The position numbers and the translations under genes are program-made. Below the pieces are notes generated by a model. The model was given only the letters and a program-made list of their open reading frames with translations. It made no database searches and was not told the origin of the DNA. 61,751 nucleotides of DNA from a virus, in IMG/VR virus record IMGVR_UViG_3300027847_000989, positions 1-61,751 of that record; one strand, written 5' to 3'. Positions 1 through 61,751 of the stretch are shown piece by piece (positions within the stretch are counted from its first letter, which is position 1; every line of letters begins with the position of its first letter).

Positions 1-1
1 A

Positions 2-103
2 CTCGATGCCGATAACACAGACAAGGCACCACACTGGTGGTATAAGCTGACACGTGTAGAACAGCAAGCACTCAACGCCGCCGCAGCACTTGAGTATGAG
101 TAG
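2..103 (+). CDS. 3' end of a truncated gene, function unknown
   Basis: An open frame enters from the left window edge and stops at TAG (101-103), giving 33 visible residues with a Trp-Trp-Tyr cluster followed by an Ala-rich helix-like end. Codon use resembles the neighbouring plus-strand genes. The start lies outside the window. The fragment is too short to assign. Confidence 0.55.
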   Translation, partial: LDADNTDKAPHWWYKLTRVEQQALNAAAALEYE

Positions 104-171
104 GGATGCCAGCAGGGATGCCAGTAGATTCTTTCCACTGTAAATACTGTAAACATGCAAGGATGTTACAC

Positions 172-594
172 ATGTCAATGTACATACCACACCGTGCACC
201 ATTCAGATTCACACGCAGTGAACAGCCTGACTGGTCGGCAACTTTGTTCACAGATGGATTCAATAGGGACTGGTACTTCAGTTACCAGACACTCATTGCC
301 TTCGCATCTAAAGAGACTGGACTTGTCATTAACCGTGACATGGGATCAACAAGAGCCACGTCGAATCACCTGGCTGCCGTACCTATAGCTTCTGGTACTC
401 ACGTATCAGGCACTGACTCACCACCTCATAGGTCAGTGAGCGACAGGCAATTCACCGAGCTAATGGCACCAGCAAGGACAGCACTCGTTGATCCCTCACC
501 ATCAGACCAATGGGTCGTCGCTGCTCAATGGCTCGAACAGAATGGTCACATGAAAGCTGCTGCTGACATGCGACTAGCAATGGACGCATGCTAA
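172..594 (+). CDS. Small phage protein, unknown function
   Basis: About 140 residues. The frame is open from 106, but ATG 172 is preferred because AAGG (159-162) sits at normal distance and a copy of the 13-mer (132-144) lies just upstream, as for other early genes. ATG 163 is an alternative. The protein has a motif FSYQTLIAF (residues about 38-46) in an aromatic-rich N-terminal half, and a C-terminal amphipathic segment containing QWLEQNGHMKAAADMRLA that looks like a helical hairpin. No signal peptide or membrane segment is visible. I do not recognise a characterised family. Confidence 0.7.
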   Translation: MSMYIPHRAPFRFTRSEQPDWSATLFTDGFNRDWYFSYQTLIAFASKETGLVINRDMGSTRATSNHLAAVPIASGTHVSGTDSPPHRSVSDRQFTELMAPARTALVDPSPSDQWVVAAQWLEQNGHMKAAADMRLAMDAC

Positions 595-630
595 CTCTAT
601 TACTACCGCTAACAAAATTCCACCACCCCC

Positions 631-659
631 TTGACAAGGTGCCATATGTATGGTATAAT
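631..659 (+). promoter_or_regulatory. Consensus sigma70-type promoter
   Basis: TTGACA (631-636) and TATAAT (654-659) are separated by exactly 17 bp, a perfect match to the housekeeping bacterial consensus. Transcription would begin near 666. A one-mismatch copy of the 13-mer, TTTACATTGGAAA (679-691), lies about 13-25 bp downstream of that start, where a bound protein could block elongation. It is the best promoter seen in the window and presumably drives early plus-strand transcription by the host polymerase. Confidence 0.85.
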
Positions 660-962
660 AGAGGGGTTCCCCACCATCTTTACATTGGAAAGAATCATGG
701 CTCCTCTTCACTGTCCAGCTTAAACCCAAGCTCTACTTCTACTACGCAACCAACCTTGGCGAACTCAATGAACTCAATGAACTCAATGACCTGTACTGTA
801 CATCGAAGCATGGTACTAGAGAGCAGTCACTAGTACCGCACATGCCCTGTGTCACACGCTGCTAGGTTTCCTGCCCGATCCTTAGCAGTGCAAGCCAACC
901 CTTCTTACCCTCAGGTTTGGCGTGGCATGGGGTGTGTTTTTCTACTCACATTTCCGTTCACA
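660..962 (+). other. Structured leader downstream of the promoter; no intact gene
   Basis: This gap holds a variant 13-mer (679-691), an 8-codon reading frame from ATG 697 to TAA 723 preceded by GGAAAG, and three copies of GAACTCAAT (761-787). Three stem-loops follow: 812-837 (GGTACTAG/CTAGTACC), 859-888 (CTGCTAGG/CCTTAGCAG) and 894-921 (GCCAACC/GGTTTGGC), then five T at 937-941. A second frame is open from 662 to TAG 865 and reads like protein (ELN repeated three times) but has no start codon. It is one base out of frame with the 697 ATG, so the region may be a gene with an indel, a leader peptide, or a small RNA. Not a tRNA: no T-loop consensus. Confidence 0.5.
761..787 (+). repeat. Three tandem copies of GAACTCAAT
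   Basis: The 9-bp unit is repeated exactly three times. In the start-less open frame it encodes Glu-Leu-Asn three times. Slippage-prone repeats of this kind can vary in number between related phages. Confidence 0.9.
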
Positions 963-975
963 TTTCCACTGTAAA
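950..975 (+). promoter_or_regulatory. Tandem half-site plus full 13-mer upstream of the 997 gene
   Basis: ATTTCC (950-955) is followed after six bases by ATTTCC that begins a full 13-mer (963-975). The same 12-bp phasing occurs at 2044-2069 ahead of the 2083 gene. The phasing suggests an extended operator with a half-site about one helical turn upstream of a full site. Function is inferred. Confidence 0.45.
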
Positions 976-996
976 CATTAACCTATTGGAGTAATG

Positions 997-1182
997 ATGT
1001 CACAGAATCAACACAACAACCACGCTATCACGCTCAAGGAACTCACCAAGCTAAGGGATGACATCGAAGAATACACTGAGGCAGGGGGCGAGGGTAATGA
1101 ATGGGGATACGGTCCACTAATGGGCCGCAGTGCTTGCGACCTAGCCGACTGCGAAGATGATGACATTGAAACCTTTGGCTGA
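997..1182 (+). CDS. Small acidic protein ending at an in-frame TGA
   Basis: 61 residues from ATG 997 (GGAG at 988-991; ATG 994 is closer than usual). The protein is acidic, with Asp/Glu runs near the end. The reading frame continues without interruption past the TGA (1180-1182) for 74 more codons to TAA 1405-1407, so the gene may originally have encoded about 136 residues. The stop is followed by C (TGAC), a context known to be leaky. Nonsense mutation, sequencing error or programmed readthrough are all possible. Confidence 0.6.
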   Translation: MSQNQHNNHAITLKELTKLRDDIEEYTEAGGEGNEWGYGPLMGRSACDLADCEDDDIETFG

Positions 1183-1407
1183 CCGGCAGTAAGACTGGCT
1201 CTAGTTAGAGTCAAGGCAGATGACAGCCTATCAGTGGCATTCGACATTGATGACATGGCTAACTACATGATCAACGACATCGCAGAAACATTGGGCGTGT
1301 CAACAGAACTATACATGGGCCTGCTAGGTTCCGACCAAGTTAACATACTGCTCAAGGCAGTAGATACAGCAATGGAATACTATAAGGAAGGACAATCGCA
1401 TGCCTAA
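1183..1407 (+). other. In-frame continuation beyond the TGA of the 997 gene
   Basis: 74 sense codons then TAA in the same frame as the upstream gene. The segment is protein-like (VAFDIDDMANYMINDIAETL is within it) and ends overlapping the start of the 1400 gene, as real genes here do. Internal ATG codons (1252 or 1264) lack an evident ribosome site. Best read as the second half of a gene split by one stop codon, expressed only by readthrough if at all. Confidence 0.45.
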
Positions 1408-1846
1408 CACACCACGTAACCCATCACGTGACCAGCTACAGATCATTACGTCCGAAGTCAGCGGCATAGAACACAGCATTCAGTTACCACCCATAGGTTA
1501 CATCGCAGTGGCAGTGTACTCACCTCACTCAACACCATGGGACTACTATGGTATGAAGCAATGCCATGAGTGGGAGGCAGTGATGAAGGCATCGTACCTA
1601 AACAATGAAGCACCCATACCATGCATAACCCTTGAGAAAAAGGCACGCCGCATATCACCGCATGGTTCAGGTCCCGGTGGTCGTGTTCGATTCGGTGACG
1701 ACATGATGCCTAGCCTATACAGTCTAGTAGTACCGGCTGAGTTTGTAACACTGGCAAAGCTTAAGATTGAATGCCACAAGCTAGACGTGGAAGAATGGCT
1801 TGATGGTGCATCCCCAATGCCAGCAGTAACTAGAGCCTGTATGTAG
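1400..1846 (+). CDS. Hypothetical protein
   Basis: 148 residues with AAGGAAGG at 1384-1391 upstream of ATG 1400. The sequence alternates beta-like hydrophobic stretches (GYIAVAVYS near residue 33) with a basic Gly-rich loop (residues about 82-97, HGSGPGGRVRF). No family recognised. The start overlaps the end of the preceding open frame by 8 bp. Confidence 0.7.
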   Translation: MPNTPRNPSRDQLQIITSEVSGIEHSIQLPPIGYIAVAVYSPHSTPWDYYGMKQCHEWEAVMKASYLNNEAPIPCITLEKKARRISPHGSGPGGRVRFGDDMMPSLYSLVVPAEFVTLAKLKIECHKLDVEEWLDGASPMPAVTRACM

Positions 1847-2082
1847 GGCGAGCCTTTCAATTCTCACCACTCATGCAGATCATGGTGCTTAACGGCACCT
1901 GCTCACCATGTGGGCAGTTACTATGTACCACGGCTGACATTGCCGTGTCTTTCCAATAGTGTACGTAGCATAACGAACGGATGGAGTACGATGCTTTCTT
2001 TAATGGGGGGAGCATCACGACCACACCGTCCCACATGTTTTATATTTCCACCCGCATTTCCACTGTAAACAAGGACAATACA
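1847..2082 (+). other. Intergenic region with two hairpins and a 13-mer
   Basis: Stem-loops at 1884-1899 (GGTGC/GCACC) and 1929-1947 (CACGGC/GCCGTG, followed by TCTTT) could form a weak terminator. A 28-codon frame (1873-1959) with a CxxC pair has no ribosome site and is doubtful. The 13-mer at 2057-2069 with an upstream half-site (2044-2049) precedes the next gene, and TATATT at 2041-2046 could be a -10 element, but no -35 is clear. Confidence 0.4.
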
Positions 2083-2709
2083 ATGAGTGACGATGCAAAT
2101 GAACAAGTACCGGCAGACGAAGGAACACTCGACCGCTACATTAACATACGAGTGGACCGTCCAGTAGTGGGCCACTCGCAAATGGGAGGCTACGTCATTG
2201 ACATGGATGACATAGCTGATGACTGGCCCGGATACCACACCATGATCATGGACAAGTACGCTGAACTACTGGCCTCACAAGACCTCCTGCTAGATGGCAC
2301 ACTTGCTCAGAAGATCAGTGAGTACATCATGTGGGGCATGGTCAATGAGATAGAAGCGGGAGGCGATGACCCGCACGACTTCGATGATTACCTTTGTTGG
2401 ATCAGTGAATGCTGGGAAGGATTCGGTGACGAACATGCATGTGCTGTAATGGAAGCAGAGAACGATCAGCAGTTCCAGGCATACCACGTCAATCTCAACG
2501 ACAACATGCCCATCTGTACCATGTCAAAGAAATGGGGCAAGGACTACAAGCAATGGAGTGATGATTGTAAGCCAGCTACAACTTTCAGTAGTGACCCTGA
2601 CATTCAAACGCTAGTAGGCATGATGACTGCAACCATGAACATGCAAGACTACCTCAGGGCACGACCAACGCTGACCAACATAGCTCAACGACTCGGTACT
2701 CTTAACTAA
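2083..2709 (+). CDS. Hypothetical acidic protein
   Basis: 208 residues. ATG 2083 follows AAGGA (2071-2075) and the 13-mer at 2057. The frame is open from 1981, but that segment translates the noncoding 13-mer. Highly acidic and rich in Trp, Met and His, with no Cys cluster or membrane segment. Probably an early host-interaction or accessory protein; family unknown. Confidence 0.75.
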   Translation: MSDDANEQVPADEGTLDRYINIRVDRPVVGHSQMGGYVIDMDDIADDWPGYHTMIMDKYAELLASQDLLLDGTLAQKISEYIMWGMVNEIEAGGDDPHDFDDYLCWISECWEGFGDEHACAVMEAENDQQFQAYHVNLNDNMPICTMSKKWGKDYKQWSDDCKPATTFSSDPDIQTLVGMMTATMNMQDYLRARPTLTNIAQRLGTLN

Positions 2710-2755
2710 TTTCCACTGTAAATCTTAACAGCATCTAACAAGAAGGAGAAAGCAA

Positions 2756-3274
2756 ATGGGCCGAGGAAACTGGTTTCCCAGTACACCCAATCAATGGGAT
2801 GAGTATTACCGGCTGGTCTACGTTGACCTGTCAATGGGTCCAGGTGGGTCATCCGACTCACTTGACCTAGACGTTAACGACGAGCATGAATACCATGAGG
2901 CATACGTTTCACTAGTTGAATGTATGTCTCGCTCTATGTACCCATCAATGGATCGCATCAGGTCCTACTACAACGATGACGGGTACGACATCAAGGACTT
3001 CAATCACAGCAGAGACACCGCCGCTGTATTTGCAAGCGAGCTTATCACTGTCGTATGGGATACGGCAGGTGAAGCATGGCATCAAGGCATTGGTGTATGC
3101 ATGAGAGAGTATGCCGAACCTAACCTAGCACGTCGGCACGTTGACTGGCAAGCCGACAAGCTATTCACTGCACTCAATGAAGTGTATCATTGTAGTGTAC
3201 GCACATCACCGTGGACCTCGGCACCATACGCCGCTACTATTTCCACTGTAAATACCGTAAGCACAGGGGGCTAA
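2756..3274 (+). CDS. Hypothetical acidic protein
   Basis: 172 residues from ATG 2756, preceded by AAGGAG and the GCAA-ATG cassette typical of this arm; a 13-mer (2710-2722) precedes it. The last codons contain another 13-mer (3240-3252), read as Ser-Thr-Val-Asn. Tyr- and Asp-rich and similar in composition to the 2083 product, so possibly a diverged paralogue. Confidence 0.75.
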   Translation: MGRGNWFPSTPNQWDEYYRLVYVDLSMGPGGSSDSLDLDVNDEHEYHEAYVSLVECMSRSMYPSMDRIRSYYNDDGYDIKDFNHSRDTAAVFASELITVVWDTAGEAWHQGIGVCMREYAEPNLARRHVDWQADKLFTALNEVYHCSVRTSPWTSAPYAATISTVNTVSTGG

Positions 3275-3276
3275 TC

Positions 3277-3624
3277 ATGAACCATTCCATATCAAGTCAG
3301 CGTAACATACTCACCCTCACTGTGGATAAGCAAGAACAGCTTGACCTGATTTCAGTGCGGTCAATGGACGCAGAAGAAATGCCTGGAATGGAGTGGGGGT
3401 CGGACAGTCAGTTATACTACTGGTTCGAGGATCTCATAGCCAACAGTGAACTCGAATGGATAGACCCCAGTGAGACAGGCGACCTCACTTCCGCACCAAT
3501 GCTTGGCACACGAGGTGATGGCGATGCAGTCCACGAACGATGGGCGTACATGATATATGAAACACACTACATTCTCGACGACCTGATTGAGAAAGGATCA
3601 GTCATACTGGTTGGGGGTAACTAA
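3277..3624 (+). CDS. Hypothetical protein
   Basis: 115 residues. ATG 3277 has GGGGG upstream and begins just after the preceding stop; the frame extends to 3211, but that part lies in the previous gene. Acidic, with an N-terminal beta-like stretch (NILTLTVDKQEQ). No recognised domain. Confidence 0.7.
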   Translation: MNHSISSQRNILTLTVDKQEQLDLISVRSMDAEEMPGMEWGSDSQLYYWFEDLIANSELEWIDPSETGDLTSAPMLGTRGDGDAVHERWAYMIYETHYILDDLIEKGSVILVGGN

Positions 3625-3672
3625 CATTTCCACTGTAAACTAACGCCAACTAACACGCAAGGAGAAATGCAA

Positions 3673-3873
3673 ATGACTACCAAGGAAGAAAGATACTCCA
3701 TAACAATCGTTAACAAAGACGGCGAAGAAGCTGGCGCGGTAATGGTCATGCAATTGACGCACGAAGGACTGATAGTAGATGTCATGACAGAAGACGAGGA
3801 AGTCATAGGAACCTACGCCGCAACGGCAGATGAATTCCACGAGGACCACTTTAACCAGGGAGAATGCAAATGA
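3673..3873 (+). CDS. Small beta-rich protein
   Basis: 66 residues. ATG 3673 ends the AAGGAGAA-GCAA-ATG cassette; ATG 3667 is an alternative. Short alternating hydrophobic strands (YSITIVNKDGEEAGAVMVMQ) suggest a compact beta fold. Its stop overlaps the next start as ATGA (3870-3873), implying translational coupling. A 13-mer lies at 3627-3639. Confidence 0.7.
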   Translation: MTTKEERYSITIVNKDGEEAGAVMVMQLTHEGLIVDVMTEDEEVIGTYAATADEFHEDHFNQGECK

Positions 3874-4211
3874 CTAAGATCACTAAGATAGTACCACTGT
3901 TCTCATCCAAGCACCTCGTTGCAACACCGGCAGCACATGAACTGATGTACGAGAATAACATCGAGCTTGCTTCACTACTTCACCGTCACTTCCATGGTGA
4001 CTACGGTAACATCTGCTTTGCAGACAAGGCAATGAATGGTTCCGCACTAAAGGATGGCAGCCGTATCATGTCAGTGTATGACATCAAGACACGCGATGGT
4101 ATCCAGCCAGTGTATGTACTGACTGAAGCATTGCAGGACGTTGATGATAACGGCAGGGAATGTGAGCCGTTCCGTAATGTAACCACCGTTCTTTTACCCA
4201 GCGAATACTAG
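3870..4211 (+). CDS. Hypothetical protein
   Basis: 113 residues, starting at the ATGA overlap with the previous gene and preceded by GGGAGAA-GCAA. Mixed alpha/beta composition with one His-rich segment (LLHRHFHGDYGN). No family recognised. Confidence 0.7.
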   Translation: MTKITKIVPLFSSKHLVATPAAHELMYENNIELASLLHRHFHGDYGNICFADKAMNGSALKDGSRIMSVYDIKTRDGIQPVYVLTEALQDVDDNGRECEPFRNVTTVLLPSEY

Positions 4212-4225
4212 GAAGGAAGCTACTA

Positions 4226-4426
4226 ATGTCAGCGTCAACAACCCTCATTTACAATGGTACTACGTACAGGATAAAGGATTCCCTCGGAGCCAACGCAGTA
4301 GAGAGACTAACCGCTACAGGGTGGGAGGCATCATACGTAGCAGGCCACTGGTTGCTATCAGTAGGTCACAACATACGACGTGCTGTATCAGCAGCAGAAA
4401 CTAATGACATGAAACTAGAAAGGTAG
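4226..4426 (+). CDS. Small hypothetical protein
   Basis: 66 residues with AGGAAGGA upstream. Short beta strands at the N-terminus (TTLIYNGTTYRI). Part of the tightly packed early operon. Function unknown. Confidence 0.65.
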   Translation: MSASTTLIYNGTTYRIKDSLGANAVERLTATGWEASYVAGHWLLSVGHNIRRAVSAAETNDMKLER

Positions 4427-4430
4427 TATC

Positions 4431-4697
4431 ATGCGACAGATCATCGACCGAGTAACATGCAGCAAGTGCGGCCAAGTCTTTGACTTCGAGAGGTACAATG
4501 TAGATACCAACGAAGCAAGGATCGAAGCTATAGGCTCATGGCTCACATCATTGGGCTGGAAGCTGTTACGCTACGAGAATTGCAAGAGACGAGCAATGGA
4601 CTTCTGCCCACTGTGTTCAATCAAGTTTAGTTTACGAGAGATGAGTGAGACATCTAACCCCAAGAGTAAGGACAAAGCAAATGAGAACCAAGGTTAA
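4431..4697 (+). CDS. Zinc-ribbon-like small protein
   Basis: 88 residues. Cys pairs CSKC (residues 10-13) and CPLC (about 59-62) are spaced as in a treble-clef or zinc-ribbon fold, so metal binding is likely. Begins 4 bp after the previous stop and overlaps the next gene start by 17 bp. Zinc ribbons of this kind often bind nucleic acid or a protein partner; the target is unknown. Confidence 0.65.
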   Translation: MRQIIDRVTCSKCGQVFDFERYNVDTNEARIEAIGSWLTSLGWKLLRYENCKRRAMDFCPLCSIKFSLREMSETSNPKSKDKANENQG

Positions 4698-5856
4698 CAC
4701 GACAGCGTCAATGACACCCGGCATGCTATACCGCACCATCATGCCAAGCACGTACCTCATGACACGGTATGGAATCGCAGGTAGAAACGCATGGGTTTCC
4801 ATTGGAAATCCTAATGAACCATGGGACAGGCCATGGGTAGCAGGCAGGCCAACACCGATAGTCGAGGTGTGGGTTGAGTACGGTACGCCAGGTGAGGACA
4901 AGCCATACGTCACATGTAACATCGAGGACGTTGGCATCGTCGAAGACACAGACAAAGACCCCATCACGGCGTTCACCCCTCATGTATGCCCTCGGTGTGA
5001 AGGCAGTGGCTTTGCGGATCATGGAAAGAACACCGACACTGAGCGCATGTATATCTGGCATGACCACAGCAAGCCCTATAAAGAACAGTGGCTCAAGATT
5101 AACGACAACACTCACGAGGACAAGGGCACGTTCGGTGAGAAGAAAGATGCTACCCGCCTTACTGCCAAGCAGACTGATGAAGTATGGCGTAACGGACTCA
5201 CCGCCCACGATGACACCAGCTACTGCTCTCAATGCAGTGATTCAGGTGATGGACCCAAGGGTACTGGAGAGATTCGGCACGCTCGCAATGCAGCACGAAC
5301 TACCAATCACTTGGTATCATGGAGTGGCGAGACACCCAAGGGCCTTACGTTCTATGGTTCCTTCGCTGTCCTCTACATCAATGATGATCCCGATGTTGAT
5401 GTTGCCGTACTCGAACCCGCCAACTCATACGACATGGGCTATGGTAGTCATGTCGTATCGGCCAGGGATCTACGCAACAGGCATCGTTCATTCGTCGTGC
5501 CTCAGTACAACAGATGGACACGGGAGATGGTGGCACTCAAGTACCCTCGGCTCTTAGCTCACATGATCTGTGAATCCCTTGGGTATTTCTCCCCCTCCGC
5601 CGTAGCCAGCGCACTGTGCTGCTACCTCAATGGCGAGCCATGCTACTGTGAATGGTACGATCACATGGCACGGTTCAATGAACGAAAGAACAGCAGGGCT
5701 GGCATGTGGGACATGACCGCAGCCATACCATTCAGGTCATTCACTCAGCGTAAGTACCACAAGGGTAGCATGTCTAGCTATCCCGCAGCCACTGAGTTAA
5801 TCAAGGGACTCAACGAAGGCACGCTACCCAATGGCATGCTCGCATCATGGTTCTAG
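4681..5856 (+). CDS. Protein with two CxxC zinc-knuckle segments, unknown function
   Basis: 391 residues. ATG 4681 has the AAGGACAA-GCAA-ATG cassette; the frame extends to 4645 inside the previous gene. Two short segments, CPRCEGSGF (about residue 103) and CSQCSDSGDGPKGTG (about 182), resemble the CxxCxGxG zinc repeats of DnaJ-type proteins, but there is no J domain. The C-terminal third is rich in Tyr, Cys and His. A variant 13-mer (4796-4808) lies within it. No enzyme motif recognised. Confidence 0.65.
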   Translation: MRTKVNTTASMTPGMLYRTIMPSTYLMTRYGIAGRNAWVSIGNPNEPWDRPWVAGRPTPIVEVWVEYGTPGEDKPYVTCNIEDVGIVEDTDKDPITAFTPHVCPRCEGSGFADHGKNTDTERMYIWHDHSKPYKEQWLKINDNTHEDKGTFGEKKDATRLTAKQTDEVWRNGLTAHDDTSYCSQCSDSGDGPKGTGEIRHARNAARTTNHLVSWSGETPKGLTFYGSFAVLYINDDPDVDVAVLEPANSYDMGYGSHVVSARDLRNRHRSFVVPQYNRWTREMVALKYPRLLAHMICESLGYFSPSAVASALCCYLNGEPCYCEWYDHMARFNERKNSRAGMWDMTAAIPFRSFTQRKYHKGSMSSYPAATELIKGLNEGTLPNGMLASWF

Positions 5857-5893
5857 GTCTATCACTATTCCCACATCAACAAGGAAGTTTACA

Positions 5894-5998
5894 GTGGAAA
5901 TCGTACTAACACTCAACCTGTTCACACTAGCGGCTATCGGATGCTTCATCATGGGAGTAGCAGTGCTATTCAATTCGCCGCCTAACTATAAACCTTAA
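5894..5998 (+). CDS. 34-residue membrane peptide starting at GTG inside the 13-mer
   Basis: GTG 5894 lies within TTTACAGTGGAAA (5888-5900) and is preceded at 6 bp by AAGGAAG. The product begins Met-Glu-Ile and is one hydrophobic helix (LNLFTLAAIGCFIMGVAVLF) with a short polar tail, so a single-pass membrane peptide is likely. The same arrangement, an AGGAG-like site, TTTACA and GTG-GAA-AT, starts the genes ending at 23778 and 59350. Confidence 0.6.
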   Translation: MEIVLTLNLFTLAAIGCFIMGVAVLFNSPPNYKP

Positions 5999-6009
5999 GG
6001 AGAATACAA

Positions 6010-6189
6010 ATGAATGACCTAACACCCGAGCAGAAGGAAAAGCTAGCCGATCTTGTGGTCGATAGCTGGGACCTTAAAATTCTATTGCAATTTGCTGTCG
6101 ATACAGTGCTGAATATGTACCTTGAAGACGACGAAGCAGCGAAGAGAGATGCAGTATACATTGAATTTTTCACGGACAACCCTGAATGA
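6010..6189 (+). CDS. Small acidic helical protein
   Basis: 59 residues with AAGGAGAA upstream (5997-6004) and ATG 6010. Mostly helix-forming and acidic, with a hydrophobic middle (LKILLQFAVDTVLNMYL). No family recognised. Followed closely by the 6201 gene. Confidence 0.65.
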   Translation: MNDLTPEQKEKLADLVVDSWDLKILLQFAVDTVLNMYLEDDEAAKRDAVYIEFFTDNPE

Positions 6190-6200
6190 GGACAATGCAA

Positions 6201-6497
6201 ATGAAACTTGACACACCAGATGACAGGCGATACGCAGAGATCGCACTGTCAGTACAAGATGCATGCAACACACTGGCAGTAACCAATGAATTGTCACGCC
6301 GCCTTGCAGTAATCAATGACACGCATGACTGGGACACTGCCCGTCAGCATCCCGCCACTGTACTGTTCATTGATAAGCTATCATCACTTGCACGATGCCA
6401 AGTAGGTATCGGTGGAGTGAGGGTCAGCGAAGCATACGATGCATGTGAGAGATTACGAGACGGACTTGAAGTTGAATGGGAGGTAACACCACTATGA
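6201..6497 (+). CDS. Small helical hypothetical protein
   Basis: 98 residues; ATG 6201 follows AGGACAA-GCAA. Predicted mostly helical. Several residues of the kind MKLDTPDDRRYAEIALS suggest an N-terminal amphipathic helix. The stop overlaps the next start as ATGA. Confidence 0.65.
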   Translation: MKLDTPDDRRYAEIALSVQDACNTLAVTNELSRRLAVINDTHDWDTARQHPATVLFIDKLSSLARCQVGIGGVRVSEAYDACERLRDGLEVEWEVTPL

Positions 6498-6895
6498 GTG
6501 ACACGACCACACTAACCCGCCACCTATGTGAAGGCGGACAAGAGAATGCACATGTCGTAAAGGGTTGGCCTTACGGCAGAGTGAAGAGATGCTACAAGAG
6601 ATTCTGGATCGAACGCCATAAGAACGGCACCGTTCGCATGGTGATGCAGACATCGTTCCCTTGGTTACCCGATGACATATCACCTGAGTATGGCGACTGT
6701 CGCTGGAACAAGCCGAAGCTAGGGGTGTACCAATCATTCATCATCTTGTACACCGACACTGAAGATGGCACCACTCATCACACATGCCTTGGCAAGACAC
6801 CATGGGCTGAGCATATCCAGAAGTTCCTTGACAAGTGGGGCAGCATGCTCACTGATGACGAGGTCAGGGCTGTAAGTAATTCGAGTCCGTATTAA
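6494..6895 (+). CDS. Hypothetical protein
   Basis: 133 residues, ATG 6494 within an ATGA overlap. Trp- and Tyr-rich basic middle section. No cofactor motif visible. Ends in a TAATG overlap with the next gene. Confidence 0.65.
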   Translation: MSDTTTLTRHLCEGGQENAHVVKGWPYGRVKRCYKRFWIERHKNGTVRMVMQTSFPWLPDDISPEYGDCRWNKPKLGVYQSFIILYTDTEDGTTHHTCLGKTPWAEHIQKFLDKWGSMLTDDEVRAVSNSSPY

Positions 6896-7146
6896 TGGTA
6901 AGGTACACCATTAAGTTCACACCAATAGACAGGGTGACAAAGAAATCCCTGCTGCCTGCTGGCTTAGAACTCACGCTAGTAACTGAGCTACGGGCACCAT
7001 CACGTCGTGGTGCCATCAAGGAATGCATGAGGAAAGCTGGCAGGCTTATCAACGCGGTCAGTACGACTGACGTGAAAGACTTTACCATCAAGGTACGCAG
7101 TGCTTTTGAAATGAAGAAGCGTGGCACCTTGATACAGTTCATGTAA
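6895..7146 (+). CDS. Small basic hypothetical protein
   Basis: 83 residues, coupled by TAATG to the preceding gene. Basic, with a beta-helix-beta look (VRYTIKFTPIDRV ... LELTLVTELRAPSRRGA). Could bind nucleic acid, but no motif proves it. Confidence 0.6.
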   Translation: MVRYTIKFTPIDRVTKKSLLPAGLELTLVTELRAPSRRGAIKECMRKAGRLINAVSTTDVKDFTIKVRSAFEMKKRGTLIQFM

Positions 7147-7174
7147 TTTACAGTGGAAATAAAGGATAAAGCAA

Positions 7175-7963
7175 ATGAACAACAAACTCAACATCCCAAT
7201 GCCAGTAGTGACAGCGACGACATCACAAGCCAATGACATCACCTCACTGACCGAAGAGATTCTACAAGAGTTAGCCAAACCAAATCCCATCACCGATACA
7301 ACCTATACGGTAGAAGATGATACCAAGAGATACCTCAAGCGGTCGGCTAAGCTCAAGCTACCGACTGGAAAGATTGCACGAAAGATGACCCACAAAAAGA
7401 GTACACTGTACTACGTCAGTAGCCTTGAGGCAGGGCAAGTCACGCGATACAATCCTCACAAGGGATTCGGCTTCATGGAGACATCGGACGGCGACGTGTA
7501 CTTCCATGCCACTGCTTACCGTGGTGTCATTCAACGTGGGCTTGATGTTATCCTAGATGGGGATGGCATTGAGACAGCCAACGAGAGAGCCGACGAGATC
7601 GTCCGTGGTACACGCATCCTATTCTACAGGGCACAGCGTGAGAAGGGTTCCTTTGCTCATGTCTGGTGCTTACAGCGTGACGCTCAAGACACCGACGAAT
7701 TGATTGCACGTACTGATACGTACAGGCTGTGTCGATTCGACCGCAAGTCTGACGGTGATGGCAATGGTGAAGAGGTGTTCACCGAGAACCTATGGCAAGG
7801 GACCGACACCTTGGCCTTGGCACTATACGTCAAGCGTAATCCCCTCATTGAATCCAACTCACTACTGCAAGACGGTAGCCATTACGTAACAGGTGAGTGC
7901 TACAAGTATCAAGTCCAGCGTGGTAGCACATGGGTAGATTGCGAGGTGCCAGTTGAGCTTTAA
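7175..7963 (+). CDS. Cold-shock-domain protein
   Basis: 262 residues. Residues about 88-125 carry a cold-shock fold: VTRYNPHKGFGFMETSDGDV followed by YFH gives RNP1-like KGFGFM and RNP2-like VYFH, known single-stranded RNA/DNA-binding motifs. About 85 residues precede it, and a C-terminal region of about 140 residues is unassigned. The 13-mer (7147-7159) and AAGGATAA-GCAA lie upstream. A role in RNA chaperoning or single-strand DNA binding during early infection is inferred. Confidence 0.75.
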   Translation: MNNKLNIPMPVVTATTSQANDITSLTEEILQELAKPNPITDTTYTVEDDTKRYLKRSAKLKLPTGKIARKMTHKKSTLYYVSSLEAGQVTRYNPHKGFGFMETSDGDVYFHATAYRGVIQRGLDVILDGDGIETANERADEIVRGTRILFYRAQREKGSFAHVWCLQRDAQDTDELIARTDTYRLCRFDRKSDGDGNGEEVFTENLWQGTDTLALALYVKRNPLIESNSLLQDGSHYVTGECYKYQVQRGSTWVDCEVPVEL

Positions 7964-8162
7964 GAATACATACGAAGTCGCACTCGAATGCAAGATAGAG
8001 TTCTTGGTGAAGGGCGTCGAGGCAGACAACGAAGAACAAGCGAAGACCTTTGCAGAGAACAGAGTTCACAACAGGGCGTTTGAATACGACCTGACAGACG
8101 CCACTCACTTCGACGTAGACAATGCATGCATTGAAAGTACAAAGGACAACACCAATGACTAA
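7953..8162 (+). CDS. Small hypothetical protein with TTG start
   Basis: 69 residues starting at TTG 7953, with GAGGTG 4 bp upstream, overlapping the preceding gene by 11 bp. The sequence ALECKIEFLVKGVEADNEEQ resembles small phage proteins with a beta-beta-alpha pattern in which the A-x-N-x-x-E-A-x-x-x-A helix recurs. Function unknown. Confidence 0.6.
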   Translation: MSFKNTYEVALECKIEFLVKGVEADNEEQAKTFAENRVHNRAFEYDLTDATHFDVDNACIESTKDNTND

Positions 8163-8742
8163 AGTTAATACACCTGAAGAGTACGCTGCCAAGCAAGCCA
8201 AGAAGATTTCCAGTGGAAAGAACCAAGGCAAGCGAGGCGGTAAGAACAAGCACATCAATGGCATGTTGCCGTCACCAACAAAGCTGCGTGCCCCTGGTGC
8301 GGGCTACACTAGTACCAACTATCACAAAGAGGTAACGCTAATGTACCATGGATTCCAAGCAATCAGTGCAGGCATGGAGAACATCATCACCATTGCACTG
8401 TCATCATCGAGGGTCAAGTTCCAGTGTCTTGATGACATCCTTGCTTCGTACTCGGACTACCGTGAGGTGACACGCGGGTCAAGTTCCAGCAGTGACATGA
8501 CAGTGGGAGGGTGGATCAAGAAAGAACTGCTCGATGCCTGCGAACTTGTTGAGTGCAACGATTACAACGAGGTACTCAAAGTTGCCGATGCATGCAAGAA
8601 AGCTGGCCTGCTTGGCAAGTCATACGAACTGACATACCTCAAGCCAATTGAGTCAGGGCATACTAGGCTTGACGATGCTACTGCACACGCAGTGAAGAAG
8701 ATTGCAGAAGAAGAACCTACTGAACCAGAGCAGCAAGTATAG
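8155..8742 (+). CDS. Hypothetical protein with basic N-terminus
   Basis: 195 residues; ATG 8155 preceded by AAAGGACAA. Residues about 10-35 are Lys-rich and include a 13-mer (8207-8219) read as Ser-Ser-Gly-Lys. The C-terminal part is helical with an acidic tail. It is the last gene before a double hairpin, so it may end a transcription unit. Confidence 0.65.
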   Translation: MTKVNTPEEYAAKQAKKISSGKNQGKRGGKNKHINGMLPSPTKLRAPGAGYTSTNYHKEVTLMYHGFQAISAGMENIITIALSSSRVKFQCLDDILASYSDYREVTRGSSSSSDMTVGGWIKKELLDACELVECNDYNEVLKVADACKKAGLLGKSYELTYLKPIESGHTRLDDATAHAVKKIAEEEPTEPEQQV

Positions 8743-8936
8743 TGTAAGTTCCTAGCTCAACCAATGTAACTAACACGCCGATATACTTGCTGCGACGGAT
8801 GAGAGAGGGCACTTGATATCCTTCTCTCATTGGATAGGGGGTGAGTGACTTGTCCTCACACCACCCCCTATCCTTCTATAATCTATCGTATCCCCACGCT
8901 CTACAGTATACCTAACACCCTACCTACAGGTAACCA
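8743..8936 (+). terminator. Two successive stem-loops, probable transcription terminator
   Basis: Hairpin one pairs ATGAGAGA (8799-8806) with TCTCTCAT (8823-8830). Hairpin two pairs GGATAGGGGGTG (8832-8843) with CACCCCCTATCC (8862-8873), 12 perfect pairs, followed by TTCTATAATCT. The T tract is weak, so termination may be partial. TATAAT at 8877-8882 could be the -10 of a restart promoter, but no -35 lies at the right distance. Confidence 0.6.
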
Positions 8937-9224
8937 ATGGCAGAACTACGTACCATAACCGGCTCCCAGTACGTCATATACTATACCCTCGGCCCACTAC
9001 CTAAGGATGGTGACGAGCATTGCTGTAACGGTAACGGTGCCGAGCGATCAATCAAGATGAACCAACCATCACCAGACCTAGAACAAGCGGTGATCCTTGC
9101 TCGCACCGATGTCATATCTGACAGTGCCAGCATCATATCAGCCAAGGAAGTTTCCACTGGAAAAGTATGGGACTACCTTGACCCAGAGGCAGTGTACTTT
9201 AAGAACCCCAATCAACCTACGTAA
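8937..9224 (+). CDS. Small hypothetical protein
   Basis: 95 residues, ATG 8937 with AGGTAA upstream, first gene after the double hairpin. Beta-rich N-terminus; the middle (SPDLEQAVILARTDVISDSA) is a helix-strand unit. A 13-mer (9151-9163) is read as Ser-Thr-Gly-Lys. Confidence 0.65.
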   Translation: MAELRTITGSQYVIYYTLGPLPKDGDEHCCNGNGAERSIKMNQPSPDLEQAVILARTDVISDSASIISAKEVSTGKVWDYLDPEAVYFKNPNQPT

Positions 9225-9236
9225 AGGAGAGAGCAA

Positions 9237-9491
9237 ATGAGTAGATGCGAAGACTACCCCTGCTGTGGACACGAGCTAGGATGCTGCCCTGACTTCGATG
9301 ACAACACGGGCCAACAATTGAACATGATCTGTACATGTGGTGCCAAGCTACCAATCAACAACCCGTCATCTATCTGCGACGGATGCTTGAATCGGCCAGC
9401 ACCAGGCGACGAGAGGGATCAAGATTACATTGGACAATGGACTGACGATAGGGATGGTGATAGCTGGTACACTGACGAGGAGGATGACTGA
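9237..9491 (+). CDS. Small Cys-rich zinc-binding protein
   Basis: 84 residues with about 11 Cys. Paired motifs CCGHELGCC, CTCG and CDGC suggest one or two zinc sites. Preceded by AAGGAGAGAGCAA-ATG. The acidic C-terminus (DEEDD) follows. Similar small CCGHE-type proteins are, as I recall, common in phages of environmental bacteria; function unknown. Confidence 0.65.
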   Translation: MSRCEDYPCCGHELGCCPDFDDNTGQQLNMICTCGAKLPINNPSSICDGCLNRPAPGDERDQDYIGQWTDDRDGDSWYTDEEDD

Positions 9492-10063
9492 TGGCTAAGG
9501 TAATGGCAGAAGTGTGGTTGCAGGGATTCCTTGCTGGCCTTGAGCATTATGCATGGCAAAAGGACGGCGTCACATACGTTGGTACATGTGGCACCACTCT
9601 CATTGAAGCTATAGAGAAAGCGAAAAAAGATTACTCGGCAGAATCCGATGAGACTGATGTACTGCCGGACCCCGAAGCAGAGCATGATACCGAGTGGCCT
9701 GAGTTCCACGTATCGGATACCGTCAGACTAGAAGGCAAGTCAGTCATAGGAAACTCCCTCATTCGCCAGTACGGTCAATGGTGGAGGCTTGCTGCCATGG
9801 CTTCTAAGTACGGAGGAAAGAAGTGCATCACAATGACATCACTCATGCCTGCCAAGCAAGGTAAGTACCGTGGTTCAAAGGTAGCAAAGAAGTGTCCGTA
9901 TGTAGTAGCACTCATGAGGGACCAGGCAAACGAGAAGGACTTCAACGTACTGGAGGTCAACAAGTACCCTTCCGATTTCCAGTGGAAACTACACTGGGAC
10001 ATTGAGCAGGCTGCGGAGAAGGCAAGAGAGAAAGAACTTAAGAAAGCAGAGAAAGAGAAATAA
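9491..10063 (+). CDS. Hypothetical protein
   Basis: 190 residues, start overlapping the preceding stop (TGATG). Residues about 70-150 look like a compact alpha/beta domain; the C-terminus is a Lys/Glu-rich helix (EKAREKELKKAEKEK). A 13-mer (9976-9988) is read in another frame as Phe-Gln-Trp-Lys. No catalytic signature. Confidence 0.65.
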   Translation: MAKVMAEVWLQGFLAGLEHYAWQKDGVTYVGTCGTTLIEAIEKAKKDYSAESDETDVLPDPEAEHDTEWPEFHVSDTVRLEGKSVIGNSLIRQYGQWWRLAAMASKYGGKKCITMTSLMPAKQGKYRGSKVAKKCPYVVALMRDQANEKDFNVLEVNKYPSDFQWKLHWDIEQAAEKAREKELKKAEKEK

Positions 10064-10065
10064 TC

Positions 10066-10443
10066 ATGACTAGGTATTGCATTGCATACGACACTATGGT
10101 ACAATCATGTGATGAAGGCGGGTCAATCACTCGAACAGTAGTCATGAAAGACTGGGGAGTACCAGTCTCATATCCGAACATGCGTACTGCAATGAAGGAC
10201 CTGCGAACTAAGTACAAGCACATGAGGGACAAGCACAATGGATGTGTAGAGAACGAGGACGTAGGATACCAGATCATACTTGGCATCCTAGCGACCCAGT
10301 CAAAGAGATCACTCCAGTACGTAGAAGAACACGTCATCCGAATCATCCTTCACTTGAAAGAGAGCAAGGCAATCTATGACAGATGGCAAAAAACCTCCAG
10401 GGCAAGGGCCGAATCCAAGTCCAAGCGAACCAGAAAAAGATAA
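10066..10443 (+). CDS. Helical basic hypothetical protein
   Basis: 125 residues beginning 3 bp after the previous gene. Helical with a strongly basic C-terminal tail (RAESKSKRTRKR), a nucleic-acid-binding type end. The last 68 bp overlap the next gene. Confidence 0.65.
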   Translation: MTRYCIAYDTMVQSCDEGGSITRTVVMKDWGVPVSYPNMRTAMKDLRTKYKHMRDKHNGCVENEDVGYQIILGILATQSKRSLQYVEEHVIRIILHLKESKAIYDRWQKTSRARAESKSKRTRKR

Positions 10444-10873
10444 AAACAAAGAGCCAGAGATACCGCATCTGGTAAAGTTGAAGGTCGAGTATGACAAGTA
10501 CAGTCACTCGATAAAGATTAAGGACAGCACGTTGTTAATGGTAGTGTCCCTTGAAGGGTTCACTAAGCACATGCATGCATTCCATGCCAACGGTGTTGAA
10601 AAGATTATAGCCCGAGCGGCTGCGAAGGCACATGTCATAGTACGTAGCAAGCACCTACAGCTTGCGTCAATCGTCAGGCAGTACGTGCCAGTGTATGAGG
10701 TGGAAGCAAAAGATATATCAGAGTCCCTCAAAGTGGGCCTGGAAGAAGCGGCACTGATAGAGAAGCACTGCGTGACTGTCATGTCCGAAGTGCAGGCTGA
10801 ACAAGACAGAGGTAACGTAAGCTTTGTGGATAAACTGAGTGCAGTTTCCACTGTAAAGAAAGCATGGGAGTAG
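10376..10873 (+). CDS. Hypothetical protein
   Basis: 165 residues; ATG 10376 has AAGG upstream but lies inside the preceding gene, an unusually long overlap. A Pro/Lys-rich N-terminus (residues 1-30) leads into an alpha/beta region. A 13-mer (10845-10857) encodes the near-terminal Ser-Thr-Val-Lys. Confidence 0.6.
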   Translation: MTDGKKPPGQGPNPSPSEPEKDKNKEPEIPHLVKLKVEYDKYSHSIKIKDSTLLMVVSLEGFTKHMHAFHANGVEKIIARAAAKAHVIVRSKHLQLASIVRQYVPVYEVEAKDISESLKVGLEEAALIEKHCVTVMSEVQAEQDRGNVSFVDKLSAVSTVKKAWE

Positions 10874-10880
10874 AGCGAGT

Positions 10881-11081
10881 GTGATACTGATAGCATACAA
10901 CTCTATACCTTGGTATGTATGGATAGGTGCCTTAGTTTTTGTAGCAATGTGGGACGTGTTCATGTCCTTCTACCTATTTCATTCAGAGAGATCGACTAAT
11001 TGTAAAAGTGAAGACATACTTACATCATTAACAAGGAGCCTTTCAGAATGGCTAAATCCACAACACCCGCCAAAAAAGTAG
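10881..11081 (+). CDS. Small membrane protein with GTG start
   Basis: 66 residues from GTG 10881 (GGAG at 10867-10870). One transmembrane helix at residues about 10-33 (WYVWIGALVFVAMWDVFMSF), then a cytoplasmic-type polar tail. It overlaps the ParB-like gene start by 34 bp, so the two may be co-translated. Membrane anchoring next to a ParB-like factor is suggestive but unproven. Confidence 0.6.
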   Translation: MILIAYNSIPWYVWIGALVFVAMWDVFMSFYLFHSERSTNCKSEDILTSLTRSLSEWLNPQHPPKK

Positions 11082-12910
11082 CACCCAAGGCAGACACATC
11101 CAGCAAAGCAGTCATGGCTTACCTAGCAGCAGATGGTGATACAATCATCCCGTCAGACGGAATGGTAACACTGAGCCTGTACGACATAGTGAACGATCAC
11201 TGGAAGAACTACCGAACGTCGGTAACTGAAGAACACATCATGAACTTGCAGTCACAGTTCGGTGACAACAAGTCAGGTCAGCAGCAGCAGAATGTCTGTG
11301 CCTCCCTGCTCGTAGCGGGAGACACCGGCAAGGCAGCACTGTACTCTGGGTACTGTCGAACAGAGAGTGCCATTCGCAATGCAGTACGCAAGGTTATGAT
11401 GGCGTACAACAAAGAGAATGACCTAAAGGGAACTGATGGAGAGATTCAACTCGCTGGTGGTGGATTCGCTAATCACATCGAACGAATGAAAGTTCGTGAT
11501 GCATCACCTGAGTGGCGAGAGAAATATGACAACGCACTGAAGGCATACCCACTGCTTGTTAAGATGCAGGTCATTGAGAATCAGACCGAAGCTATGCTTG
11601 CAAGCATGGCAGAGAATGACATTCGAGAAGACGTTTCACTGTTCGACCGATGCACGCATGTTGCTATCATGGTCGAGGAAGGAATCCCTGGGAAGGACAT
11701 CGCTACTGTTGTTCGATCACGATCTGCTGGTGCTGTGTCGCAGCTAAAGAAGGTGCATGCACTACCGCAGTTCCTTCGAGATCTATTCAAGATCAACGTC
11801 ACTGACGCTACTGAACTCGCTGTACTTGAGACTGCCGTTGAGTCTTTACTACAGAGAATCAAGATGCCTGTCACTGACAAGCTTTCTATTCCGTTCTCTC
11901 ACCTTCGTGAGTACTCGGGGTCAGTGATGCATAAGTCGTCACCACTGTCATGGCAGCAGACTGCCAAGTTACTCAAGGTCCTATCGAAAGTAGGTGAAGA
12001 TGGAAAGCCTGACGATACCAGTTCTCCTGTGGATTATACTCAGTTCATGGGGATGCTTCGCTCGTCGAAAGTCCTCTCGAACATTGACAAGAAGGGGGAT
12101 AAGGCTACGGCAGAGGAGAAGAAGGAAGCGGCTGAGGTAACTGCTGCTGATGCCCCTGCTGCTACTCCAGCAGTTTCCACTGTAAATACTGATGCTGACA
12201 CCAATGAGCATGACGTTGACTCGCTCGCCGACCAGCAGCAGGCTACTGAAGACGAGATGATCAACGCAGCCATTGGAGGGCACGATGTAGGTGATGATGA
12301 TGACATCGTGCCAGCAGCAGGTGAGTCCGACGCTGACACTGGAGACAGTGCTGAGAAGGCAGCACCGACAAGTGAGAAGAAGACGAAGGCTATCAATGCC
12401 CCAGTCAAAGAGAAATACAGCATGAAGGAGGCAAGCAACATCGAGAAGATTGCTGATGCCTACGTCAAGGCGTCTAACAACATCGCGTTGGAGCCGCCGA
12501 AGGATCGTGAGCTTGTAACCCAGGCAGCACATCTGTTCGCTGCACTGACGTGCTACGATGCTGTTGGACTTGATGACAAGACAGCGGCAGTCGAAGATGT
12601 TTACAATGATTACGTGGAGAACCTTGAGGCGTACTTCAAGGCTCTTGAGAACACAGTCGAGGAGTTGCTTGAGAAAGAGCAGTACCAAGCACTGCTTGCA
12701 CTGAAGCCTGAGTACGAGATCCCACAGCTAGAGGAGGAAGACGAAGACGAGGACGAGGATGAGGATGAGGATGAGTCCACACCGTTCGACGATGATACAT
12801 CCGACGTACCGGATGATGGTGAGATTTCCGATGCAGATATTGACAGCGTATTCGACGACGCCGAAGGCGAGTACGAAGATGTAGATGGCGGTGAAGAAGA
12901 CATCGTCTAA
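11048..12910 (+). CDS. ParB/KorB-like DNA-binding protein
   Basis: 620 residues, AAGGAG upstream. Residues about 45-110 match the ParB N-terminal pattern in weakened form: a GQQQQ segment and SGYCRTESA where canonical ParB has GERRxxA, so CTP use is uncertain. Residues about 185-250 match the ParB helix-turn-helix core: MAENDIREDVSLF, then EEGIPGKDIATVVRSRSAGA, then VSQLKKVHALPQFLRDL. A low-complexity linker (350-460), a second helical block and an Asp/Glu-rich tail (about 560-620) follow. In ParB and KorB this core reads a palindromic site. The genome-wide 13-mer has the KorB operator layout, making this the prime candidate binder. It is transcribed just before the SNF2 gene. Confidence 0.75.
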   Translation: MAKSTTPAKKVAPKADTSSKAVMAYLAADGDTIIPSDGMVTLSLYDIVNDHWKNYRTSVTEEHIMNLQSQFGDNKSGQQQQNVCASLLVAGDTGKAALYSGYCRTESAIRNAVRKVMMAYNKENDLKGTDGEIQLAGGGFANHIERMKVRDASPEWREKYDNALKAYPLLVKMQVIENQTEAMLASMAENDIREDVSLFDRCTHVAIMVEEGIPGKDIATVVRSRSAGAVSQLKKVHALPQFLRDLFKINVTDATELAVLETAVESLLQRIKMPVTDKLSIPFSHLREYSGSVMHKSSPLSWQQTAKLLKVLSKVGEDGKPDDTSSPVDYTQFMGMLRSSKVLSNIDKKGDKATAEEKKEAAEVTAADAPAATPAVSTVNTDADTNEHDVDSLADQQQATEDEMINAAIGGHDVGDDDDIVPAAGESDADTGDSAEKAAPTSEKKTKAINAPVKEKYSMKEASNIEKIADAYVKASNNIALEPPKDRELVTQAAHLFAALTCYDAVGLDDKTAAVEDVYNDYVENLEAYFKALENTVEELLEKEQYQALLALKPEYEIPQLEEEDEDEDEDEDEDESTPFDDDTSDVPDDGEISDADIDSVFDDAEGEYEDVDGGEEDIV

Positions 12911-13040
12911 CTGACCATCCGTATGACGCAAGGGGGTGCAGTCGAGTGCGATTCCCCCATGGAATCATGATGACTACGTCATCGCTCGCACTGTACCCCC
13001 CGCGTTTCTTTCCACTGTAAATACTTACAAGGTAATGTCA
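12911..13040 (+). other. Leader between the ParB-like and SNF2 genes
   Basis: Contains a hairpin (GGGGG near 12931 pairing with CCCCC near 12954), a small inverted repeat GATGA-TCATC, and a 13-mer (13009-13021). The SNF2 frame is open through it from 12936, but the segment translates noncoding elements. It may uncouple expression of the two genes. Confidence 0.45.
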
Positions 13041-16000
13041 ATGATTACAGTCGATCCAAAGATCGCCGCAATACTAAGGAGTCTTTTGCAGTTTCCGTCT
13101 GGAGTGCAGCTATACTGCCCGTCACTCACTAATTCAAGTCACGTTGTTCGTGAGCTTGCAGACATGGAAGCGAAAATTACAACCATATCAAGTGACAGAG
13201 ATCTTCTCAACAAGATCACCGAAGAGAAATTATCCACGTCAGTAAGGGGAGTGACGACCAATGACTACCAACTGTACCAAGAGAGAGATAAGTTCCACCT
13301 GGCATTCAGCGTGTTCGACTATGACCTGGCTGGACTGACCAAGCTGGAGAAGGATCTCAATCAAGATGCCCGTTGTCTACAGCGGGCGTTTGCCTTGGAG
13401 CGTGAAGAACAGACGCAGTTAATCAAGCCTCAGCTTATCAAGGACAAGCTGTTGATCTGGAACTGCTCCAAGTCCAGTGATGAAAGAGAGGCAGAGAACC
13501 ACCTAATGGGGCTTGAGTCTCTCATGACTTCCGTAATGGTAGGTGGTTACTTCGCATCGGTCGTACCCAAGAACTGGGCAGGTCGTCACATGAAGTACCT
13601 CACATGGTGGCGTGAGAATGCTGCCGTGGTAGCTAAGATCAGGCTACCTGAGTCTGCTGTACGATGGCAGTACCCACGTAGAACGTCGTCGAAGGACTAC
13701 CTGTACGGTAACAAGAACTTTGACATCAAGCCATACGATAGACACAGTGGCACCACTGAGCTACAGGCACCCGGTGAATGGGACCTGATCATATGGTTCA
13801 GACCAAGAGATAAGTCCGGTGCCCAAGACACTGACCTACCCCGGTCATCAAAGCAAGGTGCGTTGCTTGACTGGGCTGAGTACAGATGGAACCAGTTCAA
13901 CTTTACACTGGAAAGTCTGAGCGATGAAGCCATCGACACTTGCTCGAAGTCATTCAAGCGTAGTGAATGGTGGCTCAATAGTGTACGGGCATGGAAGAAG
14001 ATGCTCCAAGAGAATGACTACAGCCACTGGTGTGGCACTACCAACAAGAGTCCCCATGGCCTAAGGGAGCCAGAGGATACATGGTTCTTCGAGACTACTG
14101 ACAGTAACAGGCTTGCCATCAATGTGATAGAGGATGTAGCTGACATCAAGTCAATGCCGCATGCCATTCACATCAAGCCCACTAACAGTAAGATCAAGCT
14201 CATGTCATACAATGCAGCCAGTCGAGGTGCATTGCAGGACATACGGATCTCACTTGGGTTTGAGTATCACAAGGAAAAGGATTGCCTTGTAAGTAACTTC
14301 GACATGAAGCATCTCTATGGTAACTTGGTTGACGTAAGGGAATCTCTGACCAATGCCATCTCACGTGCTGGTATGATACCAGTAATGACAGCCAGTGACC
14401 ACCACCTGATGAAGAAGCGAGCTAGGTGGCTCAACATTCAACTCACCCCAATGACACGGCTGGTGCCGATCAAGGGTACTAGCGAGATTGATCAGACAGA
14501 GGAAACGAAATGGGAAACCCTGTACGAAGATATGGATCTGAATGCAGTGTTCCCAGAGATCATGGATATGTGGCGTGCCCGTGCTATCAAGATGAAGATG
14601 CACCTAGCCAGCAACATGTACAAGTTTCAGTTCGAGGATGTCATTGAACACGCTGCCAAGCAGAGCCTTCTGAATGGCAACGTGATGGGACTAGGTAAGA
14701 CACGGGAGATGCTGTTCGCTGCCATCCTAAGGGGTGCCGAGAACACATTGATCGTCTGCCCTAGTAAGCTTGTCGGCACATGGCAAGACGAGATCGAAGG
14801 CACCATCATCCCTTACGCCAGGACAACGAGGAAGCATTGGTCTGGTAAGAAGTTAGATGTCACGGCACCTAACATCATCCAGTTCGCAGAGGATTGCTTA
14901 CCGGCTAACCTCAAGACATTCAACATCATCACGTTCGATAAGCTGAAGGACACGCCGAGGGATGGAAGGTTCTATAAGTGTCCGAAGTGTGAGGACGTAA
15001 CGTACTCAGCCTATAAGCATGAGCAAGAGTGTGTCAAGTGTACGTCTAGTGACTTCGATGAATGGAGTGCACACAGCACCGAAAGGGATGAGCTTGGTAG
15101 GCTCAAGAGACAGAAGTTCAAGGTTCACACCAAGACCATGAAGAGAGTTCACTGGGACCCGTCGCATATAACAAGGAAGGACATACCTGAGTACGAGTGC
15201 GAGCTAACTGACACTCGATTCACCAATAAGTTTTCCACTGGAAAGCCTGTGCCTACCAAAATGGTAGAGCAGAAGCAGATGCACAAAAAGATGGTGCCAT
15301 GCCAAATAGGCTACGACGTTCACAAGGACCCGCTAACAGGGGAGGAGACACAGACCCCTAAGTACTCAGTCAAGCCTCGTAAGGCACATGTCAAGTGGAC
15401 ATTCAGTGAGGTGATACGCTGGACATTCAACCACGTAATCGTCGATGAGATCCTTTACGCAAAGAATGAGGATGCACTAAGAACTAAGGCATTGAATCAC
15501 TTGTGTGGTCGTACTCGATACGGTGCCACTGGCACCCCACTCAAGGGCATGCCTCAGTCTATCGTTGGGTATCTCAACTGGATCTTTGACAGGCAAGTGT
15601 ACCCTGACTACCGTAAGTACACTGGAGGTCTTGGTGCTTTCCTTAAGAAGTTCAAGACAGAGGTAATGATTGACGCTGTGCAGCTACCTAACGGTGACAT
15701 GATAGGTGGCAAGCCCAAGCAGATACCAAAGATAAACAACGCTGAGCTTTTTCAGGCTGAGCTATCACCACTTATGAGGCGCAGTGTTCGCAACCAGCCC
15801 AACGTACTATGCGACATACCTATGATCCAACAGGTAGCAATTGATGAATCAGTAGAGATGGACGACGAACACAAGGCTTACTACAACAAGTGGTTGCAGT
15901 TCTTCTCTGACTGGTGGCAGAAGATGAAGGAAGAGGAGGAAGGCAAGGGCGTTAAGCCCGGTGAGCTAATGACTAAGCTCGGCTACCTCATCGGTGCCAG

Positions 16001-16733
16001 TACAGTACCGCACCTGATGCTTGCTGGTATCGCCAAGAGTAAGGACAAAGAGATGCGGCAATGGGCCACCATGATTGATACGTACAAGGGTCCATTGACA
16101 CAGAAGATGATACGAACCCAAGAGTTAGTCAAAGAGCAGGTTGCATTAGAGAACAAGGTCATTATGTTTGCTCGTCGTACTGGGGTGCTTAAGCTCCAGA
16201 AGAGATGGGCCGACATCAACAAGATCCCGTCAATGATCATAGAAGGGAGCGTTACCAATGAGATCGCGAAAGGACAAACGAGAAGCAAGCGACACAGGAT
16301 GGTTCAGTCATTCAGGAATGACAACTATAGTGTCATGTGGGCTGGCTTGGCATGCCTAGCAGAGGGACTGAATATACCTGAGGCTAACTACGGTATCATT
16401 CAGGACTATAGCTGGGAGCCATCGGATAGTATGCAGGGCATAGCTCGAATGCTCAGGCCCTCGCAGAAAAAGGTTGTAACATCGCACTTCCTAATGCACA
16501 AGGGAAGCATCGATGAATACATGTGTGCATTGTGCTACCTTAAGGGACGTAGCCACTCAGAAGGTATTGACTATATGGAGTTCGCTGATTGTTCAGTGTC
16601 GATGATACCAGATATTCGCCAGTATGCCGACTCAATCGTTGATGGTACAGATGATGTACTGAAACGAAACATGTGGCTGGCTGTGGATAACATTAAGAAA
16701 CGAATGGAAGACGGCGAAGAGGAGACGGTATGA
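13041..16733 (+). CDS. SNF2-type helicase with degenerate methyltransferase-like N-terminus
   Basis: About 1230 residues from ATG 13041 (AAGG 13029-13032; ATG 13035 possible). The SNF2 core shows motif I MGLGKT (about 549), DEI in place of DEAH (about 799), GATGTPL (motif III, about 827) and QGIARMLRP (motif VI, about 1131), with a four-Cys insert (CPKC...CVKC, about 646-666). Residues 1-230 follow the layout of an N6-adenine methyltransferase: GGYFASVVPKNW, then VAKIRLPESA. However, the SAM loop reads CPSLTNS and the NPPY position reads NCSK, so catalysis is probably lost. Likely a double-strand DNA translocase acting with the ParB-like protein encoded before it. Overlaps the next gene by ATGA. 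Confidence 0.85.
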   Translation: MITVDPKIAAILRSLLQFPSGVQLYCPSLTNSSHVVRELADMEAKITTISSDRDLLNKITEEKLSTSVRGVTTNDYQLYQERDKFHLAFSVFDYDLAGLTKLEKDLNQDARCLQRAFALEREEQTQLIKPQLIKDKLLIWNCSKSSDEREAENHLMGLESLMTSVMVGGYFASVVPKNWAGRHMKYLTWWRENAAVVAKIRLPESAVRWQYPRRTSSKDYLYGNKNFDIKPYDRHSGTTELQAPGEWDLIIWFRPRDKSGAQDTDLPRSSKQGALLDWAEYRWNQFNFTLESLSDEAIDTCSKSFKRSEWWLNSVRAWKKMLQENDYSHWCGTTNKSPHGLREPEDTWFFETTDSNRLAINVIEDVADIKSMPHAIHIKPTNSKIKLMSYNAASRGALQDIRISLGFEYHKEKDCLVSNFDMKHLYGNLVDVRESLTNAISRAGMIPVMTASDHHLMKKRARWLNIQLTPMTRLVPIKGTSEIDQTEETKWETLYEDMDLNAVFPEIMDMWRARAIKMKMHLASNMYKFQFEDVIEHAAKQSLLNGNVMGLGKTREMLFAAILRGAENTLIVCPSKLVGTWQDEIEGTIIPYARTTRKHWSGKKLDVTAPNIIQFAEDCLPANLKTFNIITFDKLKDTPRDGRFYKCPKCEDVTYSAYKHEQECVKCTSSDFDEWSAHSTERDELGRLKRQKFKVHTKTMKRVHWDPSHITRKDIPEYECELTDTRFTNKFSTGKPVPTKMVEQKQMHKKMVPCQIGYDVHKDPLTGEETQTPKYSVKPRKAHVKWTFSEVIRWTFNHVIVDEILYAKNEDALRTKALNHLCGRTRYGATGTPLKGMPQSIVGYLNWIFDRQVYPDYRKYTGGLGAFLKKFKTEVMIDAVQLPNGDMIGGKPKQIPKINNAELFQAELSPLMRRSVRNQPNVLCDIPMIQQVAIDESVEMDDEHKAYYNKWLQFFSDWWQKMKEEEEGKGVKPGELMTKLGYLIGASTVPHLMLAGIAKSKDKEMRQWATMIDTYKGPLTQKMIRTQELVKEQVALENKVIMFARRTGVLKLQKRWADINKIPSMIIEGSVTNEIAKGQTRSKRHRMVQSFRNDNYSVMWAGLACLAEGLNIPEANYGIIQDYSWEPSDSMQGIARMLRPSQKKVVTSHFLMHKGSIDEYMCALCYLKGRSHSEGIDYMEFADCSVSMIPDIRQYADSIVDGTDDVLKRNMWLAVDNIKKRMEDGEEETV

Positions 16734-17155
16734 CAACTGAAGAAGGCAATTCGCCACTGCATAAATCAATCAACGATAGCGACACACGCAGCACTGTTGA
16801 GTGGACCTACAATGACGAGGTAAGGACAGTGACAATCACATCCTTGACTATACCGATTGAGGGGCTGTTCGCAACCTCCGCTACGCTGGTAGTACCATCG
16901 GAAGAGTTCAGGGACGCAGCGGAAACACTGCTTAGTATTTCCACTGGAAAGATGTCAGGTGAGCAACTGAATTTCATTGGTGCTAGGCATCGCTTGATAG
17001 CCCAGGCTTCTGAGTATCAGGAAGAGATACAAATGATAGGTAATTTGTTCGACGACGAAGACTCCAAGGACAGGCTTCCGGCTCGCGTTCTGGAAGCCTT
17101 TAGGATCATGAGACTACTCGCTCTTTCATTCACAACGGATATGCCAAATGGATAA
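16730..17155 (+). CDS. Hypothetical protein
   Basis: 141 residues, coupled to the SNF2 gene by ATGA. Beta-rich first half (VRTVTITSLTIPIEGL), helical acidic second half. A 13-mer (16938-16950) is read as Ser-Thr-Gly-Lys. No family recognised. Confidence 0.65.
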   Translation: MTTEEGNSPLHKSINDSDTRSTVEWTYNDEVRTVTITSLTIPIEGLFATSATLVVPSEEFRDAAETLLSISTGKMSGEQLNFIGARHRLIAQASEYQEEIQMIGNLFDDEDSKDRLPARVLEAFRIMRLLALSFTTDMPNG

Positions 17156-17450
17156 CGACAAAATCAATCCTCGACAGTACTTCATAGCAAGCATCTACCA
17201 CATGAGGCACAAGGTTAAGATCGGAGTGGATGCTTGCCTGTGGATATGGATAACCCAGGACGACCTGCTCGCCCTCACTTGGGTACAGCGAGAGAAGCTC
17301 AAGTGGAACTTGGGTCAGAACGTAGTAGCGTCTCAGTATACTGCACTTGAGTGGATAGAAGCCAATGCGGTAAGGAACGAAGCACTTAAAGTCTTCCTCG
17401 ATAGGCAAGACATGAGGTTCAATAGTAAACCGGAGAGTCGACATGCCTGA
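17148..17450 (+). CDS. Small hypothetical protein
   Basis: 100 residues overlapping its neighbours by 8 bp on each side. Trp-rich centre (CLWIWITQDDLLALTWVQRE). No recognised domain. Confidence 0.6.
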   Translation: MDNDKINPRQYFIASIYHMRHKVKIGVDACLWIWITQDDLLALTWVQREKLKWNLGQNVVASQYTALEWIEANAVRNEALKVFLDRQDMRFNSKPESRHA

Positions 17451-17829
17451 GTTCTCTTTGCATTTCAGCGACAGTAAGTTCGCTAATGTTGAATGGACTC
17501 TTGGTGGCGTAGTCACAATCCAGCAGATCGGCAAGCTCAATGCCAATGAGCATGCCGCGCTGGCTTGTGCCGTGGAGATAGCCAAGAGTCTTTCCATTGG
17601 AAAGAAAATAGATAGATACTTCAACCCAACTGACAGCGACACTGACCACAGCACAGTAGTTAAGTGCAAGTGGATGAAGTCAGGTCGCTTGAGTTTGGAG
17701 TCGTCGTCCGTTGATAAGACGTTCCATCATGCCACGAACGTCGAGCAAGCAGTAAGCAGGAAGCGAGTCTTTACGTGCACCATGGCACTGTATAAGATCC
17801 TTCCGAAATGGAGGCAGAAGAATGTCTAG
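17443..17829 (+). CDS. Small hypothetical protein
   Basis: 128 residues, overlapping neighbours by 8 bp. Variant 13-mer (17591-17603) read as Leu-Ser-Ile-Gly-Lys. The N-terminal half is beta-like, the C-terminus basic (KWRQKNV). No family recognised. Confidence 0.6.
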   Translation: MPEFSLHFSDSKFANVEWTLGGVVTIQQIGKLNANEHAALACAVEIAKSLSIGKKIDRYFNPTDSDTDHSTVVKCKWMKSGRLSLESSSVDKTFHHATNVEQAVSRKRVFTCTMALYKILPKWRQKNV

Positions 17830-18520
17830 GAATCAAAAGGAATCCGCGCACAGGATTAACATTGCAGAGATAAGGTTCGAGGTACAGAAAGACCGCAAAT
17901 CCGCACAGGTCAAGGTCGAGTACGCAAGATACAACAAGGAATCAGGGGTTAGCAATAAGATCATGCTTCGCCTGCCTGTTGCGTGCTTATGGATTGATCC
18001 GGTGTCAGGTGATGCATGCAAGGCATACATACAGGCGGGCACCAGTGAGCCGCACAAGCTGTTCGTAAGGGACATCATGGATTCTGGTAGCCTGTCATGT
18101 AGTGGTCGAGGGTCATGCTACATAACGGCAGACACTGATGGCACTATCAGGTATGGTGCCAACACTGCCGGTGGTAACTTCTACTACGACTCGGACAGGT
18201 CGGATGGATACCAGAGCTATAATATCTATGATTCAAAAGAGATGGTGCTTCAGGAATTAATCAAGGAGATTTCAGAGACTAAGCCAGTGGGAGGGGCGCA
18301 GCTAGTGTCAATGAGTGGAGTTGACGAATCGATACTAACGTCTGCTGGCATGGATAAGGTGTCAGACGTAATGGGAATTGGTGTCAACATGTGGAAGGGG
18401 GATGCCAATCAAGCATTCAGAGGGGACAGCAGGGTGTGGACAAGCAGAGGAGACAGGAAGGTAAGAGACAACGTCGAAACTTTCCTGACCATGCTAGACG
18501 ATAGCTTAAAGGGTAAATAG
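17822..18520 (+). CDS. Hypothetical protein with basic ends
   Basis: 232 residues. A beta-rich first half (RFEVQKDRKSAQVKVEYAR), a Gly/Ser/Tyr-rich middle and a Lys/Arg-rich C-terminus. It lies directly upstream of the recombinase (1-bp gap) and could be an accessory DNA-binding factor, but no helix-turn-helix is clear. Confidence 0.65.
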   Translation: MSRNQKESAHRINIAEIRFEVQKDRKSAQVKVEYARYNKESGVSNKIMLRLPVACLWIDPVSGDACKAYIQAGTSEPHKLFVRDIMDSGSLSCSGRGSCYITADTDGTIRYGANTAGGNFYYDSDRSDGYQSYNIYDSKEMVLQELIKEISETKPVGGAQLVSMSGVDESILTSAGMDKVSDVMGIGVNMWKGDANQAFRGDSRVWTSRGDRKVRDNVETFLTMLDDSLKGK

Positions 18521-18521
18521 A

Positions 18522-19691
18522 ATGGCTAACAAGGACCATAAGTTTATTCAGCCGTGGCTTCAGTTTGTAAAAAATGAGGGAACCAGTGCATTCAACACAC
18601 TGAAGACATACAGGATAGCGATCAGACAATGGATAGATTGGTATCACTCAAAGGAGAATGCGTTCGACGTAAGGGAAGCTAACAAGCACGACATACGTAG
18701 TTACCGTGACTACATGAAGAACATAGGAAGGAGAACCAATACGATAGCACTGAAGCTGAAGGTCGTCGAGTTGTTCTATGACTGGATGGAACTGGTTGAC
18801 CACATAGAAAACAACCCCTTTCCTTCGATCATCTCTAAGAAGGGTGACGTGGACGCTAAGCGAATACTTGTACTGGAACCGTCGAGCATATTTAAGATAC
18901 GAAAGCTTAGGCATTCTAAATTCAAGCTGGCCTTACCGTTCGAGCTTCTACTGTCGTCCGGCCTCAGGGTCAGTGAGTTCCTTGCACTCAGGGCATGCGA
19001 CATAGATTTCGATGAGCATCCCATTGATCTTTCCACTGGAAAGATCTCTGAATATACAGGCGGTGCAATACATATAGACACTAGAGTTCACATAGCGAAG
19101 TCAAACAAATCAAGGACAACATACATAAGCAAGATTGCAGCCAGGATACTACAGCAGTACATGGACGTGCATGGGATCAGGGAAGGATCTAACATTCCGA
19201 TCTTCCCGTATGATGTATCGTCCATAGGTAGGTACATGTGTGAGGTGTCAGCAACATACATCGAGAAGAAGAGAGAAGAGGTTGCTCACCTACGTCCAAG
19301 GTCTACTAGGCATACCGACATAGATCTCAACGAACACGAGGGACTGAGCGAGGAGATGAGAAAGAAGATAGCAAAGATGCAGGCCAGTACCGTCCATAGC
19401 AGTAAAGATGACAATATCGGTGAGACTACTAGGCGACATGAGCAGGTTACAAGCGGTGCTGTGGTTCGTGACCTTCATGCCCATGCATTGAGGCACACGT
19501 TTGCCTGCAATATGTACCATCGCAACTACCATGGCGATAGACACAGTGAGATGAGAATTATCAAGATGCTAGGACACAGCATCGTAACTACTACACTCAA
19601 GTACCTAACTAAGCTTGACCTAATAAGTTCCGACGACCAGTGGCGTAGGATCATGCTGGGTAGGCCAACGGATTGGATAGGATTAGAATGA
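18522..19691 (+). CDS. Tyrosine recombinase (integrase/Xer type)
   Basis: 389 residues. An N-terminal SAM-like core-binding region (1-110) precedes the catalytic domain with Arg149 (SSGLRVSEF), Lys193 (beta-hairpin), His321 and Arg324 (HALRH), His352 (LGHS) and Tyr361 (TTTLKYL), the full active site of the family. The insert at residues about 245-310 is longer than in XerC/D. It cuts and rejoins DNA at a specific site: integration, or resolution of genome multimers. No att site could be fixed. Overlaps the next gene by ATGA; a 13-mer (19030-19042) lies inside. Confidence 0.9.
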   Translation: MANKDHKFIQPWLQFVKNEGTSAFNTLKTYRIAIRQWIDWYHSKENAFDVREANKHDIRSYRDYMKNIGRRTNTIALKLKVVELFYDWMELVDHIENNPFPSIISKKGDVDAKRILVLEPSSIFKIRKLRHSKFKLALPFELLLSSGLRVSEFLALRACDIDFDEHPIDLSTGKISEYTGGAIHIDTRVHIAKSNKSRTTYISKIAARILQQYMDVHGIREGSNIPIFPYDVSSIGRYMCEVSATYIEKKREEVAHLRPRSTRHTDIDLNEHEGLSEEMRKKIAKMQASTVHSSKDDNIGETTRRHEQVTSGAVVRDLHAHALRHTFACNMYHRNYHGDRHSEMRIIKMLGHSIVTTTLKYLTKLDLISSDDQWRRIMLGRPTDWIGLE

Positions 19692-21085
19692 GTAGCAGCA
19701 GTATTTGTATACCATGTGGCAACTGCTCTAAGGACCAATGGGTCTGCGTTGCCTATGATGAGCTATTGCCGGTACGCCTAGTATGTACCGGCTGTGGTGA
19801 TAGCTCGGTGGTCATAGCAAGCATGGACGACGTACCACCACTGCCTAAGGGTAAGCCGTACTACGAGGGGTGTCCCACCTGGATAGTACAGAGCGCTAAG
19901 CCTGAGGCTATGGAAGAAATCAAGCCTGACGCAATGAAGTCCTTCAGGGAACAGGCCGATGGCATTTCCGCCATCATTCAGAACGGGGCAGATGCTATAG
20001 ACGAGCTACAGGAATCACTGCACATCCTGTCTGAAAAGTTCGTCGCTGACTTCTCGGCAGCACATGAGGTGTCAAGGTGCATGCAGAGGATAAACCCAGA
20101 TGTCATGACGGACTTCATAGCTGCACCGTTCTTTTCTATACCAGCGCAGGCATTCAATGAGATAACCAGCGAGAGATCATTCTACGTACTGGCCCCTATA
20201 TTCTACGACAAGATAATGGGTGCACCTGTACGAACAAGTGGTGGGTTCAGGATGCAGCTAGTCACACCGTATACTATGATGACTTTTCCACTGGAAACTT
20301 TTATTCTAGATTCGCTAGGATACCCCGGCCCACTCGATCTACGTGTAATGGGCAACAAGATCATAGGTCCTGATCTGCATGGCACATGGGAATCTATCCC
20401 AGGTGTGGAGCTAGACGATGATCACACTGACTTCATGCCAAGCGTGAGGATCAGAGACGGGTTGAAGGCAAGGGGATGGCTTGCCAGGTCTGGCGTATTT
20501 CCATGGCAAGAAAGGAACATGGGAATAGATGACATGTATGCTGGCTCCGATGCCATTAATGCACTTGAGGGGCACCGTCAGTACGCCGAAGCATGGAGTG
20601 ACTTCAAGAGGTATGGCAGGATACATCTATGCTGGGACAACTACCGAGACATCATAGACTTTTGCAATCATGTATTTGCATGCGTCGTAGGGCAGAAGAT
20701 CGTAATGCTTGGTGACCATGTAAGCATAGCTAAATGGAAAGCCGATGCGATGGTAGGCATGACGAAGCTTAAGAACGTCATGTATAATACGTATGACGAT
20801 TTCCAATCGCTTTCTGGACTCGAAGACATACCAACCATTGTAGTTGATCACCGCAACGGGGTGCCTTCATCCTTCATACGATCATTGATATCGTATAGGG
20901 GAAATGTCATATTGATAGGCGACGACCCAGTTATGGATACGCTATATGATGACGAGAGAGCCAACCTTTTGTATACAATAGGCGGTGGTATGTCGGTACT
21001 GAGAGACGATGGATGGCAGAGGCAAAGAAAGAAAGCCGAGGATAGTACCATTGTAGGTGATGCTATCACTCGGCTTCAAGGTTAG
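19688..21085 (+). CDS. Hypothetical protein with N-terminal Cys-pair motif
   Basis: 465 residues from ATG 19688 (ATGA overlap). The N-terminus holds CIPCGNC and CTGCG, a zinc-ribbon arrangement. A coiled-coil-like region follows (about 75-130), then a large alpha/beta body. Near the C-terminus, strands such as IPTIVVDHR and GNVILIGDDP recall a Rossmann-type fold, without a diagnostic loop. Last gene of the plus arm. Function unknown. Confidence 0.65.
   Translation: MSSSSICIPCGNCSKDQWVCVAYDELLPVRLVCTGCGDSSVVIASMDDVPPLPKGKPYYEGCPTWIVQSAKPEAMEEIKPDAMKSFREQADGISAIIQNGADAIDELQESLHILSEKFVADFSAAHEVSRCMQRINPDVMTDFIAAPFFSIPAQAFNEITSERSFYVLAPIFYDKIMGAPVRTSGGFRMQLVTPYTMMTFPLETFILDSLGYPGPLDLRVMGNKIIGPDLHGTWESIPGVELDDDHTDFMPSVRIRDGLKARGWLARSGVFPWQERNMGIDDMYAGSDAINALEGHRQYAEAWSDFKRYGRIHLCWDNYRDIIDFCNHVFACVVGQKIVMLGDHVSIAKWKADAMVGMTKLKNVMYNTYDDFQSLSGLEDIPTIVVDHRNGVPSSFIRSLISYRGNVILIGDDPVMDTLYDDERANLLYTIGGGMSVLRDDGWQRQRKKAEDSTIVGDAITRLQG
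21033..21076 (+). terminator. Hairpin at the convergence of the two arms
   Basis: AAGCCGAG-GATAG (21033-21045) pairs with CTATC-A-CTCGGCTT (21063-21076), 13 pairs with one bulge, inside the 3' end of the plus-strand gene. The stop of the opposing arm lies only 26 bp beyond. No T tract on either side, so it may stabilise transcript ends rather than terminate alone. Confidence 0.45.
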
Positions 21086-21111
21086 TTGTGCAACTTAGAT
21101 CCAAGAACGGG

Positions 21112-21651
21112 CTACATTGAATTCCGCAGCAAATCTATTCGTGGCGTCGTGAAGTTACCGACTCGATTGCTCAGGTAATCCAAGATCATCTTCGATTCAA
21201 ACTTATCGGAGAGTCTCATTGAACCCCAGCTACCGTATCTCATGACGACATACAGGCAGATCAAAGCCTGCTCCTCGTTGTCCGGTACGTAGACAACATC
21301 CTCATGAAGGACACGCCGCTTGAGAACTCTCGACTCGAACTGTTCAGGAAATGCACCCGACCCCTTCTCGATAAGGGTAACAAGGCAGTTCTTTTCAGAA
21401 AGATTTCCAGTGGAAATCGACACACTTATAACTGGGTGTGTCGCTCTGAACTGAGAGCATCCGAGGATTTGTGCTACGCGATCTGCATCTTTGACTAGCA
21501 TTACCATCGAGTCTGGAAATGCCCGAGGCAATGTGCTCCAATCAGAGATGACTGAGTACTCTAAGCCTGATTGATTAAGCTTTCGGAATACTTCTGTCAG
21601 TGAGTCATTCATTTCAACTTCCTGATCATGGGGTTCTGCTGTCATGTTCAT
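21112..21651 (-). CDS. Possible nucleotidyltransferase-fold protein
   Basis: 179 residues, last gene of the minus arm. The segment FRKLNQSGLEYSVISDWSTL followed by a short strand and ADRVAQILG resembles the N-terminal helix-strand pattern of nucleotidyltransferase-like proteins, but the metal-binding Asp pair is not convincing. Starts at the TAATG overlap with the upstream membrane-protein gene. A 13-mer (21404-21416) lies inside. Confidence 0.45.
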   Translation of the reverse strand: MNMTAEPHDQEVEMNDSLTEVFRKLNQSGLEYSVISDWSTLPRAFPDSMVMLVKDADRVAQILGCSQFRATHPVISVSISTGNLSEKNCLVTLIEKGSGAFPEQFESRVLKRRVLHEDVVYVPDNEEQALICLYVVMRYGSWGSMRLSDKFESKMILDYLSNRVGNFTTPRIDLLRNSM

Positions 21652-21842
21652 TACTTTTCAACTTTCTTTCGATTCATCATTGCGTAGAACGAAGCGAGTC
21701 CACCGCCGCTCAGTAATGTCAGTAGCGTATCGAACATTGCCTGATCGATAACCTCCAACTGTTTTAGCATCGCCATGACTCCCATTGAGATTGCGATTAT
21801 GTAGGTTTTCTTTCCTTGCAGCCATTTCATTAGCTCCATCAT
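21651..21842 (-). CDS. Small membrane protein, holin-like
   Basis: 63 residues. Layout W-x-GKKTY followed by a hydrophobic segment (YIIAISMGVMAMLKQL) and a second one near the C-terminus (LLSGGGLASFYAMM), ending in a basic tail. This fits small phage holins or TMEM-like proteins of lysis cassettes. GGAGAG upstream. Identification rests on size, topology and position. Confidence 0.55.
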   Translation of the reverse strand: MMELMKWLQGKKTYIIAISMGVMAMLKQLEVIDQAMFDTLLTLLSGGGLASFYAMMNRKKVEK

Positions 21843-21879
21843 GCTCTCCTCTTAAATAAGGGTATAGTTCAACTACGTC

Positions 21880-22233
21880 TTAGCTACCACTGGACTTTGC
21901 CTCAAGTGCTGTGATTCTCCTTTGAAATGAATTAAGAAGATCCGTGTCGTGAAGTTCACGACGATCATCCATCAGCATTCTCTCAACGAAAATATCTATT
22001 CTATGCTTGTTGTCTACAGATATTTCCGTAAGTTGGTTTAGAAGCTCCCTGTTGTCTTTTCCTATTGCTTCAGCATTACTAACGCGAGACTTCAGGTCAG
22101 TAAGCTCTCCGCCTGTCCAATACGCTCCAGCACATAGCGCAAGTACTAGCGCTATGCTAACTGGAGTAGACTCTGTTATATTCTTCACTGCCTGCCCCAC
22201 TTTACTGTCTGGCTTAAAAATCATTGTTAACAA
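21880..22233 (-). CDS. Membrane-anchored coiled-coil protein
   Basis: 117 residues: one transmembrane helix at about 25-43 (VSIALVLALCAGAYWTGG), then a long coiled coil (about 48-110). This is the topology of an inner-membrane spanin or a tethered lysis factor. Neighbouring genes are also small membrane proteins. Confidence 0.55.
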   Translation of the reverse strand: MLTMIFKPDSKVGQAVKNITESTPVSIALVLALCAGAYWTGGELTDLKSRVSNAEAIGKDNRELLNQLTEISVDNKHRIDIFVERMLMDDRRELHDTDLLNSFQRRITALEAKSSGS

Positions 22234-22294
22234 CCAGCTTATGTGATAGGATTAAGTCATCGCAATGTGGTAACGTACATGTATCATGAACTCT

Positions 22295-22822
22295 CTAGTT
22301 GCACTTGCGACCAAACAGTCCACATCGGTCTTCTCGTCGCGCATCAACTCTGGCACGCCTGTTACCGCCAGAGCCAAAGATGCCATTTCCACTGGAACTT
22401 GAGCTTGAACTCATTGAGCCTGAGGAGTGGTGTTCCATGTTATAGGCAGGTGAGTATTGAATGCGACATCCATTCTCATCGCATACCTTGACGCCACCTC
22501 TAGATGCGATCACCTCCCATTCTTCTTCGCTAATGATTTTTGATTCACTGCTTGAGCCGCTACCCTTCATGATTTCCTTATTCATTCCATCGACTCGTTC
22601 GTCTACGTAGCCAGCGATTCCATTCACTTCAGAACTTAAGCTTGCCAACTGATCCTCTACGTCACTGACGCGAGAGCGAAGGGTGACAATATCGCTGAGG
22701 ACTTCAGCGGTCATTGCTGCGTATGGGTCAGGCGATGCGGCTGTTTTTTCCAGTGGAAACATGAAGGCTGCGGCAGCGATGATAGCAGCGCCTCCGAGGA
22801 TAAGGCTTGACTTTGTGTCCAT
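22295..22822 (-). CDS. Signal-anchored coiled-coil protein with Ser-rich tail
   Basis: 175 residues. N-terminal hydrophobic anchor (SLILGGAAIIAAAAFMFPLE), a coiled coil (about 35-85), then a Ser/Gly-rich stretch and a Cys/Arg-rich end. Two 13-mers (22386 variant, 22747) are inside. GGGAG precedes ATG 22822. Probably exported or periplasm-facing; role in lysis or virion release is inferred from position. Confidence 0.55.
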   Translation of the reverse strand: MDTKSSLILGGAAIIAAAAFMFPLEKTAASPDPYAAMTAEVLSDIVTLRSRVSDVEDQLASLSSEVNGIAGYVDERVDGMNKEIMKGSGSSSESKIISEEEWEVIASRGGVKVCDENGCRIQYSPAYNMEHHSSGSMSSSSSSSGNGIFGSGGNRRARVDARREDRCGLFGRKCN

Positions 22823-22833
22823 ATGTCTACTCC

Positions 22834-23778
22834 CTAGATAAAGAACGTGGTGTCAATCGGCTCCGTGCCGCTGACTCCCATCAACGTGTAACAGTCTCTT
22901 GACCTAAGCACCTTGGCTAGGTCGCTTTCAGTTATATCGACAATGCAACTTGAATACTCTTTAATTGGATCGTGCTTCTGCCAACCGTAGTGTCCCTTGG
23001 CCCAGCCGTTCCAAGACTGGTGATAGGCGAACACCCAGTTTCTTCCGACCTTGCGCATGCCTACAATGACAGTACAGTGCCCGCCCTGAGAGGACATTCT
23101 TGCTATGCCGTCCCTGTTTCGATTAGGTGAAGGGATCAGGCTGGTGCAGATAGGAACAGGCTGAAGGTTTCCCAATCCAGCAGCTACCTCATCAGTGTCA
23201 GTTACAAGTGATGAGTTCTTGATTGGTCGTACTCGTGCAGCCGTTTCGTATTCTGCCGGTACGCCTGATGATCTTGCTGCCCATGACGTAGCGAACTTCT
23301 CATCTGAATCGAGTGCATCTTCAGGTAGGCCCAGTTCCTTCAGTAGAACGACACCGTATTTTGTGACCCAGTCTGATGCCCAGCTACCATTGCTGCCGTC
23401 CCATCGGCCCGCTTGATTCGCCACCTCTACCCTGCTACCGGCGTATATGGGTGCTACTGCTGCTCGGCCTGGAAATCTCATGCCGCCGATCAGTCGGTTG
23501 ACAGCCATTACGATGTCACATGACAGCTTATATCCCTGACCGACGCACGTGCCACGCTTCTGGTACTGCGATTTATACCGCCATTCCTTATCCTTCTCTC
23601 GCATGACCATGGAAAGATACGCCGGAAGGAATACCTCTCGACGTGGCTGATTCATGATCAAGGGTGCTGATACACCGAACAGTGGCGTTCGGTTTCTACC
23701 TGCGAAGTTGGCGGCATGCTTAGGATCTGGCCTCCACCCGCTCATGTCTCCTATCATGTACTTCTTGGCAATTTCCAC
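22834..23778 (-). CDS. Papain-like cysteine peptidase homologue
   Basis: 314 residues. Q73-KRGT-C78 fits the oxyanion Gln and catalytic Cys, and GGHCTVIVG gives His234. The usual Asn-Ser-Trp reads Gln254-Ser-Trp256, an altered third residue. No signal peptide. The GTG start (23778) lies in the 13-mer at 23772-23784 with AGGAG six bases upstream; ATG at codon 8 is an alternative. Position among membrane proteins suggests a cell-wall or virion-associated peptidase, possibly the lysin, but a host-protein target cannot be excluded. Confidence 0.65.
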   Translation of the reverse strand: MEIAKKYMIGDMSGWRPDPKHAANFAGRNRTPLFGVSAPLIMNQPRREVFLPAYLSMVMREKDKEWRYKSQYQKRGTCVGQGYKLSCDIVMAVNRLIGGMRFPGRAAVAPIYAGSRVEVANQAGRWDGSNGSWASDWVTKYGVVLLKELGLPEDALDSDEKFATSWAARSSGVPAEYETAARVRPIKNSSLVTDTDEVAAGLGNLQPVPICTSLIPSPNRNRDGIARMSSQGGHCTVIVGMRKVGRNWVFAYHQSWNGWAKGHYGWQKHDPIKEYSSCIVDITESDLAKVLRSRDCYTLMGVSGTEPIDTTFFI

Positions 23779-23792
23779 TGTAAACTCCTGAT

Positions 23793-24203
23793 CTATTTAG
23801 CGGCTTCAATGCCAGCTTTGACTGCCATTATGTAGGCACCGTGCTTGACTGGCTTATCCAGTGGTAATCGACCGACATTGTGAAGTGAACGAGACTTGTT
23901 CATCAGGTCTGTCCTGAATGCAATCCACCCAATCGTAACGTCCTGAGTCTCAAGCTCCATGAACCGTGGGTTGACTGATTTGTACATGTCCTTAGGTGTT
24001 GCATCTGTAAGTGCAGCAGCCTCGGTCAATGCAGTACAGAAAGACTCTCTTCCTGACCTTGGAATCACCCACTCGGTTGATATCTCTTTGGTTACATCGG
24101 AGAACGTGTCAGTGAATACACTATTTCCACTGGAAAATGTGAAGTATAAACTGAAGGCAAGTCCGGCAACCAGTATTAGATTGGTCTTAGACTTGCGAGT
24201 CAT
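23793..24203 (-). CDS. Membrane-anchored protein of the lysis cluster
   Basis: 136 residues from ATG 24203 (GAGGAAC upstream). An N-terminal transmembrane helix (NLILVAGLAFSLYFTFSSG) and a soluble domain of about 110 residues with helical character. A 13-mer (24124-24136) encodes Ser-Ser-Gly-Asn at the end of the membrane segment. Family unknown. Confidence 0.6.
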   Translation of the reverse strand: MTRKSKTNLILVAGLAFSLYFTFSSGNSVFTDTFSDVTKEISTEWVIPRSGRESFCTALTEAAALTDATPKDMYKSVNPRFMELETQDVTIGWIAFRTDLMNKSRSLHNVGRLPLDKPVKHGAYIMAVKAGIEAAK

Positions 24204-24498
24204 CGTGTTCCTCACATGTAATGAAGGCACTGATGGTAACCTTGGACAGGGCCTCTAGGGCAGCGGTAAGATGCGGTTTGTTTACCGGGTCGGCATGTCC
24301 CTTGACTTTAGTTAGGCTTTCAACTGCGAACTGAAGCTCGTCGAAGCAGTCACCGCCTATGTCAGGCTTAGAGGGTTCCTCTTTCTTCTTGAACATCGCA
24401 GTGATATCTGTCCAGTTGTTGATACCCAGTGCAGCAAGGACAACGCCTGCTATGCTGAGTCCAATGGATTGTCCGGTGTCTAGTCCAAAGAAATTCAT
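24187..24498 (-). CDS. Small membrane-anchored protein
   Basis: 103 residues from ATG 24498, which overlaps the preceding stop as ATGA. One transmembrane segment (SIGLSIAGVVLAALGI), then a basic stretch and a helical acidic domain. Member of the cluster of small membrane proteins at 21.6-25.1 kb. Confidence 0.6.
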   Translation of the reverse strand: MNFFGLDTGQSIGLSIAGVVLAALGINNWTDITAMFKKKEEPSKPDIGGDCFDELQFAVESLTKVKGHADPVNKPHLTAALEALSKVTISAFITCEEHDDSQV

Positions 24499-24752
24499 GA
24501 TCCAAATAACCTCCATAAAAACAAGATGATCGCACCTGTAATTGCAGCTATACTAGCTGCTAGTACCGGGAACATCTGTGCAGTAAAACCCCTGGTCATA
24601 GCTTCGGCTATTACAGAGAAAAAGCTTTGCCTTCTCTCTTGCCTCTTCTTTTTCTTCTCTTCCCTGTCTACATCCTTGCGGACTCTTCCGTCTTTCCTAC
24701 CCTTCCTTCTCTTTAGTAGTTCTATTGGCCGATCCATTCTTTTCTCCATCAT
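24495..24752 (-). CDS. Lys/Arg-rich protein with C-terminal membrane anchor
   Basis: 85 residues: residues 1-42 are almost entirely Arg, Lys and acidic residues, followed by a C-terminal transmembrane helix (LAASIAAITGAIILFLWRLF). A tail-anchored, strongly basic cytoplasmic segment is unusual. Overlaps the preceding gene by 56 bp and the following one by 4 bp. Confidence 0.55.
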   Translation of the reverse strand: MMEKRMDRPIELLKRRKGRKDGRVRKDVDREEKKKKRQERRQSFFSVIAEAMTRGFTAQMFPVLAASIAAITGAIILFLWRLFGS

Positions 24753-25134
24753 CTTGATACTTCTTGACCAGTCTCGACACTAGGTTTACTCCAACCTCTC
24801 CGACGCTTGCCAGTATCAAAGTAACCACTATGGTTCTCACTTCCCCGAGATCAAAGTTTGAAGCGTTTGCGTACAGAATGGGCCAGATAAATACCCCTAG
24901 CAATCCTAGTCTTATGATAGACCATGCAGGATGATTGGGATTGTCTGTCTTCAGTGCCATTCGTAGCAAAACTTCGCTTGAGCCTGCTATCCCCATTGTT
25001 CCAAGGATTGATAGCACTTCTCCAAGATCAAAGCTCGAAGCGTTTGCGTATAGAATTGGAGATATGACCCCGCCGATGATCAGTAGTCTGAATATAGACC
25101 ATACCTGAGATCCTGCTGACCATATTCCTGTCAT
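24697..25134 (-). CDS. Membrane protein made of two tandem copies of a 60-residue unit
   Basis: 145 residues. Residues about 13-60 and 70-118 are clear duplicates: both contain a hydrophobic helix, PILYANAS, FDLGEV and a second hydrophobic helix. The DNA of the repeats is also similar (GAAGCGTTTGCGTA in both). Four membrane segments and a basic C-terminus. Possibly a holin-type or channel-like protein. Confidence 0.65.
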   Translation of the reverse strand: MTGIWSAGSQVWSIFRLLIIGGVISPILYANASSFDLGEVLSILGTMGIAGSSEVLLRMALKTDNPNHPAWSIIRLGLLGVFIWPILYANASNFDLGEVRTIVVTLILASVGEVGVNLVSRLVKKYQDDGEKNGSANRTTKEKEG

Positions 25135-25183
25135 ATCTCTGTCTCTATATTCCCACTGGAAATAATTATGATTTTTAGTCTTC

Positions 25184-25621
25184 TTACTCTATCGGCAACC
25201 ACTTCGGCTTGCGTTTTTTATCTTCCTTGTACGGGCATGTATCCCATAGCCTGTTGAGCTTATTGGGATGAGTGCCATCGTCAACGTCATTGACTGGGCA
25301 CCCGCATCCTATGCACCTTCCACGCTTGTCACCGTCGCCCTTGCCTGTGTACCAGTCGCACGGCTTGCACTGCGTAAATCTCCTGGCGACAACCGATTTG
25401 CCTGCATGCCTGCATAGATTGAATAGATGCCAGAATGTTGACACTGCATAGTTCCAGGCTTGTATATATACGGGCGGGAACTCCTTTGTTTCCACTGGAA
25501 ATCCCGTGCAGGCCCTGTTGATCTTGAAGGTCTTTATATGTACAGGAACCTTTACGGATCTATCGCAGATGGTGCAAGTGGCGATATCTCCCTCTCTGTC
25601 GAACACGCATTTGTCGGTCAT
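25184..25621 (-). CDS. Cys-rich zinc-binding protein
   Basis: 145 residues from ATG 25621 (GAGGACACT upstream, ATGA overlap with the fibre-like gene). CTICD, CKPC and CIGCGC motifs suggest several zinc sites. A 13-mer (25489-25501) encodes Phe-Pro-Val-Glu. Family unknown. Confidence 0.6.
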   Translation of the reverse strand: MTDKCVFDREGDIATCTICDRSVKVPVHIKTFKINRACTGFPVETKEFPPVYIQAWNYAVSTFWHLFNLCRHAGKSVVARRFTQCKPCDWYTGKGDGDKRGRCIGCGCPVNDVDDGTHPNKLNRLWDTCPYKEDKKRKPKWLPIE

Positions 25622-27621
25622 AGTGTCCTCAGTATCACTGGTGCCGCATCTGTTGTCTCGTCTATGTGGCACGCCTCACTGAACACTATCTGCTGGTTCC
25701 TCATTCCATTGCGCTGGCTCACCAACTCAAGCTCTAGACCGTCTAGTTGCTCCATCATCAGGTACTTGGTCTGCTCAGGAGTACTGGCCTGCACTCCCCC
25801 TATTTCAGACAGGATCGGTATCTGTGTCTCGAATATAAGGCTCCAAGTCGTCGAAAAAACCGTAGGATTCTGCGCATTGAAGTTCTGATTTCCACCAATC
25901 GCAAGTCTGATTATCCAGTGGTATGGGTCGGCTCCTATAGTGTAGTTACCGAGCGATATTCTGTACATTCCGCACCCAGAGAATCCTTCTACCCTGTACC
26001 TCCAGGAGCAACCACCGCTATAAACCTTCTTTGGCACGGACACTGACTGTCCAAGGTCATTTCTTTCCGTTGTTATCGTGGTCCAGACATCGCCCCCTAA
26101 GCATCTGACTCCTGATCCACCATTGCCATTATTGTACTCAAGAACATACATGCCAGACTCTAGGTGTGGGCATGAGTCCTCGCAATCTCCGTTGATTTCC
26201 AGTGGAAATATGAACTGCCCAGGTGGAGGCTCTGGCGTCTCAGGTGCTTTTGTGTTGGCCTGGAACTCAACTCCGATATTAACTGGCCCTGTATTGTAGT
26301 CATCTATACAGGTCATGCACCCATCTTCTGGACAGGGATCGTTGTCACCGCAGTTGTCTGTGTCTTCTGGGAAGCTAACATTTACAGTGGAAAGATCCGA
26401 GAAGTCGTATATCTCAGATGGCACTATCTGTATTGGGTCGAATCCTCCGTCGTCAGTTGTTCGGAGAACGTCACCTGACTCAACTAGTTCCCATCCACTT
26501 GAGTCGCCTATGGTTCCAGTGCACTCACACCCGCTTCTCTCTGACCAATGCGTCTCAGGGCTAGGTGAAGAACAGTCAGATGAGACTCTCTTCCAAAGAT
26601 ATGCACTGTATGTCTTCTCTCCTAGCTCATCGAATTCAACGAATGCAATAACGGCAGCTAGGTCAAACTGAAACGGAACCGTTGGCACCGTCAATGTCGG
26701 CATCCTTGTGATCCACATCTCGACGCCAACATATTGGCCTGGCTGGCACGAAGGACCGAGTGCGTTGATCTTGGTGAACGATCCTATGTCTATAATGCAG
26801 TCAAGCCTAGCTTGATCGTATGCGAGCCTTTCAGAAATACCCCATGGCCCAGCCGTTTCTGACCAGTATGCGGTCTTGTACCTGAGAGTCAGTGGACTAT
26901 TAAGGTCGCTTAAGACATCGCCTATTACGCACTCATCCTCCTCGGCTTCATGTTCTTTGAGTATAATATCCTCATCGAAGCTAACCGTGTACGACAAAGG
27001 GAGGTCCCAGCAGTCGCACCGAGGCCACCTAGAGCCGGTGTCGTCCCTGCAAGTGTACTCTTCAATGCATCCTGATCTGGCATCGGACGAGCTAGTCCTG
27101 ACTGTGATTTCCAGTGGAAACTTACACCAGAATTCAGTGGTTTCTGCCTCTATATCAGATGCAGTGGCCTCCATTGTAAGTGACAATGACTCACAGTTTA
27201 TCTTGTACTCTGGATCGTCGAGATCCTCTGGGTCATGATCATGTTCTGCCGTATAGGTAGGTCCGTTTACGAAAGTAAGATACCATCTATGCCCTTCCTC
27301 TTCACCAGAGAATGGAAGTCTGTCTCTGTAAATAAGCTCGACATGCTCATATGCACAGCACACTCCCGGCCTTGCAGTTCCGCCGTTCTGGCACAGACTT
27401 CCCCTCCAGTGGCAGCTATCAAGGTTGGATGTGAGTATGTATGTGCCGTTAAGGCTCTCGCACTCGTTGCAGTGTGCGAAGTTATCTGCCGGTAGATTCT
27501 CTGCACCCTCTATTGTGATCGTTACACAACAGGGTGTAGTCCCTTCAGTGCATACGAGACTGCAATCACACTTGAGATACCTAGCACCACAGCAGCACCT
27601 GCTGACTCCGAACTTATCCAT
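25618..27621 (-). CDS. Large Cys-rich tail-associated protein
   Basis: 667 residues, about 45 Cys. Starts with a dense Cys cluster (CCCGARYLKCDCSLVC), then beta-rich domains with GTYILTSN near 60 and a similar SGMYVLEYNNG near 465, which may be a repeated beta domain. Its location downstream of the hub and fibre genes suggests a tail-tip or receptor-binding protein stabilised outside the cell by disulphides or metal. Three 13-mers inside. TAATG overlap with the upstream gene. Confidence 0.5.
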   Translation of the reverse strand: MDKFGVSRCCCGARYLKCDCSLVCTEGTTPCCVTITIEGAENLPADNFAHCNECESLNGTYILTSNLDSCHWRGSLCQNGGTARPGVCCAYEHVELIYRDRLPFSGEEEGHRWYLTFVNGPTYTAEHDHDPEDLDDPEYKINCESLSLTMEATASDIEAETTEFWCKFPLEITVRTSSSDARSGCIEEYTCRDDTGSRWPRCDCWDLPLSYTVSFDEDIILKEHEAEEDECVIGDVLSDLNSPLTLRYKTAYWSETAGPWGISERLAYDQARLDCIIDIGSFTKINALGPSCQPGQYVGVEMWITRMPTLTVPTVPFQFDLAAVIAFVEFDELGEKTYSAYLWKRVSSDCSSPSPETHWSERSGCECTGTIGDSSGWELVESGDVLRTTDDGGFDPIQIVPSEIYDFSDLSTVNVSFPEDTDNCGDNDPCPEDGCMTCIDDYNTGPVNIGVEFQANTKAPETPEPPPGQFIFPLEINGDCEDSCPHLESGMYVLEYNNGNGGSGVRCLGGDVWTTITTERNDLGQSVSVPKKVYSGGCSWRYRVEGFSGCGMYRISLGNYTIGADPYHWIIRLAIGGNQNFNAQNPTVFSTTWSLIFETQIPILSEIGGVQASTPEQTKYLMMEQLDGLELELVSQRNGMRNQQIVFSEACHIDETTDAAPVILRTL

Positions 27622-28695
27622 TTAACATTCCGCCCCTATAATGCTCCAGTGTAGCTTCTTCTTATTCCAGCGAATTCTTATCTTAGCACCAGATTCCAGG
27701 GTTCCTCCGCCAGTGAACACGTCATGGTGAACAGTTAGCTCATGATCGTTTACCTTGAGGTTAGCCAGTGCTGAAGCGTTTGCGTCGGCGTCCTCACTCA
27801 GTGTAGCTACGTAGTTGTCAGGCCCTTCTACCCACCACACGCCCTTGTCGTCCTTATGTACGGTGACTAGATAGCCGGGCGCTGCGTATCCCTTGGCATT
27901 CGACACCTCTTTCAGTATCACGGTTTCATCACTTAGCCGTTGCTTAAGGATGGACTCCCCTTCTTCGTCGTCGTCCTCTGGGTCCTGCTTCACCTTCTTC
28001 TCGTACATAAGTTCAACTTCACCGAAGCCTATTAATATGTCGCCCTCAGAGAACTGCTCTGGATTATAGGGTGCCTCTTCTTCAGGCTCCCCCTCTTCTA
28101 CTTCCGGTGCAGTGACATCATCCTCTACCAGCTTTCTAGCACCAGTAATGCCGCCCGTACCAACGATACCTACGTGCATCTCCTCCGCGTCTTCTAGGAT
28201 TGGTGGTATCAGCCTGACTGGTATCACTGAGTATATCTGGTCGTCCCAGTGAAGGTTCTGCGAAGTTTCGTGATCCTCCATTGCTATGCCGACTACCTTG
28301 TACTCATCTTTCTCCCATGTCTCATTTATTCCCGTCACGGCAGTCGCTGTCTGCGTATCAAACACTACTGGCTCGCCTGCGTAAACCCTTCCGGTGTCAT
28401 CGGTCCCGTCGTAATAGACCTTTACGAGACAGACTCCATCAACTATGACGTTCCCTGTCATTTCGATGTAGACCTGGTGGTCTTCTATTCCGTACTTAAC
28501 TAGAGACTCGTGGCTAAGTTCAGACACTGAGATTCCGAAGCTTGTCCCTTTCATTAAGCTGGTTATTAAAACCCTCTTCTCCTTGTTTGTTCTTCGCTCA
28601 GGTATGTCGTACCCAGGCCAGAACACAGTAAACTCACCCGATGGCTGAGCTACTGGTGTGTGGTCTTCTTGATTAGATAATGTTCTAAGGGCCAT
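27622..28695 (-). CDS. Tail-tip associated protein, unknown
   Basis: 357 residues. ATG 28695 is preferred: it begins four bases after the 13-mer (28699-28711), which fills the gap to the upstream stop, so no classical ribosome site lies between. Beta-rich, with acidic linkers (about 200-240) and a C-terminal SGAKIRIRWNKKKLHW segment. It sits between the hub-like and Cys-rich genes, so a structural role is likely. Confidence 0.55.
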   Translation of the reverse strand: MALRTLSNQEDHTPVAQPSGEFTVFWPGYDIPERRTNKEKRVLITSLMKGTSFGISVSELSHESLVKYGIEDHQVYIEMTGNVIVDGVCLVKVYYDGTDDTGRVYAGEPVVFDTQTATAVTGINETWEKDEYKVVGIAMEDHETSQNLHWDDQIYSVIPVRLIPPILEDAEEMHVGIVGTGGITGARKLVEDDVTAPEVEEGEPEEEAPYNPEQFSEGDILIGFGEVELMYEKKVKQDPEDDDEEGESILKQRLSDETVILKEVSNAKGYAAPGYLVTVHKDDKGVWWVEGPDNYVATLSEDADANASALANLKVNDHELTVHHDVFTGGGTLESGAKIRIRWNKKKLHWSIIGAEC

Positions 28696-28711
28696 ATGTT
28701 TACAGTGGAAA

Positions 28712-31315
28712 CTATCCACCCTCCGCGTCGTAAAGGGCCTGAAGGTCTTCTAAGTATGATTCGATATCGTATGACCACCGAGGGTCTAAGTACACACCTT
28801 CTTTTGGTCGATTTCTTTCACCTATTACCACTACTCCATGCTTAACTATCCCCTCCCACGCCAGTGCCTCGTTCATTTGCATGTGCGTCCTTTCCAGTTT
28901 GACCTCAACGACAGCTTTATCGGCACCGGCATTGTTGAACTCTATCATCCTACGTTCCTCGGTGGACGTATCGGATATTCCTAGATCGGAACTTGTTGAG
29001 TCCTTCTTCGATGCTTGATTCAGCACCTTAGTTGATATTAGAGGGAGAACTGAATTAAGAATGTCTCTGTTTATATCTTCAAGATCATTGACCAGCCTGC
29101 TTGCTCCTATCCTGAAAGGTGCCCGTATCAGGTTGTCATCTATCTCCTCACCTGTGTAATTAACACGCTCCGTAATGCCATTTGTTGCACTGAATCGTAC
29201 GGATACTGATTCGATCATTCCATCTGGCAGGGTTCCCGTAGTTTCATCGAACTCCATGTATCCTGTACGGTTGATAGCATCGTGGAACAATAGCTGGTGT
29301 GAGATCTTGCCTGCAACCGCATCGGCATTGATTGGCCTCACTGCTGGCTCTGACCCACCGTTTTCAAGGTCTAGCCTGAAGTTCTCTGCGAGAACATTGT
29401 ACTCACCACCATCCACAAAAGCCTTGTGCAGTGTAGGTATGTTGTGCTTTTGTGTTCGTATCCGTGCGTTTTGCTGGAAGCCTTGCTCTGGACCTGGACC
29501 CCTATCAAACACAGCCCCTATCTCTTCTCCTGCCTCATGTGTATACATGTCCTTGCCATGAGCCAGCGTGACCACTATCCTGTCAGCCTTTCTGCTATCC
29601 ATCTTCCTGAAGTCCATGTCCTCATCGATCCAGAACTGTGCATTAGAGAACACCAGTCTTAATCTGAAGACAGACCTGTGTGTCTTGGGGTCTATGACTT
29701 CTTCTTCTGTGATAGTCACTCCCTTGGTGACTGGGACCACCGTAACCTGTCTATCAAGTGCTGACTCCATGCCGCCAAGGATTCTCCTCGTAGCTATATA
29801 TGGAAGCATCTTCAGGTTCGTGTCTGTGTTTAGCTTGTTGTATACAGGGAATGAGAAGTTATAATCGCCGGTGAATCCGTTGTCTATGTTCGACTCTATT
29901 TCTGAATCGTCCCATTCTTCCACTGGAAATAATGCAAGCTCTACATCGTCGATCTCATCCAGCGACTCCGGTTGCGGATCACCAGGCAGAGTCACGGTTG
30001 CCTCTGTTCCGCGATAAGTATTCTCAGGCACGAGCGTCTCTTTGTCCATCTTTTGCAGAATGGTATTGTAGTAGGGTTCCTCTCCCAGCGCGTCAAAATC
30101 GGTGTTGAGTTCAGGGGCCGGGTTCATCTCACTGACTGACCAGTTAGGGTCAACTATGTAAACCTTCCACGCCACCTTGTCGATATACTCCTGTACTGTC
30201 ATCTCCATCCTTGTTCTCTTCAGGTCGACAGCCCCTTCGCCTTGAACCTTTACGCCATCACTCCATAGATTGTGGTCATGGTATTCTTCTGGTAGCTCTT
30301 TTATCTTGCTCCATCTAGTGAGACTCTGTCCCTCTGAGTTGAAATTAGTTTTAAGGAATGCACTTAGTTGCCATCCACCATAGCATAGCTGCCAGTCCCA
30401 GTTGGCATTCCAGTTCTGCCTGCATGGGTACGTCCACTGCTGCGTGTTCTTTCCTCCGACGAGCAAGACTCTCCTGCCCTTCATGTTCAATTCCTTTCCA
30501 GTGGAAATCTGATTCGCACCCCATATGCATGGATCGTCAAGACCTGCCATGTACTGGTTGACAAGCTCCTCGCTAGTCCATCCCCTTAGTGTGATCATGA
30601 TTACATCTTCACCGTATATGGTGAACTGAAGGCCGCACGACTCAAGCACCTGCTGTAGGGCGTCTACTACCTTTACGCCAGATATCCAGTCCATGTTCAT
30701 GGGCACAGCTTCGTCTAGTATTTCAAATACTCTCTCCTCTGCTGCCCATATGAACTCGTGCTTTAGGCCGAGTATCTCTATGATGCTTGCTGCACTTATG
30801 TAGCTCTCTCCAAGAAGGTTCTCAAGCAGGTCGTTGTATGCCGGGTCCTCTATGTCTTCCTCGAAGAACTGTAGATCGTCTATGTCTACCTGACTGAGTT
30901 CTTTAGAGATGTATACCTTGGTCTGATTTTCCCACAGGTGTTCCGGCATGTGCCACACCCTGCCGTCGTCTTCATGCATGTTGAATGCAGCAAAGAACCA
31001 CACGTCGTGCAGCCTGTCTCTCCAGTCGTGCGCTCGTATGCTGTAAGTCTCGCCAGTCTCCGTATCTAGCGTCTTTGTGCTTTGAATGACGAACCCTCTC
31101 CATTGTGCAACCCCAACCTGAAGAGAAAGGTCTGAACCCATTGGTGCGTCTATGGCTTCAGTGTGGGATAGAGTAGCTACTGATGGAGAGGGTCCATGTA
31201 CGTACCCAAAGTTCGCTGAGTCTGGACATATCTCCCCGCCGTAGGTGTAGGCAACACTGCGGCTGCCGCCTTCCTGCTCCACGCCGTTGATTACTATGGA
31301 TTCGTCTGATGTCAT
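28712..31315 (-). CDS. Tail hub / baseplate-like protein
   Basis: 867 residues. The N-terminal region (QVGVAQWRGFVIQSTKTL, then YSIRAHDWRDRLHDVWFF) resembles the hub domains of tail-tip proteins such as the gpD/gp27 family, which cap the tail tube and hold the fibres. Long beta-rich C-terminus. The upstream gap is filled by TTTACACTGGAAA (31320-31332) and AT-AAA before ATG. Assignment by pattern and order (after tape measure and tail proteins). Confidence 0.55.
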   Translation of the reverse strand: MTSDESIVINGVEQEGGSRSVAYTYGGEICPDSANFGYVHGPSPSVATLSHTEAIDAPMGSDLSLQVGVAQWRGFVIQSTKTLDTETGETYSIRAHDWRDRLHDVWFFAAFNMHEDDGRVWHMPEHLWENQTKVYISKELSQVDIDDLQFFEEDIEDPAYNDLLENLLGESYISAASIIEILGLKHEFIWAAEERVFEILDEAVPMNMDWISGVKVVDALQQVLESCGLQFTIYGEDVIMITLRGWTSEELVNQYMAGLDDPCIWGANQISTGKELNMKGRRVLLVGGKNTQQWTYPCRQNWNANWDWQLCYGGWQLSAFLKTNFNSEGQSLTRWSKIKELPEEYHDHNLWSDGVKVQGEGAVDLKRTRMEMTVQEYIDKVAWKVYIVDPNWSVSEMNPAPELNTDFDALGEEPYYNTILQKMDKETLVPENTYRGTEATVTLPGDPQPESLDEIDDVELALFPVEEWDDSEIESNIDNGFTGDYNFSFPVYNKLNTDTNLKMLPYIATRRILGGMESALDRQVTVVPVTKGVTITEEEVIDPKTHRSVFRLRLVFSNAQFWIDEDMDFRKMDSRKADRIVVTLAHGKDMYTHEAGEEIGAVFDRGPGPEQGFQQNARIRTQKHNIPTLHKAFVDGGEYNVLAENFRLDLENGGSEPAVRPINADAVAGKISHQLLFHDAINRTGYMEFDETTGTLPDGMIESVSVRFSATNGITERVNYTGEEIDDNLIRAPFRIGASRLVNDLEDINRDILNSVLPLISTKVLNQASKKDSTSSDLGISDTSTEERRMIEFNNAGADKAVVEVKLERTHMQMNEALAWEGIVKHGVVVIGERNRPKEGVYLDPRWSYDIESYLEDLQALYDAEGG

Positions 31316-31332
31316 TTTATTTCCAGTGTAAA

Positions 31333-32223
31333 CTAGACCGAGACTCTTCTGGCTTGTATGCCTGTGATCAAACGTCCGTCGTTATCTTTGAGTAATACTG
31401 GTATGTCTTCAGTATCGCCATCCTGTGCCATGACTCCATCGACCAATGCATCGTTCTCGATCTTCAGGTACTGTGCCCTGTCCTTGTAGCTGAACTCACC
31501 GGACTCTACGTACATGATAGGTATGATCATCTTGAAGTCAGCCTGCACTGTGACTACCACTGGCTTGACTACTGAGAGGTGAAGGACGTTTACTTTAGAC
31601 CCTCGCTTGTAAGTAGTCATGGCGTGGTTCAGCTTGAACGGCCCTGCGTTAACACCCATTAGGACGTTCGACGACTGCGACCTGCCAGTGTGAATGAACT
31701 TGGTCGTATCGGCTATAGTATTGACTGCGTTTATCCTGCCCCATGTGTCAGTCTCGATGCTAGTCAGTACTATGTCTATAACCTTGGCAGTCTCAGCCTG
31801 CACTGAGATGTCAGGTTCCAGTTCCGTAGTGGTTAGAGTATGGTTCTGGTCGTATACCAGTTCAAGTCTTTGCTCTACCTCTACTTCGATGGTAGGTACA
31901 TTACGTACCTCTGTGTCTATACTTGGACTCTGAGACTGTAGCTGAACCGTACCGATTGTAATGTCGGCTCGACCGTCAACGCCCACCTCAGGCAGTGACT
32001 CTAGTGTTGTTAGCTCTAGCTCCCATCCGATTACGGGAGTGACACCGACCTCGACTTCTGAATCTGGAAAGCTGAACGGTATGTTGCGTACTGTTATGAC
32101 GGCATCGAAGCCACTCTCGCTCACTTGCTCGATAGTAGTGAGCGTGAGGTTTATCGGCGAGGCTGGAGGGGGACCGCTGGCGGCGGCAGCGGGTGTTCCG
32201 GTTAATCCAAGTCGTGTAGCCAT
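31333..32223 (-). CDS. Tail or fibre structural protein
   Basis: 296 residues. Ala/Pro-rich start, then an extended Val/Thr/Ile-rich beta region (about 25-170) without Cys, followed by a more globular C-terminal part. A 13-mer (32231-32243) lies ten bases upstream of the start. Typical of a tail-associated fibrous protein. Confidence 0.5.
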   Translation of the reverse strand: MATRLGLTGTPAAAASGPPPASPINLTLTTIEQVSESGFDAVITVRNIPFSFPDSEVEVGVTPVIGWELELTTLESLPEVGVDGRADITIGTVQLQSQSPSIDTEVRNVPTIEVEVEQRLELVYDQNHTLTTTELEPDISVQAETAKVIDIVLTSIETDTWGRINAVNTIADTTKFIHTGRSQSSNVLMGVNAGPFKLNHAMTTYKRGSKVNVLHLSVVKPVVVTVQADFKMIIPIMYVESGEFSYKDRAQYLKIENDALVDGVMAQDGDTEDIPVLLKDNDGRLITGIQARRVSV

Positions 32224-32272
32224 ACTCTAATTTCCAGTGGAAAGAAATGCGGACACCTTTCGCCTGCGCAGG

Positions 32273-33991
32273 CTATACTATTATGAATTCATCATCGTTA
32301 GCAGGTGCGTCAGTCATTACAGCTACGGTGAACTGACCGATACCGCCGACTAGTGAGTATCCGGTTATGACTGCCTGCTGCCCTGCCAGAACACCAGTTG
32401 TGAATATGATAACCCTGTCTACGAAGTGATCAGCAGTTGCCTCAGTGATATCGTCTGCCTGAAGCACGGTAGTCGTAGGCGTGTGCGTGTTCACCACCGT
32501 GTCGACGACACCGAGGATGATCTGACTCGCAGACTCCTTTAGCCTGCCTGCCGCCGTCACACCTAATGCACTCGTAACGTCACCAACCGCCTCTAATGAC
32601 TGGTACAACGGAGAGAAGTCGCCCCAGGATGGACTCACTGACTTCGATACGATCTGAGTGAAGACTGACCCATCGACAGGATCGTAAGCGCCCACGATTG
32701 CGTCAGCAGCAACAAGATAGTTTAATCCGATGTCTGACAATGCAACGTCGGCCTCTGTGTTTACTTCGGCCTTCATGGCTGTAGACATGCCACCCAGGTC
32801 CATAAGACCAGCACCGGCAGTTCCCAGGGTTGTAGCAATACCATCAACCACGGTATCAACAGTGGAAACTGGTGCATCAAGGTTTGTGTATAGGATATAC
32901 CCCGCCGTTCCCGCTCCGTATCCGCCTAGCGTCGTACTCCAGGGGTCGCCCGCTGCGCTCGCGTCGTTTAGCTTCTTGCCCGCACTGTCTGCTGTGGTGT
33001 GGCCTGTCGTAACTTCTTCGTCCCAGACTGCATCACCGATCTGGTCGGTCGCGTCGGAGCTTTCAATGTAGTTGGTGTTCGCATTGAATCCATAAGTTGA
33101 ATAGTCGCCACAAGCGGTATCGAAGCTGCTTACGTTACCCGTGTTACTGCTGATCGCGGCGACGTTCGCATTTAAATAGCCGCTTGAGTAGTCGCTACAT
33201 ATCGTATCTAGGTAGCTCACGTATGACGCCGAGCCATTGATATACGCGACGTTCGCATTTAAATAGCCGCTTGAGTAGTCGCTACATATCGTATCTAGGT
33301 AGCTCACGTATGACGCCGAGCCAGAGATATACGCGACGTTCGCCGTCACATATCCGTTACTCATGTAGTCAGAGAAGAACGAATCCATTGTCGAAACGTA
33401 TGACGCTGAGGTATTGATTGCGTAGACGTTTGCGTTAAAATAGCCGTAACTATAATAGTCGGCTAACGCGGTGTTTAGCGTGCTAACGTAGGATGTCGAG
33501 CTACTGATTGCAACTAAATTAGTATTGATTCTACCGCTTGAATCTTGGGCTATTTGACCCGAACCACTGCCTTGCGTGTAGAGTCCACCAGATGCTTCTG
33601 CCGCCGCGTTGGGTAGCGCCGTAAGTCCGAGCCGTACGCTGTCCTCGGGGTCGTAGTCCACCAATTGACACAACACGGGCATGACGATCATGCCCGTTAT
33701 CGTGCCGCCGATTGTGACGTTTTGTTTTCCGGTGGCGAATGCGGCGTCGGGAAGATCGAACCGATAGCGCCCGTTGCCGATCTCTTTGAATCCGCCGTCG
33801 GAATGCGCTGTTGTCAGCGCGGCGAGCGTCGCTTCTGTGACCGTCACGAGGGCCGAACCCTCTCGGCGATAATTGAGATCAATGCCGCTCGTATCGAAGA
33901 CGACTCCCAATTCGGGCGTTCCGTCGGTGTTGTCGATGATATACAACTCGACGCTGAAATTGGTGGTGCCTTTTTTGACGACGTAGTGCAT
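32273..33991 (-). CDS. Tail fibre protein with tandem 29-residue repeats
   Basis: 572 residues. The N-terminal 110 residues form a beta domain found in fibre-attachment regions. Residues about 150-310 hold five copies of a 29-31 residue unit ending in a GY-x-NA motif (for example SYVSYLDTICSDYSSGYLNA); two copies are nearly identical at DNA level with an 87-bp period. The C-terminus is Ala/Gly-rich. Base composition is visibly GC-richer than the surroundings and no exact 13-mer occurs inside, which suggests recent exchange. GGGAGAT precedes ATG 33991. Confidence 0.65.
   Translation of the reverse strand: MHYVVKKGTTNFSVELYIIDNTDGTPELGVVFDTSGIDLNYRREGSALVTVTEATLAALTTAHSDGGFKEIGNGRYRFDLPDAAFATGKQNVTIGGTITGMIVMPVLCQLVDYDPEDSVRLGLTALPNAAAEASGGLYTQGSGSGQIAQDSSGRINTNLVAISSSTSYVSTLNTALADYYSYGYFNANVYAINTSASYVSTMDSFFSDYMSNGYVTANVAYISGSASYVSYLDTICSDYSSGYLNANVAYINGSASYVSYLDTICSDYSSGYLNANVAAISSNTGNVSSFDTACGDYSTYGFNANTNYIESSDATDQIGDAVWDEEVTTGHTTADSAGKKLNDASAAGDPWSTTLGGYGAGTAGYILYTNLDAPVSTVDTVVDGIATTLGTAGAGLMDLGGMSTAMKAEVNTEADVALSDIGLNYLVAADAIVGAYDPVDGSVFTQIVSKSVSPSWGDFSPLYQSLEAVGDVTSALGVTAAGRLKESASQIILGVVDTVVNTHTPTTTVLQADDITEATADHFVDRVIIFTTGVLAGQQAVITGYSLVGGIGQFTVAVMTDAPANDDEFIIV
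33075..33530 (-). repeat. Five tandem 87-93 bp coding repeats in the fibre gene
   Basis: The two central units (near 33161 and 33248, period 87 bp) share about 75 bp without change, including GCGACGTTCGCATTTAAATA. The outer copies are more diverged. Copy-number change here would alter fibre length. Confidence 0.8.
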
Positions 33992-34004
33992 TATTTATCT
34001 CCCT

Positions 34005-34044
34005 CAAGCATTTTATTTCCACTGTAAATCGTTGGTTACTCAGC
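34005..34044. repeat. 40-bp direct repeat, left copy
   Basis: Identical at 39 of 40 positions to 35656-35695. Contains a 13-mer (34016-34028) with flanks CAAGCATTTTA and TCGTTGGTTACTCAGC. Together the copies bound the 1.65-kb fibre cassette. Confidence 0.9.
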
Positions 34045-35371
34045 TCATGTAGGCTGCTGTAACCATTCCGACGACGTTGCCAGCAGCCGCAAACACATCG
34101 GCCTGGAAGTCGTACGCAAATGCGTCCCCACCGCTGTCTCGCCCGCTGACTCCAACGCGGACGTTGGCTGAACTGAGAGACGAATCGGTCACGGTGAGGT
34201 GGCTAGTTGTTTCGTCGTTGGCGAGCAATTCTAGATTGCTGCCGATTATCTCAAGGCGTTCATTGTAATCGCTATTAGGAAACGCGGAACCGATGACATC
34301 CGTTAGCGTCGAATCCGTTCCGGCGACTCGCTTGGTTATCCGAGCGTGCTTATTGCCCGCACTTCCGCCTCGGGTGTATGACCAATAGCACGTCTCCGCG
34401 TCCGACGCGAACCGAACAGCGCAGCCAAACCACCCATTTTGCCCGCCATTGATGGCGTTCTGTACCCACACGTCGCCGCCGCTCATATCCTGCTCGACGC
34501 GAGCCGTCCCGTGGGCGCTGCTCGACTTGAACCCGACACCGCTGACGTTCTGAAAGTTGCTGTCGTATTCGTACCAAGTGAGGTCGCCGCCGAGAGTGCC
34601 GGATGTGCCGGGGAATGATTCCGTAATTGGCGTCTGTGGGTCCAACGGCGACTCGGGCGGCGTGGTCGGATCTTGGAAGTTTCGGAACTCGGCTCGGTTG
34701 ATGCCGTGGTTGTCGAGGAATTGAGCGATCCACATCCGGTGCTTGACATCGTCTTGAGATCCGTCGAGTCGGTGCTTGTATTCCTTGCGTATGTGGTCGA
34801 GGTATGGCTTGAACTCGGGCCGGTTCCATTCAATCGGAACAAACAGACTCCGATGTCGGCCTAATCCGCGAAAGGTCACGCGGCTGTGTCGAGAGGGCAT
34901 CACCGGCTTGGGGCCGGTAAGCCCCTCTGGGTCGGCTTTGTAAACGAACGCCTCATGGATCGCGCCGGATAGACTGTTCGACTCGATAGTGATACCCGCG
35001 CCGGTTCCGATTCGCTGGCGCTGTTGCGTGTCGAGCGTGACATCGCCGGGATTTCCGCCGCCTAAATAAGTCCAGCCGTCGGGCGTCGTACCCGGTCGGC
35101 TGTCGGTAGCCACGATAGCGAAATGATTCTCGCCGCCGCTGTCGTTGGTGTTAGCCATAGATCCGAACGGGCGAAGGTCGAGCATTCGACCTCCTCGCGT
35201 GCTAAGTCGTGCTGGCATTGTCCATGCGTATTGAGGCGGGGGCAGTTCGTTCGGCCCGAGTTGCTTACGGGGCGGATTACTTCCGCGCACCGTCTTGGCT
35301 CGCATCGTCGCGATCTCTTCGGATGCAATTGGCTCCTCGGTGTAGGCGAGTGGCCCGACGTACCAAAACAT
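34040..35371 (-). CDS. Tail fibre/appendage protein with concanavalin-like C-terminus
   Basis: 443 residues from ATG 35371 (AGAGGTGT upstream); the frame is open to 35506 but earlier ATGs lie in a remnant. The first half (MFWYVGPLAYTEEPIASEEI and basic motifs) is unassigned. The C-terminal 170 residues, with WYEYDSNFQNVSG, VRFASDAETCYW and FQADVFAA, have the jelly-roll/LamG pattern typical of carbohydrate-binding fibres. The gene is GC-rich and free of 13-mers, and lies between the 40-bp repeats. Probably an acquired receptor-binding cassette. Confidence 0.55.
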   Translation of the reverse strand: MFWYVGPLAYTEEPIASEEIATMRAKTVRGSNPPRKQLGPNELPPPQYAWTMPARLSTRGGRMLDLRPFGSMANTNDSGGENHFAIVATDSRPGTTPDGWTYLGGGNPGDVTLDTQQRQRIGTGAGITIESNSLSGAIHEAFVYKADPEGLTGPKPVMPSRHSRVTFRGLGRHRSLFVPIEWNRPEFKPYLDHIRKEYKHRLDGSQDDVKHRMWIAQFLDNHGINRAEFRNFQDPTTPPESPLDPQTPITESFPGTSGTLGGDLTWYEYDSNFQNVSGVGFKSSSAHGTARVEQDMSGGDVWVQNAINGGQNGWFGCAVRFASDAETCYWSYTRGGSAGNKHARITKRVAGTDSTLTDVIGSAFPNSDYNERLEIIGSNLELLANDETTSHLTVTDSSLSSANVRVGVSGRDSGGDAFAYDFQADVFAAAGNVVGMVTAAYMS

Positions 35372-35509
35372 CAAAACACCTCTTCGTACGTGTCGATTAT
35401 GTTTGCCATGATTCCCATTTGACATGCCTTCTGTAAAATAACCCGCCGAACACTCGAACGGCGAAGTAGTAGATTTCTGCAATGACCCTACCTGCTGTGA
35501 AGCCACCCG

Positions 35510-35662
35510 TTACGTGGATAATGGCCTGTCTTCATCGTCTCTCGCATTGAGGTGCGCCCAGTCATGCCACCTGCATGATTCTGACAGGTCCCAAATCAAC
35601 CAGTCAGGTGCCAGCGTTCATCCGTCTCCCATGAACCATTCAGGTGGGCGTTCACCAAGCAT
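35510..35662 (-). pseudogene. Remnant of a small HDW-motif protein with in-frame TGA
   Basis: ATG 35662 directly follows the 13-mer (35667). The frame reads 14 codons to TGA (35618-35620) and then continues 35 codons to TAA, containing CRWHDWAHLN, a Cys-x-x-His-Asp pattern seen in small phage proteins of this length. The TGA falls between GDG and TLAPD. Together with the open but start-less frame beyond it, this looks like a decayed gene left beside the inserted fibre gene. Confidence 0.45.
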
Positions 35663-35695
35663 TTTATTTCCACTGTAAATCGTGGGTTACTCAGC
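35656..35695. repeat. 40-bp direct repeat, right copy
   Basis: Pairs with 34005-34044 (39/40). Includes the 13-mer at 35667-35679 and the 3' end of the 35687 gene. Recombination between the two copies would delete or exchange the intervening fibre cassette. Confidence 0.9.
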
Positions 35696-35941
35696 GGCTT
35701 CTGCCGCGTCGAGTGCTACCATCTTTTCCGTGGCAGTGGCAAGGTTAGCCTCTGCTGCTGCGAGTTCAGTTGACACTAGGGATTCTTGACGGGCAATGTC
35801 GGAAAGCCTTGCTGCACACCGTGCCTTAGCGATGGTCCTGTTGCTAGCGAAAGATTCCGGCGTCTTGTCTTTGATGTTTATCAAGCGACCTTCGAGCTGC
35901 GCGATATGTAGTGTTAGTTGTGCTTTTTCGTTACTTGGCAT
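35687..35941 (-). CDS. Small coiled-coil protein
   Basis: 84 residues, Ala/Glu-rich heptads over most of its length (LTLHIAQLEGRLINIKDK ... LAAAEANLATATEKM). GGAGAG precedes the start. Coiled-coil proteins of this size often act as fibre chaperones or linkers; no direct evidence. Confidence 0.6.
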   Translation of the reverse strand: MPSNEKAQLTLHIAQLEGRLINIKDKTPESFASNRTIAKARCAARLSDIARQESLVSTELAAAEANLATATEKMVALDAAEAAE

Positions 35942-35966
35942 GAGTGCTCTCCGGTTAGTCTGTCAG

Positions 35967-36863
35967 TTACTTACTTTGTATGTTAAGCAATCCATCAGTG
36001 GGAATGTTTAAGTTGAATGCACCGCCACCCAGTGCGGCTGGAAATGCAAGGGCCGTTACGACATCAGATGATACGTCTCGGGAATCGATGGCTGCACCAA
36101 GATCGTACACTTCAAGGGAGTACGCACCCGCTGCTACCTCTGCACCGAGGTTGCACGTTGCACCACCACCGAAGTCAAGCGCCGTGTCAGCAGGAACTGT
36201 TTCGAGAAGCTTCTCGATGTACACGGTCTTGGCTTGCCTCCATGTACCACTTGACGTATAGGCAGTGTGCGAAGTCCCGTCCTCACCGGAAAGCTCGAAA
36301 GTATTAGTGGCTTGATTTGCCACTGTAAAGATTCGATCATTAACCTCAGTCATACCACCGAGTCCAGTGAGTCGAACTCGGTCGCCGTCTGCCATGCCGT
36401 GGGCGGTGGCTGTGATGACTACTGGGTTTGCAGCAGTAGCTCCAGATACACTGCCGGAGAGCGGTGCTGCCACTGGGGAGCATGCCGTTACGTCAATGGT
36501 GCCATCGAAGTATAACAACGGGATGTGATCGGTGTCGTCGGTGACGAACTCCATGATGACTACCTGATCTACCGTCTGTCCAGACTCAAGGCTGCCGAAC
36601 GAGATGTTGTCACAAGACACCTTCGTCCTGTCGTTCGAGTCGTCGAGTGTGACTGCCTTGGTTGACAGTGCAACGCGGGCATACGATGCTACTGTGATCT
36701 CCACACCAGTAGCCAAGATCTGACTCATCGTGTCGTGATCTGGGTCGAATGTGTACGCCCCGGTAGACCTAAGGAGTACGGCATGTAAAACCACGGCACC
36801 TTGAAAGTCAAGGTCGCCATTGTATACCCGGTGATTGAAATTATTGTACTGGCCGTTAGCCAT
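35967..36863 (-). CDS. Tail fibre/structural protein with FCCH-like insert
   Basis: 298 residues. The N-terminal half resembles common phage structural proteins (YTFDPDHDTMSQIL). Residues about 130-210 contain NPVVITATAHGMADGDRVRL, an FCCH-like beta module frequent in phage fibres. Start ATG with AAGGGAGAAG upstream. A 13-mer (36876-36888) lies before the gene and a variant (36317) inside it. Confidence 0.6.
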   Translation of the reverse strand: MANGQYNNFNHRVYNGDLDFQGAVVLHAVLLRSTGAYTFDPDHDTMSQILATGVEITVASYARVALSTKAVTLDDSNDRTKVSCDNISFGSLESGQTVDQVVIMEFVTDDTDHIPLLYFDGTIDVTACSPVAAPLSGSVSGATAANPVVITATAHGMADGDRVRLTGLGGMTEVNDRIFTVANQATNTFELSGEDGTSHTAYTSSGTWRQAKTVYIEKLLETVPADTALDFGGGATCNLGAEVAAGAYSLEVYDLGAAIDSRDVSSDVVTALAFPAALGGGAFNLNIPTDGLLNIQSK

Positions 36864-36888
36864 TTGGCTTCTCCCTTTACAGTGGAAA

Positions 36889-37605
36889 CTAATCCCACGT
36901 TACAACTGAGTGAGTCGTGCTATACACATTACTATCGGCATCTGTTATGCTACAGATTACTACCGTTGTTTCATCTGCGTTCGGAGTGATCGGGGACTGG
37001 ACGAAAGAGAACACCCCAGGCTCATCGGTGAGGTGCGTGCTCTGATTAATGTTTGTTACTAGAGATCCCGTCCTGTCTCTCCACTTTACGTTGCAGTTCG
37101 TTGTATCGGTTATCATTATCCCTGCTTTTTCTAACCAAGCGAGATAGTAGATCGTCTGAGTGTCGGAGTCATAGCTCATTGCTATGTGTGACTGTATGCC
37201 TGAAATAGCTGTTTGCTGTAGCGGAAGGATTCTTAGTCCTCTCTCCTGTCCGTGCCAAGTGAACTTCTGTGTCTCAAGCAGGGTGTCGTCTGCCCTGACG
37301 TATGGTGCGACCGTGTCTGACTTCCATATCTCTATGGTGTACTCTTCACCGTCAGGGGTATCTGCCAGCGTAAACTGTGCCTCATCTAGATTCAGCAAGT
37401 AGTACTTGCTTCTCTCGGAATGTTCTGTCAGTAGCAATGCGTGGTCGTCATGCGCAGAGTCAAGGTAAGCCTGGAGCGACCAAGCAGATGGTGTCACCTC
37501 CTTAAGTGAGGAACTACTTTGATTGTAGACGACTGCATAGATGAGGTTAGTGCAGCAACCTACGACCAAGTCTTTTCCGTAGTAGTCTATGAATAAGTTA
37601 GCCAT
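36889..37605 (-). CDS. Structural protein, unknown
   Basis: 238 residues, beta-rich, with SD-less upstream region consisting of TTTACACTGGAAA (37610-37622) plus ATAAA before ATG. No conserved motif recognised. Part of the tail operon. Confidence 0.5.
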   Translation of the reverse strand: MANLFIDYYGKDLVVGCCTNLIYAVVYNQSSSSLKEVTPSAWSLQAYLDSAHDDHALLLTEHSERSKYYLLNLDEAQFTLADTPDGEEYTIEIWKSDTVAPYVRADDTLLETQKFTWHGQERGLRILPLQQTAISGIQSHIAMSYDSDTQTIYYLAWLEKAGIMITDTTNCNVKWRDRTGSLVTNINQSTHLTDEPGVFSFVQSPITPNADETTVVICSITDADSNVYSTTHSVVTWD

Positions 37606-37623
37606 TTTATTTCCAGTGTAAAC

Positions 37624-38226
37624 CTAAGATATATCAATTGCGTTGACTGCCTGAAATGCCATCGAGACACCCAGGTTTCTATTGCTCACCGAGAATACTG
37701 CACCTGCTGGAATCGTCGAGCCTGATATTGCAGTTACGTTCATCACTACGTCTTCCGGCATAGTAATCTCTCCTAGCTTCGATGTCGCAAACACACTCTT
37801 GTCTCCCGTCCTGTATACAGCCCTCACTCTGATGTTGTACGACGCACCCATCGGTAGCCTGAGTATGCATTGATTGCCCCTAACTCTGTGATTGATCATG
37901 GAGTAGTTAGTTCTGGTGCTGATCTTTGCGAAGACTTCGTATCTCCTTACTAGGGTAGGTTCAGCAGGCTCGTCCCATACGACCATCACCTGACCGTGAG
38001 CTATGTGCACTGCAAGCACTGAGGTAGGTGGAGCAAAAGTAATCTCTTCTATTCCGACTTCAGCATCGAACTCAGTGGATGCGAGAATACCTGCCTCGGC
38101 ATCGAACGTAGCTTCGATCCCAGCACCGTAGTCTATGATTCCTGCGTCTGCATTATCATAGAACGGTGGAGATATGCCGCCGATCTCGACGGTGGTTTCA
38201 AGTGCTGTTAGCGTCAGGGTTGGCAT
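37624..38226 (-). CDS. Fibronectin type III-like tail protein
   Basis: 200 residues. Residues about 70-160 have the Fn3 pattern: a VMVVWDEP strand, a Tyr-Glu-Val strand, and YNIRVRAVYRTGDKS at the FG hairpin. Fn3 modules decorate many phage tail and capsid proteins. TAATG overlap with the preceding gene. Confidence 0.6.
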   Translation of the reverse strand: MPTLTLTALETTVEIGGISPPFYDNADAGIIDYGAGIEATFDAEAGILASTEFDAEVGIEEITFAPPTSVLAVHIAHGQVMVVWDEPAEPTLVRRYEVFAKISTRTNYSMINHRVRGNQCILRLPMGASYNIRVRAVYRTGDKSVFATSKLGEITMPEDVVMNVTAISGSTIPAGAVFSVSNRNLGVSMAFQAVNAIDIS

Positions 38227-38669
38227 TATGCTTGAACCATTAGTGTGAACGATGTCAATGCTAGTGAGTCAGCGTCTGATGGAATGTTAAGCCTTAGCTC
38301 TATGCCCCTGCTTGAGTTGGAGGGCATTACGCCAAGCGTTAGGAACTCAGTGGGACTAATCGGAACCCACGCACAGCCTGCGTCCGCTACTGCATTTGTT
38401 GCCGTACAGCTTCTAGCTTCAAGCATTGACACGAATCCATTGCGAGTGGTGCCACTGAAGATAATGGACAAGTCGTCGGTTGAATTCACGGCAGACACTA
38501 TTGGTGCTGCCGCTGAGTCTGATGACAACGTGCCGTTCCTGTCATTCCACATGGCTACCGTTACGGTAGAACTGATTGTTCCCTTTTGTGCCAGTCCGAA
38601 AGATACAGGGTTTCCACTGGAAATCTCAGTGTCTCCACTATCGAACATCTGGAAGTATGGGTCGGCCAT
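38226..38669 (-). CDS. Small structural protein
   Basis: 147 residues, Ser/Thr-rich beta protein without motifs. It overlaps the next gene by TAATG and starts 5 bp after the upstream stop. A 13-mer (38611-38623) encodes Ser-Ser-Gly-Asn. Likely a tail decoration or fibre accessory. Confidence 0.5.
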   Translation of the reverse strand: MADPYFQMFDSGDTEISSGNPVSFGLAQKGTISSTVTVAMWNDRNGTLSSDSAAAPIVSAVNSTDDLSIIFSGTTRNGFVSMLEARSCTATNAVADAGCAWVPISPTEFLTLGVMPSNSSRGIELRLNIPSDADSLALTSFTLMVQA

Positions 38670-38674
38670 TTAGG

Positions 38675-39739
38675 TTATATCTCCGTGTAGATGTTTGCGA
38701 GTGGTGGTGTCTTGTAGTATCTCTTGAAGGACACGGAAACCTTGAGGGCGTCATCGTCCTGAGTCTCAGTCCCGCCCTTCAGTAGAACTCCGTCTGGATG
38801 TACGAGTAGCATTACCTCTTGAGCTAGTAGTTCGCGAGCAAGCTCTATTGTCTTCGAGGAAACTGATGCGTCATACTGGACCTCTTGCCCTGACGATCCG
38901 TACTCCTTGACATCTATGTCATCGCAGTAAAACCTCTCTTTGATTTTCGGATTCTTGTGAACCATGCCGTAGATTCGCTTGCTTGAGATAGAGTGGATGT
39001 CCTCTGTCTTATATGCAATTTGGATTGAGTAGTTGAAATAATTTACCGGGAACACAGTTGGTATATTTCTGCTTACAATCCTGACAGTGTCAGACCACTC
39101 TCCGTAATCCAACTGACCATCTTCAGCAAAGATGGAATCCATTAGCTCTGCCTCAGCCTTGAGTTCGCTGTGGCTATCTCTTGCTACGAATCCACTTAGA
39201 GTCACTACTACGTCATCCGATATCCGGTTTCCGTACCCTGATACTCGGGAGCGGTACGGGTTCTTTCGTACTGGCTTCTTTGTTGACGACCAGTTTGGCG
39301 GAGGAAGAAATGAATACGTACCAACTGACGATGTGTACAGGGCCTGGATTCCGAGGCTCGTGCTGTCTGTTACGTCACCAAAGTAGTGCAGTGTGATAGC
39401 GTACGTGCCGTCGTACTGCTTCCAGTCGCCTGGCTCGTTGAGTGAGTCAAGGTAACATGTTACGTAGTTCATAAGTTCGCGTTGGCCGTCGTAGTAGTAC
39501 ACCTGTAGGTCGTTAACCTTGAGTGACTTCTCAAGTGCCATGTACTTCTCTATGATCTCGTCATGAGTGTTTCCTGTGAAAAACCCACTGAAGGTGACGG
39601 TGTACTTGACTCTACTGTGCCCCTGATCCAACGCGCGTGCGTTGTCAATCCGACGAGACATTATAGGCATGTCTACATCAGCGAAGAAGTAATCTTCAGC
39701 CGTTGACTGAAGTATAAGTATTACTGGATTTTCTGGCAT
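38675..39739 (-). CDS. Tail protein with internal domain duplication (distal-tail-like)
   Basis: 354 residues. Residues about 35-135 and 170-265 look like two copies of one beta domain: VTFSGFF-x-GNTHDE versus VTLSGFVARDSHSE, each followed by a helix and a Tyr-rich strand. It directly follows the tape measure gene in transcription order, the position of distal tail proteins. 13-mer (39745-39757) upstream. Confidence 0.55.
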   Translation of the reverse strand: MPENPVILILQSTAEDYFFADVDMPIMSRRIDNARALDQGHSRVKYTVTFSGFFTGNTHDEIIEKYMALEKSLKVNDLQVYYYDGQRELMNYVTCYLDSLNEPGDWKQYDGTYAITLHYFGDVTDSTSLGIQALYTSSVGTYSFLPPPNWSSTKKPVRKNPYRSRVSGYGNRISDDVVVTLSGFVARDSHSELKAEAELMDSIFAEDGQLDYGEWSDTVRIVSRNIPTVFPVNYFNYSIQIAYKTEDIHSISSKRIYGMVHKNPKIKERFYCDDIDVKEYGSSGQEVQYDASVSSKTIELARELLAQEVMLLVHPDGVLLKGGTETQDDDALKVSVSFKRYYKTPPLANIYTEI

Positions 39740-39772
39740 GTTTCTTTCCAGTGTAAATTATTTACCTTGCGG

Positions 39773-42700
39773 TCAATCTCTTGGAGCAACAGGGACTCTG
39801 TCTGCATTCAGCTTGTTGGCGTTTATCACTGCCATTATAGCTGCCTCTGATCTCTGGATTTCATCCCTGACTACTATATCGGCAACATGTACGAACGCTT
39901 CAACTACTGGTGACATGTCGAACGCACCTTCGTTTAGCTGTATTGGAACTGCAAGGTTGATCTGTCCGGTGCTGTTCTGGGTTACCTTGCCTGGATTGAA
40001 TGAACTGGCTAGTCCTGTTGATGCCTGATCTCCGACTGCAAGGCCAGCCATTTCAGCTATCCTTCTGGTTAACTCAAGTGCTGTGTTGGTAATGGATGCC
40101 TGTGACTCGCCTCCGGTCATCTGCTCAAGGGCAACTGCCGCCCTCTCGGTTTGACGATCCTGTCCGAATCCCTTGGCAAGCAGGTCCTGTACGGTCGGGT
40201 CTTTATTATTGGTAGATAATGGATCTCCCTTGGTGCCCCAGAATCTGTCTAGCATACTGTTTGATTCACTGGAGGCATTGAACCTATCTAGTGCGGTTAT
40301 CTTTGCGTTTGGGTTCTCAGTAAAGAAAGCAGATTGTGCTGCGACTCTAAGCTTATCTTCATCTGATAGTGCGCCTAGCGCACGCAGTGCCTCATCGGCA
40401 GAGTTCTTTCTTGAGATCGCTATGTCAGCCTCAGCCTTCGCAATGCTTACTACCTTGGAGAGTTCGAGTTGCTTTAGGTCTACGAGGTTTTTCGTCATGT
40501 CTACTTGGACACCTTGTATCCTTCCGCTTATTTCCCTTCTTTCCTCAAGGGTGACATTAGGATCGTTCTTTTGCGCCATTGCCTCTTTGAAAATCTCGAC
40601 ATCATTCTTGATTGAGGCCGCCAGCGTGGCTCTCTTCTGATTATTCTGGCGTAACGGCAGATTGAATCCACCGGCACCGCTCAGTGCATTCTCCCTTGCT
40701 ACCTGTATCTCACCTAGCTTCAACTTCATTTCAGTGAGATCTTTGAGTGCGTTAGCAGTGAAATTCTTTACAGTGGAAATCCTTTCCTGCTGAGGCTTGC
40801 GTATCTCTGATATAGCCTTCCTCATTTTCTCTAGCCTGTCTTCGTCTTCCTTGAAGATCTCAGCACTTTCGCCAGTTAGCTTCATCGTGTCTTCGACGTT
40901 CTTCTTTAGCTTCTCAGATTCATCAGTGATCTTGGATATTCTATCGAGCGTTTCGGTTCTTGTAAGGTTCCTCTTGAAGAACCCTTCCATTTCTTCTCTT
41001 TTATCGAACTTCTGCCGCATCGCTAGTCGTTCATCGTGAAGCTCGTTCTTTCTCTTCTGCATTCCCCTTGTCTCTTCTGGACCCTTAATCCTGTCTACCT
41101 TCTCCTGTAGTCCATTTATTATAATCTCAAGGCCATCTACTACATTCTTTTGCTCCTCGACCTTCGATGATGTCTGAGCTAGATACCTCTCGAACATCTC
41201 CTTGATCTGATCCTGCATTGGATCTGTGCTTTTTGGGTCCAGTCCTATCTGGTCGAATGCATCTCTTATTAATTCCTTCCTGTTGTTTCTGGTTGGAGTA
41301 AGGAACCTATCTATCTCATATAAGAGTCCGCCGTCTTCTATTATCTGGTCATCTTTCTTGAGCTTCTCTACCGAGTGCGCTCTCCTGTCGTGGAAGAACT
41401 GCCTTGCCCACTGTTCTTTCTTGGCTGTGTCAAGCTCGATTTTTTTCTGCTTAAGTAAGACCTGATTGGCCTTGTCCATCTTTTTCTTCTGGGTCAACTG
41501 TTCTTCAAGGAGTTTGTTCTGTGCCTCAAGTGCAACTGCCTCAAGATCTTCTCCTTCTATTTTTACATTGACGCTACCTGCTAATTTCCTGAGCGTCTCA
41601 AGCTTCTCTGCAAACTTATCGGCTTCCCCAGCAGCCTGTAGTGTCTCAAGCTGATTCAGAATCAAGCCTATTTGACCAGAAGTCTTTTGGAGGGCCTTGA
41701 ATCTTCTCTCGTGGATACTGAGGGATTTTTCCAGTGCTATCCCCTCGTCTTCCAGTGCTTCTTTATATGCAGTCTGTGCTCTAGCTATGCTTCCTAGCTG
41801 GGATATCAATAGTGCACCAGCTATGAGAGCAAGATTGGTCGGTGAAAGGATTGTCCCAATGGCTGTGCCAAGACCGAGCATCGCAACCTTGCCTGCCGCT
41901 GCTGTACTATTCATAAACATCTGCGCTCTCGTTTGCGCGACTGTAGACATCGTAAGCCTTGCGTACTCAGCCCTGAGCCTAGCAGTAAAGGTATGAAGTC
42001 CAGCAAGGCCAAGCGATGCAGCCCATGAAGATTTAGCAAAGAGGATCAGTGCATTCTTTGCGAGTATGATTCCAGCGGCCACCGTTACCATCTGAATCGG
42101 AATCCCTTCTCCTGCATTCAAGACTTCAGTGATGACTATGAGTATCTCAGTCATTGAGGCTGCCAATGTTGATATCATTCCTGACGATGACGAGGCCAGG
42201 CTCGTGAATGAACCTTGCAGCCTATCGAGAGCCGAGGACAATGTCTTGGTTGTGCTATGGAATTCAACCATGGACGATGCTTCATTTGTCAAGGCCCTGT
42301 TGTGAGCTATGAGTGCTGCATCTGCATTCTTTAGTGCGGCAATAAGAATGTTCTTCTGTCTGATACCGCCAGCCTGTTGTTCTATTTCTTTCTTTTCAGA
42401 TAGTGTCAATCTATCCATTGCGAACTGCATCTCAAGCAGGGTGTCAAGTAAACCCTTTGCTTCACCGTCAAACTTTACAGCGGAAACTCCGAGCTTATCA
42501 AAGAAGTTCTTTCGTACATCGAATCGATCCATTCTTGATTGGATCGTCTTGAATGCATTACCGATCTGTGCACCAGTCCTTGATGTCTCCTGCGCAACCA
42601 CCGCAGTCAGGCCAGCTAGTTCTTCCAGGCTTCCACCGTGCGATGAAATGACCGAGCCAGCCCTACTTATAGATTGAAGCAAGTCGTCAGTAGTTACCCT

Positions 42701-44275
42701 GTACGTATTTGAGAGTGTATTCAGTGAGTCGAGCGTTGGTAGCAAGTCACTGGCACTCATATTGAACTGCAAGTATGCTGAAGACAGCAGGTTAGCTGCA
42801 TCCTCTACTTCGATCTCAGCAATCTTGGATGCCAAGAGTGAAGCCTTTACCGACTCAAGTGTCTGGCTTCTTGTCTGGCCTGCACGAAGGAAGACGGCAG
42901 CGGACCTCTGTGCTTCCGTTGCGTTTCCGCCAATCGCTGCCGACATTTTTATAATGTCCTGCGTTAACGTCCTAGCACCGGCTATCTGCTCGTCCCACGT
43001 CGAGCCGAGGTTCTTACCTACGCGAGCAAGGAAAACAGTGTTGGACTCAAGTTCCTTCATGTCGTCGGCGGCTTGCCTGATCAGCCTGAACATACCGAAT
43101 ACAGCAGTGGTCGCAATTGTCCACAGGGCTACCTTGGCAGCCGCAGAAGCCATTGAGTCACCCATGAACTTAGCTGCTGCTGCACCGTGTAAAGTTTCCG
43201 TTGTAAACTTATTGGTTGCCGTGTTTATCTTTTGTATGTCGACTTCCCAGGCTGCAAGCCCAACCCTTCGTGACTTGAAGAATCTCTGGGACTCGCCTAC
43301 ATTCCCAGTCAACGTGTCTGTTGTAGTCTTGGCTGGCTCTGCCGTGAATCCACTCTCTATTGCACTCCGACCCCTTGCCTTGAGATCTGCGGTCGACAGG
43401 GCTTTGGCTGATGCCGCCCTTACCTTGGCTTCCTTCCTGTCCATTAATCCAAGGATCTTATTTATCCTACTGACCTCTGCCTTGTGAACCCTGGCTTGTG
43501 CCCCGTCTAGATACCTTACTGCTTCAGTTCCTTCCGCTACTGATTTCTTGTACTTATTTGTGGCTGTGTTTACCTCAAGGATCTCGGCCTTTAGCCTTCC
43601 GGCGGCATCCCTGGAGGTCTTCCAGAACTTCTGTGATGTACCTGACTGCCCTGTGTTAGCGTCAACAGTGGTTGTCTTTGTTCCAGCAGTGAACCCCATC
43701 TGCCTGGCGTTGTCACCCATTCGGCGTAAGCTCGCAGTGGTTGCGGATCTCGCCTTCCTTGTCTCCTCTGCCTGTATGCTTCTCTTCTTCTCTAGCTGTA
43801 CTGCACGATCTGTGAGGTTGTTCTCTTCAGCAGTTATTTTTACTATCTGCTTCTTTCCGTCAATTACCTTCTCGGTTATGGTTCTGATCTTTTCAACATT
43901 GCGTAGGTTGATTATGTCAGTACTGGTGTGTGTGAGTTCAGGACCCTCCTTGCCTGATACGACATCGACTTTCTTTGCTGAGGCACCGATGACACCCGCC
44001 GGTCTACGTAAGCCCTCCTGCTGCGAAGCTTTTGCTGCGGTGGTCCTTGCTCTCTGCTTGGCGGTCTTGTTGTCTACGAGCGCCCCTAGTCCAGCAAGCT
44101 CCTTCTTGATCTCATCGATCCCCTTGATCCTGAGATTAATCTCGTACTCTTTGCCAGACAGCACCTCAAGCTTTGTCTTGATGCTGTCAAGGCTGGTATG
44201 TATCTTCCTGAAACCTTCTAGGTTTCCGGTAGTTCTTCCAGCTATAAGTATATTTGACCTAAGTTCTTCAGCCAT
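39773..44275 (-). CDS. Tail tape measure protein (TP901 type)
   Basis: 1500 residues; would specify a tail of about 225 nm at the usual 0.15 nm per residue. A TP901-like core at about 420-660 contains AAVFLRAGQTRSQTL, LSSAYLQFNM and GSLEELAGLTAVVAQE. Hydrophobic membrane-like segments occur near 730-830 and long coiled coils from 880 on. The N-terminal 380 residues hold at least two related blocks (FTAG-T-KTTT... and FTAE-P-AKTTT...). It carries only one exact 13-mer (40767) plus weak copies (42474, 43195), the longest exact-site gap in the window. Likely also a DNA-ejection factor. Confidence 0.85.
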   Translation of the reverse strand: MAEELRSNILIAGRTTGNLEGFRKIHTSLDSIKTKLEVLSGKEYEINLRIKGIDEIKKELAGLGALVDNKTAKQRARTTAAKASQQEGLRRPAGVIGASAKKVDVVSGKEGPELTHTSTDIINLRNVEKIRTITEKVIDGKKQIVKITAEENNLTDRAVQLEKKRSIQAEETRKARSATTASLRRMGDNARQMGFTAGTKTTTVDANTGQSGTSQKFWKTSRDAAGRLKAEILEVNTATNKYKKSVAEGTEAVRYLDGAQARVHKAEVSRINKILGLMDRKEAKVRAASAKALSTADLKARGRSAIESGFTAEPAKTTTDTLTGNVGESQRFFKSRRVGLAAWEVDIQKINTATNKFTTETLHGAAAAKFMGDSMASAAAKVALWTIATTAVFGMFRLIRQAADDMKELESNTVFLARVGKNLGSTWDEQIAGARTLTQDIIKMSAAIGGNATEAQRSAAVFLRAGQTRSQTLESVKASLLASKIAEIEVEDAANLLSSAYLQFNMSASDLLPTLDSLNTLSNTYRVTTDDLLQSISRAGSVISSHGGSLEELAGLTAVVAQETSRTGAQIGNAFKTIQSRMDRFDVRKNFFDKLGVSAVKFDGEAKGLLDTLLEMQFAMDRLTLSEKKEIEQQAGGIRQKNILIAALKNADAALIAHNRALTNEASSMVEFHSTTKTLSSALDRLQGSFTSLASSSSGMISTLAASMTEILIVITEVLNAGEGIPIQMVTVAAGIILAKNALILFAKSSWAASLGLAGLHTFTARLRAEYARLTMSTVAQTRAQMFMNSTAAAGKVAMLGLGTAIGTILSPTNLALIAGALLISQLGSIARAQTAYKEALEDEGIALEKSLSIHERRFKALQKTSGQIGLILNQLETLQAAGEADKFAEKLETLRKLAGSVNVKIEGEDLEAVALEAQNKLLEEQLTQKKKMDKANQVLLKQKKIELDTAKKEQWARQFFHDRRAHSVEKLKKDDQIIEDGGLLYEIDRFLTPTRNNRKELIRDAFDQIGLDPKSTDPMQDQIKEMFERYLAQTSSKVEEQKNVVDGLEIIINGLQEKVDRIKGPEETRGMQKRKNELHDERLAMRQKFDKREEMEGFFKRNLTRTETLDRISKITDESEKLKKNVEDTMKLTGESAEIFKEDEDRLEKMRKAISEIRKPQQERISTVKNFTANALKDLTEMKLKLGEIQVARENALSGAGGFNLPLRQNNQKRATLAASIKNDVEIFKEAMAQKNDPNVTLEERREISGRIQGVQVDMTKNLVDLKQLELSKVVSIAKAEADIAISRKNSADEALRALGALSDEDKLRVAAQSAFFTENPNAKITALDRFNASSESNSMLDRFWGTKGDPLSTNNKDPTVQDLLAKGFGQDRQTERAAVALEQMTGGESQASITNTALELTRRIAEMAGLAVGDQASTGLASSFNPGKVTQNSTGQINLAVPIQLNEGAFDMSPVVEAFVHVADIVVRDEIQRSEAAIMAVINANKLNADRVPVAPRD

Positions 44276-44294
44276 GATATTTCCAGTGGAAAGA

Positions 44295-44822
44295 TTATAC
44301 TGTTACTTCATCCATGGTGTGCAGGAATCTGGCATCGAATGTCAGAGATCCTCTTAGTATAGCTTCTTGCTCTGACGGGACTTCTGCTGGTATTGGAGAC
44401 AGCATTGGGATGAATATGTCATGCTGCGCTATCCTTGCTATCTGCGTAGAGAAGACTAGCGATAGCTGGTCATAGACCCTGTCTGCCAATCTCTTGCCTG
44501 ATCTTCCAGTAAAATCCTCAGTGTGATTTACCTTTACGAACACGGACTTTACAGTGGAAACCCTTATCTCGAATCCCACCTTCGCACCGACGTTGCACTT
44601 CACTCTTTCGTGAGAAGAGATTCTAGATCCAACTATCGCTATCATTGGCTTGTCGCTAGTGTCGTTCTGCAATCGCCTGATGTCGTGAACTATGTCACAG
44701 TCTGTGAAGTCCACTGCCACTGAGTTTATGTCTCTTGTATTACCACCCGTGAAGTAGTAGGCAAGAACAGCGTGTATTGACCTGTTAAGTGACTCTTGCA
44801 TATTAAAGAAGTCGTTCGGCAT
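44295..44822 (-). CDS. Tail terminator/completion protein candidate
   Basis: 175 residues, three genes upstream of the tape measure in a gp10-adaptor-terminator block. Alpha/beta composition with VGFEIRVSTVKSVFVKVNH; size fits tail terminators. No clear sequence signature, so the call rests on gene order. Confidence 0.45.
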   Translation of the reverse strand: MPNDFFNMQESLNRSIHAVLAYYFTGGNTRDINSVAVDFTDCDIVHDIRRLQNDTSDKPMIAIVGSRISSHERVKCNVGAKVGFEIRVSTVKSVFVKVNHTEDFTGRSGKRLADRVYDQLSLVFSTQIARIAQHDIFIPMLSPIPAEVPSEQEAILRGSLTFDARFLHTMDEVTV

Positions 44823-44823
44823 A

Positions 44824-45357
44824 CTAGCCTCTCTTTGTAGTCTTAGGCATTCGCTTTGAAATGTTTATCCTGTGAGCCTGCATGGCATGCTTCTCTGTCA
44901 TCTTCATGAACATCTCTGTTAGCTGGTCGAAGAATGGCCTGTATCTTTTCTTTGACAGACCTTCATCCTCGTCACCAATGAATGAGTTAAATTCAATTGG
45001 CTTCTCAAAGAATGCGGCATATGAAAACTGAGGCCCTAACTTTGCTTCAGCGACAGAGGGGTCTGAATACAGTACGGTAGTTCCTGTTTTCCTGTCATCT
45101 TCAACTGCCGTCATTGAGTCAGCTATGTTGCCCTCGCCCTGATATCCTTTGTACTTGTTGTAGATCTCTTCTTCTATCACCTTCCTTGCGCCCATCTCAA
45201 TCTCAGTGAGCCTACCCTTGGTTCTCATTGTCTCCCTGACATCTTCTTTGTATTCGGGAGTCGTGAGATACTCCAGCCACTCAACGCCCCTGAGCAGATT
45301 GCCCTTGGACTTATCAATCTTGACCCCTATCGTTGTCTTGGCTGGTCCCTTTGCCAT
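44824..45357 (-). CDS. HK97 gp10-like neck protein candidate
   Basis: 177 residues. Helical N-terminal region followed by SYAAFFEKPIEFNS and a basic C-terminus (ISKRMPKTTKRG), a layout usual for HK97 gp10-type head-tail joining proteins. GAGAAGAG upstream. Order supports the assignment. Confidence 0.5.
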   Translation of the reverse strand: MAKGPAKTTIGVKIDKSKGNLLRGVEWLEYLTTPEYKEDVRETMRTKGRLTEIEMGARKVIEEEIYNKYKGYQGEGNIADSMTAVEDDRKTGTTVLYSDPSVAEAKLGPQFSYAAFFEKPIEFNSFIGDEDEGLSKKRYRPFFDQLTEMFMKMTEKHAMQAHRINISKRMPKTTKRG

Positions 45358-45359
45358 GG

Positions 45360-45836
45360 CTATCTCTTCTCAAGGTGACATGGTACTGCTTGGCAGATCT
45401 GAATTCCACCGATGCGTGCCTTCAGTAGGTCCTGCGCTGCACCGAGGTTCTGTAGGTCAGGCTCCCACCGTACCCCACCTGGGTCTATGAAGATGACGCT
45501 CTCTGGAACTGCAACAAATCCGTCCTGGGCCTCTTGGAGATCGATGTCTCTTCTGATGTAGAAGATTGAATCACCTACCTCAAAGATGCCAAAGGACAGC
45601 AAGGCAAGATTCCTGTCAGTTACTATCTGGTGTATTCCGCAGATGGATACACTGATGACAGGCCGTCTACCCCTGTCGTTAGTGCCATACACATCGTCAA
45701 TGTCGTCAGCTTCTAGTGGCTCAAAGGCGTAGTATTCTATCGTGATACTGGAAGCCTCTGGGCTATCAAGTAGCTCATCGTAATCTGCCTGCAAGAGTGT
45801 GATCTCTTGTGATGTCAGGAATTGCGTGTGAGACAT
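45360..45836 (-). CDS. Head-tail adaptor candidate
   Basis: 158 residues. ATG 45836 uses the last A of the upstream 13-mer (TTTCCACTGTAA-ATG), so site and start codon overlap. Acidic beta-rich protein; position next to gp10-like and terminator candidates suggests head-tail joining. Confidence 0.45.
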   Translation of the reverse strand: MSHTQFLTSQEITLLQADYDELLDSPEASSITIEYYAFEPLEADDIDDVYGTNDRGRRPVISVSICGIHQIVTDRNLALLSFGIFEVGDSIFYIRRDIDLQEAQDGFVAVPESVIFIDPGGVRWEPDLQNLGAAQDLLKARIGGIQICQAVPCHLEKR

Positions 45837-45852
45837 TTACAGTGGAAACTCC

Positions 45853-46098
45853 CTATTTATCGAGACGCTTTGATTGCTCACTATTGTAGTACGCTTCTAT
45901 CTCTTGCTCTACCTGATAGATAGCATGCAACTCAGCGGCCTTTTCTCTCTCAAGCTCTCTAAACTCCCAGGGCATCAAGCCCCAGTGTTTAGCAACCCTG
46001 CCCTTAACTAAGTCAAGGCTTATCATTACTTGTTCGACAGGGTCCTTCGGAGTGTGGTATATGTATCCCTCTAGCTCGTCTGGCCTGAGCTTAGAGTA
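45853..46098 (-). CDS. Tail chaperone extension produced by -1 frameshift
   Basis: Seven A on the plus strand (46098-46104) give T-TTT-TTT on the transcript, a slippery heptamer. After slipping back, TAC starts an 81-codon frame to TAG 45853-45855, giving about 426 residues in all. The tail (GRVAKHWGLMPWEFRELE...) is helical and basic/acidic, as in tail-assembly chaperones GT-type. No separate ribosome site for it except a weak internal ATG 46026. A gpG/gpGT analogue, seen directly in sequence; frameshifting itself is not demonstrated. Confidence 0.7.
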   Translation of the reverse strand, partial: YSKLRPDELEGYIYHTPKDPVEQVMISLDLVKGRVAKHWGLMPWEFRELEREKAAELHAIYQVEQEIEAYYNSEQSKRLDK

Positions 46099-47132
46099 AA
46101 AAAATCGTATCGGGATTTGTACCCCGCAACTTCCTCTTCGATGAATCTTCTGGTATTAGATACATCACCAGGCATCCTGAGTGCAATCCAGTTGTACTTG
46201 TCTTTGTCTGTATCCCCTGGTATCTCGAAAGGAAGGCATGCTTCAAACAGTTTGACTGCTCTCTTCTGCGCTACCGACCGTGCCGCTTGTTGCCATGAAG
46301 GATCATTGTAGTTCGGCTCCATGCCGCTCATGTCAAACTTGCCATTAGGAAATTTCTTGGGTCCGTTTGGTGGCTCTGGCGTTGAGCATGTGCTTTCAAT
46401 CATGGCCTTGTCTGCTGAGCTTATCGATGTCATCGGTATCTCAACTATGTAATCTTGAAATGGCCGTTGGAACCTGAAGAAATGCTTTGTCTCTGATGCT
46501 GGCTTCCAGTCGTCCCATCCTGACAATTCAGTTACTTCAAGAGTAGTTTCAGAAAGGGAAGAATATAGGTTCCAGTCGTCCATGATTCGACCGCTAGTAA
46601 GGTTGCACATTACTTCCGTTACGTAAAGGAATAATGCATCTGAATCGCCTGGACTTCTCAGTTCGACGAAGGATCGCTTCTCTTCCATGTTCGAGCCGGG
46701 TATCTCCTTTCCACTGGAAATTTCAAACAAGGCTATCATCTTGTTGTCGGTCGCGAGCTTCTCTCGGTCCATGAATGATTGTGTTTTCTTTTCTTCCTCG
46801 CTAGTCCACTCCGGGATCGGGTACTTTACCTCGACTTCCTCCCATTGTTTCATTGAGATCCCGCTGAATGGAATCTTTATCCCCTGATCCGACCCTGGCT
46901 GCTTGAGTTCAAATACGGAACTTAAGGAATTTGCTTCATGCCATTTCTTGGCTGAGTCAACAACTAGAAACTTGAATCTCTTCTCTGTCCCGCCTACGTT
47001 CAGAGTGCGGTACGTAAACTGGTCTTTCTCTTCGATAGCTTCGTTAGCCAACTGCGGGTCCTGCGGGTCCTGCGGGTCCTGCGGGTCCTCGCCTGGCTCG
47101 TCGGATTTACCTAGTGCTCTCAGGTTCGTCAT
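46071..47132 (-). CDS. Tail assembly chaperone (gpG-like), duplicated domain
   Basis: 353 residues in frame 0; the last eight codons before TAG 46071 follow the slippery site. Larger than usual G proteins because residues about 40-175 and 205-340 look like two copies of a domain (both have F-x-x-P...IP-x-x-xIS, W-x-x-E...PEW/PEPP, then a helix with FEI or LPFEI and a PGD loop). Four DPQ units (residues about 16-27) derive from a 9-bp repeat. AGGAG upstream. Expected to bind the tape measure during tail assembly. Confidence 0.65.
   Translation of the reverse strand: MTNLRALGKSDEPGEDPQDPQDPQDPQLANEAIEEKDQFTYRTLNVGGTEKRFKFLVVDSAKKWHEANSLSSVFELKQPGSDQGIKIPFSGISMKQWEEVEVKYPIPEWTSEEEKKTQSFMDREKLATDNKMIALFEISSGKEIPGSNMEEKRSFVELRSPGDSDALFLYVTEVMCNLTSGRIMDDWNLYSSLSETTLEVTELSGWDDWKPASETKHFFRFQRPFQDYIVEIPMTSISSADKAMIESTCSTPEPPNGPKKFPNGKFDMSGMEPNYNDPSWQQAARSVAQKRAVKLFEACLPFEIPGDTDKDKYNWIALRMPGDVSNTRRFIEEEVAGYKSRYDFFTLSSGQTS
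47052..47087 (-). repeat. Four tandem copies of CTGCGGGTC
   Basis: Exact 9-bp unit repeated four times on the plus strand, coding for Asp-Pro-Gln repeats near the N-terminus of the chaperone gene. Slippage-prone. Confidence 0.9.
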
Positions 47133-47195
47133 CTTTTTCTCCTGGTCATGTTCGTTAAGGGTTTGGTCATGTTCTCGTTAATACTATATCGTCCA

Positions 47196-47693
47196 CTAGA
47201 ATGACTCAGCCCAAAATGACTCAGCCCAAAATGAAGCCTGAGCTTCTTGTACGGGGTTGCCTTCTTTTACGTTGAGATTGACACCCTTGATGATGCAACC
47301 CCTCAGGAAAATCTGCTCCTCCTTGGCCTTGTATGGGCTGTAGTTAGCAAGCACTATTGTTAGCCTGGTTTCCCTGCTCTGAAAATCGTTTACGTCAAAC
47401 TCTACCGACTGTTTGAAGTACCATGACTGGACCTTTATTTCATATGTGTGGCTTCTGGTTGTTATCTTCTTGCTTGCAAGACCTGGGACCTGCCTTCGCT
47501 CTGCTTCCAGTACTGCATCCACCTTTATGTCCTGCCAGTAGCAGTACTCAAATAGCGGCTGATCATACCCGTACTCTCTGTGGTTCCAGTAGCTCTGGTT
47601 GGACAGGCCGGTCGCTACGCCGTCATCGTCCTCAAGAAAGACTCCTACTTCAGCGTCTAGTCCTACCCAAACTGGGTTTAACATTCGTACCAT
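47196..47693 (-). CDS. Tail tube-type protein candidate
   Basis: 165 residues from ATG 47693 (TTTGGAGAAT upstream). Beta-rich, with RGCIIKGVNLNVKEGNPVQE near the end, a strand-turn-strand typical of tube proteins. The C-terminus FWAESFWAESF comes from a 15-bp direct repeat (47200-47214, 47215-47229). It precedes the chaperone genes, as tube proteins do. Confidence 0.5.
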   Translation of the reverse strand: MVRMLNPVWVGLDAEVGVFLEDDDGVATGLSNQSYWNHREYGYDQPLFEYCYWQDIKVDAVLEAERRQVPGLASKKITTRSHTYEIKVQSWYFKQSVEFDVNDFQSRETRLTIVLANYSPYKAKEEQIFLRGCIIKGVNLNVKEGNPVQEAQASFWAESFWAESF

Positions 47694-47782
47694 TTGATTC
47701 TCCAAAGAAAAAGGCGATGACTACCTGAAGTAGTCATCGCCGGGTTGCAGCAGGCTTGCACAGTATTAGTTTACAGTGGAAA

Positions 47783-48472
47783 CTAAGGCTTGGCTGCGGA
47801 GAAGACTGCGAAGAAGTCGAACGTGCCTTCGAGAGATACGTCGATGCTCGCGTTTCCATCGCCGCCGCTGTTCATCGGCTGAGGATTCAGGATCACATTA
47901 CAGTAGTACTGGATCTCACTGAACTGGCCGGTGCCATCAGGAGAGATCTTTACAATGATCGTGACCGGACGGCCCTGAATTCTCTGGAGTCCATCACGAT
48001 TACTGACGAACAGGTCGTTCATTGACAGTGTGTTCTCAGATCGCTGGCGAACGTAATGGTCGACGGTCTGGAACTTTCGTGCGATTGGCCGGTACGATAA
48101 TCCTGGGCTTGCCGAGAATCCTTGATCGTAACAGATCAATTCATCTTCCGCTGGGTTTGGCAGGCACGCAATCGATACGCTGTCACCGATTGTAGTTGGG
48201 TCTGCTACCTCTTCCGAGGCGAATCCAACTGGTGCTTGCTGGGGAATGTTACCCATCGATCCCGTGTTTGGAATCTCGATTACTGACGCATCGAACGAAG
48301 GGTCTGGGCAGATCGGGTTGCCGCAGCCTGTGTTCGTCATATCGAATGCCTGGACACCAGCGTCTGTGAGTGTCCGAACTTCCTTGATGATACCTACTTG
48401 GAGGCTGTAGTAAATCCAGGCTTCATTGCCTGTCTTTGTCTTTGCGCCATAGGTTAAATTGATTTCTGCCAT
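47783..48472 (-). CDS. Tail tube/structural protein candidate
   Basis: 229 residues, with four Cys, beta-rich. The end (FSEIQYYCNVILNPQPMNSG then SIDVSLEGTFDFFA) resembles the end of the 47693 product in pattern, so the two may be paralogues: one tube subunit, the other a cap or decoration. Preceded by AAGAAAGG. Confidence 0.5.
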   Translation of the reverse strand: MAEINLTYGAKTKTGNEAWIYYSLQVGIIKEVRTLTDAGVQAFDMTNTGCGNPICPDPSFDASVIEIPNTGSMGNIPQQAPVGFASEEVADPTTIGDSVSIACLPNPAEDELICYDQGFSASPGLSYRPIARKFQTVDHYVRQRSENTLSMNDLFVSNRDGLQRIQGRPVTIIVKISPDGTGQFSEIQYYCNVILNPQPMNSGGDGNASIDVSLEGTFDFFAVFSAAKP

Positions 48473-48487
48473 GACTTAATACCTTTC

Positions 48488-48751
48488 TTATTTGTTAATA
48501 TGATCAATGGTCTTGCGTATGTTTTTCAGTAGTCCGACGTTTCGCCTTACTGGGATTTTGATTAGATGCTCTATGAGAACCTTCATCTCCCCGGCCTTAC
48601 CTTTTTCCACTGGAAACTTCGCAAGTATTTCATTGATTAAAATTTCCACTTGATCAGCATTTTGAAGGACCTGTATCTGCATGCCCTTGATGACCCTATC
48701 TATGGCTCGGGCTTGCGTATCAAGTACTTCTGATGCTGGGTGTTTGGTCAT
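48488..48751 (-). CDS. Small helical hypothetical protein
   Basis: 87 residues from ATG 48751, overlapping the preceding stop (ATGA). Mostly helix, Lys-rich. A 13-mer (48604-48616) encodes Phe-Pro-Val-Glu. Could be a small connector or chaperone; no signature. Confidence 0.55.
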   Translation of the reverse strand: MTKHPASEVLDTQARAIDRVIKGMQIQVLQNADQVEILINEILAKFPVEKGKAGEMKVLIEHLIKIPVRRNVGLLKNIRKTIDHINK

Positions 48752-49203
48752 GGGCTTTCTGCGATTGCTGAACATAGCTCGTCGTAGTATCTGTTCTCGC
48801 GGGCTATGTAAGCTTCAAGATCTGTTTCCATTCCAATAGGGAATGCACCGCCACAAAGTCTGGTTATCTGATTGTCAAGGTGAGCGATCAAGTTAAGAGC
48901 GCCGCCCTTTCGCGTTATGGTAAGTACTGGCGTCTTGTAGTGGAAGAAGTTATCCTTTGGCGATACCACGGACCTTGCTACACTGTATATAACAAGTGCC
49001 TGCTGTACCGCCGTAAGCTCCTTAGTGAAAGCTTCTGGATCTGAGTCTACTTCCTCAGCTATCGCCTCGTCGCAGAGCGTCATCAGCTCAAGTCTTAACA
49101 TGGACCGTAGGAAATCATTAGAGTACATAATCTTCTGGGCATCTAAGTCCCCTAAGACCGCTCGTATATAACCATACAGATTTGAAAAGGTTGTAGCTGC
49201 CAT
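48748..49203 (-). CDS. Head-tail connector candidate
   Basis: 151 residues, all-helical: an N-terminal helix-turn-helix of the type seen in gp6-like connectors (VLGDLDAQKIMYSNDFLRSM) and further helices. Located two genes after the capsid. Assignment is by position and helical content. Confidence 0.45.
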   Translation of the reverse strand: MAATTFSNLYGYIRAVLGDLDAQKIMYSNDFLRSMLRLELMTLCDEAIAEEVDSDPEAFTKELTAVQQALVIYSVARSVVSPKDNFFHYKTPVLTITRKGGALNLIAHLDNQITRLCGGAFPIGMETDLEAYIARENRYYDELCSAIAESP

Positions 49204-49223
49204 TGCTCAATCCTGCCTTGTTA

Positions 49224-49616
49224 TTAAGGCGTTGTATCAAGGACGCATCGGATCTTGATGTTTGCATCAGAACCAGAGGCGTTCGTGAAGAAGATCGATG
49301 TGATGTCTGCGGATACCAGCAAGAACGTGTTGTAGCTGCCGGTGTCCCATTGGTATGCCTTGTTGGCAACGAGAACCAGCGTGTCATCAGGTACGCTTCC
49401 GCTGTTGGTTTCCAATGTAACTGCCTTGTCGGAAATCACAATGAAAGACTGAACTGCGGATACGTCGATTGCTGCGACGACCTCGAAGTCCGTGGCAGCA
49501 TCTGCAACCACCTCGTCAATCTCAATCGTTCCAGATCCGGTGTACTGTGCGGATACGTCAGAGACGACTCCACTGGCAGTAATAACGGACTTTGTTACTG
49601 TATGCGTAAAGCTCAT
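49224..49616 (-). CDS. Beta-rich head-associated protein
   Basis: 130 residues. Pattern AIDVSAVQSFIVISDKAVTL, then PDDTLVLVANKAYQWDTG and ITSIFFTNASGSDANIKI is common in small capsid-associated proteins of marine and soil phages. No enzyme motif. Confidence 0.5.
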   Translation of the reverse strand: MSFTHTVTKSVITASGVVSDVSAQYTGSGTIEIDEVVADAATDFEVVAAIDVSAVQSFIVISDKAVTLETNSGSVPDDTLVLVANKAYQWDTGSYNTFLLVSADITSIFFTNASGSDANIKIRCVLDTTP

Positions 49617-49619
49617 GGC

Positions 49620-49871
49620 TTACTCCGTATTGGTGGTGAATATCTCAAGTAAATCAAAATTCTGATTAAGCGACTCACCGCCAGTGGCTACCCTGAAGAC
49701 CATGTGGCCGACATAGTTTCCACTGGAAAGACCGGCTATCACTTTCTCAAAAACTAGAGTACCGCATTCCCAGGTCTTGTCGAACATTTCGATTCGCTCT
49801 GAGTTTGCTTCGCCTCGCTGAGACTGAAGCTCTGCGAGTAAGTCTTTTGGAATAGCTACTGGCAGTTTCAT
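49620..49871 (-). CDS. Small hypothetical head-module protein
   Basis: 83 residues. First gene after the capsid terminator. Helical start (IPKDLLAELQSQRGEA) then strands with a 13-mer (49717-49729) read as Ser-Ser-Gly-Asn. No recognised function. Confidence 0.5.
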   Translation of the reverse strand: MKLPVAIPKDLLAELQSQRGEANSERIEMFDKTWECGTLVFEKVIAGLSSGNYVGHMVFRVATGGESLNQNFDLLEIFTTNTE

Positions 49872-49890
49872 GTGAGTGCTTTCTGGTGTT

Positions 49891-49989
49891 AAAAATGGAA
49901 GGGGGAGAGACTGAATAGAAATTCGTGTTACTTTTCGCCGAAGCTATTTTTCACTTTGAAAATCCCAGACTGCGATCTTCCCCCTTCCA
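49891..49989 (-). terminator. Terminator after the major capsid gene
   Basis: On the minus strand the arm at 49976-49989 (TGGAAGGGGGAAGA) pairs with the arm at 49896-49906 (TCCCCCTTCCA on the transcript), followed by TTTTT (49891-49895). The loop is long (about 70 nt) and contains its own small hairpins. A stem plus T-run directly after the capsid gene would limit transcription of downstream genes, a common phage arrangement. Confidence 0.65.
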
Positions 49990-50008
49990 CGACCCAACGA
50001 ACGATGCT

Positions 50009-51277
50009 TTATAGATCGACGATGACGACTCTGTATCGCCATTCATCGGGTACGTGAATCGAGATAGCCTTCTTGTGAAGGATCTCTGCTTCGTTGCGCT
50101 GTGCATGGTCAGGACTGTTGCTCTCGTCCCATACCAGCGTTTTATCAAACGCGGATTTGGTGAAAGCCCAACCGAGAGGCTGGCTAGTCAGGACGTACAT
50201 CTTGCCCTTTGCAAGCTGTGCATTCGGAGTCCATGAGAAGTTATGTCCCCATGCGCTCGTCATCATGCCACTGCTGAAGATCGAGTCACGCGTAGTAGAA
50301 GTGACAGTGTCCTTCGGCTTCACTCGGTCGCCATCATTGAAGTCACTGACGAGGTCAATGAAATCCCATGGGTCACGAATGTTCTGCGGCGAGATCATGA
50401 TCGTCTGGATGCTAATTGGCTCATCAGCACCACCGGCTGCACCGAACTTGGAAACATGCTCAAGGATCGTCTTGAGTTTTCCAATGGAAAGTTCAGTAGC
50501 TACGTCGACTGCGTTCAAGTCCAGATGGTTTAAGTCTGGGATGTTTGCAGTATCTACGGACGAGTGGATGTTCAGCGAGTCACGAAGTCCACTGTCTACT
50601 TCAGCGGCATCGATGTTAGTCAATGCCAAGGCGTCCAAGTGCATCTCAAGGTCATAGGCAAGTGTTTGTCGCACTGCTTCTGCTTGAGATACGTCGCCCT
50701 GCTGGAGGTCAACGAGAGGGTAATTGACGCGATCCGTCTGGAGATAATCCATCTCCAAAGTTGTCGCGGCTTTCGTTGTTCGCCATTGCGCTCGACGACT
50801 ACCGCCATCAACACCGACATTGCGAACCGTGAACTCATTCAAGTTCCGGCTTTGCGGTCGAGTGATCATTGGCAGTTCGTCTGCCGAGAGATCCACCATT
50901 TGGAAGGCTCCCATCGACCATGGCGTAGCCATTACGTCGGCGGAGATCTCGAAGTTTCGATAAGCAGCGAAGTCTCGTGCAGCTTCTGCATTCGTAGCAG
51001 CGGCAACCATCAACGCTCGGTATTCTCGCAAGTCGTCCTGATTCGTCAGGTCGAATCGCTCATCTCGGTAGCTTGCGTACTCACGGTCAAGCATGCGAGC
51101 ATTCTCTGGAAGCATCCATGGGATGCTAGCGAACTCTCGCTCACCGCGCTTGGCTTCAGCTACCATCTGGGTAGGGCTTGCTGAGTTGATAGGGGAGGCT
51201 GTGATATTCTCACCGCCTCCTTGAAAATTCTTTTCCGCGTCTCTTCGCAGATTGCGGAGGTGGCTTTTTCCTGCCAT
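50009..51277 (-). CDS. Major capsid protein
   Basis: 422 residues. Gene order protease/scaffold, small decoration protein, this gene, connectors is that of HK97-fold phages. The protein has a helical N-terminal arm (REYASYRDERFDLTNQ), a long segment ending in DLEMHLDALALTNIDAA (the spine-helix type region), and C-terminal beta strands. Preceded by two 13-mer-type sites around an AT-rich stretch and followed by a terminator, as expected for a highly expressed gene. Confidence 0.75.
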   Translation of the reverse strand: MAGKSHLRNLRRDAEKNFQGGGENITASPINSASPTQMVAEAKRGEREFASIPWMLPENARMLDREYASYRDERFDLTNQDDLREYRALMVAAATNAEAARDFAAYRNFEISADVMATPWSMGAFQMVDLSADELPMITRPQSRNLNEFTVRNVGVDGGSRRAQWRTTKAATTLEMDYLQTDRVNYPLVDLQQGDVSQAEAVRQTLAYDLEMHLDALALTNIDAAEVDSGLRDSLNIHSSVDTANIPDLNHLDLNAVDVATELSIGKLKTILEHVSKFGAAGGADEPISIQTIMISPQNIRDPWDFIDLVSDFNDGDRVKPKDTVTSTTRDSIFSSGMMTSAWGHNFSWTPNAQLAKGKMYVLTSQPLGWAFTKSAFDKTLVWDESNSPDHAQRNEAEILHKKAISIHVPDEWRYRVVIVDL

Positions 51278-51285
51278 GTTTATAG

Positions 51286-51346
51286 CTCCAATGGAAATTT
51301 ATTATAATCTATTTTGAAAATTGTATCTCTGGTTTTCCAGTGGAAA
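51286..51346 (-). promoter_or_regulatory. AT-rich capsid promoter region between two 13-mer sites
   Basis: A full 13-mer (51334-51346) lies upstream, and a degenerate one (51286-51298; last two bases GC in the gene direction) overlaps the ribosome site TTGGAG. Between them, TATAAT appears on the minus strand (51301-51306), but no good -35 exists. The pair could form a regulated promoter. Inference from arrangement. Confidence 0.4.
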
Positions 51347-51349
51347 CTT

Positions 51350-51928
51350 TTACGTTTCAGTTACGAACAGATGTGGCGAGCAGATCTGCACTCGAATGCG
51401 AACTTCAGCAGCATTCTCTGGAGTAAGGTTGGCTTGTAGGAGATGGGCGTGAATCACGTCCGTTGCTACGGCAATTTGCCAGCAACCATTCTTCTGAGTC
51501 AGCGGCGAACGAAGTGTGGAGCCAGTTGCGAGCAGTCCAGTACCAGAATCGGTGACTAGATTGTCAACAGACGTGATTCCAGTTCCCTCGAACTCCCAGA
51601 TAGATCCAGGCGCTGGCAGGACAATGGACACTGGGCTTCCACGCTTTTTGGGGATATCAAGCTTGCCGATGGTGAATTCTTTGAACCCGGTTTCATCAGT
51701 GGTTCCACTGAGGTTGATCGAGTGATGCATGAAGCCGAGGAAAAAGTCTCCGACTTCAGCGTAGGCAAGTTCTGTTTCGTCGTTGTCCTTTAGCGTAACG
51801 CCCTTGCCCTTTTGAGTAGTTCCGACATTAGCGTCGGCTACACTAAGGTCAAGTTCGGTTGTCTTTGCACTGTCCCAGTAGTCGTAGCTACCGGAAACAT
51901 GTTTGAATCGTGAATCTCCGAAGTGCAT
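51350..51928 (-). CDS. Capsid decoration/head protein
   Basis: 192 residues, beta-rich, no Cys cluster. Located directly upstream of the capsid gene, the place of lambda gpD-type decoration proteins. The last strands (EVRIRVQICSPHLFV) end in an exposed terminus. No motif proves it; call by order and size. Confidence 0.55.
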   Translation of the reverse strand: MHFGDSRFKHVSGSYDYWDSAKTTELDLSVADANVGTTQKGKGVTLKDNDETELAYAEVGDFFLGFMHHSINLSGTTDETGFKEFTIGKLDIPKKRGSPVSIVLPAPGSIWEFEGTGITSVDNLVTDSGTGLLATGSTLRSPLTQKNGCWQIAVATDVIHAHLLQANLTPENAAEVRIRVQICSPHLFVTET

Positions 51929-51985
51929 GATGCTCTCCTATTTCTTGGTAGATGGTGTGAGGTATGGCATGAGTCTCTTCAGCAA

Positions 51986-53803
51986 TTACTTAGCGTAAGA
52001 GATTGCACTTCGTCCACGAAGACTCTTCGTTACTTTCGTGCTTGCCGTTTCAGCGGCCTGTTCAGTTGACCCAGCGCCTACCAGTAGTTGAACCTTCTTG
52101 TTGACGCTCGCAGTATCAGCGACGACTTCAACTTCTTCAACTTCTTCTTCGGAGGTTGCGGCCTTAGCCAGTTGCTTCAGGAGATTGATCGTTCTCTTGA
52201 ACATCTTGTCGCCAGCTTCGTCGTGCGACATGGCTTTAACTTGTTCTTCGATTGTCTCTTCGTCATCTTCCTCGAACTTGTATTCAAGGTTGACTCCGAT
52301 GTCTGAGATTTCCTTGAGTCGCGATGCATGCTTTTCGTCCGATGCTTTGACTGCATCAAATTCAGTTTGCTTCAACTCAAGAGCCTCGTTAAGCATAGTT
52401 TCGTGCTGCTCTTTAGTCATGAGTTCGCCGCCTTCAATCTGGCTGGCGATCTCACTCTTGACTGACTCGTCAAAGTCTGCCTGTACGGACGACTGACGCA
52501 TCTCAGTGACTAGACTTGCGAACTCTTTTTGAGTCGCCTCGTCTACCGGATTTCCACTGGAAATCTTTTTAGTTGCGTCTTCCATTTTCTTGAATAGATC
52601 TTTGAATTTCACTTCGATGTCTCCGGGTAAGGATGCTTCTTCTGGTACAACTGTGTCGCCAGAGTTGTTCTTACCCCTGAGCGGCACGTCAACGATGTGC
52701 AGATGAACCTCAGAATGCTCTGTGCCCTGAGGATCTCGCCAATAACTGTGGTGAGTGTCGGTTCGTCCAGTGAGCTTAGGCTTGTTGCCCCTCACTAAGT
52801 TCATGTTCTGTAGATAATGTACGTGACCATTGGACGGCAAAATCGTTCCGTCGCTAAGAATTTCATGAACGTGCCCGTCTTCATCTCCAGGCTGTGTCTT
52901 GCCGATTATGGCAATGCTAGCTAAATCGTTAATCATTGTATCGACAGCTACGCTGGCAACCTCCACGCAATTTTCTTCACCACTAAAAATTTTATATTTT
53001 AGTGGAAGAAAGATTTTTCCGCTGCTGGATGATGCGACTTCGAGACTGGTGCCAGCAACCATTGCCAGTACGTCGCTGGTATCATCTGCCGGGGAGGTGG
53101 TAATACCTGCTCCCCAGAAGCTTACCTTACCGTCGACACCACCCAGGGCTACTGCCATCTCGTGACCCTTGTAGTCTTTGACTCCATTGCCGTGAACGCA
53201 TTCAAGCATGTCACCATCTGCGTCGGCAAATGGAATGAACTCGTCTCGGTAGTAGAGGGCCGCATCGGACCACTTGTGCCCGCACTCCATCGAAACCTTC
53301 CACTGCTCGCGTCCTGTCAAGTGGTTCTTAACTATGTCTGGGATCTTCGAGTGCCGCATGTACAAGGCACCGAGGGCGTACAAGGGGACTGCGCTGTCTG
53401 GGATCGAGCTTGCGTCTGCAACTTCTTTCCACTGTAAACCTTCCTTGGCATAAGCCACTGCTTTGATGTGACCACAGATCTCATCGCGAGAGGAGATGCC
53501 ATTGTCAATAAGAGAATGCTCGATATCAATCAAGCTGTCTTGAGCGGAAGCAAAGGAGTTTGCCAGGGTCTTGGTGGTGAAGCACCGTCGCTTCTTGTTG
53601 ACTGTAGGTAGCGAATGGCAGAGCTTCATCGGGAAGTAGATTATGTTTGGCGAATCAGAGAACTGGACATCTGGAAACATGTCCCTGATCTCACCAACGT
53701 CCATGGTCTGGACGGAGGCGTTGTCTCCTACTACTCTCTCCCGAGAGTCGCCTGACTCAGGAGCGCCGATCTTGTGTATGAAATCGTCAAGTGTGAAAGG
53801 CAT
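51986..53803 (-). CDS. Capsid maturation protease/scaffold-type protein
   Basis: 605 residues from ATG 53803 (AGCAGGAGC upstream). The N-terminal half resembles prohead proteases: IEHSLIDNG supplies a His, and REQWKVSMECG a Ser, in the spacing of S78/U9-like enzymes. A His-rich insert (GHVHE ... GHVHY ... HSYW ... EVHLHI) is unusual. The C-terminal 200 residues are a coiled-coil scaffold-like region. A protease fused to scaffold is known in several phages. 13-mers at 52551 and 53426. Confidence 0.6.
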   Translation of the reverse strand: MPFTLDDFIHKIGAPESGDSRERVVGDNASVQTMDVGEIRDMFPDVQFSDSPNIIYFPMKLCHSLPTVNKKRRCFTTKTLANSFASAQDSLIDIEHSLIDNGISSRDEICGHIKAVAYAKEGLQWKEVADASSIPDSAVPLYALGALYMRHSKIPDIVKNHLTGREQWKVSMECGHKWSDAALYYRDEFIPFADADGDMLECVHGNGVKDYKGHEMAVALGGVDGKVSFWGAGITTSPADDTSDVLAMVAGTSLEVASSSSGKIFLPLKYKIFSGEENCVEVASVAVDTMINDLASIAIIGKTQPGDEDGHVHEILSDGTILPSNGHVHYLQNMNLVRGNKPKLTGRTDTHHSYWRDPQGTEHSEVHLHIVDVPLRGKNNSGDTVVPEEASLPGDIEVKFKDLFKKMEDATKKISSGNPVDEATQKEFASLVTEMRQSSVQADFDESVKSEIASQIEGGELMTKEQHETMLNEALELKQTEFDAVKASDEKHASRLKEISDIGVNLEYKFEEDDEETIEEQVKAMSHDEAGDKMFKRTINLLKQLAKAATSEEEVEEVEVVADTASVNKKVQLLVGAGSTEQAAETASTKVTKSLRGRSAISYAK

Positions 53804-53804
53804 G

Positions 53805-55478
53805 CTACGATGCTCCTGCTGGGGGTTGTGTTCTAGTACCTTCGTTGGCGTCAGGGTTTCCATCTACGCCGGGTCTACCTGGGTTCTGATGCTCACCGCC
53901 TTTGTCTCCGAAAGGATCGGGCGGCTCGGGCCATGACCATAGCTTTGTCTTCTCTTCCTCTGCTTTGGATATCGCCTTCTGCCTTAGTGTAGAATCAGGA
54001 TCTCTTCCAAGCTCCTTGTGTGCTGTTCGTGGATCTGTCCATGCATACTCTGCGAGGAACCTTAGCTCATTTAGTAGCTGTGCTGGTTCCTTGAGGACGT
54101 TCTCATCGAAGCCTGCCGAGACAACGCAGTTCTCTGGGGTTTCTATTCGATCAACTATGCTGTCGTGATCAAAGAACTCAGATAGCACCCACTTTACTTC
54201 AGTCCTTGCGTCTACTAAGTGAGCCATGAGTCTCTTGACTCCAAGGAATCCACTGCCGTAATTGCCACCGTCACCAGTGAACACCACTACGGTAACACCT
54301 GCCCAGTTGAAGATTCTCTCCTCTGGCTTCTTGTACTTCTCACCAGAGAACATGTCGTTGGGAGGGAAGATGAAGTCGAAGGACACCGTGTGGTTCGTTA
54401 CTATCTTGGCGGCCTGTGATGTGTCCTTGAGCTTGGTTGTAAGTGCGTCGATATCATCCTGCTTGGCCCAGTTGTTCTTCTGTCCAGCAAGAGGGCCTTG
54501 GGTTATGGACTCACCCATCTTGGCGTGCAGCATGAAGTGCTTCATCATGAACGATGTAGCGAAGTCGCCGTCCGTACAGTTGTTTCGAGTTTCCAGCGGA
54601 AGGAAAATGTTAGCCATGGATGGCTTGGCTAGTCCGTGATGCTTTCTGTTGTTGGTCTTGACTATCCAGTTGTGGCCGTCTTCCCTGTTCAACGCAACCA
54701 TACTGTCGCCGGTCTTCACGGCCTTGATGTATGCGAACGGTATGCCTTCGTCGTTGACGAGAGCCATGAGGGCCTCTTCTCGCTCTGCCTTTGTATAGAG
54801 GCGAAGGGCATACTGTATCTTGTTTCTTATCTCTATGGGAATTGCAACCCTTAGTACATCGTTTCCAAACGAATTATTCCAGTCGATGTCGCCTGGGTTA
54901 AGGGCGGTGATGTCCTGTAGGCCAGGGACAAGTGCCTCCCTTGAGCGTGGCTTTGGCGGCACCGACGCAGATGATGACTGAGATCCCTCTGACTTAGGGT
55001 CGATCTTCCAGTACAGAATCATGCTATCGCATGTGAACCAGTCGCTTAGAAGCTTCTTGGTGAGGGCGTAGAAGTCCCACTTCCTTTTGATCTTTGCGAG
55101 CTTTACCTCGAACGCAGAGAACTCTACCTCGTTCTCATTTCCACTGGAAACTTCTGGAGCGCAGGCGATGTTGAAGCCTGATGTAGTGAAGTCAGTCTTG
55201 ACTCTGACCAGTCCCTGGACTAGGTCATCCCTCTCTGACCACTCCATTGATCGTCGAATCTGCGTGTGCTTGGCCGCAGGGGTGGCGTCATTCATCAAGC
55301 GATCAAGAGTCGTCTTCCTGATTCTTGTGCCGCTGCCTCCTGTACTGCTGCCGCTAGTGAACGCAGTGTCGACAGTGCTGAATGCGAACTCCCTGATGGG
55401 TACGCCCATCATTTCGATGGCACCGACTTCGGCTGTCTCTTCAGGCTCGTCTATGATGATCTTACGCAGGTCTGCCAT
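53805..55478 (-). CDS. Portal protein
   Basis: 557 residues from ATG 55478 (GGAGAGAG upstream). Located between terminase and protease, the standard portal position. Features: Ser/Gly-rich N-terminus, basic helix, TTSGFNIACAPEVSSG strand-loop, DWFTCDSMILYW-type wing region (SDWFTCDSMILYW), and a long C-terminal helix (GRDPDSTLRQKAISKAEEEK). Forms the dodecameric DNA port. Confidence 0.7.
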   Translation of the reverse strand: MADLRKIIIDEPEETAEVGAIEMMGVPIREFAFSTVDTAFTSGSSTGGSGTRIRKTTLDRLMNDATPAAKHTQIRRSMEWSERDDLVQGLVRVKTDFTTSGFNIACAPEVSSGNENEVEFSAFEVKLAKIKRKWDFYALTKKLLSDWFTCDSMILYWKIDPKSEGSQSSSASVPPKPRSREALVPGLQDITALNPGDIDWNNSFGNDVLRVAIPIEIRNKIQYALRLYTKAEREEALMALVNDEGIPFAYIKAVKTGDSMVALNREDGHNWIVKTNNRKHHGLAKPSMANIFLPLETRNNCTDGDFATSFMMKHFMLHAKMGESITQGPLAGQKNNWAKQDDIDALTTKLKDTSQAAKIVTNHTVSFDFIFPPNDMFSGEKYKKPEERIFNWAGVTVVVFTGDGGNYGSGFLGVKRLMAHLVDARTEVKWVLSEFFDHDSIVDRIETPENCVVSAGFDENVLKEPAQLLNELRFLAEYAWTDPRTAHKELGRDPDSTLRQKAISKAEEEKTKLWSWPEPPDPFGDKGGEHQNPGRPGVDGNPDANEGTRTQPPAGAS

Positions 55479-55528
55479 TGAAACTCTCTCCACTAATGTT
55501 TCGTGTAGAGGATTTATCGGCAGCTTAT

Positions 55529-57277
55529 TTATATTGGGTCAATAGAAATTGCTAGATCAGATCCACCTTGCCTTCCAGGCATGTCCTTGCCGCTCAGTGC
55601 TTTAAGTATAGAGTATGCAACGAACGAGTACAGTAATCCGTATGCAGAATCTTTTTTATTCTTGGATTTAAACTTGTACATTCCGTATGTGTCTATGGAC
55701 GGCGACTTGTCTTTGTGTCTAGCGATGTCAACTTGGATTAACTGCTCAACAGTTATGTCCATCTCGGCACGTATCACATCAGCCTCTGCCATTCCTTTCG
55801 CTCTGTTCAGATACTCCCTCTTGGCACCAACGTCCCACGTACCACCAGCCTCTTCCCATCCGTTCCATCTTCCTGGGAGTATGATGTTTCCAGTGGAAAT
55901 AGCATCCCTCATAGCTCTATGCATTCTGTTTACTATGACGCTATCAGACGCCATCTTGCCCCACAGTGCATTAATGAAGAAATCTCCACGCTTGAACGGA
56001 ACCAGTATATTGTCACCTATCAATCCATGTGGATCTCCAAGCTCGACCATTGGAATGACTGACTCTATCTTTCCTCGTATCGGTATCTCTGTCTTCCTGA
56101 GTTCATCCCTGACGAACAGTCCACCACCGCCTGGATCGTAGCACACGAACGAAAACTGAAACTTCTTGTGAAGCTCTTGGATTATTCCTGCCATGTGTTC
56201 AGATTGAATGTTGTTCTTCCGAATTGTTAGGCAGTGCTGCGGCGGTTCTGACAGGTCGGATATCTTGAGTACAGATATAGAGAAGTCATCTGCACTAGAC
56301 TTAGTGTGATCAGATCCACCCCTTGCTGTATCGTACCCGGCAACGTACATGTCGTTGTCGCTGCGTCTTTGCAGCAGCATGGGAGAGTTCTGCCTCCGTC
56401 TAGCATCGATGTCCTTCGACGAATAGAAAGACATGGAGTCCTTCTGCCACCTGCCATCAATCTCTGACTTCACTACGCCATCAGGGTTCGTGGTCTGCAT
56501 GGTGAAGATTGTTCGACGATCAACGAACGCCTGGAACTCCTTCTTGTTTACTGGCACGTGCCGGTAGTTGGATGTAAACCGCGCGTAGTCCTTATTGCCC
56601 CTGGCTATGTTTGAGTCGATACTCTTGACTAGCGTGTATGACCTGTCATGCCTGAAGCCTGGGGTTGACATGCAGTGTATGTGGTTCTGCATTATCTTGT
56701 CATCTTGGTAATCATTCAACGCAGTGACTCGACCGAATAGCGTCTTGGTGAGTGATGCTATATTAAAGATTGTCCACTCGTCGAAGTACCCATCGTGCCA
56801 ACGCTCTGATCTCAACCGCTCACTATCCTTGTCGAAGTTGGGAGGCAACGCCCTGATGGTGGCACCTCCCCTGAAGTGGATCTCCCATGCCGAGGTTCCG
56901 TGCGTGATCCTTGGCCTGCCCTGCTGTGTCTTTACGCAGCTTCTGAATATCTTGGATGACGAGTACCATCTGTCATAGTTCTGAAAGATCAACTGTCCCT
57001 GACGGAACGTACCTGAGATGATTCCTGAGATTCGATTAGGAAACAGGCAGGATCTCAGTGCAGATAGCAGTCCAAGAGTAAAGGACTTTCCAGTGGAAAA
57101 TCCTGAGTCGTCCATAGTGAAGTGGGTAGTCCACATCTCTGCGAGCCTAAGCTCCTGATGCGGAGGGAGCTTTACGTTCAGTATTACCTTCGCTGCCAGA
57201 ATCGGATCATGTATGAAATCGTCAACCATCATCGCAGTTAGCCTGTTGTCATTCCTCCATGCGTGACTAGTTGCCAT
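55529..57277 (-). CDS. Large terminase subunit
   Basis: 582 residues from ATG 57277. ATPase Walker A SGFSTGKS (residues 58-65), Walker B YFDE (164-167), and a nuclease-type AGYDTARGGSDHT (about 315-327) plus CYDPGGGG (about 380). It drives DNA packaging into the head and cuts the concatemer. The 13-mer 57087-57099 codes for the Phe-Ser-Thr-Gly-Lys of the P-loop. Overlaps the upstream gene by 11 bp. Confidence 0.9.
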   Translation of the reverse strand: MATSHAWRNDNRLTAMMVDDFIHDPILAAKVILNVKLPPHQELRLAEMWTTHFTMDDSGFSTGKSFTLGLLSALRSCLFPNRISGIISGTFRQGQLIFQNYDRWYSSSKIFRSCVKTQQGRPRITHGTSAWEIHFRGGATIRALPPNFDKDSERLRSERWHDGYFDEWTIFNIASLTKTLFGRVTALNDYQDDKIMQNHIHCMSTPGFRHDRSYTLVKSIDSNIARGNKDYARFTSNYRHVPVNKKEFQAFVDRRTIFTMQTTNPDGVVKSEIDGRWQKDSMSFYSSKDIDARRRQNSPMLLQRRSDNDMYVAGYDTARGGSDHTKSSADDFSISVLKISDLSEPPQHCLTIRKNNIQSEHMAGIIQELHKKFQFSFVCYDPGGGGLFVRDELRKTEIPIRGKIESVIPMVELGDPHGLIGDNILVPFKRGDFFINALWGKMASDSVIVNRMHRAMRDAISTGNIILPGRWNGWEEAGGTWDVGAKREYLNRAKGMAEADVIRAEMDITVEQLIQVDIARHKDKSPSIDTYGMYKFKSKNKKDSAYGLLYSFVAYSILKALSGKDMPGRQGGSDLAISIDPI

Positions 57278-58208
57278 CTTCTTTTGCCTTTCCATCTAGT
57301 GGTAATGCGTACTCGCTGTTCAATTCATACCCAAAGAAAAGGGCGACTTGATGCGGGTCCTCAGGCAGGTCTGCCCCTGAGTCTAAGTGCTTCTGTGCAA
57401 CATCTAATGCCGTTACGGTATCATATCCAAGTGACTGAAGCAGGTACTGTAGGTCCATTGGAAAGTCTAGGACAGGTGCTAGTGCTATGGCTGCATCACT
57501 GAACATCCTCCTCACGCCAAGGCCCTCTCTTGCTTCCTTCTCCTTCATGTACGAGTCGTGAATCATCGCCATCGACTTCTCGTCGTCGCTTAACTCGAAT
57601 GCTTCCTTCTCTGGTAGCTGTTTGCGAAGGGATTCGAGGTTACTTATGAGTCTGGTCTTCTTGGAGTCAAGCTCCTTAGTCAACTCTCCCCTAGTCTGGA
57701 TCATGTAACAGGTAAGCCAGTTTAGTTCAATCTCTGTGATTATGATCTGGTGGCACAGGAAGTATGCGGTCGGATCTCTGTAGTAGCCTGAGTACTGCTC
57801 GTACTGCTCAAGGTAGTACTTCCTCTCGGCTTCAGAATATGAGTCTGGGGCTACGCCAGGTGGAGTGATCTCTATGACAACTCCAGTTTGCTCAAGCTCC
57901 GAATTACCACCCTCCGTTTGATTGTTTCCACTGGAAATAGGTTCGTGGATATCGCTCTGCGTTACCGGGGTGGCGACCGTGTCTCCTTCTGCGTTTGTTG
58001 AGAACTCTATGTCCGCCCCTCTTCCAGAGCATGACCCGCACAGGGTTTTGTCTTCGTCTTTTATGTGCTTGTTCTTTCCGCATTTTAAGCATACGGTTAG
58101 ATGCTCGCATTCTAGTTCTTTGCATATTGCTGGCCTGTTATCGAGGGACACCATGTTGCATTTCTTGCATACTGCCTTGTATGAGCAGATGTTTTTCTGT
58201 TCAGCCAT
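57267..58208 (-). CDS. Zinc-ribbon/helical protein, possible small terminase
   Basis: 313 residues. N-terminal Cys motifs (CKKC, CLKCGK, CGSC) form one or two zinc ribbons; the middle and end are helical. It lies immediately before the large terminase, where small terminases are encoded, but a DNA-binding helix-turn-helix is not clear. Could be a packaging accessory instead. Confidence 0.5.
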   Translation of the reverse strand: MAEQKNICSYKAVCKKCNMVSLDNRPAICKELECEHLTVCLKCGKNKHIKDEDKTLCGSCSGRGADIEFSTNAEGDTVATPVTQSDIHEPISSGNNQTEGGNSELEQTGVVIEITPPGVAPDSYSEAERKYYLEQYEQYSGYYRDPTAYFLCHQIIITEIELNWLTCYMIQTRGELTKELDSKKTRLISNLESLRKQLPEKEAFELSDDEKSMAMIHDSYMKEKEAREGLGVRRMFSDAAIALAPVLDFPMDLQYLLQSLGYDTVTALDVAQKHLDSGADLPEDPHQVALFFGYELNSEYALPLDGKAKEDGN

Positions 58209-58752
58209 CGTAGTATCCCTTGCTAACTGCGAAGTAGAAGCCGATGTTTATGGCATCGGCTATGTTCTGCTTGACTCCACCATCAACAATCAGTGACGAC
58301 GTTGGATTAAACGAAGTTATAAGCTTGTTGGCAGTCTCGACTGACCATGGCTTTGCCTTCTTCTTGCCCCTGTGCTTCTCCCAATCTATTGGAAGGCACA
58401 TGTCCACTGTCTTAGTGCTGAGGAGTACACCCACTATGGCGTATGCTACAGCGAACACCTTGAATACTGACTGTGCCCTGGCTGCAAGCATCTCCTTCTT
58501 AAGGGTCTTGACTCCGTAGATTGTCTGAGGCGGCTGCTCAATCACTATGTGATCAAAGTCATCTTTGATGGTAAGGCTTAGTACTGACTGGGCTATGTCC
58601 CTTGCTCTGTCGTGTATCCCTTCTGACTTCGTCCTTGGCCGTATGTTCTTTGCGTAGTTGATGCCTTCCCTGCCCATGCCTCGTATCTTGAATTCCCATG
58701 AAGCAACGCCGGTGTGCTTAATGCCTGGGTCTATAGATAGTATCTTAGTCAT
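58201..58752 (-). CDS. RuvC-like Holliday junction resolvase
   Basis: 183 residues from ATG 58752. The RNase-H fold acidic residues are visible: Asp8 (ILSIDPGIKHTGVA), Glu72 (HIVIEQPP) and Asp166 (NIADAINIG). This family cuts four-way junctions; in phages it resolves branched replication products before packaging. Next to the terminase and replication genes. Confidence 0.85.
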   Translation of the reverse strand: MTKILSIDPGIKHTGVASWEFKIRGMGREGINYAKNIRPRTKSEGIHDRARDIAQSVLSLTIKDDFDHIVIEQPPQTIYGVKTLKKEMLAARAQSVFKVFAVAYAIVGVLLSTKTVDMCLPIDWEKHRGKKKAKPWSVETANKLITSFNPTSSLIVDGGVKQNIADAINIGFYFAVSKGYYDG

Positions 58753-59350
58753 CACCGAACCCCCATGTAATCTTGCGTTCGCTTCTCGCCCTCTTGTACT
58801 GATACTCAGTCATGTACTCAGGGCGAGTAAGTGCAGCATGGAATCCGTGAGAGATCTCATTTACTGTTGCTGGAAGCCCAAGCTGACTTAGGGAGTCGGT
58901 CGTGTCCCTGATTGCATCCTCCGCCTTCTTTCTTTTCTCTGGTGAAGACTTGTCCCATCCTCCATTCTTCATGAAGGCTATGCCACGGTTGTAGTATTCT
59001 CTTAACTCCCACGGGTTACCGTCTTCTCCAACAATGCCCTCTGTCAGCATTGTGCCGAACATCTCCATCGCCTCGAAGATCATATCATTGCCGAGATCGT
59101 AGTTAGATCTCCAGGCTATGTCGCACTCCCTTACTGTCAGGTACTTCTTTCCTTCGTGCCTCTTCTCAAGTGCGTCGTTCATACATGTGGCTATGCTCCA
59201 GCCAAAGTTCAACGCATACTCAATCGCATCCTTCTCGTATATCTCATGGGCCTCTGTGAGATCGAGGTCTGCTTCTCCTCGCTTATATTTCCTGGGGCCA
59301 GCCTCTTGTAGCCTTGGCTTGTTCGCTGATGGTAGGTCTGAGATTTCCAC
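58745..59350 (-). CDS. Hypothetical protein with GTG start in the 13-mer
   Basis: 201 residues. GTG 59350 lies inside the 13-mer 59344-59356, with AGGAG six bases upstream; the product begins Met-Glu-Ile. Basic N-terminal region (residues 10-30), helical body with RARSERKI near the end. It lies between the replication protein and RuvC, so a DNA-processing role is plausible. Family unknown. Confidence 0.6.
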   Translation of the reverse strand: MEISDLPSANKPRLQEAGPRKYKRGEADLDLTEAHEIYEKDAIEYALNFGWSIATCMNDALEKRHEGKKYLTVRECDIAWRSNYDLGNDMIFEAMEMFGTMLTEGIVGEDGNPWELREYYNRGIAFMKNGGWDKSSPEKRKKAEDAIRDTTDSLSQLGLPATVNEISHGFHAALTRPEYMTEYQYKRARSERKITWGFGDD

Positions 59351-59364
59351 TGTAAACTCCTGAT

Positions 59365-61751
59365 CTAATTGAACGGGTCGTCCTGCTCTTGTGAGTGATC
59401 GAAATCACTGAATGGATCGTCACTGCTTTTTGATGGCAATGAAGACGTGTATGACTCTGTAGTGTTAGCTCTCCTTGAAGCCTTTCCTACGTTTAAGAAT
59501 ACTCCCTCTAGCATATCCGCTATCTCTTGGTCCTGCCTCCATCTCTGCATGAACAGGTTGAACTTCTTTGTTTTCTTGTATCCCCACCTGCCGCTGGTTA
59601 TAAGATTGAATCCCTGTAGAGTGGCTATGTTAGACCCTAGCCACCTAGATCTCATGTCTATTTGCTCTTGAAGATCCCTCTTCTTGACAGACTCTAGCTG
59701 TTCGATGAGCAGAAGTATCTGACAGAAGTGATTGCCATCCCTGAAGAATTGATTGGAGGAGTCCTTGGCCTGCTTGATAGTCTCCTCGAATACTTCCCTA
59801 ATCTCATCGAAGTCAGACAGTGTCTTTCTCTTTCTGTTCTGATTGGACTTCTGGTGAAGCAAGCAGGCGGGCGAACTGTAGATTGAATCTATGAACATAG
59901 CCATCGCGGCCACGTGTTCCGGCTCTACGTTCAGAGCCATTAGGTCATCAGTAAAGCTTCTGTCCAGTACGGCATAGGCTGTTGATAGCCTAGCTAGGTT
60001 CAGCCTGAAGTCCTGAGGATTGACCAATGGTATGTCGTCAACATACCCGTACTTGTCTGATAGCTCCGTCGTCTTCTCAAGGCACATGTCCGTAGCCTCT
60101 GGCGACCAGTGTATCTGATCTATCTTTCTAGTCCATGCCCAGTGAACTAAGCTTCTCAGCATTTTCGATGTAAGCCTTATCTCTGCATCTATCTCTGACT
60201 TCTGATTGTAAAAATCATAGTCATGCTTTCCAGTGGAAAACACGGCTAGGTCGAGACGCCTAATAAACATAGGGTCGAAGCATTCCCTCAGTGCTTCGCA
60301 CCCGAAGACGAAGTCGGATATCGTGGCGGCTTCTCCGTTTGCATCCTTGGGGTTCATGAGGAAGATCGTTCTTGTCTGTGTGTGATACCCGCCACTGGCT
60401 ACCTGCTCGATGCTTAGAAAGCCAGTGTCCATGGCTATCGCCATTCGCTTGATCTCTTCCTTTGTACTCTCTTGCGTCTCATCGATTGCTATGATCTTAC
60501 ATGAGGCTTGGACGTATCGACCAATCGATATCATCCACTCGCCGCCCTTCTGTTTGATTGCGTATAGCAGGCCAGTCCTTGTTCCAGATAAAGCCGAAAA
60601 CAAGTCTCCGAGTTCAATCCAGTCGGATAGAGCAGTATAAGTCGCTGACTTCCCTGTGCCTGAGTCACCGAGGATGGCACTGTTGACCCAGCCTCTGATT
60701 CTTCCTCCATTAAAGTTGTAGTGCAATGGTGAGAGGTAAGTGAGGAGGACTGTAAGCAGGATGTGATCGGCATCATAGATCTTGGTAACCCCATGCACTA
60801 GGTCGTGCATTATCTCAGGTACGGTAAACTCATCCTTCAGTGCTTGCATTACCTCCCTGTTGTCTGACCGTGCCATGTCGAACTGTCGCCAGTCCTCTTC
60901 CATTGGCACCATCTCTTGCACGAACAGGGTAGCTATAGCGGTGTGCGGGTGCGTTCGTATCCAGCCTGTAGCCATGTAGTTCTGCGGCTGGATCGTGATG
61001 TTGTCCTCTGGCTGAAGGATATACACTGGGGTTTGAACTAGCTCCTGTGAATTCTGTAGCCTGCCGTCCTGATCTTCTTCAGCCCTCCATCTCTCCACTA
61101 CTTGGTGAGCGTAGTACTCCTCCATGACTACCTTGGTTATAGGCTCAACCGTGCACTTCTTTCCCTTGGCACATGCTATCTCGGCTATGGACCTGAGGTT
61201 TGCACTCTCTTTCTGCATGCATGCTTCAATGAACAGGGCGTGCCCATATGGTATAGTCTGTGTGCCAGCGTCAGCGTGACAGCATTCACCACCTGCGAGC
61301 AGTGGGCATTTCTTTATCTTGTAGCTACGTATAGCATGGAAGATCTTTGATGTTGTACCTGATATGGTGATGGGCACGGTGACCTTCTTGTCGATGTACT
61401 TCCTGTTTTTCAGGGCAACGACTAGGTTGTCTACTTCTTCAGCCTCGACTGTGGCCTCGTCCCCGTCCATGCCTCCGCATATAAGCTCTGGCGTTTCTTC
61501 CATTATCTTAAGGAAGTCATTGGTGTTAAGCTCTGACTTAAGGAAGAAGTCGGTGAGGTCCTTCGAGTCTTTCGTTCCTTCCAGCGGCAGGTCTATAATC
61601 TTTACAGTGGAAAACTTGGATGCCTCCAGTGCCTTGAGGAAGTACTTATTGGCTACGTTGTGAGATGACAGCTTGCCTTCTTCGTCGCAGTCGAAGCAGA
61701 TGTATACGAACTTACCGAAGAGATACTCCATCCACTCAGGTGCAAAACTTT
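59365..61751 (-). CDS. TOPRIM primase plus MCM-like AAA+ helicase, 5' truncated
   Basis: The frame is open to the window edge, so the N-terminus lies outside; at least 795 residues. A TOPRIM-type core (VYICFDCDEEGK and DSKDLTDFFL, near 61590-61700) is followed by a Cys cluster, then an AAA+ module with Walker A GDSGTGKSATY (near 60640-60670), a segment like MCM (SGTRTGLLYAIKQKGGEW), Walker B IAIDETQ (near 60480), MDTGFLSIEQVASGG and an Arg finger FIRRLDL. Likely the replicative primase-helicase. The MCM-like motor in a phage is uncommon. Two 13-mers (60227, 61601) inside. Confidence 0.75.
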   Translation of the reverse strand, partial: SFAPEWMEYLFGKFVYICFDCDEEGKLSSHNVANKYFLKALEASKFSTVKIIDLPLEGTKDSKDLTDFFLKSELNTNDFLKIMEETPELICGGMDGDEATVEAEEVDNLVVALKNRKYIDKKVTVPITISGTTSKIFHAIRSYKIKKCPLLAGGECCHADAGTQTIPYGHALFIEACMQKESANLRSIAEIACAKGKKCTVEPITKVVMEEYYAHQVVERWRAEEDQDGRLQNSQELVQTPVYILQPEDNITIQPQNYMATGWIRTHPHTAIATLFVQEMVPMEEDWRQFDMARSDNREVMQALKDEFTVPEIMHDLVHGVTKIYDADHILLTVLLTYLSPLHYNFNGGRIRGWVNSAILGDSGTGKSATYTALSDWIELGDLFSALSGTRTGLLYAIKQKGGEWMISIGRYVQASCKIIAIDETQESTKEEIKRMAIAMDTGFLSIEQVASGGYHTQTRTIFLMNPKDANGEAATISDFVFGCEALRECFDPMFIRRLDLAVFSTGKHDYDFYNQKSEIDAEIRLTSKMLRSLVHWAWTRKIDQIHWSPEATDMCLEKTTELSDKYGYVDDIPLVNPQDFRLNLARLSTAYAVLDRSFTDDLMALNVEPEHVAAMAMFIDSIYSSPACLLHQKSNQNRKRKTLSDFDEIREVFEETIKQAKDSSNQFFRDGNHFCQILLLIEQLESVKKRDLQEQIDMRSRWLGSNIATLQGFNLITSGRWGYKKTKKFNLFMQRWRQDQEIADMLEGVFLNVGKASRRANTTESYTSSLPSKSSDDPFSDFDHSQEQDDPFN

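Follow-up and report, generated by a model that had tools for sequence, protein, structure and literature searches.

An evenly tiled 13-bp palindrome in a phage genome and the phage's own ParB-like protein as its candidate binder

We found that a 13-bp palindrome is selected at the DNA level and tiled evenly along a phage genome. The window, that is, the whole stretch of 61,751 nt that was analyzed, is part of the longer 86,403-bp record IMGVR_UViG_3300027839_000001. Judging from sequence, an orphan ParB-like protein encoded by the phage itself, P0002, probably binds the 13-mers as its specific sites. A ParB-like coating role of these sites along the phage genome is a possibility that we hold nearly in balance, leaning slightly to doubt.

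Copies, gene context and spacing of the 13-mer

In the window, TTTMCASTGKAAA occurs in 55 exact and 9 one-mismatch copies, against 0 and 0.4 expected from ten order-1 Markov resamples. These are the totals of the original prediction, and its claim of rarity by chance also held, since no resample (n = 10) contained an exact copy. It had named two kinds of word, but a third is needed to reach 55: 27 copies are TTTCCASTGGAAA, 24 are TTTCCACTGTAAA or its complement, and 4 are TTTCCAGTGTAAA or its complement. It had put forward neither a binder nor relatives. Two-mismatch copies (6 more) were close to the chance level of 4.2. The phage as a whole (86.4 kb, of which the window is part) has 80 exact copies. 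The consensus TTTMCA-S-TGKAAA is a 13-bp 6-S-6 palindrome with the centre base distributed as C47, G33, T3, and A2, and its asymmetric forms face both directions inside one arm.

The first site, 132-144, is an exact TTTCCACTGTAAA with an additional half-site, TACTGTAAAC, coming next, and the exact copy at 13902-13914 reads TTTACACTGGAAA. Exact copies at 963-975, 2710-2722, 3627-3639, 5888-5900, 7147-7159, 36876-36888, 47770-47782, and 51334-51346 are intergenic, while those at 23772-23784, 45836-45848, and 59344-59356 lie at a gene edge. A start codon follows 4 bp downstream of the exact sites 31320-31332, 37610-37622, and 44280-44292, 5 bp downstream of 39745-39757, and 7 bp downstream of 32231-32243. 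Two exact sites, 34016-34028 and 35667-35679, are each within one copy of a 40-bp repeat, the second copy of which spans 35656-35695. The tape measure gene contains an exact site (40767-40779) and a one-mismatch site (42474-42486). In four of the nine one-mismatch copies, only the centre base is altered, to T (679-691, 4796-4808, and 17591-17603) or A (50478-50490); the others are at 22386-22398, 25150-25162 (intergenic), 29917-29929, and 36317-36329. The remaining exact copies are at 2057-2069, 3240-3252, 8207-8219, 9151-9163, 9976-9988, 10845-10857, 12174-12186, 13009-13021, 15232-15244, 16938-16950, 19030-19042, 20285-20297, 21404-21416, 22747-22759, 24124-24136, 25489-25501, 26196-26208, 26381-26393, 27108-27120, 28699-28711, 30495-30507, 38611-38623, 44548-44560, 46708-46720, 48604-48616, 49717-49729, 52551-52563, 53426-53438, 55138-55150, 55887-55899, 57087-57099, 57925-57937, 60227-60239, and 61601-61613.

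Using a gene model made for this analysis (72 genes, 95% coding), we located 37 of the exact copies within genes, 3 at a gene edge, and 15 in intergenic DNA, which makes up only 5% of the window (p = 5e-8). When codons were shuffled synonymously (n = 100), the 38 copies in coding sequences (gene overlaps counted twice) fell to a mean of 0.71 and a maximum of 4; the similar numbers that would have spoken against the original prediction were not produced. The sites occupy all three reading frames, as had been claimed, though unevenly (7, 26, and 4). Since the shuffles, the frame use, and the intergenic copies all agree, we conclude that the 13-mer is a site read at the DNA level; a protein motif is ruled out by the frames and the shuffles. 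The spacing had been called fairly even, which proved too modest. The 64 window sites are hyper-regular, with a mean spacing of 976 and a CV of 0.40 versus 0.98 for random placement, and none of 20,000 random placements matched this evenness. The largest site-free gap is 1,806 bp, compared to a random mean of 4,481, and over the whole 86.4-kb phage the CV is 0.43.

The ParB-like protein P0002 and its relatives in other phages

According to the original prediction, nothing in standard annotation explains the 13-mer. This is right for the window alone; about 6.5 kb past the window end, the longer record encodes a candidate binder, the ParB/Noc/KorB-like P0002 (458 aa; positions 14,959-16,335 of IMGVR_UViG_3300027839_000001). 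Its gene is flanked by 13-mers starting 68 bp before the ATG and 91 bp after the gene end. P0002 has an HTH_ParB domain (Pfam, 2e-16; 60.4 bits versus a cut-off of 22.6), falls into a ParB-like partition family in PHROG (1e-18), and is similar to Spo0J (1.7e-15; residues 9-218 aligned by phmmer) and Noc (about 1e-10). ParB_N reached only 0.087, below the Pfam cut-off. In the AlphaFold model, residues 21-233 are well modelled, and the best fold matches are Noc (7nfu, 1.7e-12) and ParB (7bnk, 3e-12); against KorB (8qa9), the TM(target) is 0.73. The model also matches sulfiredoxin, weakly. We conclude that P0002 belongs to the ParB/Noc/KorB family.

P-motif 2 for CTP, GERRxR, is absent from P0002, which has GFCRVMA instead, while ENLxR is retained. 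The ParA motif [KR]GGxGK[ST] was not found in the window and flanks covering the 86.4-kb record, a search that a divergent ParA could escape; thus, the canonical ParABS layout with parA beside parB is not seen, no ParA-type Walker motif having been found. ParB-like genes on mobile elements are described as frequent and nearly always without the ParA-binding motif (PMC12704722). The phage also encodes a FliA-like sigma factor (1.5e-16), from which a bacterial host is inferred, a tyrosine recombinase in the window with the catalytic R, HxxR, and Y all present, a sign of a temperate phage, and a primase-helicase with an MCM-type P-loop and relatives in Bacillus and Microbacterium phages. At the presumed origin, a second, clustered 13-bp palindrome of similar build, AGWCARSYTGWCT, occurs in phased pairs; the form named for it is AGTCAAGCTGACT.

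IMG/VR searches with the tape measure, helicase, and ParB proteins returned copies of this same phage only, and a two-site DNA pattern revealed no other phage with TTTMCASTGKAAA in IMG/VR, so this half-site stands outside the helix-motif comparison given here. The survey covered 144 distinct viral loci with a gene for a ParB relative. Dispersed 13-bp 6-1-6 palindromes were present in 11 of them. The other 133, mostly partial contigs, had no dispersed array that passed the threshold. The palindromes were of the types CGAACG-N-CGTTCG, TCCACC-S-GGTGGA, and TAGCCA-W-TGGCTA; other spacer lengths gave matches in loci already counted, resembling shifted sites, and in 2 further loci. Across 10 contigs, CGAACGNCGTTCG had 104 sites, and it was absent from the 69 further contigs of the first survey that were searched. 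A LexA-type reading, CGAAC-N4-GTTCG, was rejected with zero copies in five loci checked.

Thus, ParB-type HTH proteins co-occur with dispersed 6-1-6 palindromes in other phages. The co-occurrence alone is weak, because the phages were picked for a ParB relative and there was no ParB-free control set. It is the match between helix and motif, as read from these sequences, that carries the weight of the comparative case: the CGAACG-type motif was present in 10 of the 12 loci with the HTH helix R[FHY]V..R and in 0 of the 128 without, where the pattern was defined after the first matches were seen, the proteins are related to one another, and L104 and L109, both among the ten, probably come from one phage. 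Furthermore, of 8 contigs tested, carrying different motifs, 6 had spacing more even than chance (CV 0.28-0.55; P 0.0001-0.009), and G005 (P 0.24) and G080 (P 0.52) did not. The ParA motif was absent from the retrieved stretches (13.5-21.2 kb) of all 11 dispersed-site loci and present in 3/3 ParAB control loci. All 11 of these kin of P0002 have the CTP motif as GERR or GHRR. No dispersed array was found in Serratia phage Eta (orphan ParB-like), in Leptospira LE1 (first 50 kb; a phage with ParA), or in three further phages that carry a ParB relative, MT835476 (first 50 kb) and the short records MT835836 and MT836448. Sites of a different build, GTTCAGA-N2-TCTGAAC, are dispersed in 5 copies in an Aphanizomenon record that encodes a ParAB pair.

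Other possible readers of the sites

The first idea was that the 13-mers are mini-ORBs for archaeal Orc1/Cdc6, the host being an archaeon or the sites a sponge for its replication initiator. Indeed, TTTCCASTGGAAA, which accounts for 27 of the 55 window sites, is an archaeal mini-ORB sequence, a TTTACA half occurs in mini-ORB variants of methanogens, and the P-loop of the primase-helicase is of MCM type. TTTCCASTGGAAA also stands in PMC4153887 and in primers used in a paper on Thermococcus replication (PMC11005403). Among the genome_contigs of 84,980 species, two copies 322-352 bp apart were present at three loci only, all archaeal, and in two of them (L032 and L034) a gene read by eye as orc1/cdc6 follows about 220-230 bp downstream of the sites; in the third, from Heimdallarchaeota (L033), no orc1/cdc6 was noticed among the longer ORFs. 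Despite the exact sequence match, this idea was set back by the sigma factor, which speaks against an archaeal host, and by the ParB gene. We know of no use for a FliA-like sigma factor with archaeal RNA polymerase. Moreover, Pfam scans of the phage, which covered all but 14 overlapping ones of the 63 leftover small ORFs, detected no Orc1/Cdc6 family, relatives of the primase-helicase sit in Bacillus and Microbacterium phages, and the idea would leave unexplained why other phages have 6-1-6 arrays built on unrelated half-sites. We regard the mini-ORB reading as very unlikely and the sequence identity as probably a coincidence. A host protein exploited by the phage (chromosomal ParB, Noc, SlmA, or MatP) is even harder to credit. 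The Noc half-site TTTCCC resembles TTTCCA. About 70 palindromic Noc sites are described over the chromosome (PMC4331003), but the two-copy search returned no bacterial contig (a weak test, with its single spacing range of 322-352 bp), and in kin the site type goes with the phage's own ParB helix.

The tyrosine recombinase would also suit a conventional phage-encoded immunity repressor with stoperator-like sites, and stoperators are likewise scattered over phage genomes (PMC9283540 and PMC4351075). This is quite unlikely: cluster A stoperators are described as asymmetric and oriented with transcription (PMC4351075), whereas the 13-mers are near-palindromic and the asymmetric ones face both directions; promoter control does not call for sites spaced evenly through long genes; and no other repressor was recognized in the phage, though many ORFs match no family. 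Alternatively, P0002 could bind the clustered origin palindromes AGWCARSYTGWCT, which with their similar build and phased pairs are like centromeres or iterons, and the dispersed 13-mers would serve another phage protein. We consider this improbable, given that among the kin it is dispersed 6-1-6 sites that accompany the ParB-type helix.

Proposed role and comparison with known systems

If P0002 binds the 13-mers, a dimer would read two 6-bp half-sites, TTT(C/A)CA, across the central C/G pair, as KorB and Noc do. Such ParB-like dimers might be loaded all along the phage genome, leaving no 1-2 kb uncovered, and the coated phage chromosome might be organized, compacted, tethered, or silenced as a unit and not promoter by promoter. 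Both the binding and its effect are inferred. With GFCRVMA in place of GERRxR, sliding may be lost in P0002, and dense sites may replace spreading. We tentatively propose, with doubt somewhat prevailing, a phage chromosome system so far undescribed, in which orphan ParB-like proteins and phage-specific 6-1-6 sites, evenly tiled genome-wide at one per 0.9 to 6 kb, would cover all of the viral DNA and mark or pack it as self. In this phage, sliding would be lost and density raised to one site per kb to compensate, and the cluster O repeats would be explained too. If so, a ParB layer would extend over the whole chromosome in some phages. Across phages that use four different half-sites, sequence alone suffices to pair a ParB-like protein with its putative target, and the even tiling is a quantitative feature not expected from a promoter-control model.

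KorB operators have a 13-bp core, TTTAGCSGCTAAA, with a central S, and this 6-S-6 build is shared by the phage 13-mer. They number about a dozen, compared to 80 sites in the phage; the KorB system also differs in its half-site, in its KorA partner, and in that the CTP motif is degenerate in the phage protein. Like P0002, KorB of RK2 (IncP) is a ParB-family protein acting from sites on a mobile element; it is described as a CTP clamp that slides and silences at long range, with an operator, OB, termed a 16-bp element (PMC11790492). The specificity residues are QKKR in Noc versus E, L, R, and S in P0002 (aligned by eye). Noc half-sites abut, without a central base. Noc, too, is a ParB relative, acting from palindromes dispersed around its replicon (PMC4331003 and PMC7383237), but its sites are spread over a whole chromosome (PMC4331003).

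MrpR of SPbeta is another phage-encoded repressor that has multiple sites in the phage genome, but these are about ten and in promoter regions (PMC10516654). MrpR is a recombinase-fold repressor that lost catalysis (PMC10516654), whereas the window recombinase retains R, HxxR, and Y; with its catalytic residues intact, we rejected it as an MrpR-like binder. The cluster O mycobacteriophages Corndog and Firecracker lack a parAB system but have a ParB-like gene, together with >30 dyad-symmetric 17-bp repeats throughout the genome, in genes and gaps, and the function of the repeats has been an open question since 2015 (PMC4351075). In the 22.8 kb of Firecracker examined, its denser right end, we counted 19 repeat copies. 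Their build is 7-3-7, as TGTTCGG-N3-CCGAACA, their spacing is less even (CV 0.72 in these 22.8 kb), and the Firecracker ParB-like protein, gp94, has the ParB_N domain only, with no BLAST similarity to P0002. If our proposal is true, the cluster O repeat puzzle becomes testable in a cultured phage.

Number, placement and anatomy of the 13-mer

The original prediction counted 55 exact and 9 one-mismatch copies of TTTMCASTGKAAA in the window, and a recount gave the same numbers. No exact copy was present in ten order-1 Markov resamples. According to a 72-gene model made here, 95% of the window is coding; 37 of the 55 exact sites were located within genes, 3 at gene edges and 15 in intergenic DNA, far exceeding its 5% share (p = 5e-8). 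Synonymous-codon shuffling (100 shuffles) lowered the coding copies from 38, a count in which sites in gene overlaps enter twice, to 0.71; thus, a codon-preserving shuffle did not reproduce similar numbers. As predicted, all three reading frames were used, albeit unevenly (7, 26 and 4 sites), and the favoured frame is translated mostly as S[ST]G[KN] or S[ST]V[KN]. The site flanks contained almost no information (≤0.14 bits per position).

The sites consist of 6-bp half-sites, TTTCCA or TTTACA, flanking a single base, which was C in 47, G in 33, T in 3 and A in 2 of the 85 any-centre pattern words found across the pieces making up the whole record. One site with two A-type halves was observed versus 6.9 expected. 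Asymmetric sites were intergenic or at gene edges in 15 of 28 cases, versus 3 of 27 for symmetric sites (p = 0.0013). Since the asymmetric form includes TAA or TTA, a coding constraint is a likely cause of this bias. Five sites were located 4 to 7 bp upstream of start codons (window positions 31320, 32231, 37610, 39745 and 44280), where their TGGAAA half could also serve in ribosome binding. Furthermore, a 40-bp intergenic repeat (34005-34044 and 35656-35695; 97.5% alike) carried one site per copy.

The predicted fairly even spacing was borne out: the mean distance in the window was 976 bp with a CV of 0.40, versus 0.98 for random points, and none of 20,000 random placements was equally even. 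The longer record, IMGVR_UViG_3300027839_000001 (86,403 bp), harbors 80 exact and 15 one-mismatch sites; treating the latter as genuine, as in all spacing statistics, the mean was 908 bp and the CV 0.43 (lowest among 20,000 random sets, 0.65), and the largest gap was 1,806 bp (lowest random, 2,462). The window corresponds to this record in reverse orientation: of the stretches compared, both ends (705 and 547 bp) were identical and one of 24.5 kb showed 3 differences. The 80 exact sites counted in the record itself equal the 80 from the window plus flanks. Proteins with 100% identity were also detected in 3300031623_000016, 3300031625_000360, 3300010883_012695 and 3300009173_003019, and TTTMCASTGKAAA is known here from one phage species.

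Phage genes, origin-like region and candidate binder

The window encodes a primase-helicase with an MCM-type P-loop (59365-61731, -), distantly resembling Bacillus, Arthrobacter and Microbacterium phage proteins, a RuvC-like protein (58201-58755), a portal (53805-55493; weak match), a tape measure protein (39773-44275; distant similarity), an SNF2 helicase (12936-16733) and a tyrosine recombinase (18522-19691). A PD-(D/E)XK nuclease, a FliA-like sigma factor and a ParB-like protein are encoded outside it, and the presence of a sigma factor of this kind speaks for a bacterium as host. The protein at 35967-36863 (-) matched the E1_FCCH domain of ubiquitin-activating enzyme (1.8e-10), and the gene at 32273-33991 contains two overlapping, near-identical 98-bp stretches with an 87-bp period (33159-33343). 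A tRNA-Asp called by ARAGORN at 35109-35199 (+), antisense inside a gene, is probably spurious.

Between the divergent gene arms, a mostly non-coding region (4.4-6.5 kb of the longer record, L007:4380-6620, outside the window) contains a second 13-bp palindrome, AGWCARSYTGWCT, in 15 copies with at most one mismatch (9 exact), many of them forming pairs at a distance of 20 bp that are phased at 54 bp. Elsewhere in the record, there was no exact copy and three one-mismatch matches. The region, which also contains three exact dispersed 13-mer sites and further repeats, including four CCTATAC-N5-AACTACTTAC-like ones, looks like a replication origin.

The candidate binder is P0002 (458 aa), the phage's own ParB-like protein, in which alignment and fold both identify an HTH domain and an N-domain of ParB type. 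The P0002 model is good for residues 21-233 only (overall pLDDT 67.8; C-terminal half low), and P-motif 2 of the protein reads GFCRVMA versus GERRxR. No ParA signature was found in a search of the window and flanks. Motif copies flank the P0002 gene: one starts 68 bp ahead of it and another 91 bp past its end, the latter being the sole copy with two A-type halves.

Dispersed palindromes at loci of ParB relatives

IMG/VR was searched with two ParB alignments, and the best 80 of 211 and the best 80 of 212 loci were retained; all were thus selected through ParB relatives. Leaving aside the cluster O mycobacteriophage and our phage, the top-scoring dispersed palindrome of the first set was CGAACG-N-CGTTCG in L063, followed by GTTCAGA-N2-TCTGAAC in L022, an Aphanizomenon record with a ParAB pair, and by L089, likewise with CGAACG sites. 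L022 (ON073792) has five dispersed copies in 42.6 kb and encodes replication proteins, ParA and ParB, its annotation being otherwise mostly polysaccharide genes. The maximum palindrome score in 39 resampled loci was 9.1.

Per whole contig, CGAACGNCGTTCG occurred 18 times in G003, 13 in G055, 7 in G006, 6 in G004 and 6 in G005, and was absent from the remaining 69 of 74 contigs searched in the first set. G004 and G006 have identical ParB and matching site spacings and are probably a single phage. In the second set, CGAACGNCGTTCG was present in all top 9 tblastn matches among the loci kept (5 being contigs already known) and in L190; the whole-contig counts were 17 each in G079 and G081, 8 in G080 and 6 each in G077 and G078. 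The centre base was C or G in all 50 sites of the five first-set contigs and A or T in 11 of 17 sites of G081. Other half-sites shared the 6-1-6 build: TCCACC-S-GGTGGA (17 copies in 102 kb) and TAGCCA-W-TGGCTA (4 in 17.4 kb). The viral loci L137 (contig G083) and L153 (contig G082) carry dispersed TCCACCSGGTGGA and TAGCCAWTGGCTA arrays next to ParB-like genes. Altogether, 11 of 144 distinct loci (157 minus 13 repeats or twins) had a dispersed 6-1-6 array at a score of ≥12. Spacers 3 and 5 matched solely in already-counted loci, and spacers 2 and 4 added one new locus each.

The CGAACG site was detected in 10 of 12 loci with the helix R[FHY]V..R and in 0 of 128 without it (140 loci, i.e., 157 minus 10 repeats and 7 without a readable ParB stretch; p about 1e-13), a value that overstates independence because the pattern was drawn up after the initial matches and the proteins are relatives of one another (the best segments share 31-47% identity with the first protein, and two of the proteins are identical). 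Among the eight contigs covered by the spacing test (G004, G077, G078 and G082 fell outside), spacing was even in G003 (CV 0.48), G055 (0.45), G079 (0.39), G081 (0.44), G083 (0.55) and G006 (0.28), and not in G005 (0.58; P = 0.24) or G080 (0.81; P = 0.52).

Possible mechanism and known systems

Most likely, ParB-like dimers would load at every site, and even coverage could yield a nucleoprotein layer organising, tethering or silencing the phage genome, a purpose that we infer. Site density was 0.08 to 0.38 per kb in relatives with GERR or GHRR and 0.93 per kb in our phage with its degenerate P-motif; in cluster O, whose motif is GQRRTLA, 19 sites were counted in 22.8 kb from the site-dense end of the genome. 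From our phage and cluster O, our guess is that density may substitute for sliding. The site also matches the archaeal mini-ORB exactly: TTTCCASTGGAAA words with the same letters lie a short way upstream of methanogen orc1/cdc6-like genes (L032:3947-5230 and L034:3795-5078). We take this match as probably coincidental.

A literature search, not exhaustive and covering few subscription papers, found no paper linking an orphan phage ParB to dispersed sites. In PMC4351075, the cluster O repeats are described as having no known function, dimeric binders are predicted for them, and a role of the ParB-like protein in genome stability is considered unlikely. The nearest known systems are KorB (PMC11790492), Noc (PMC4331003, PMC7383237) and cluster O (PMC4351075).
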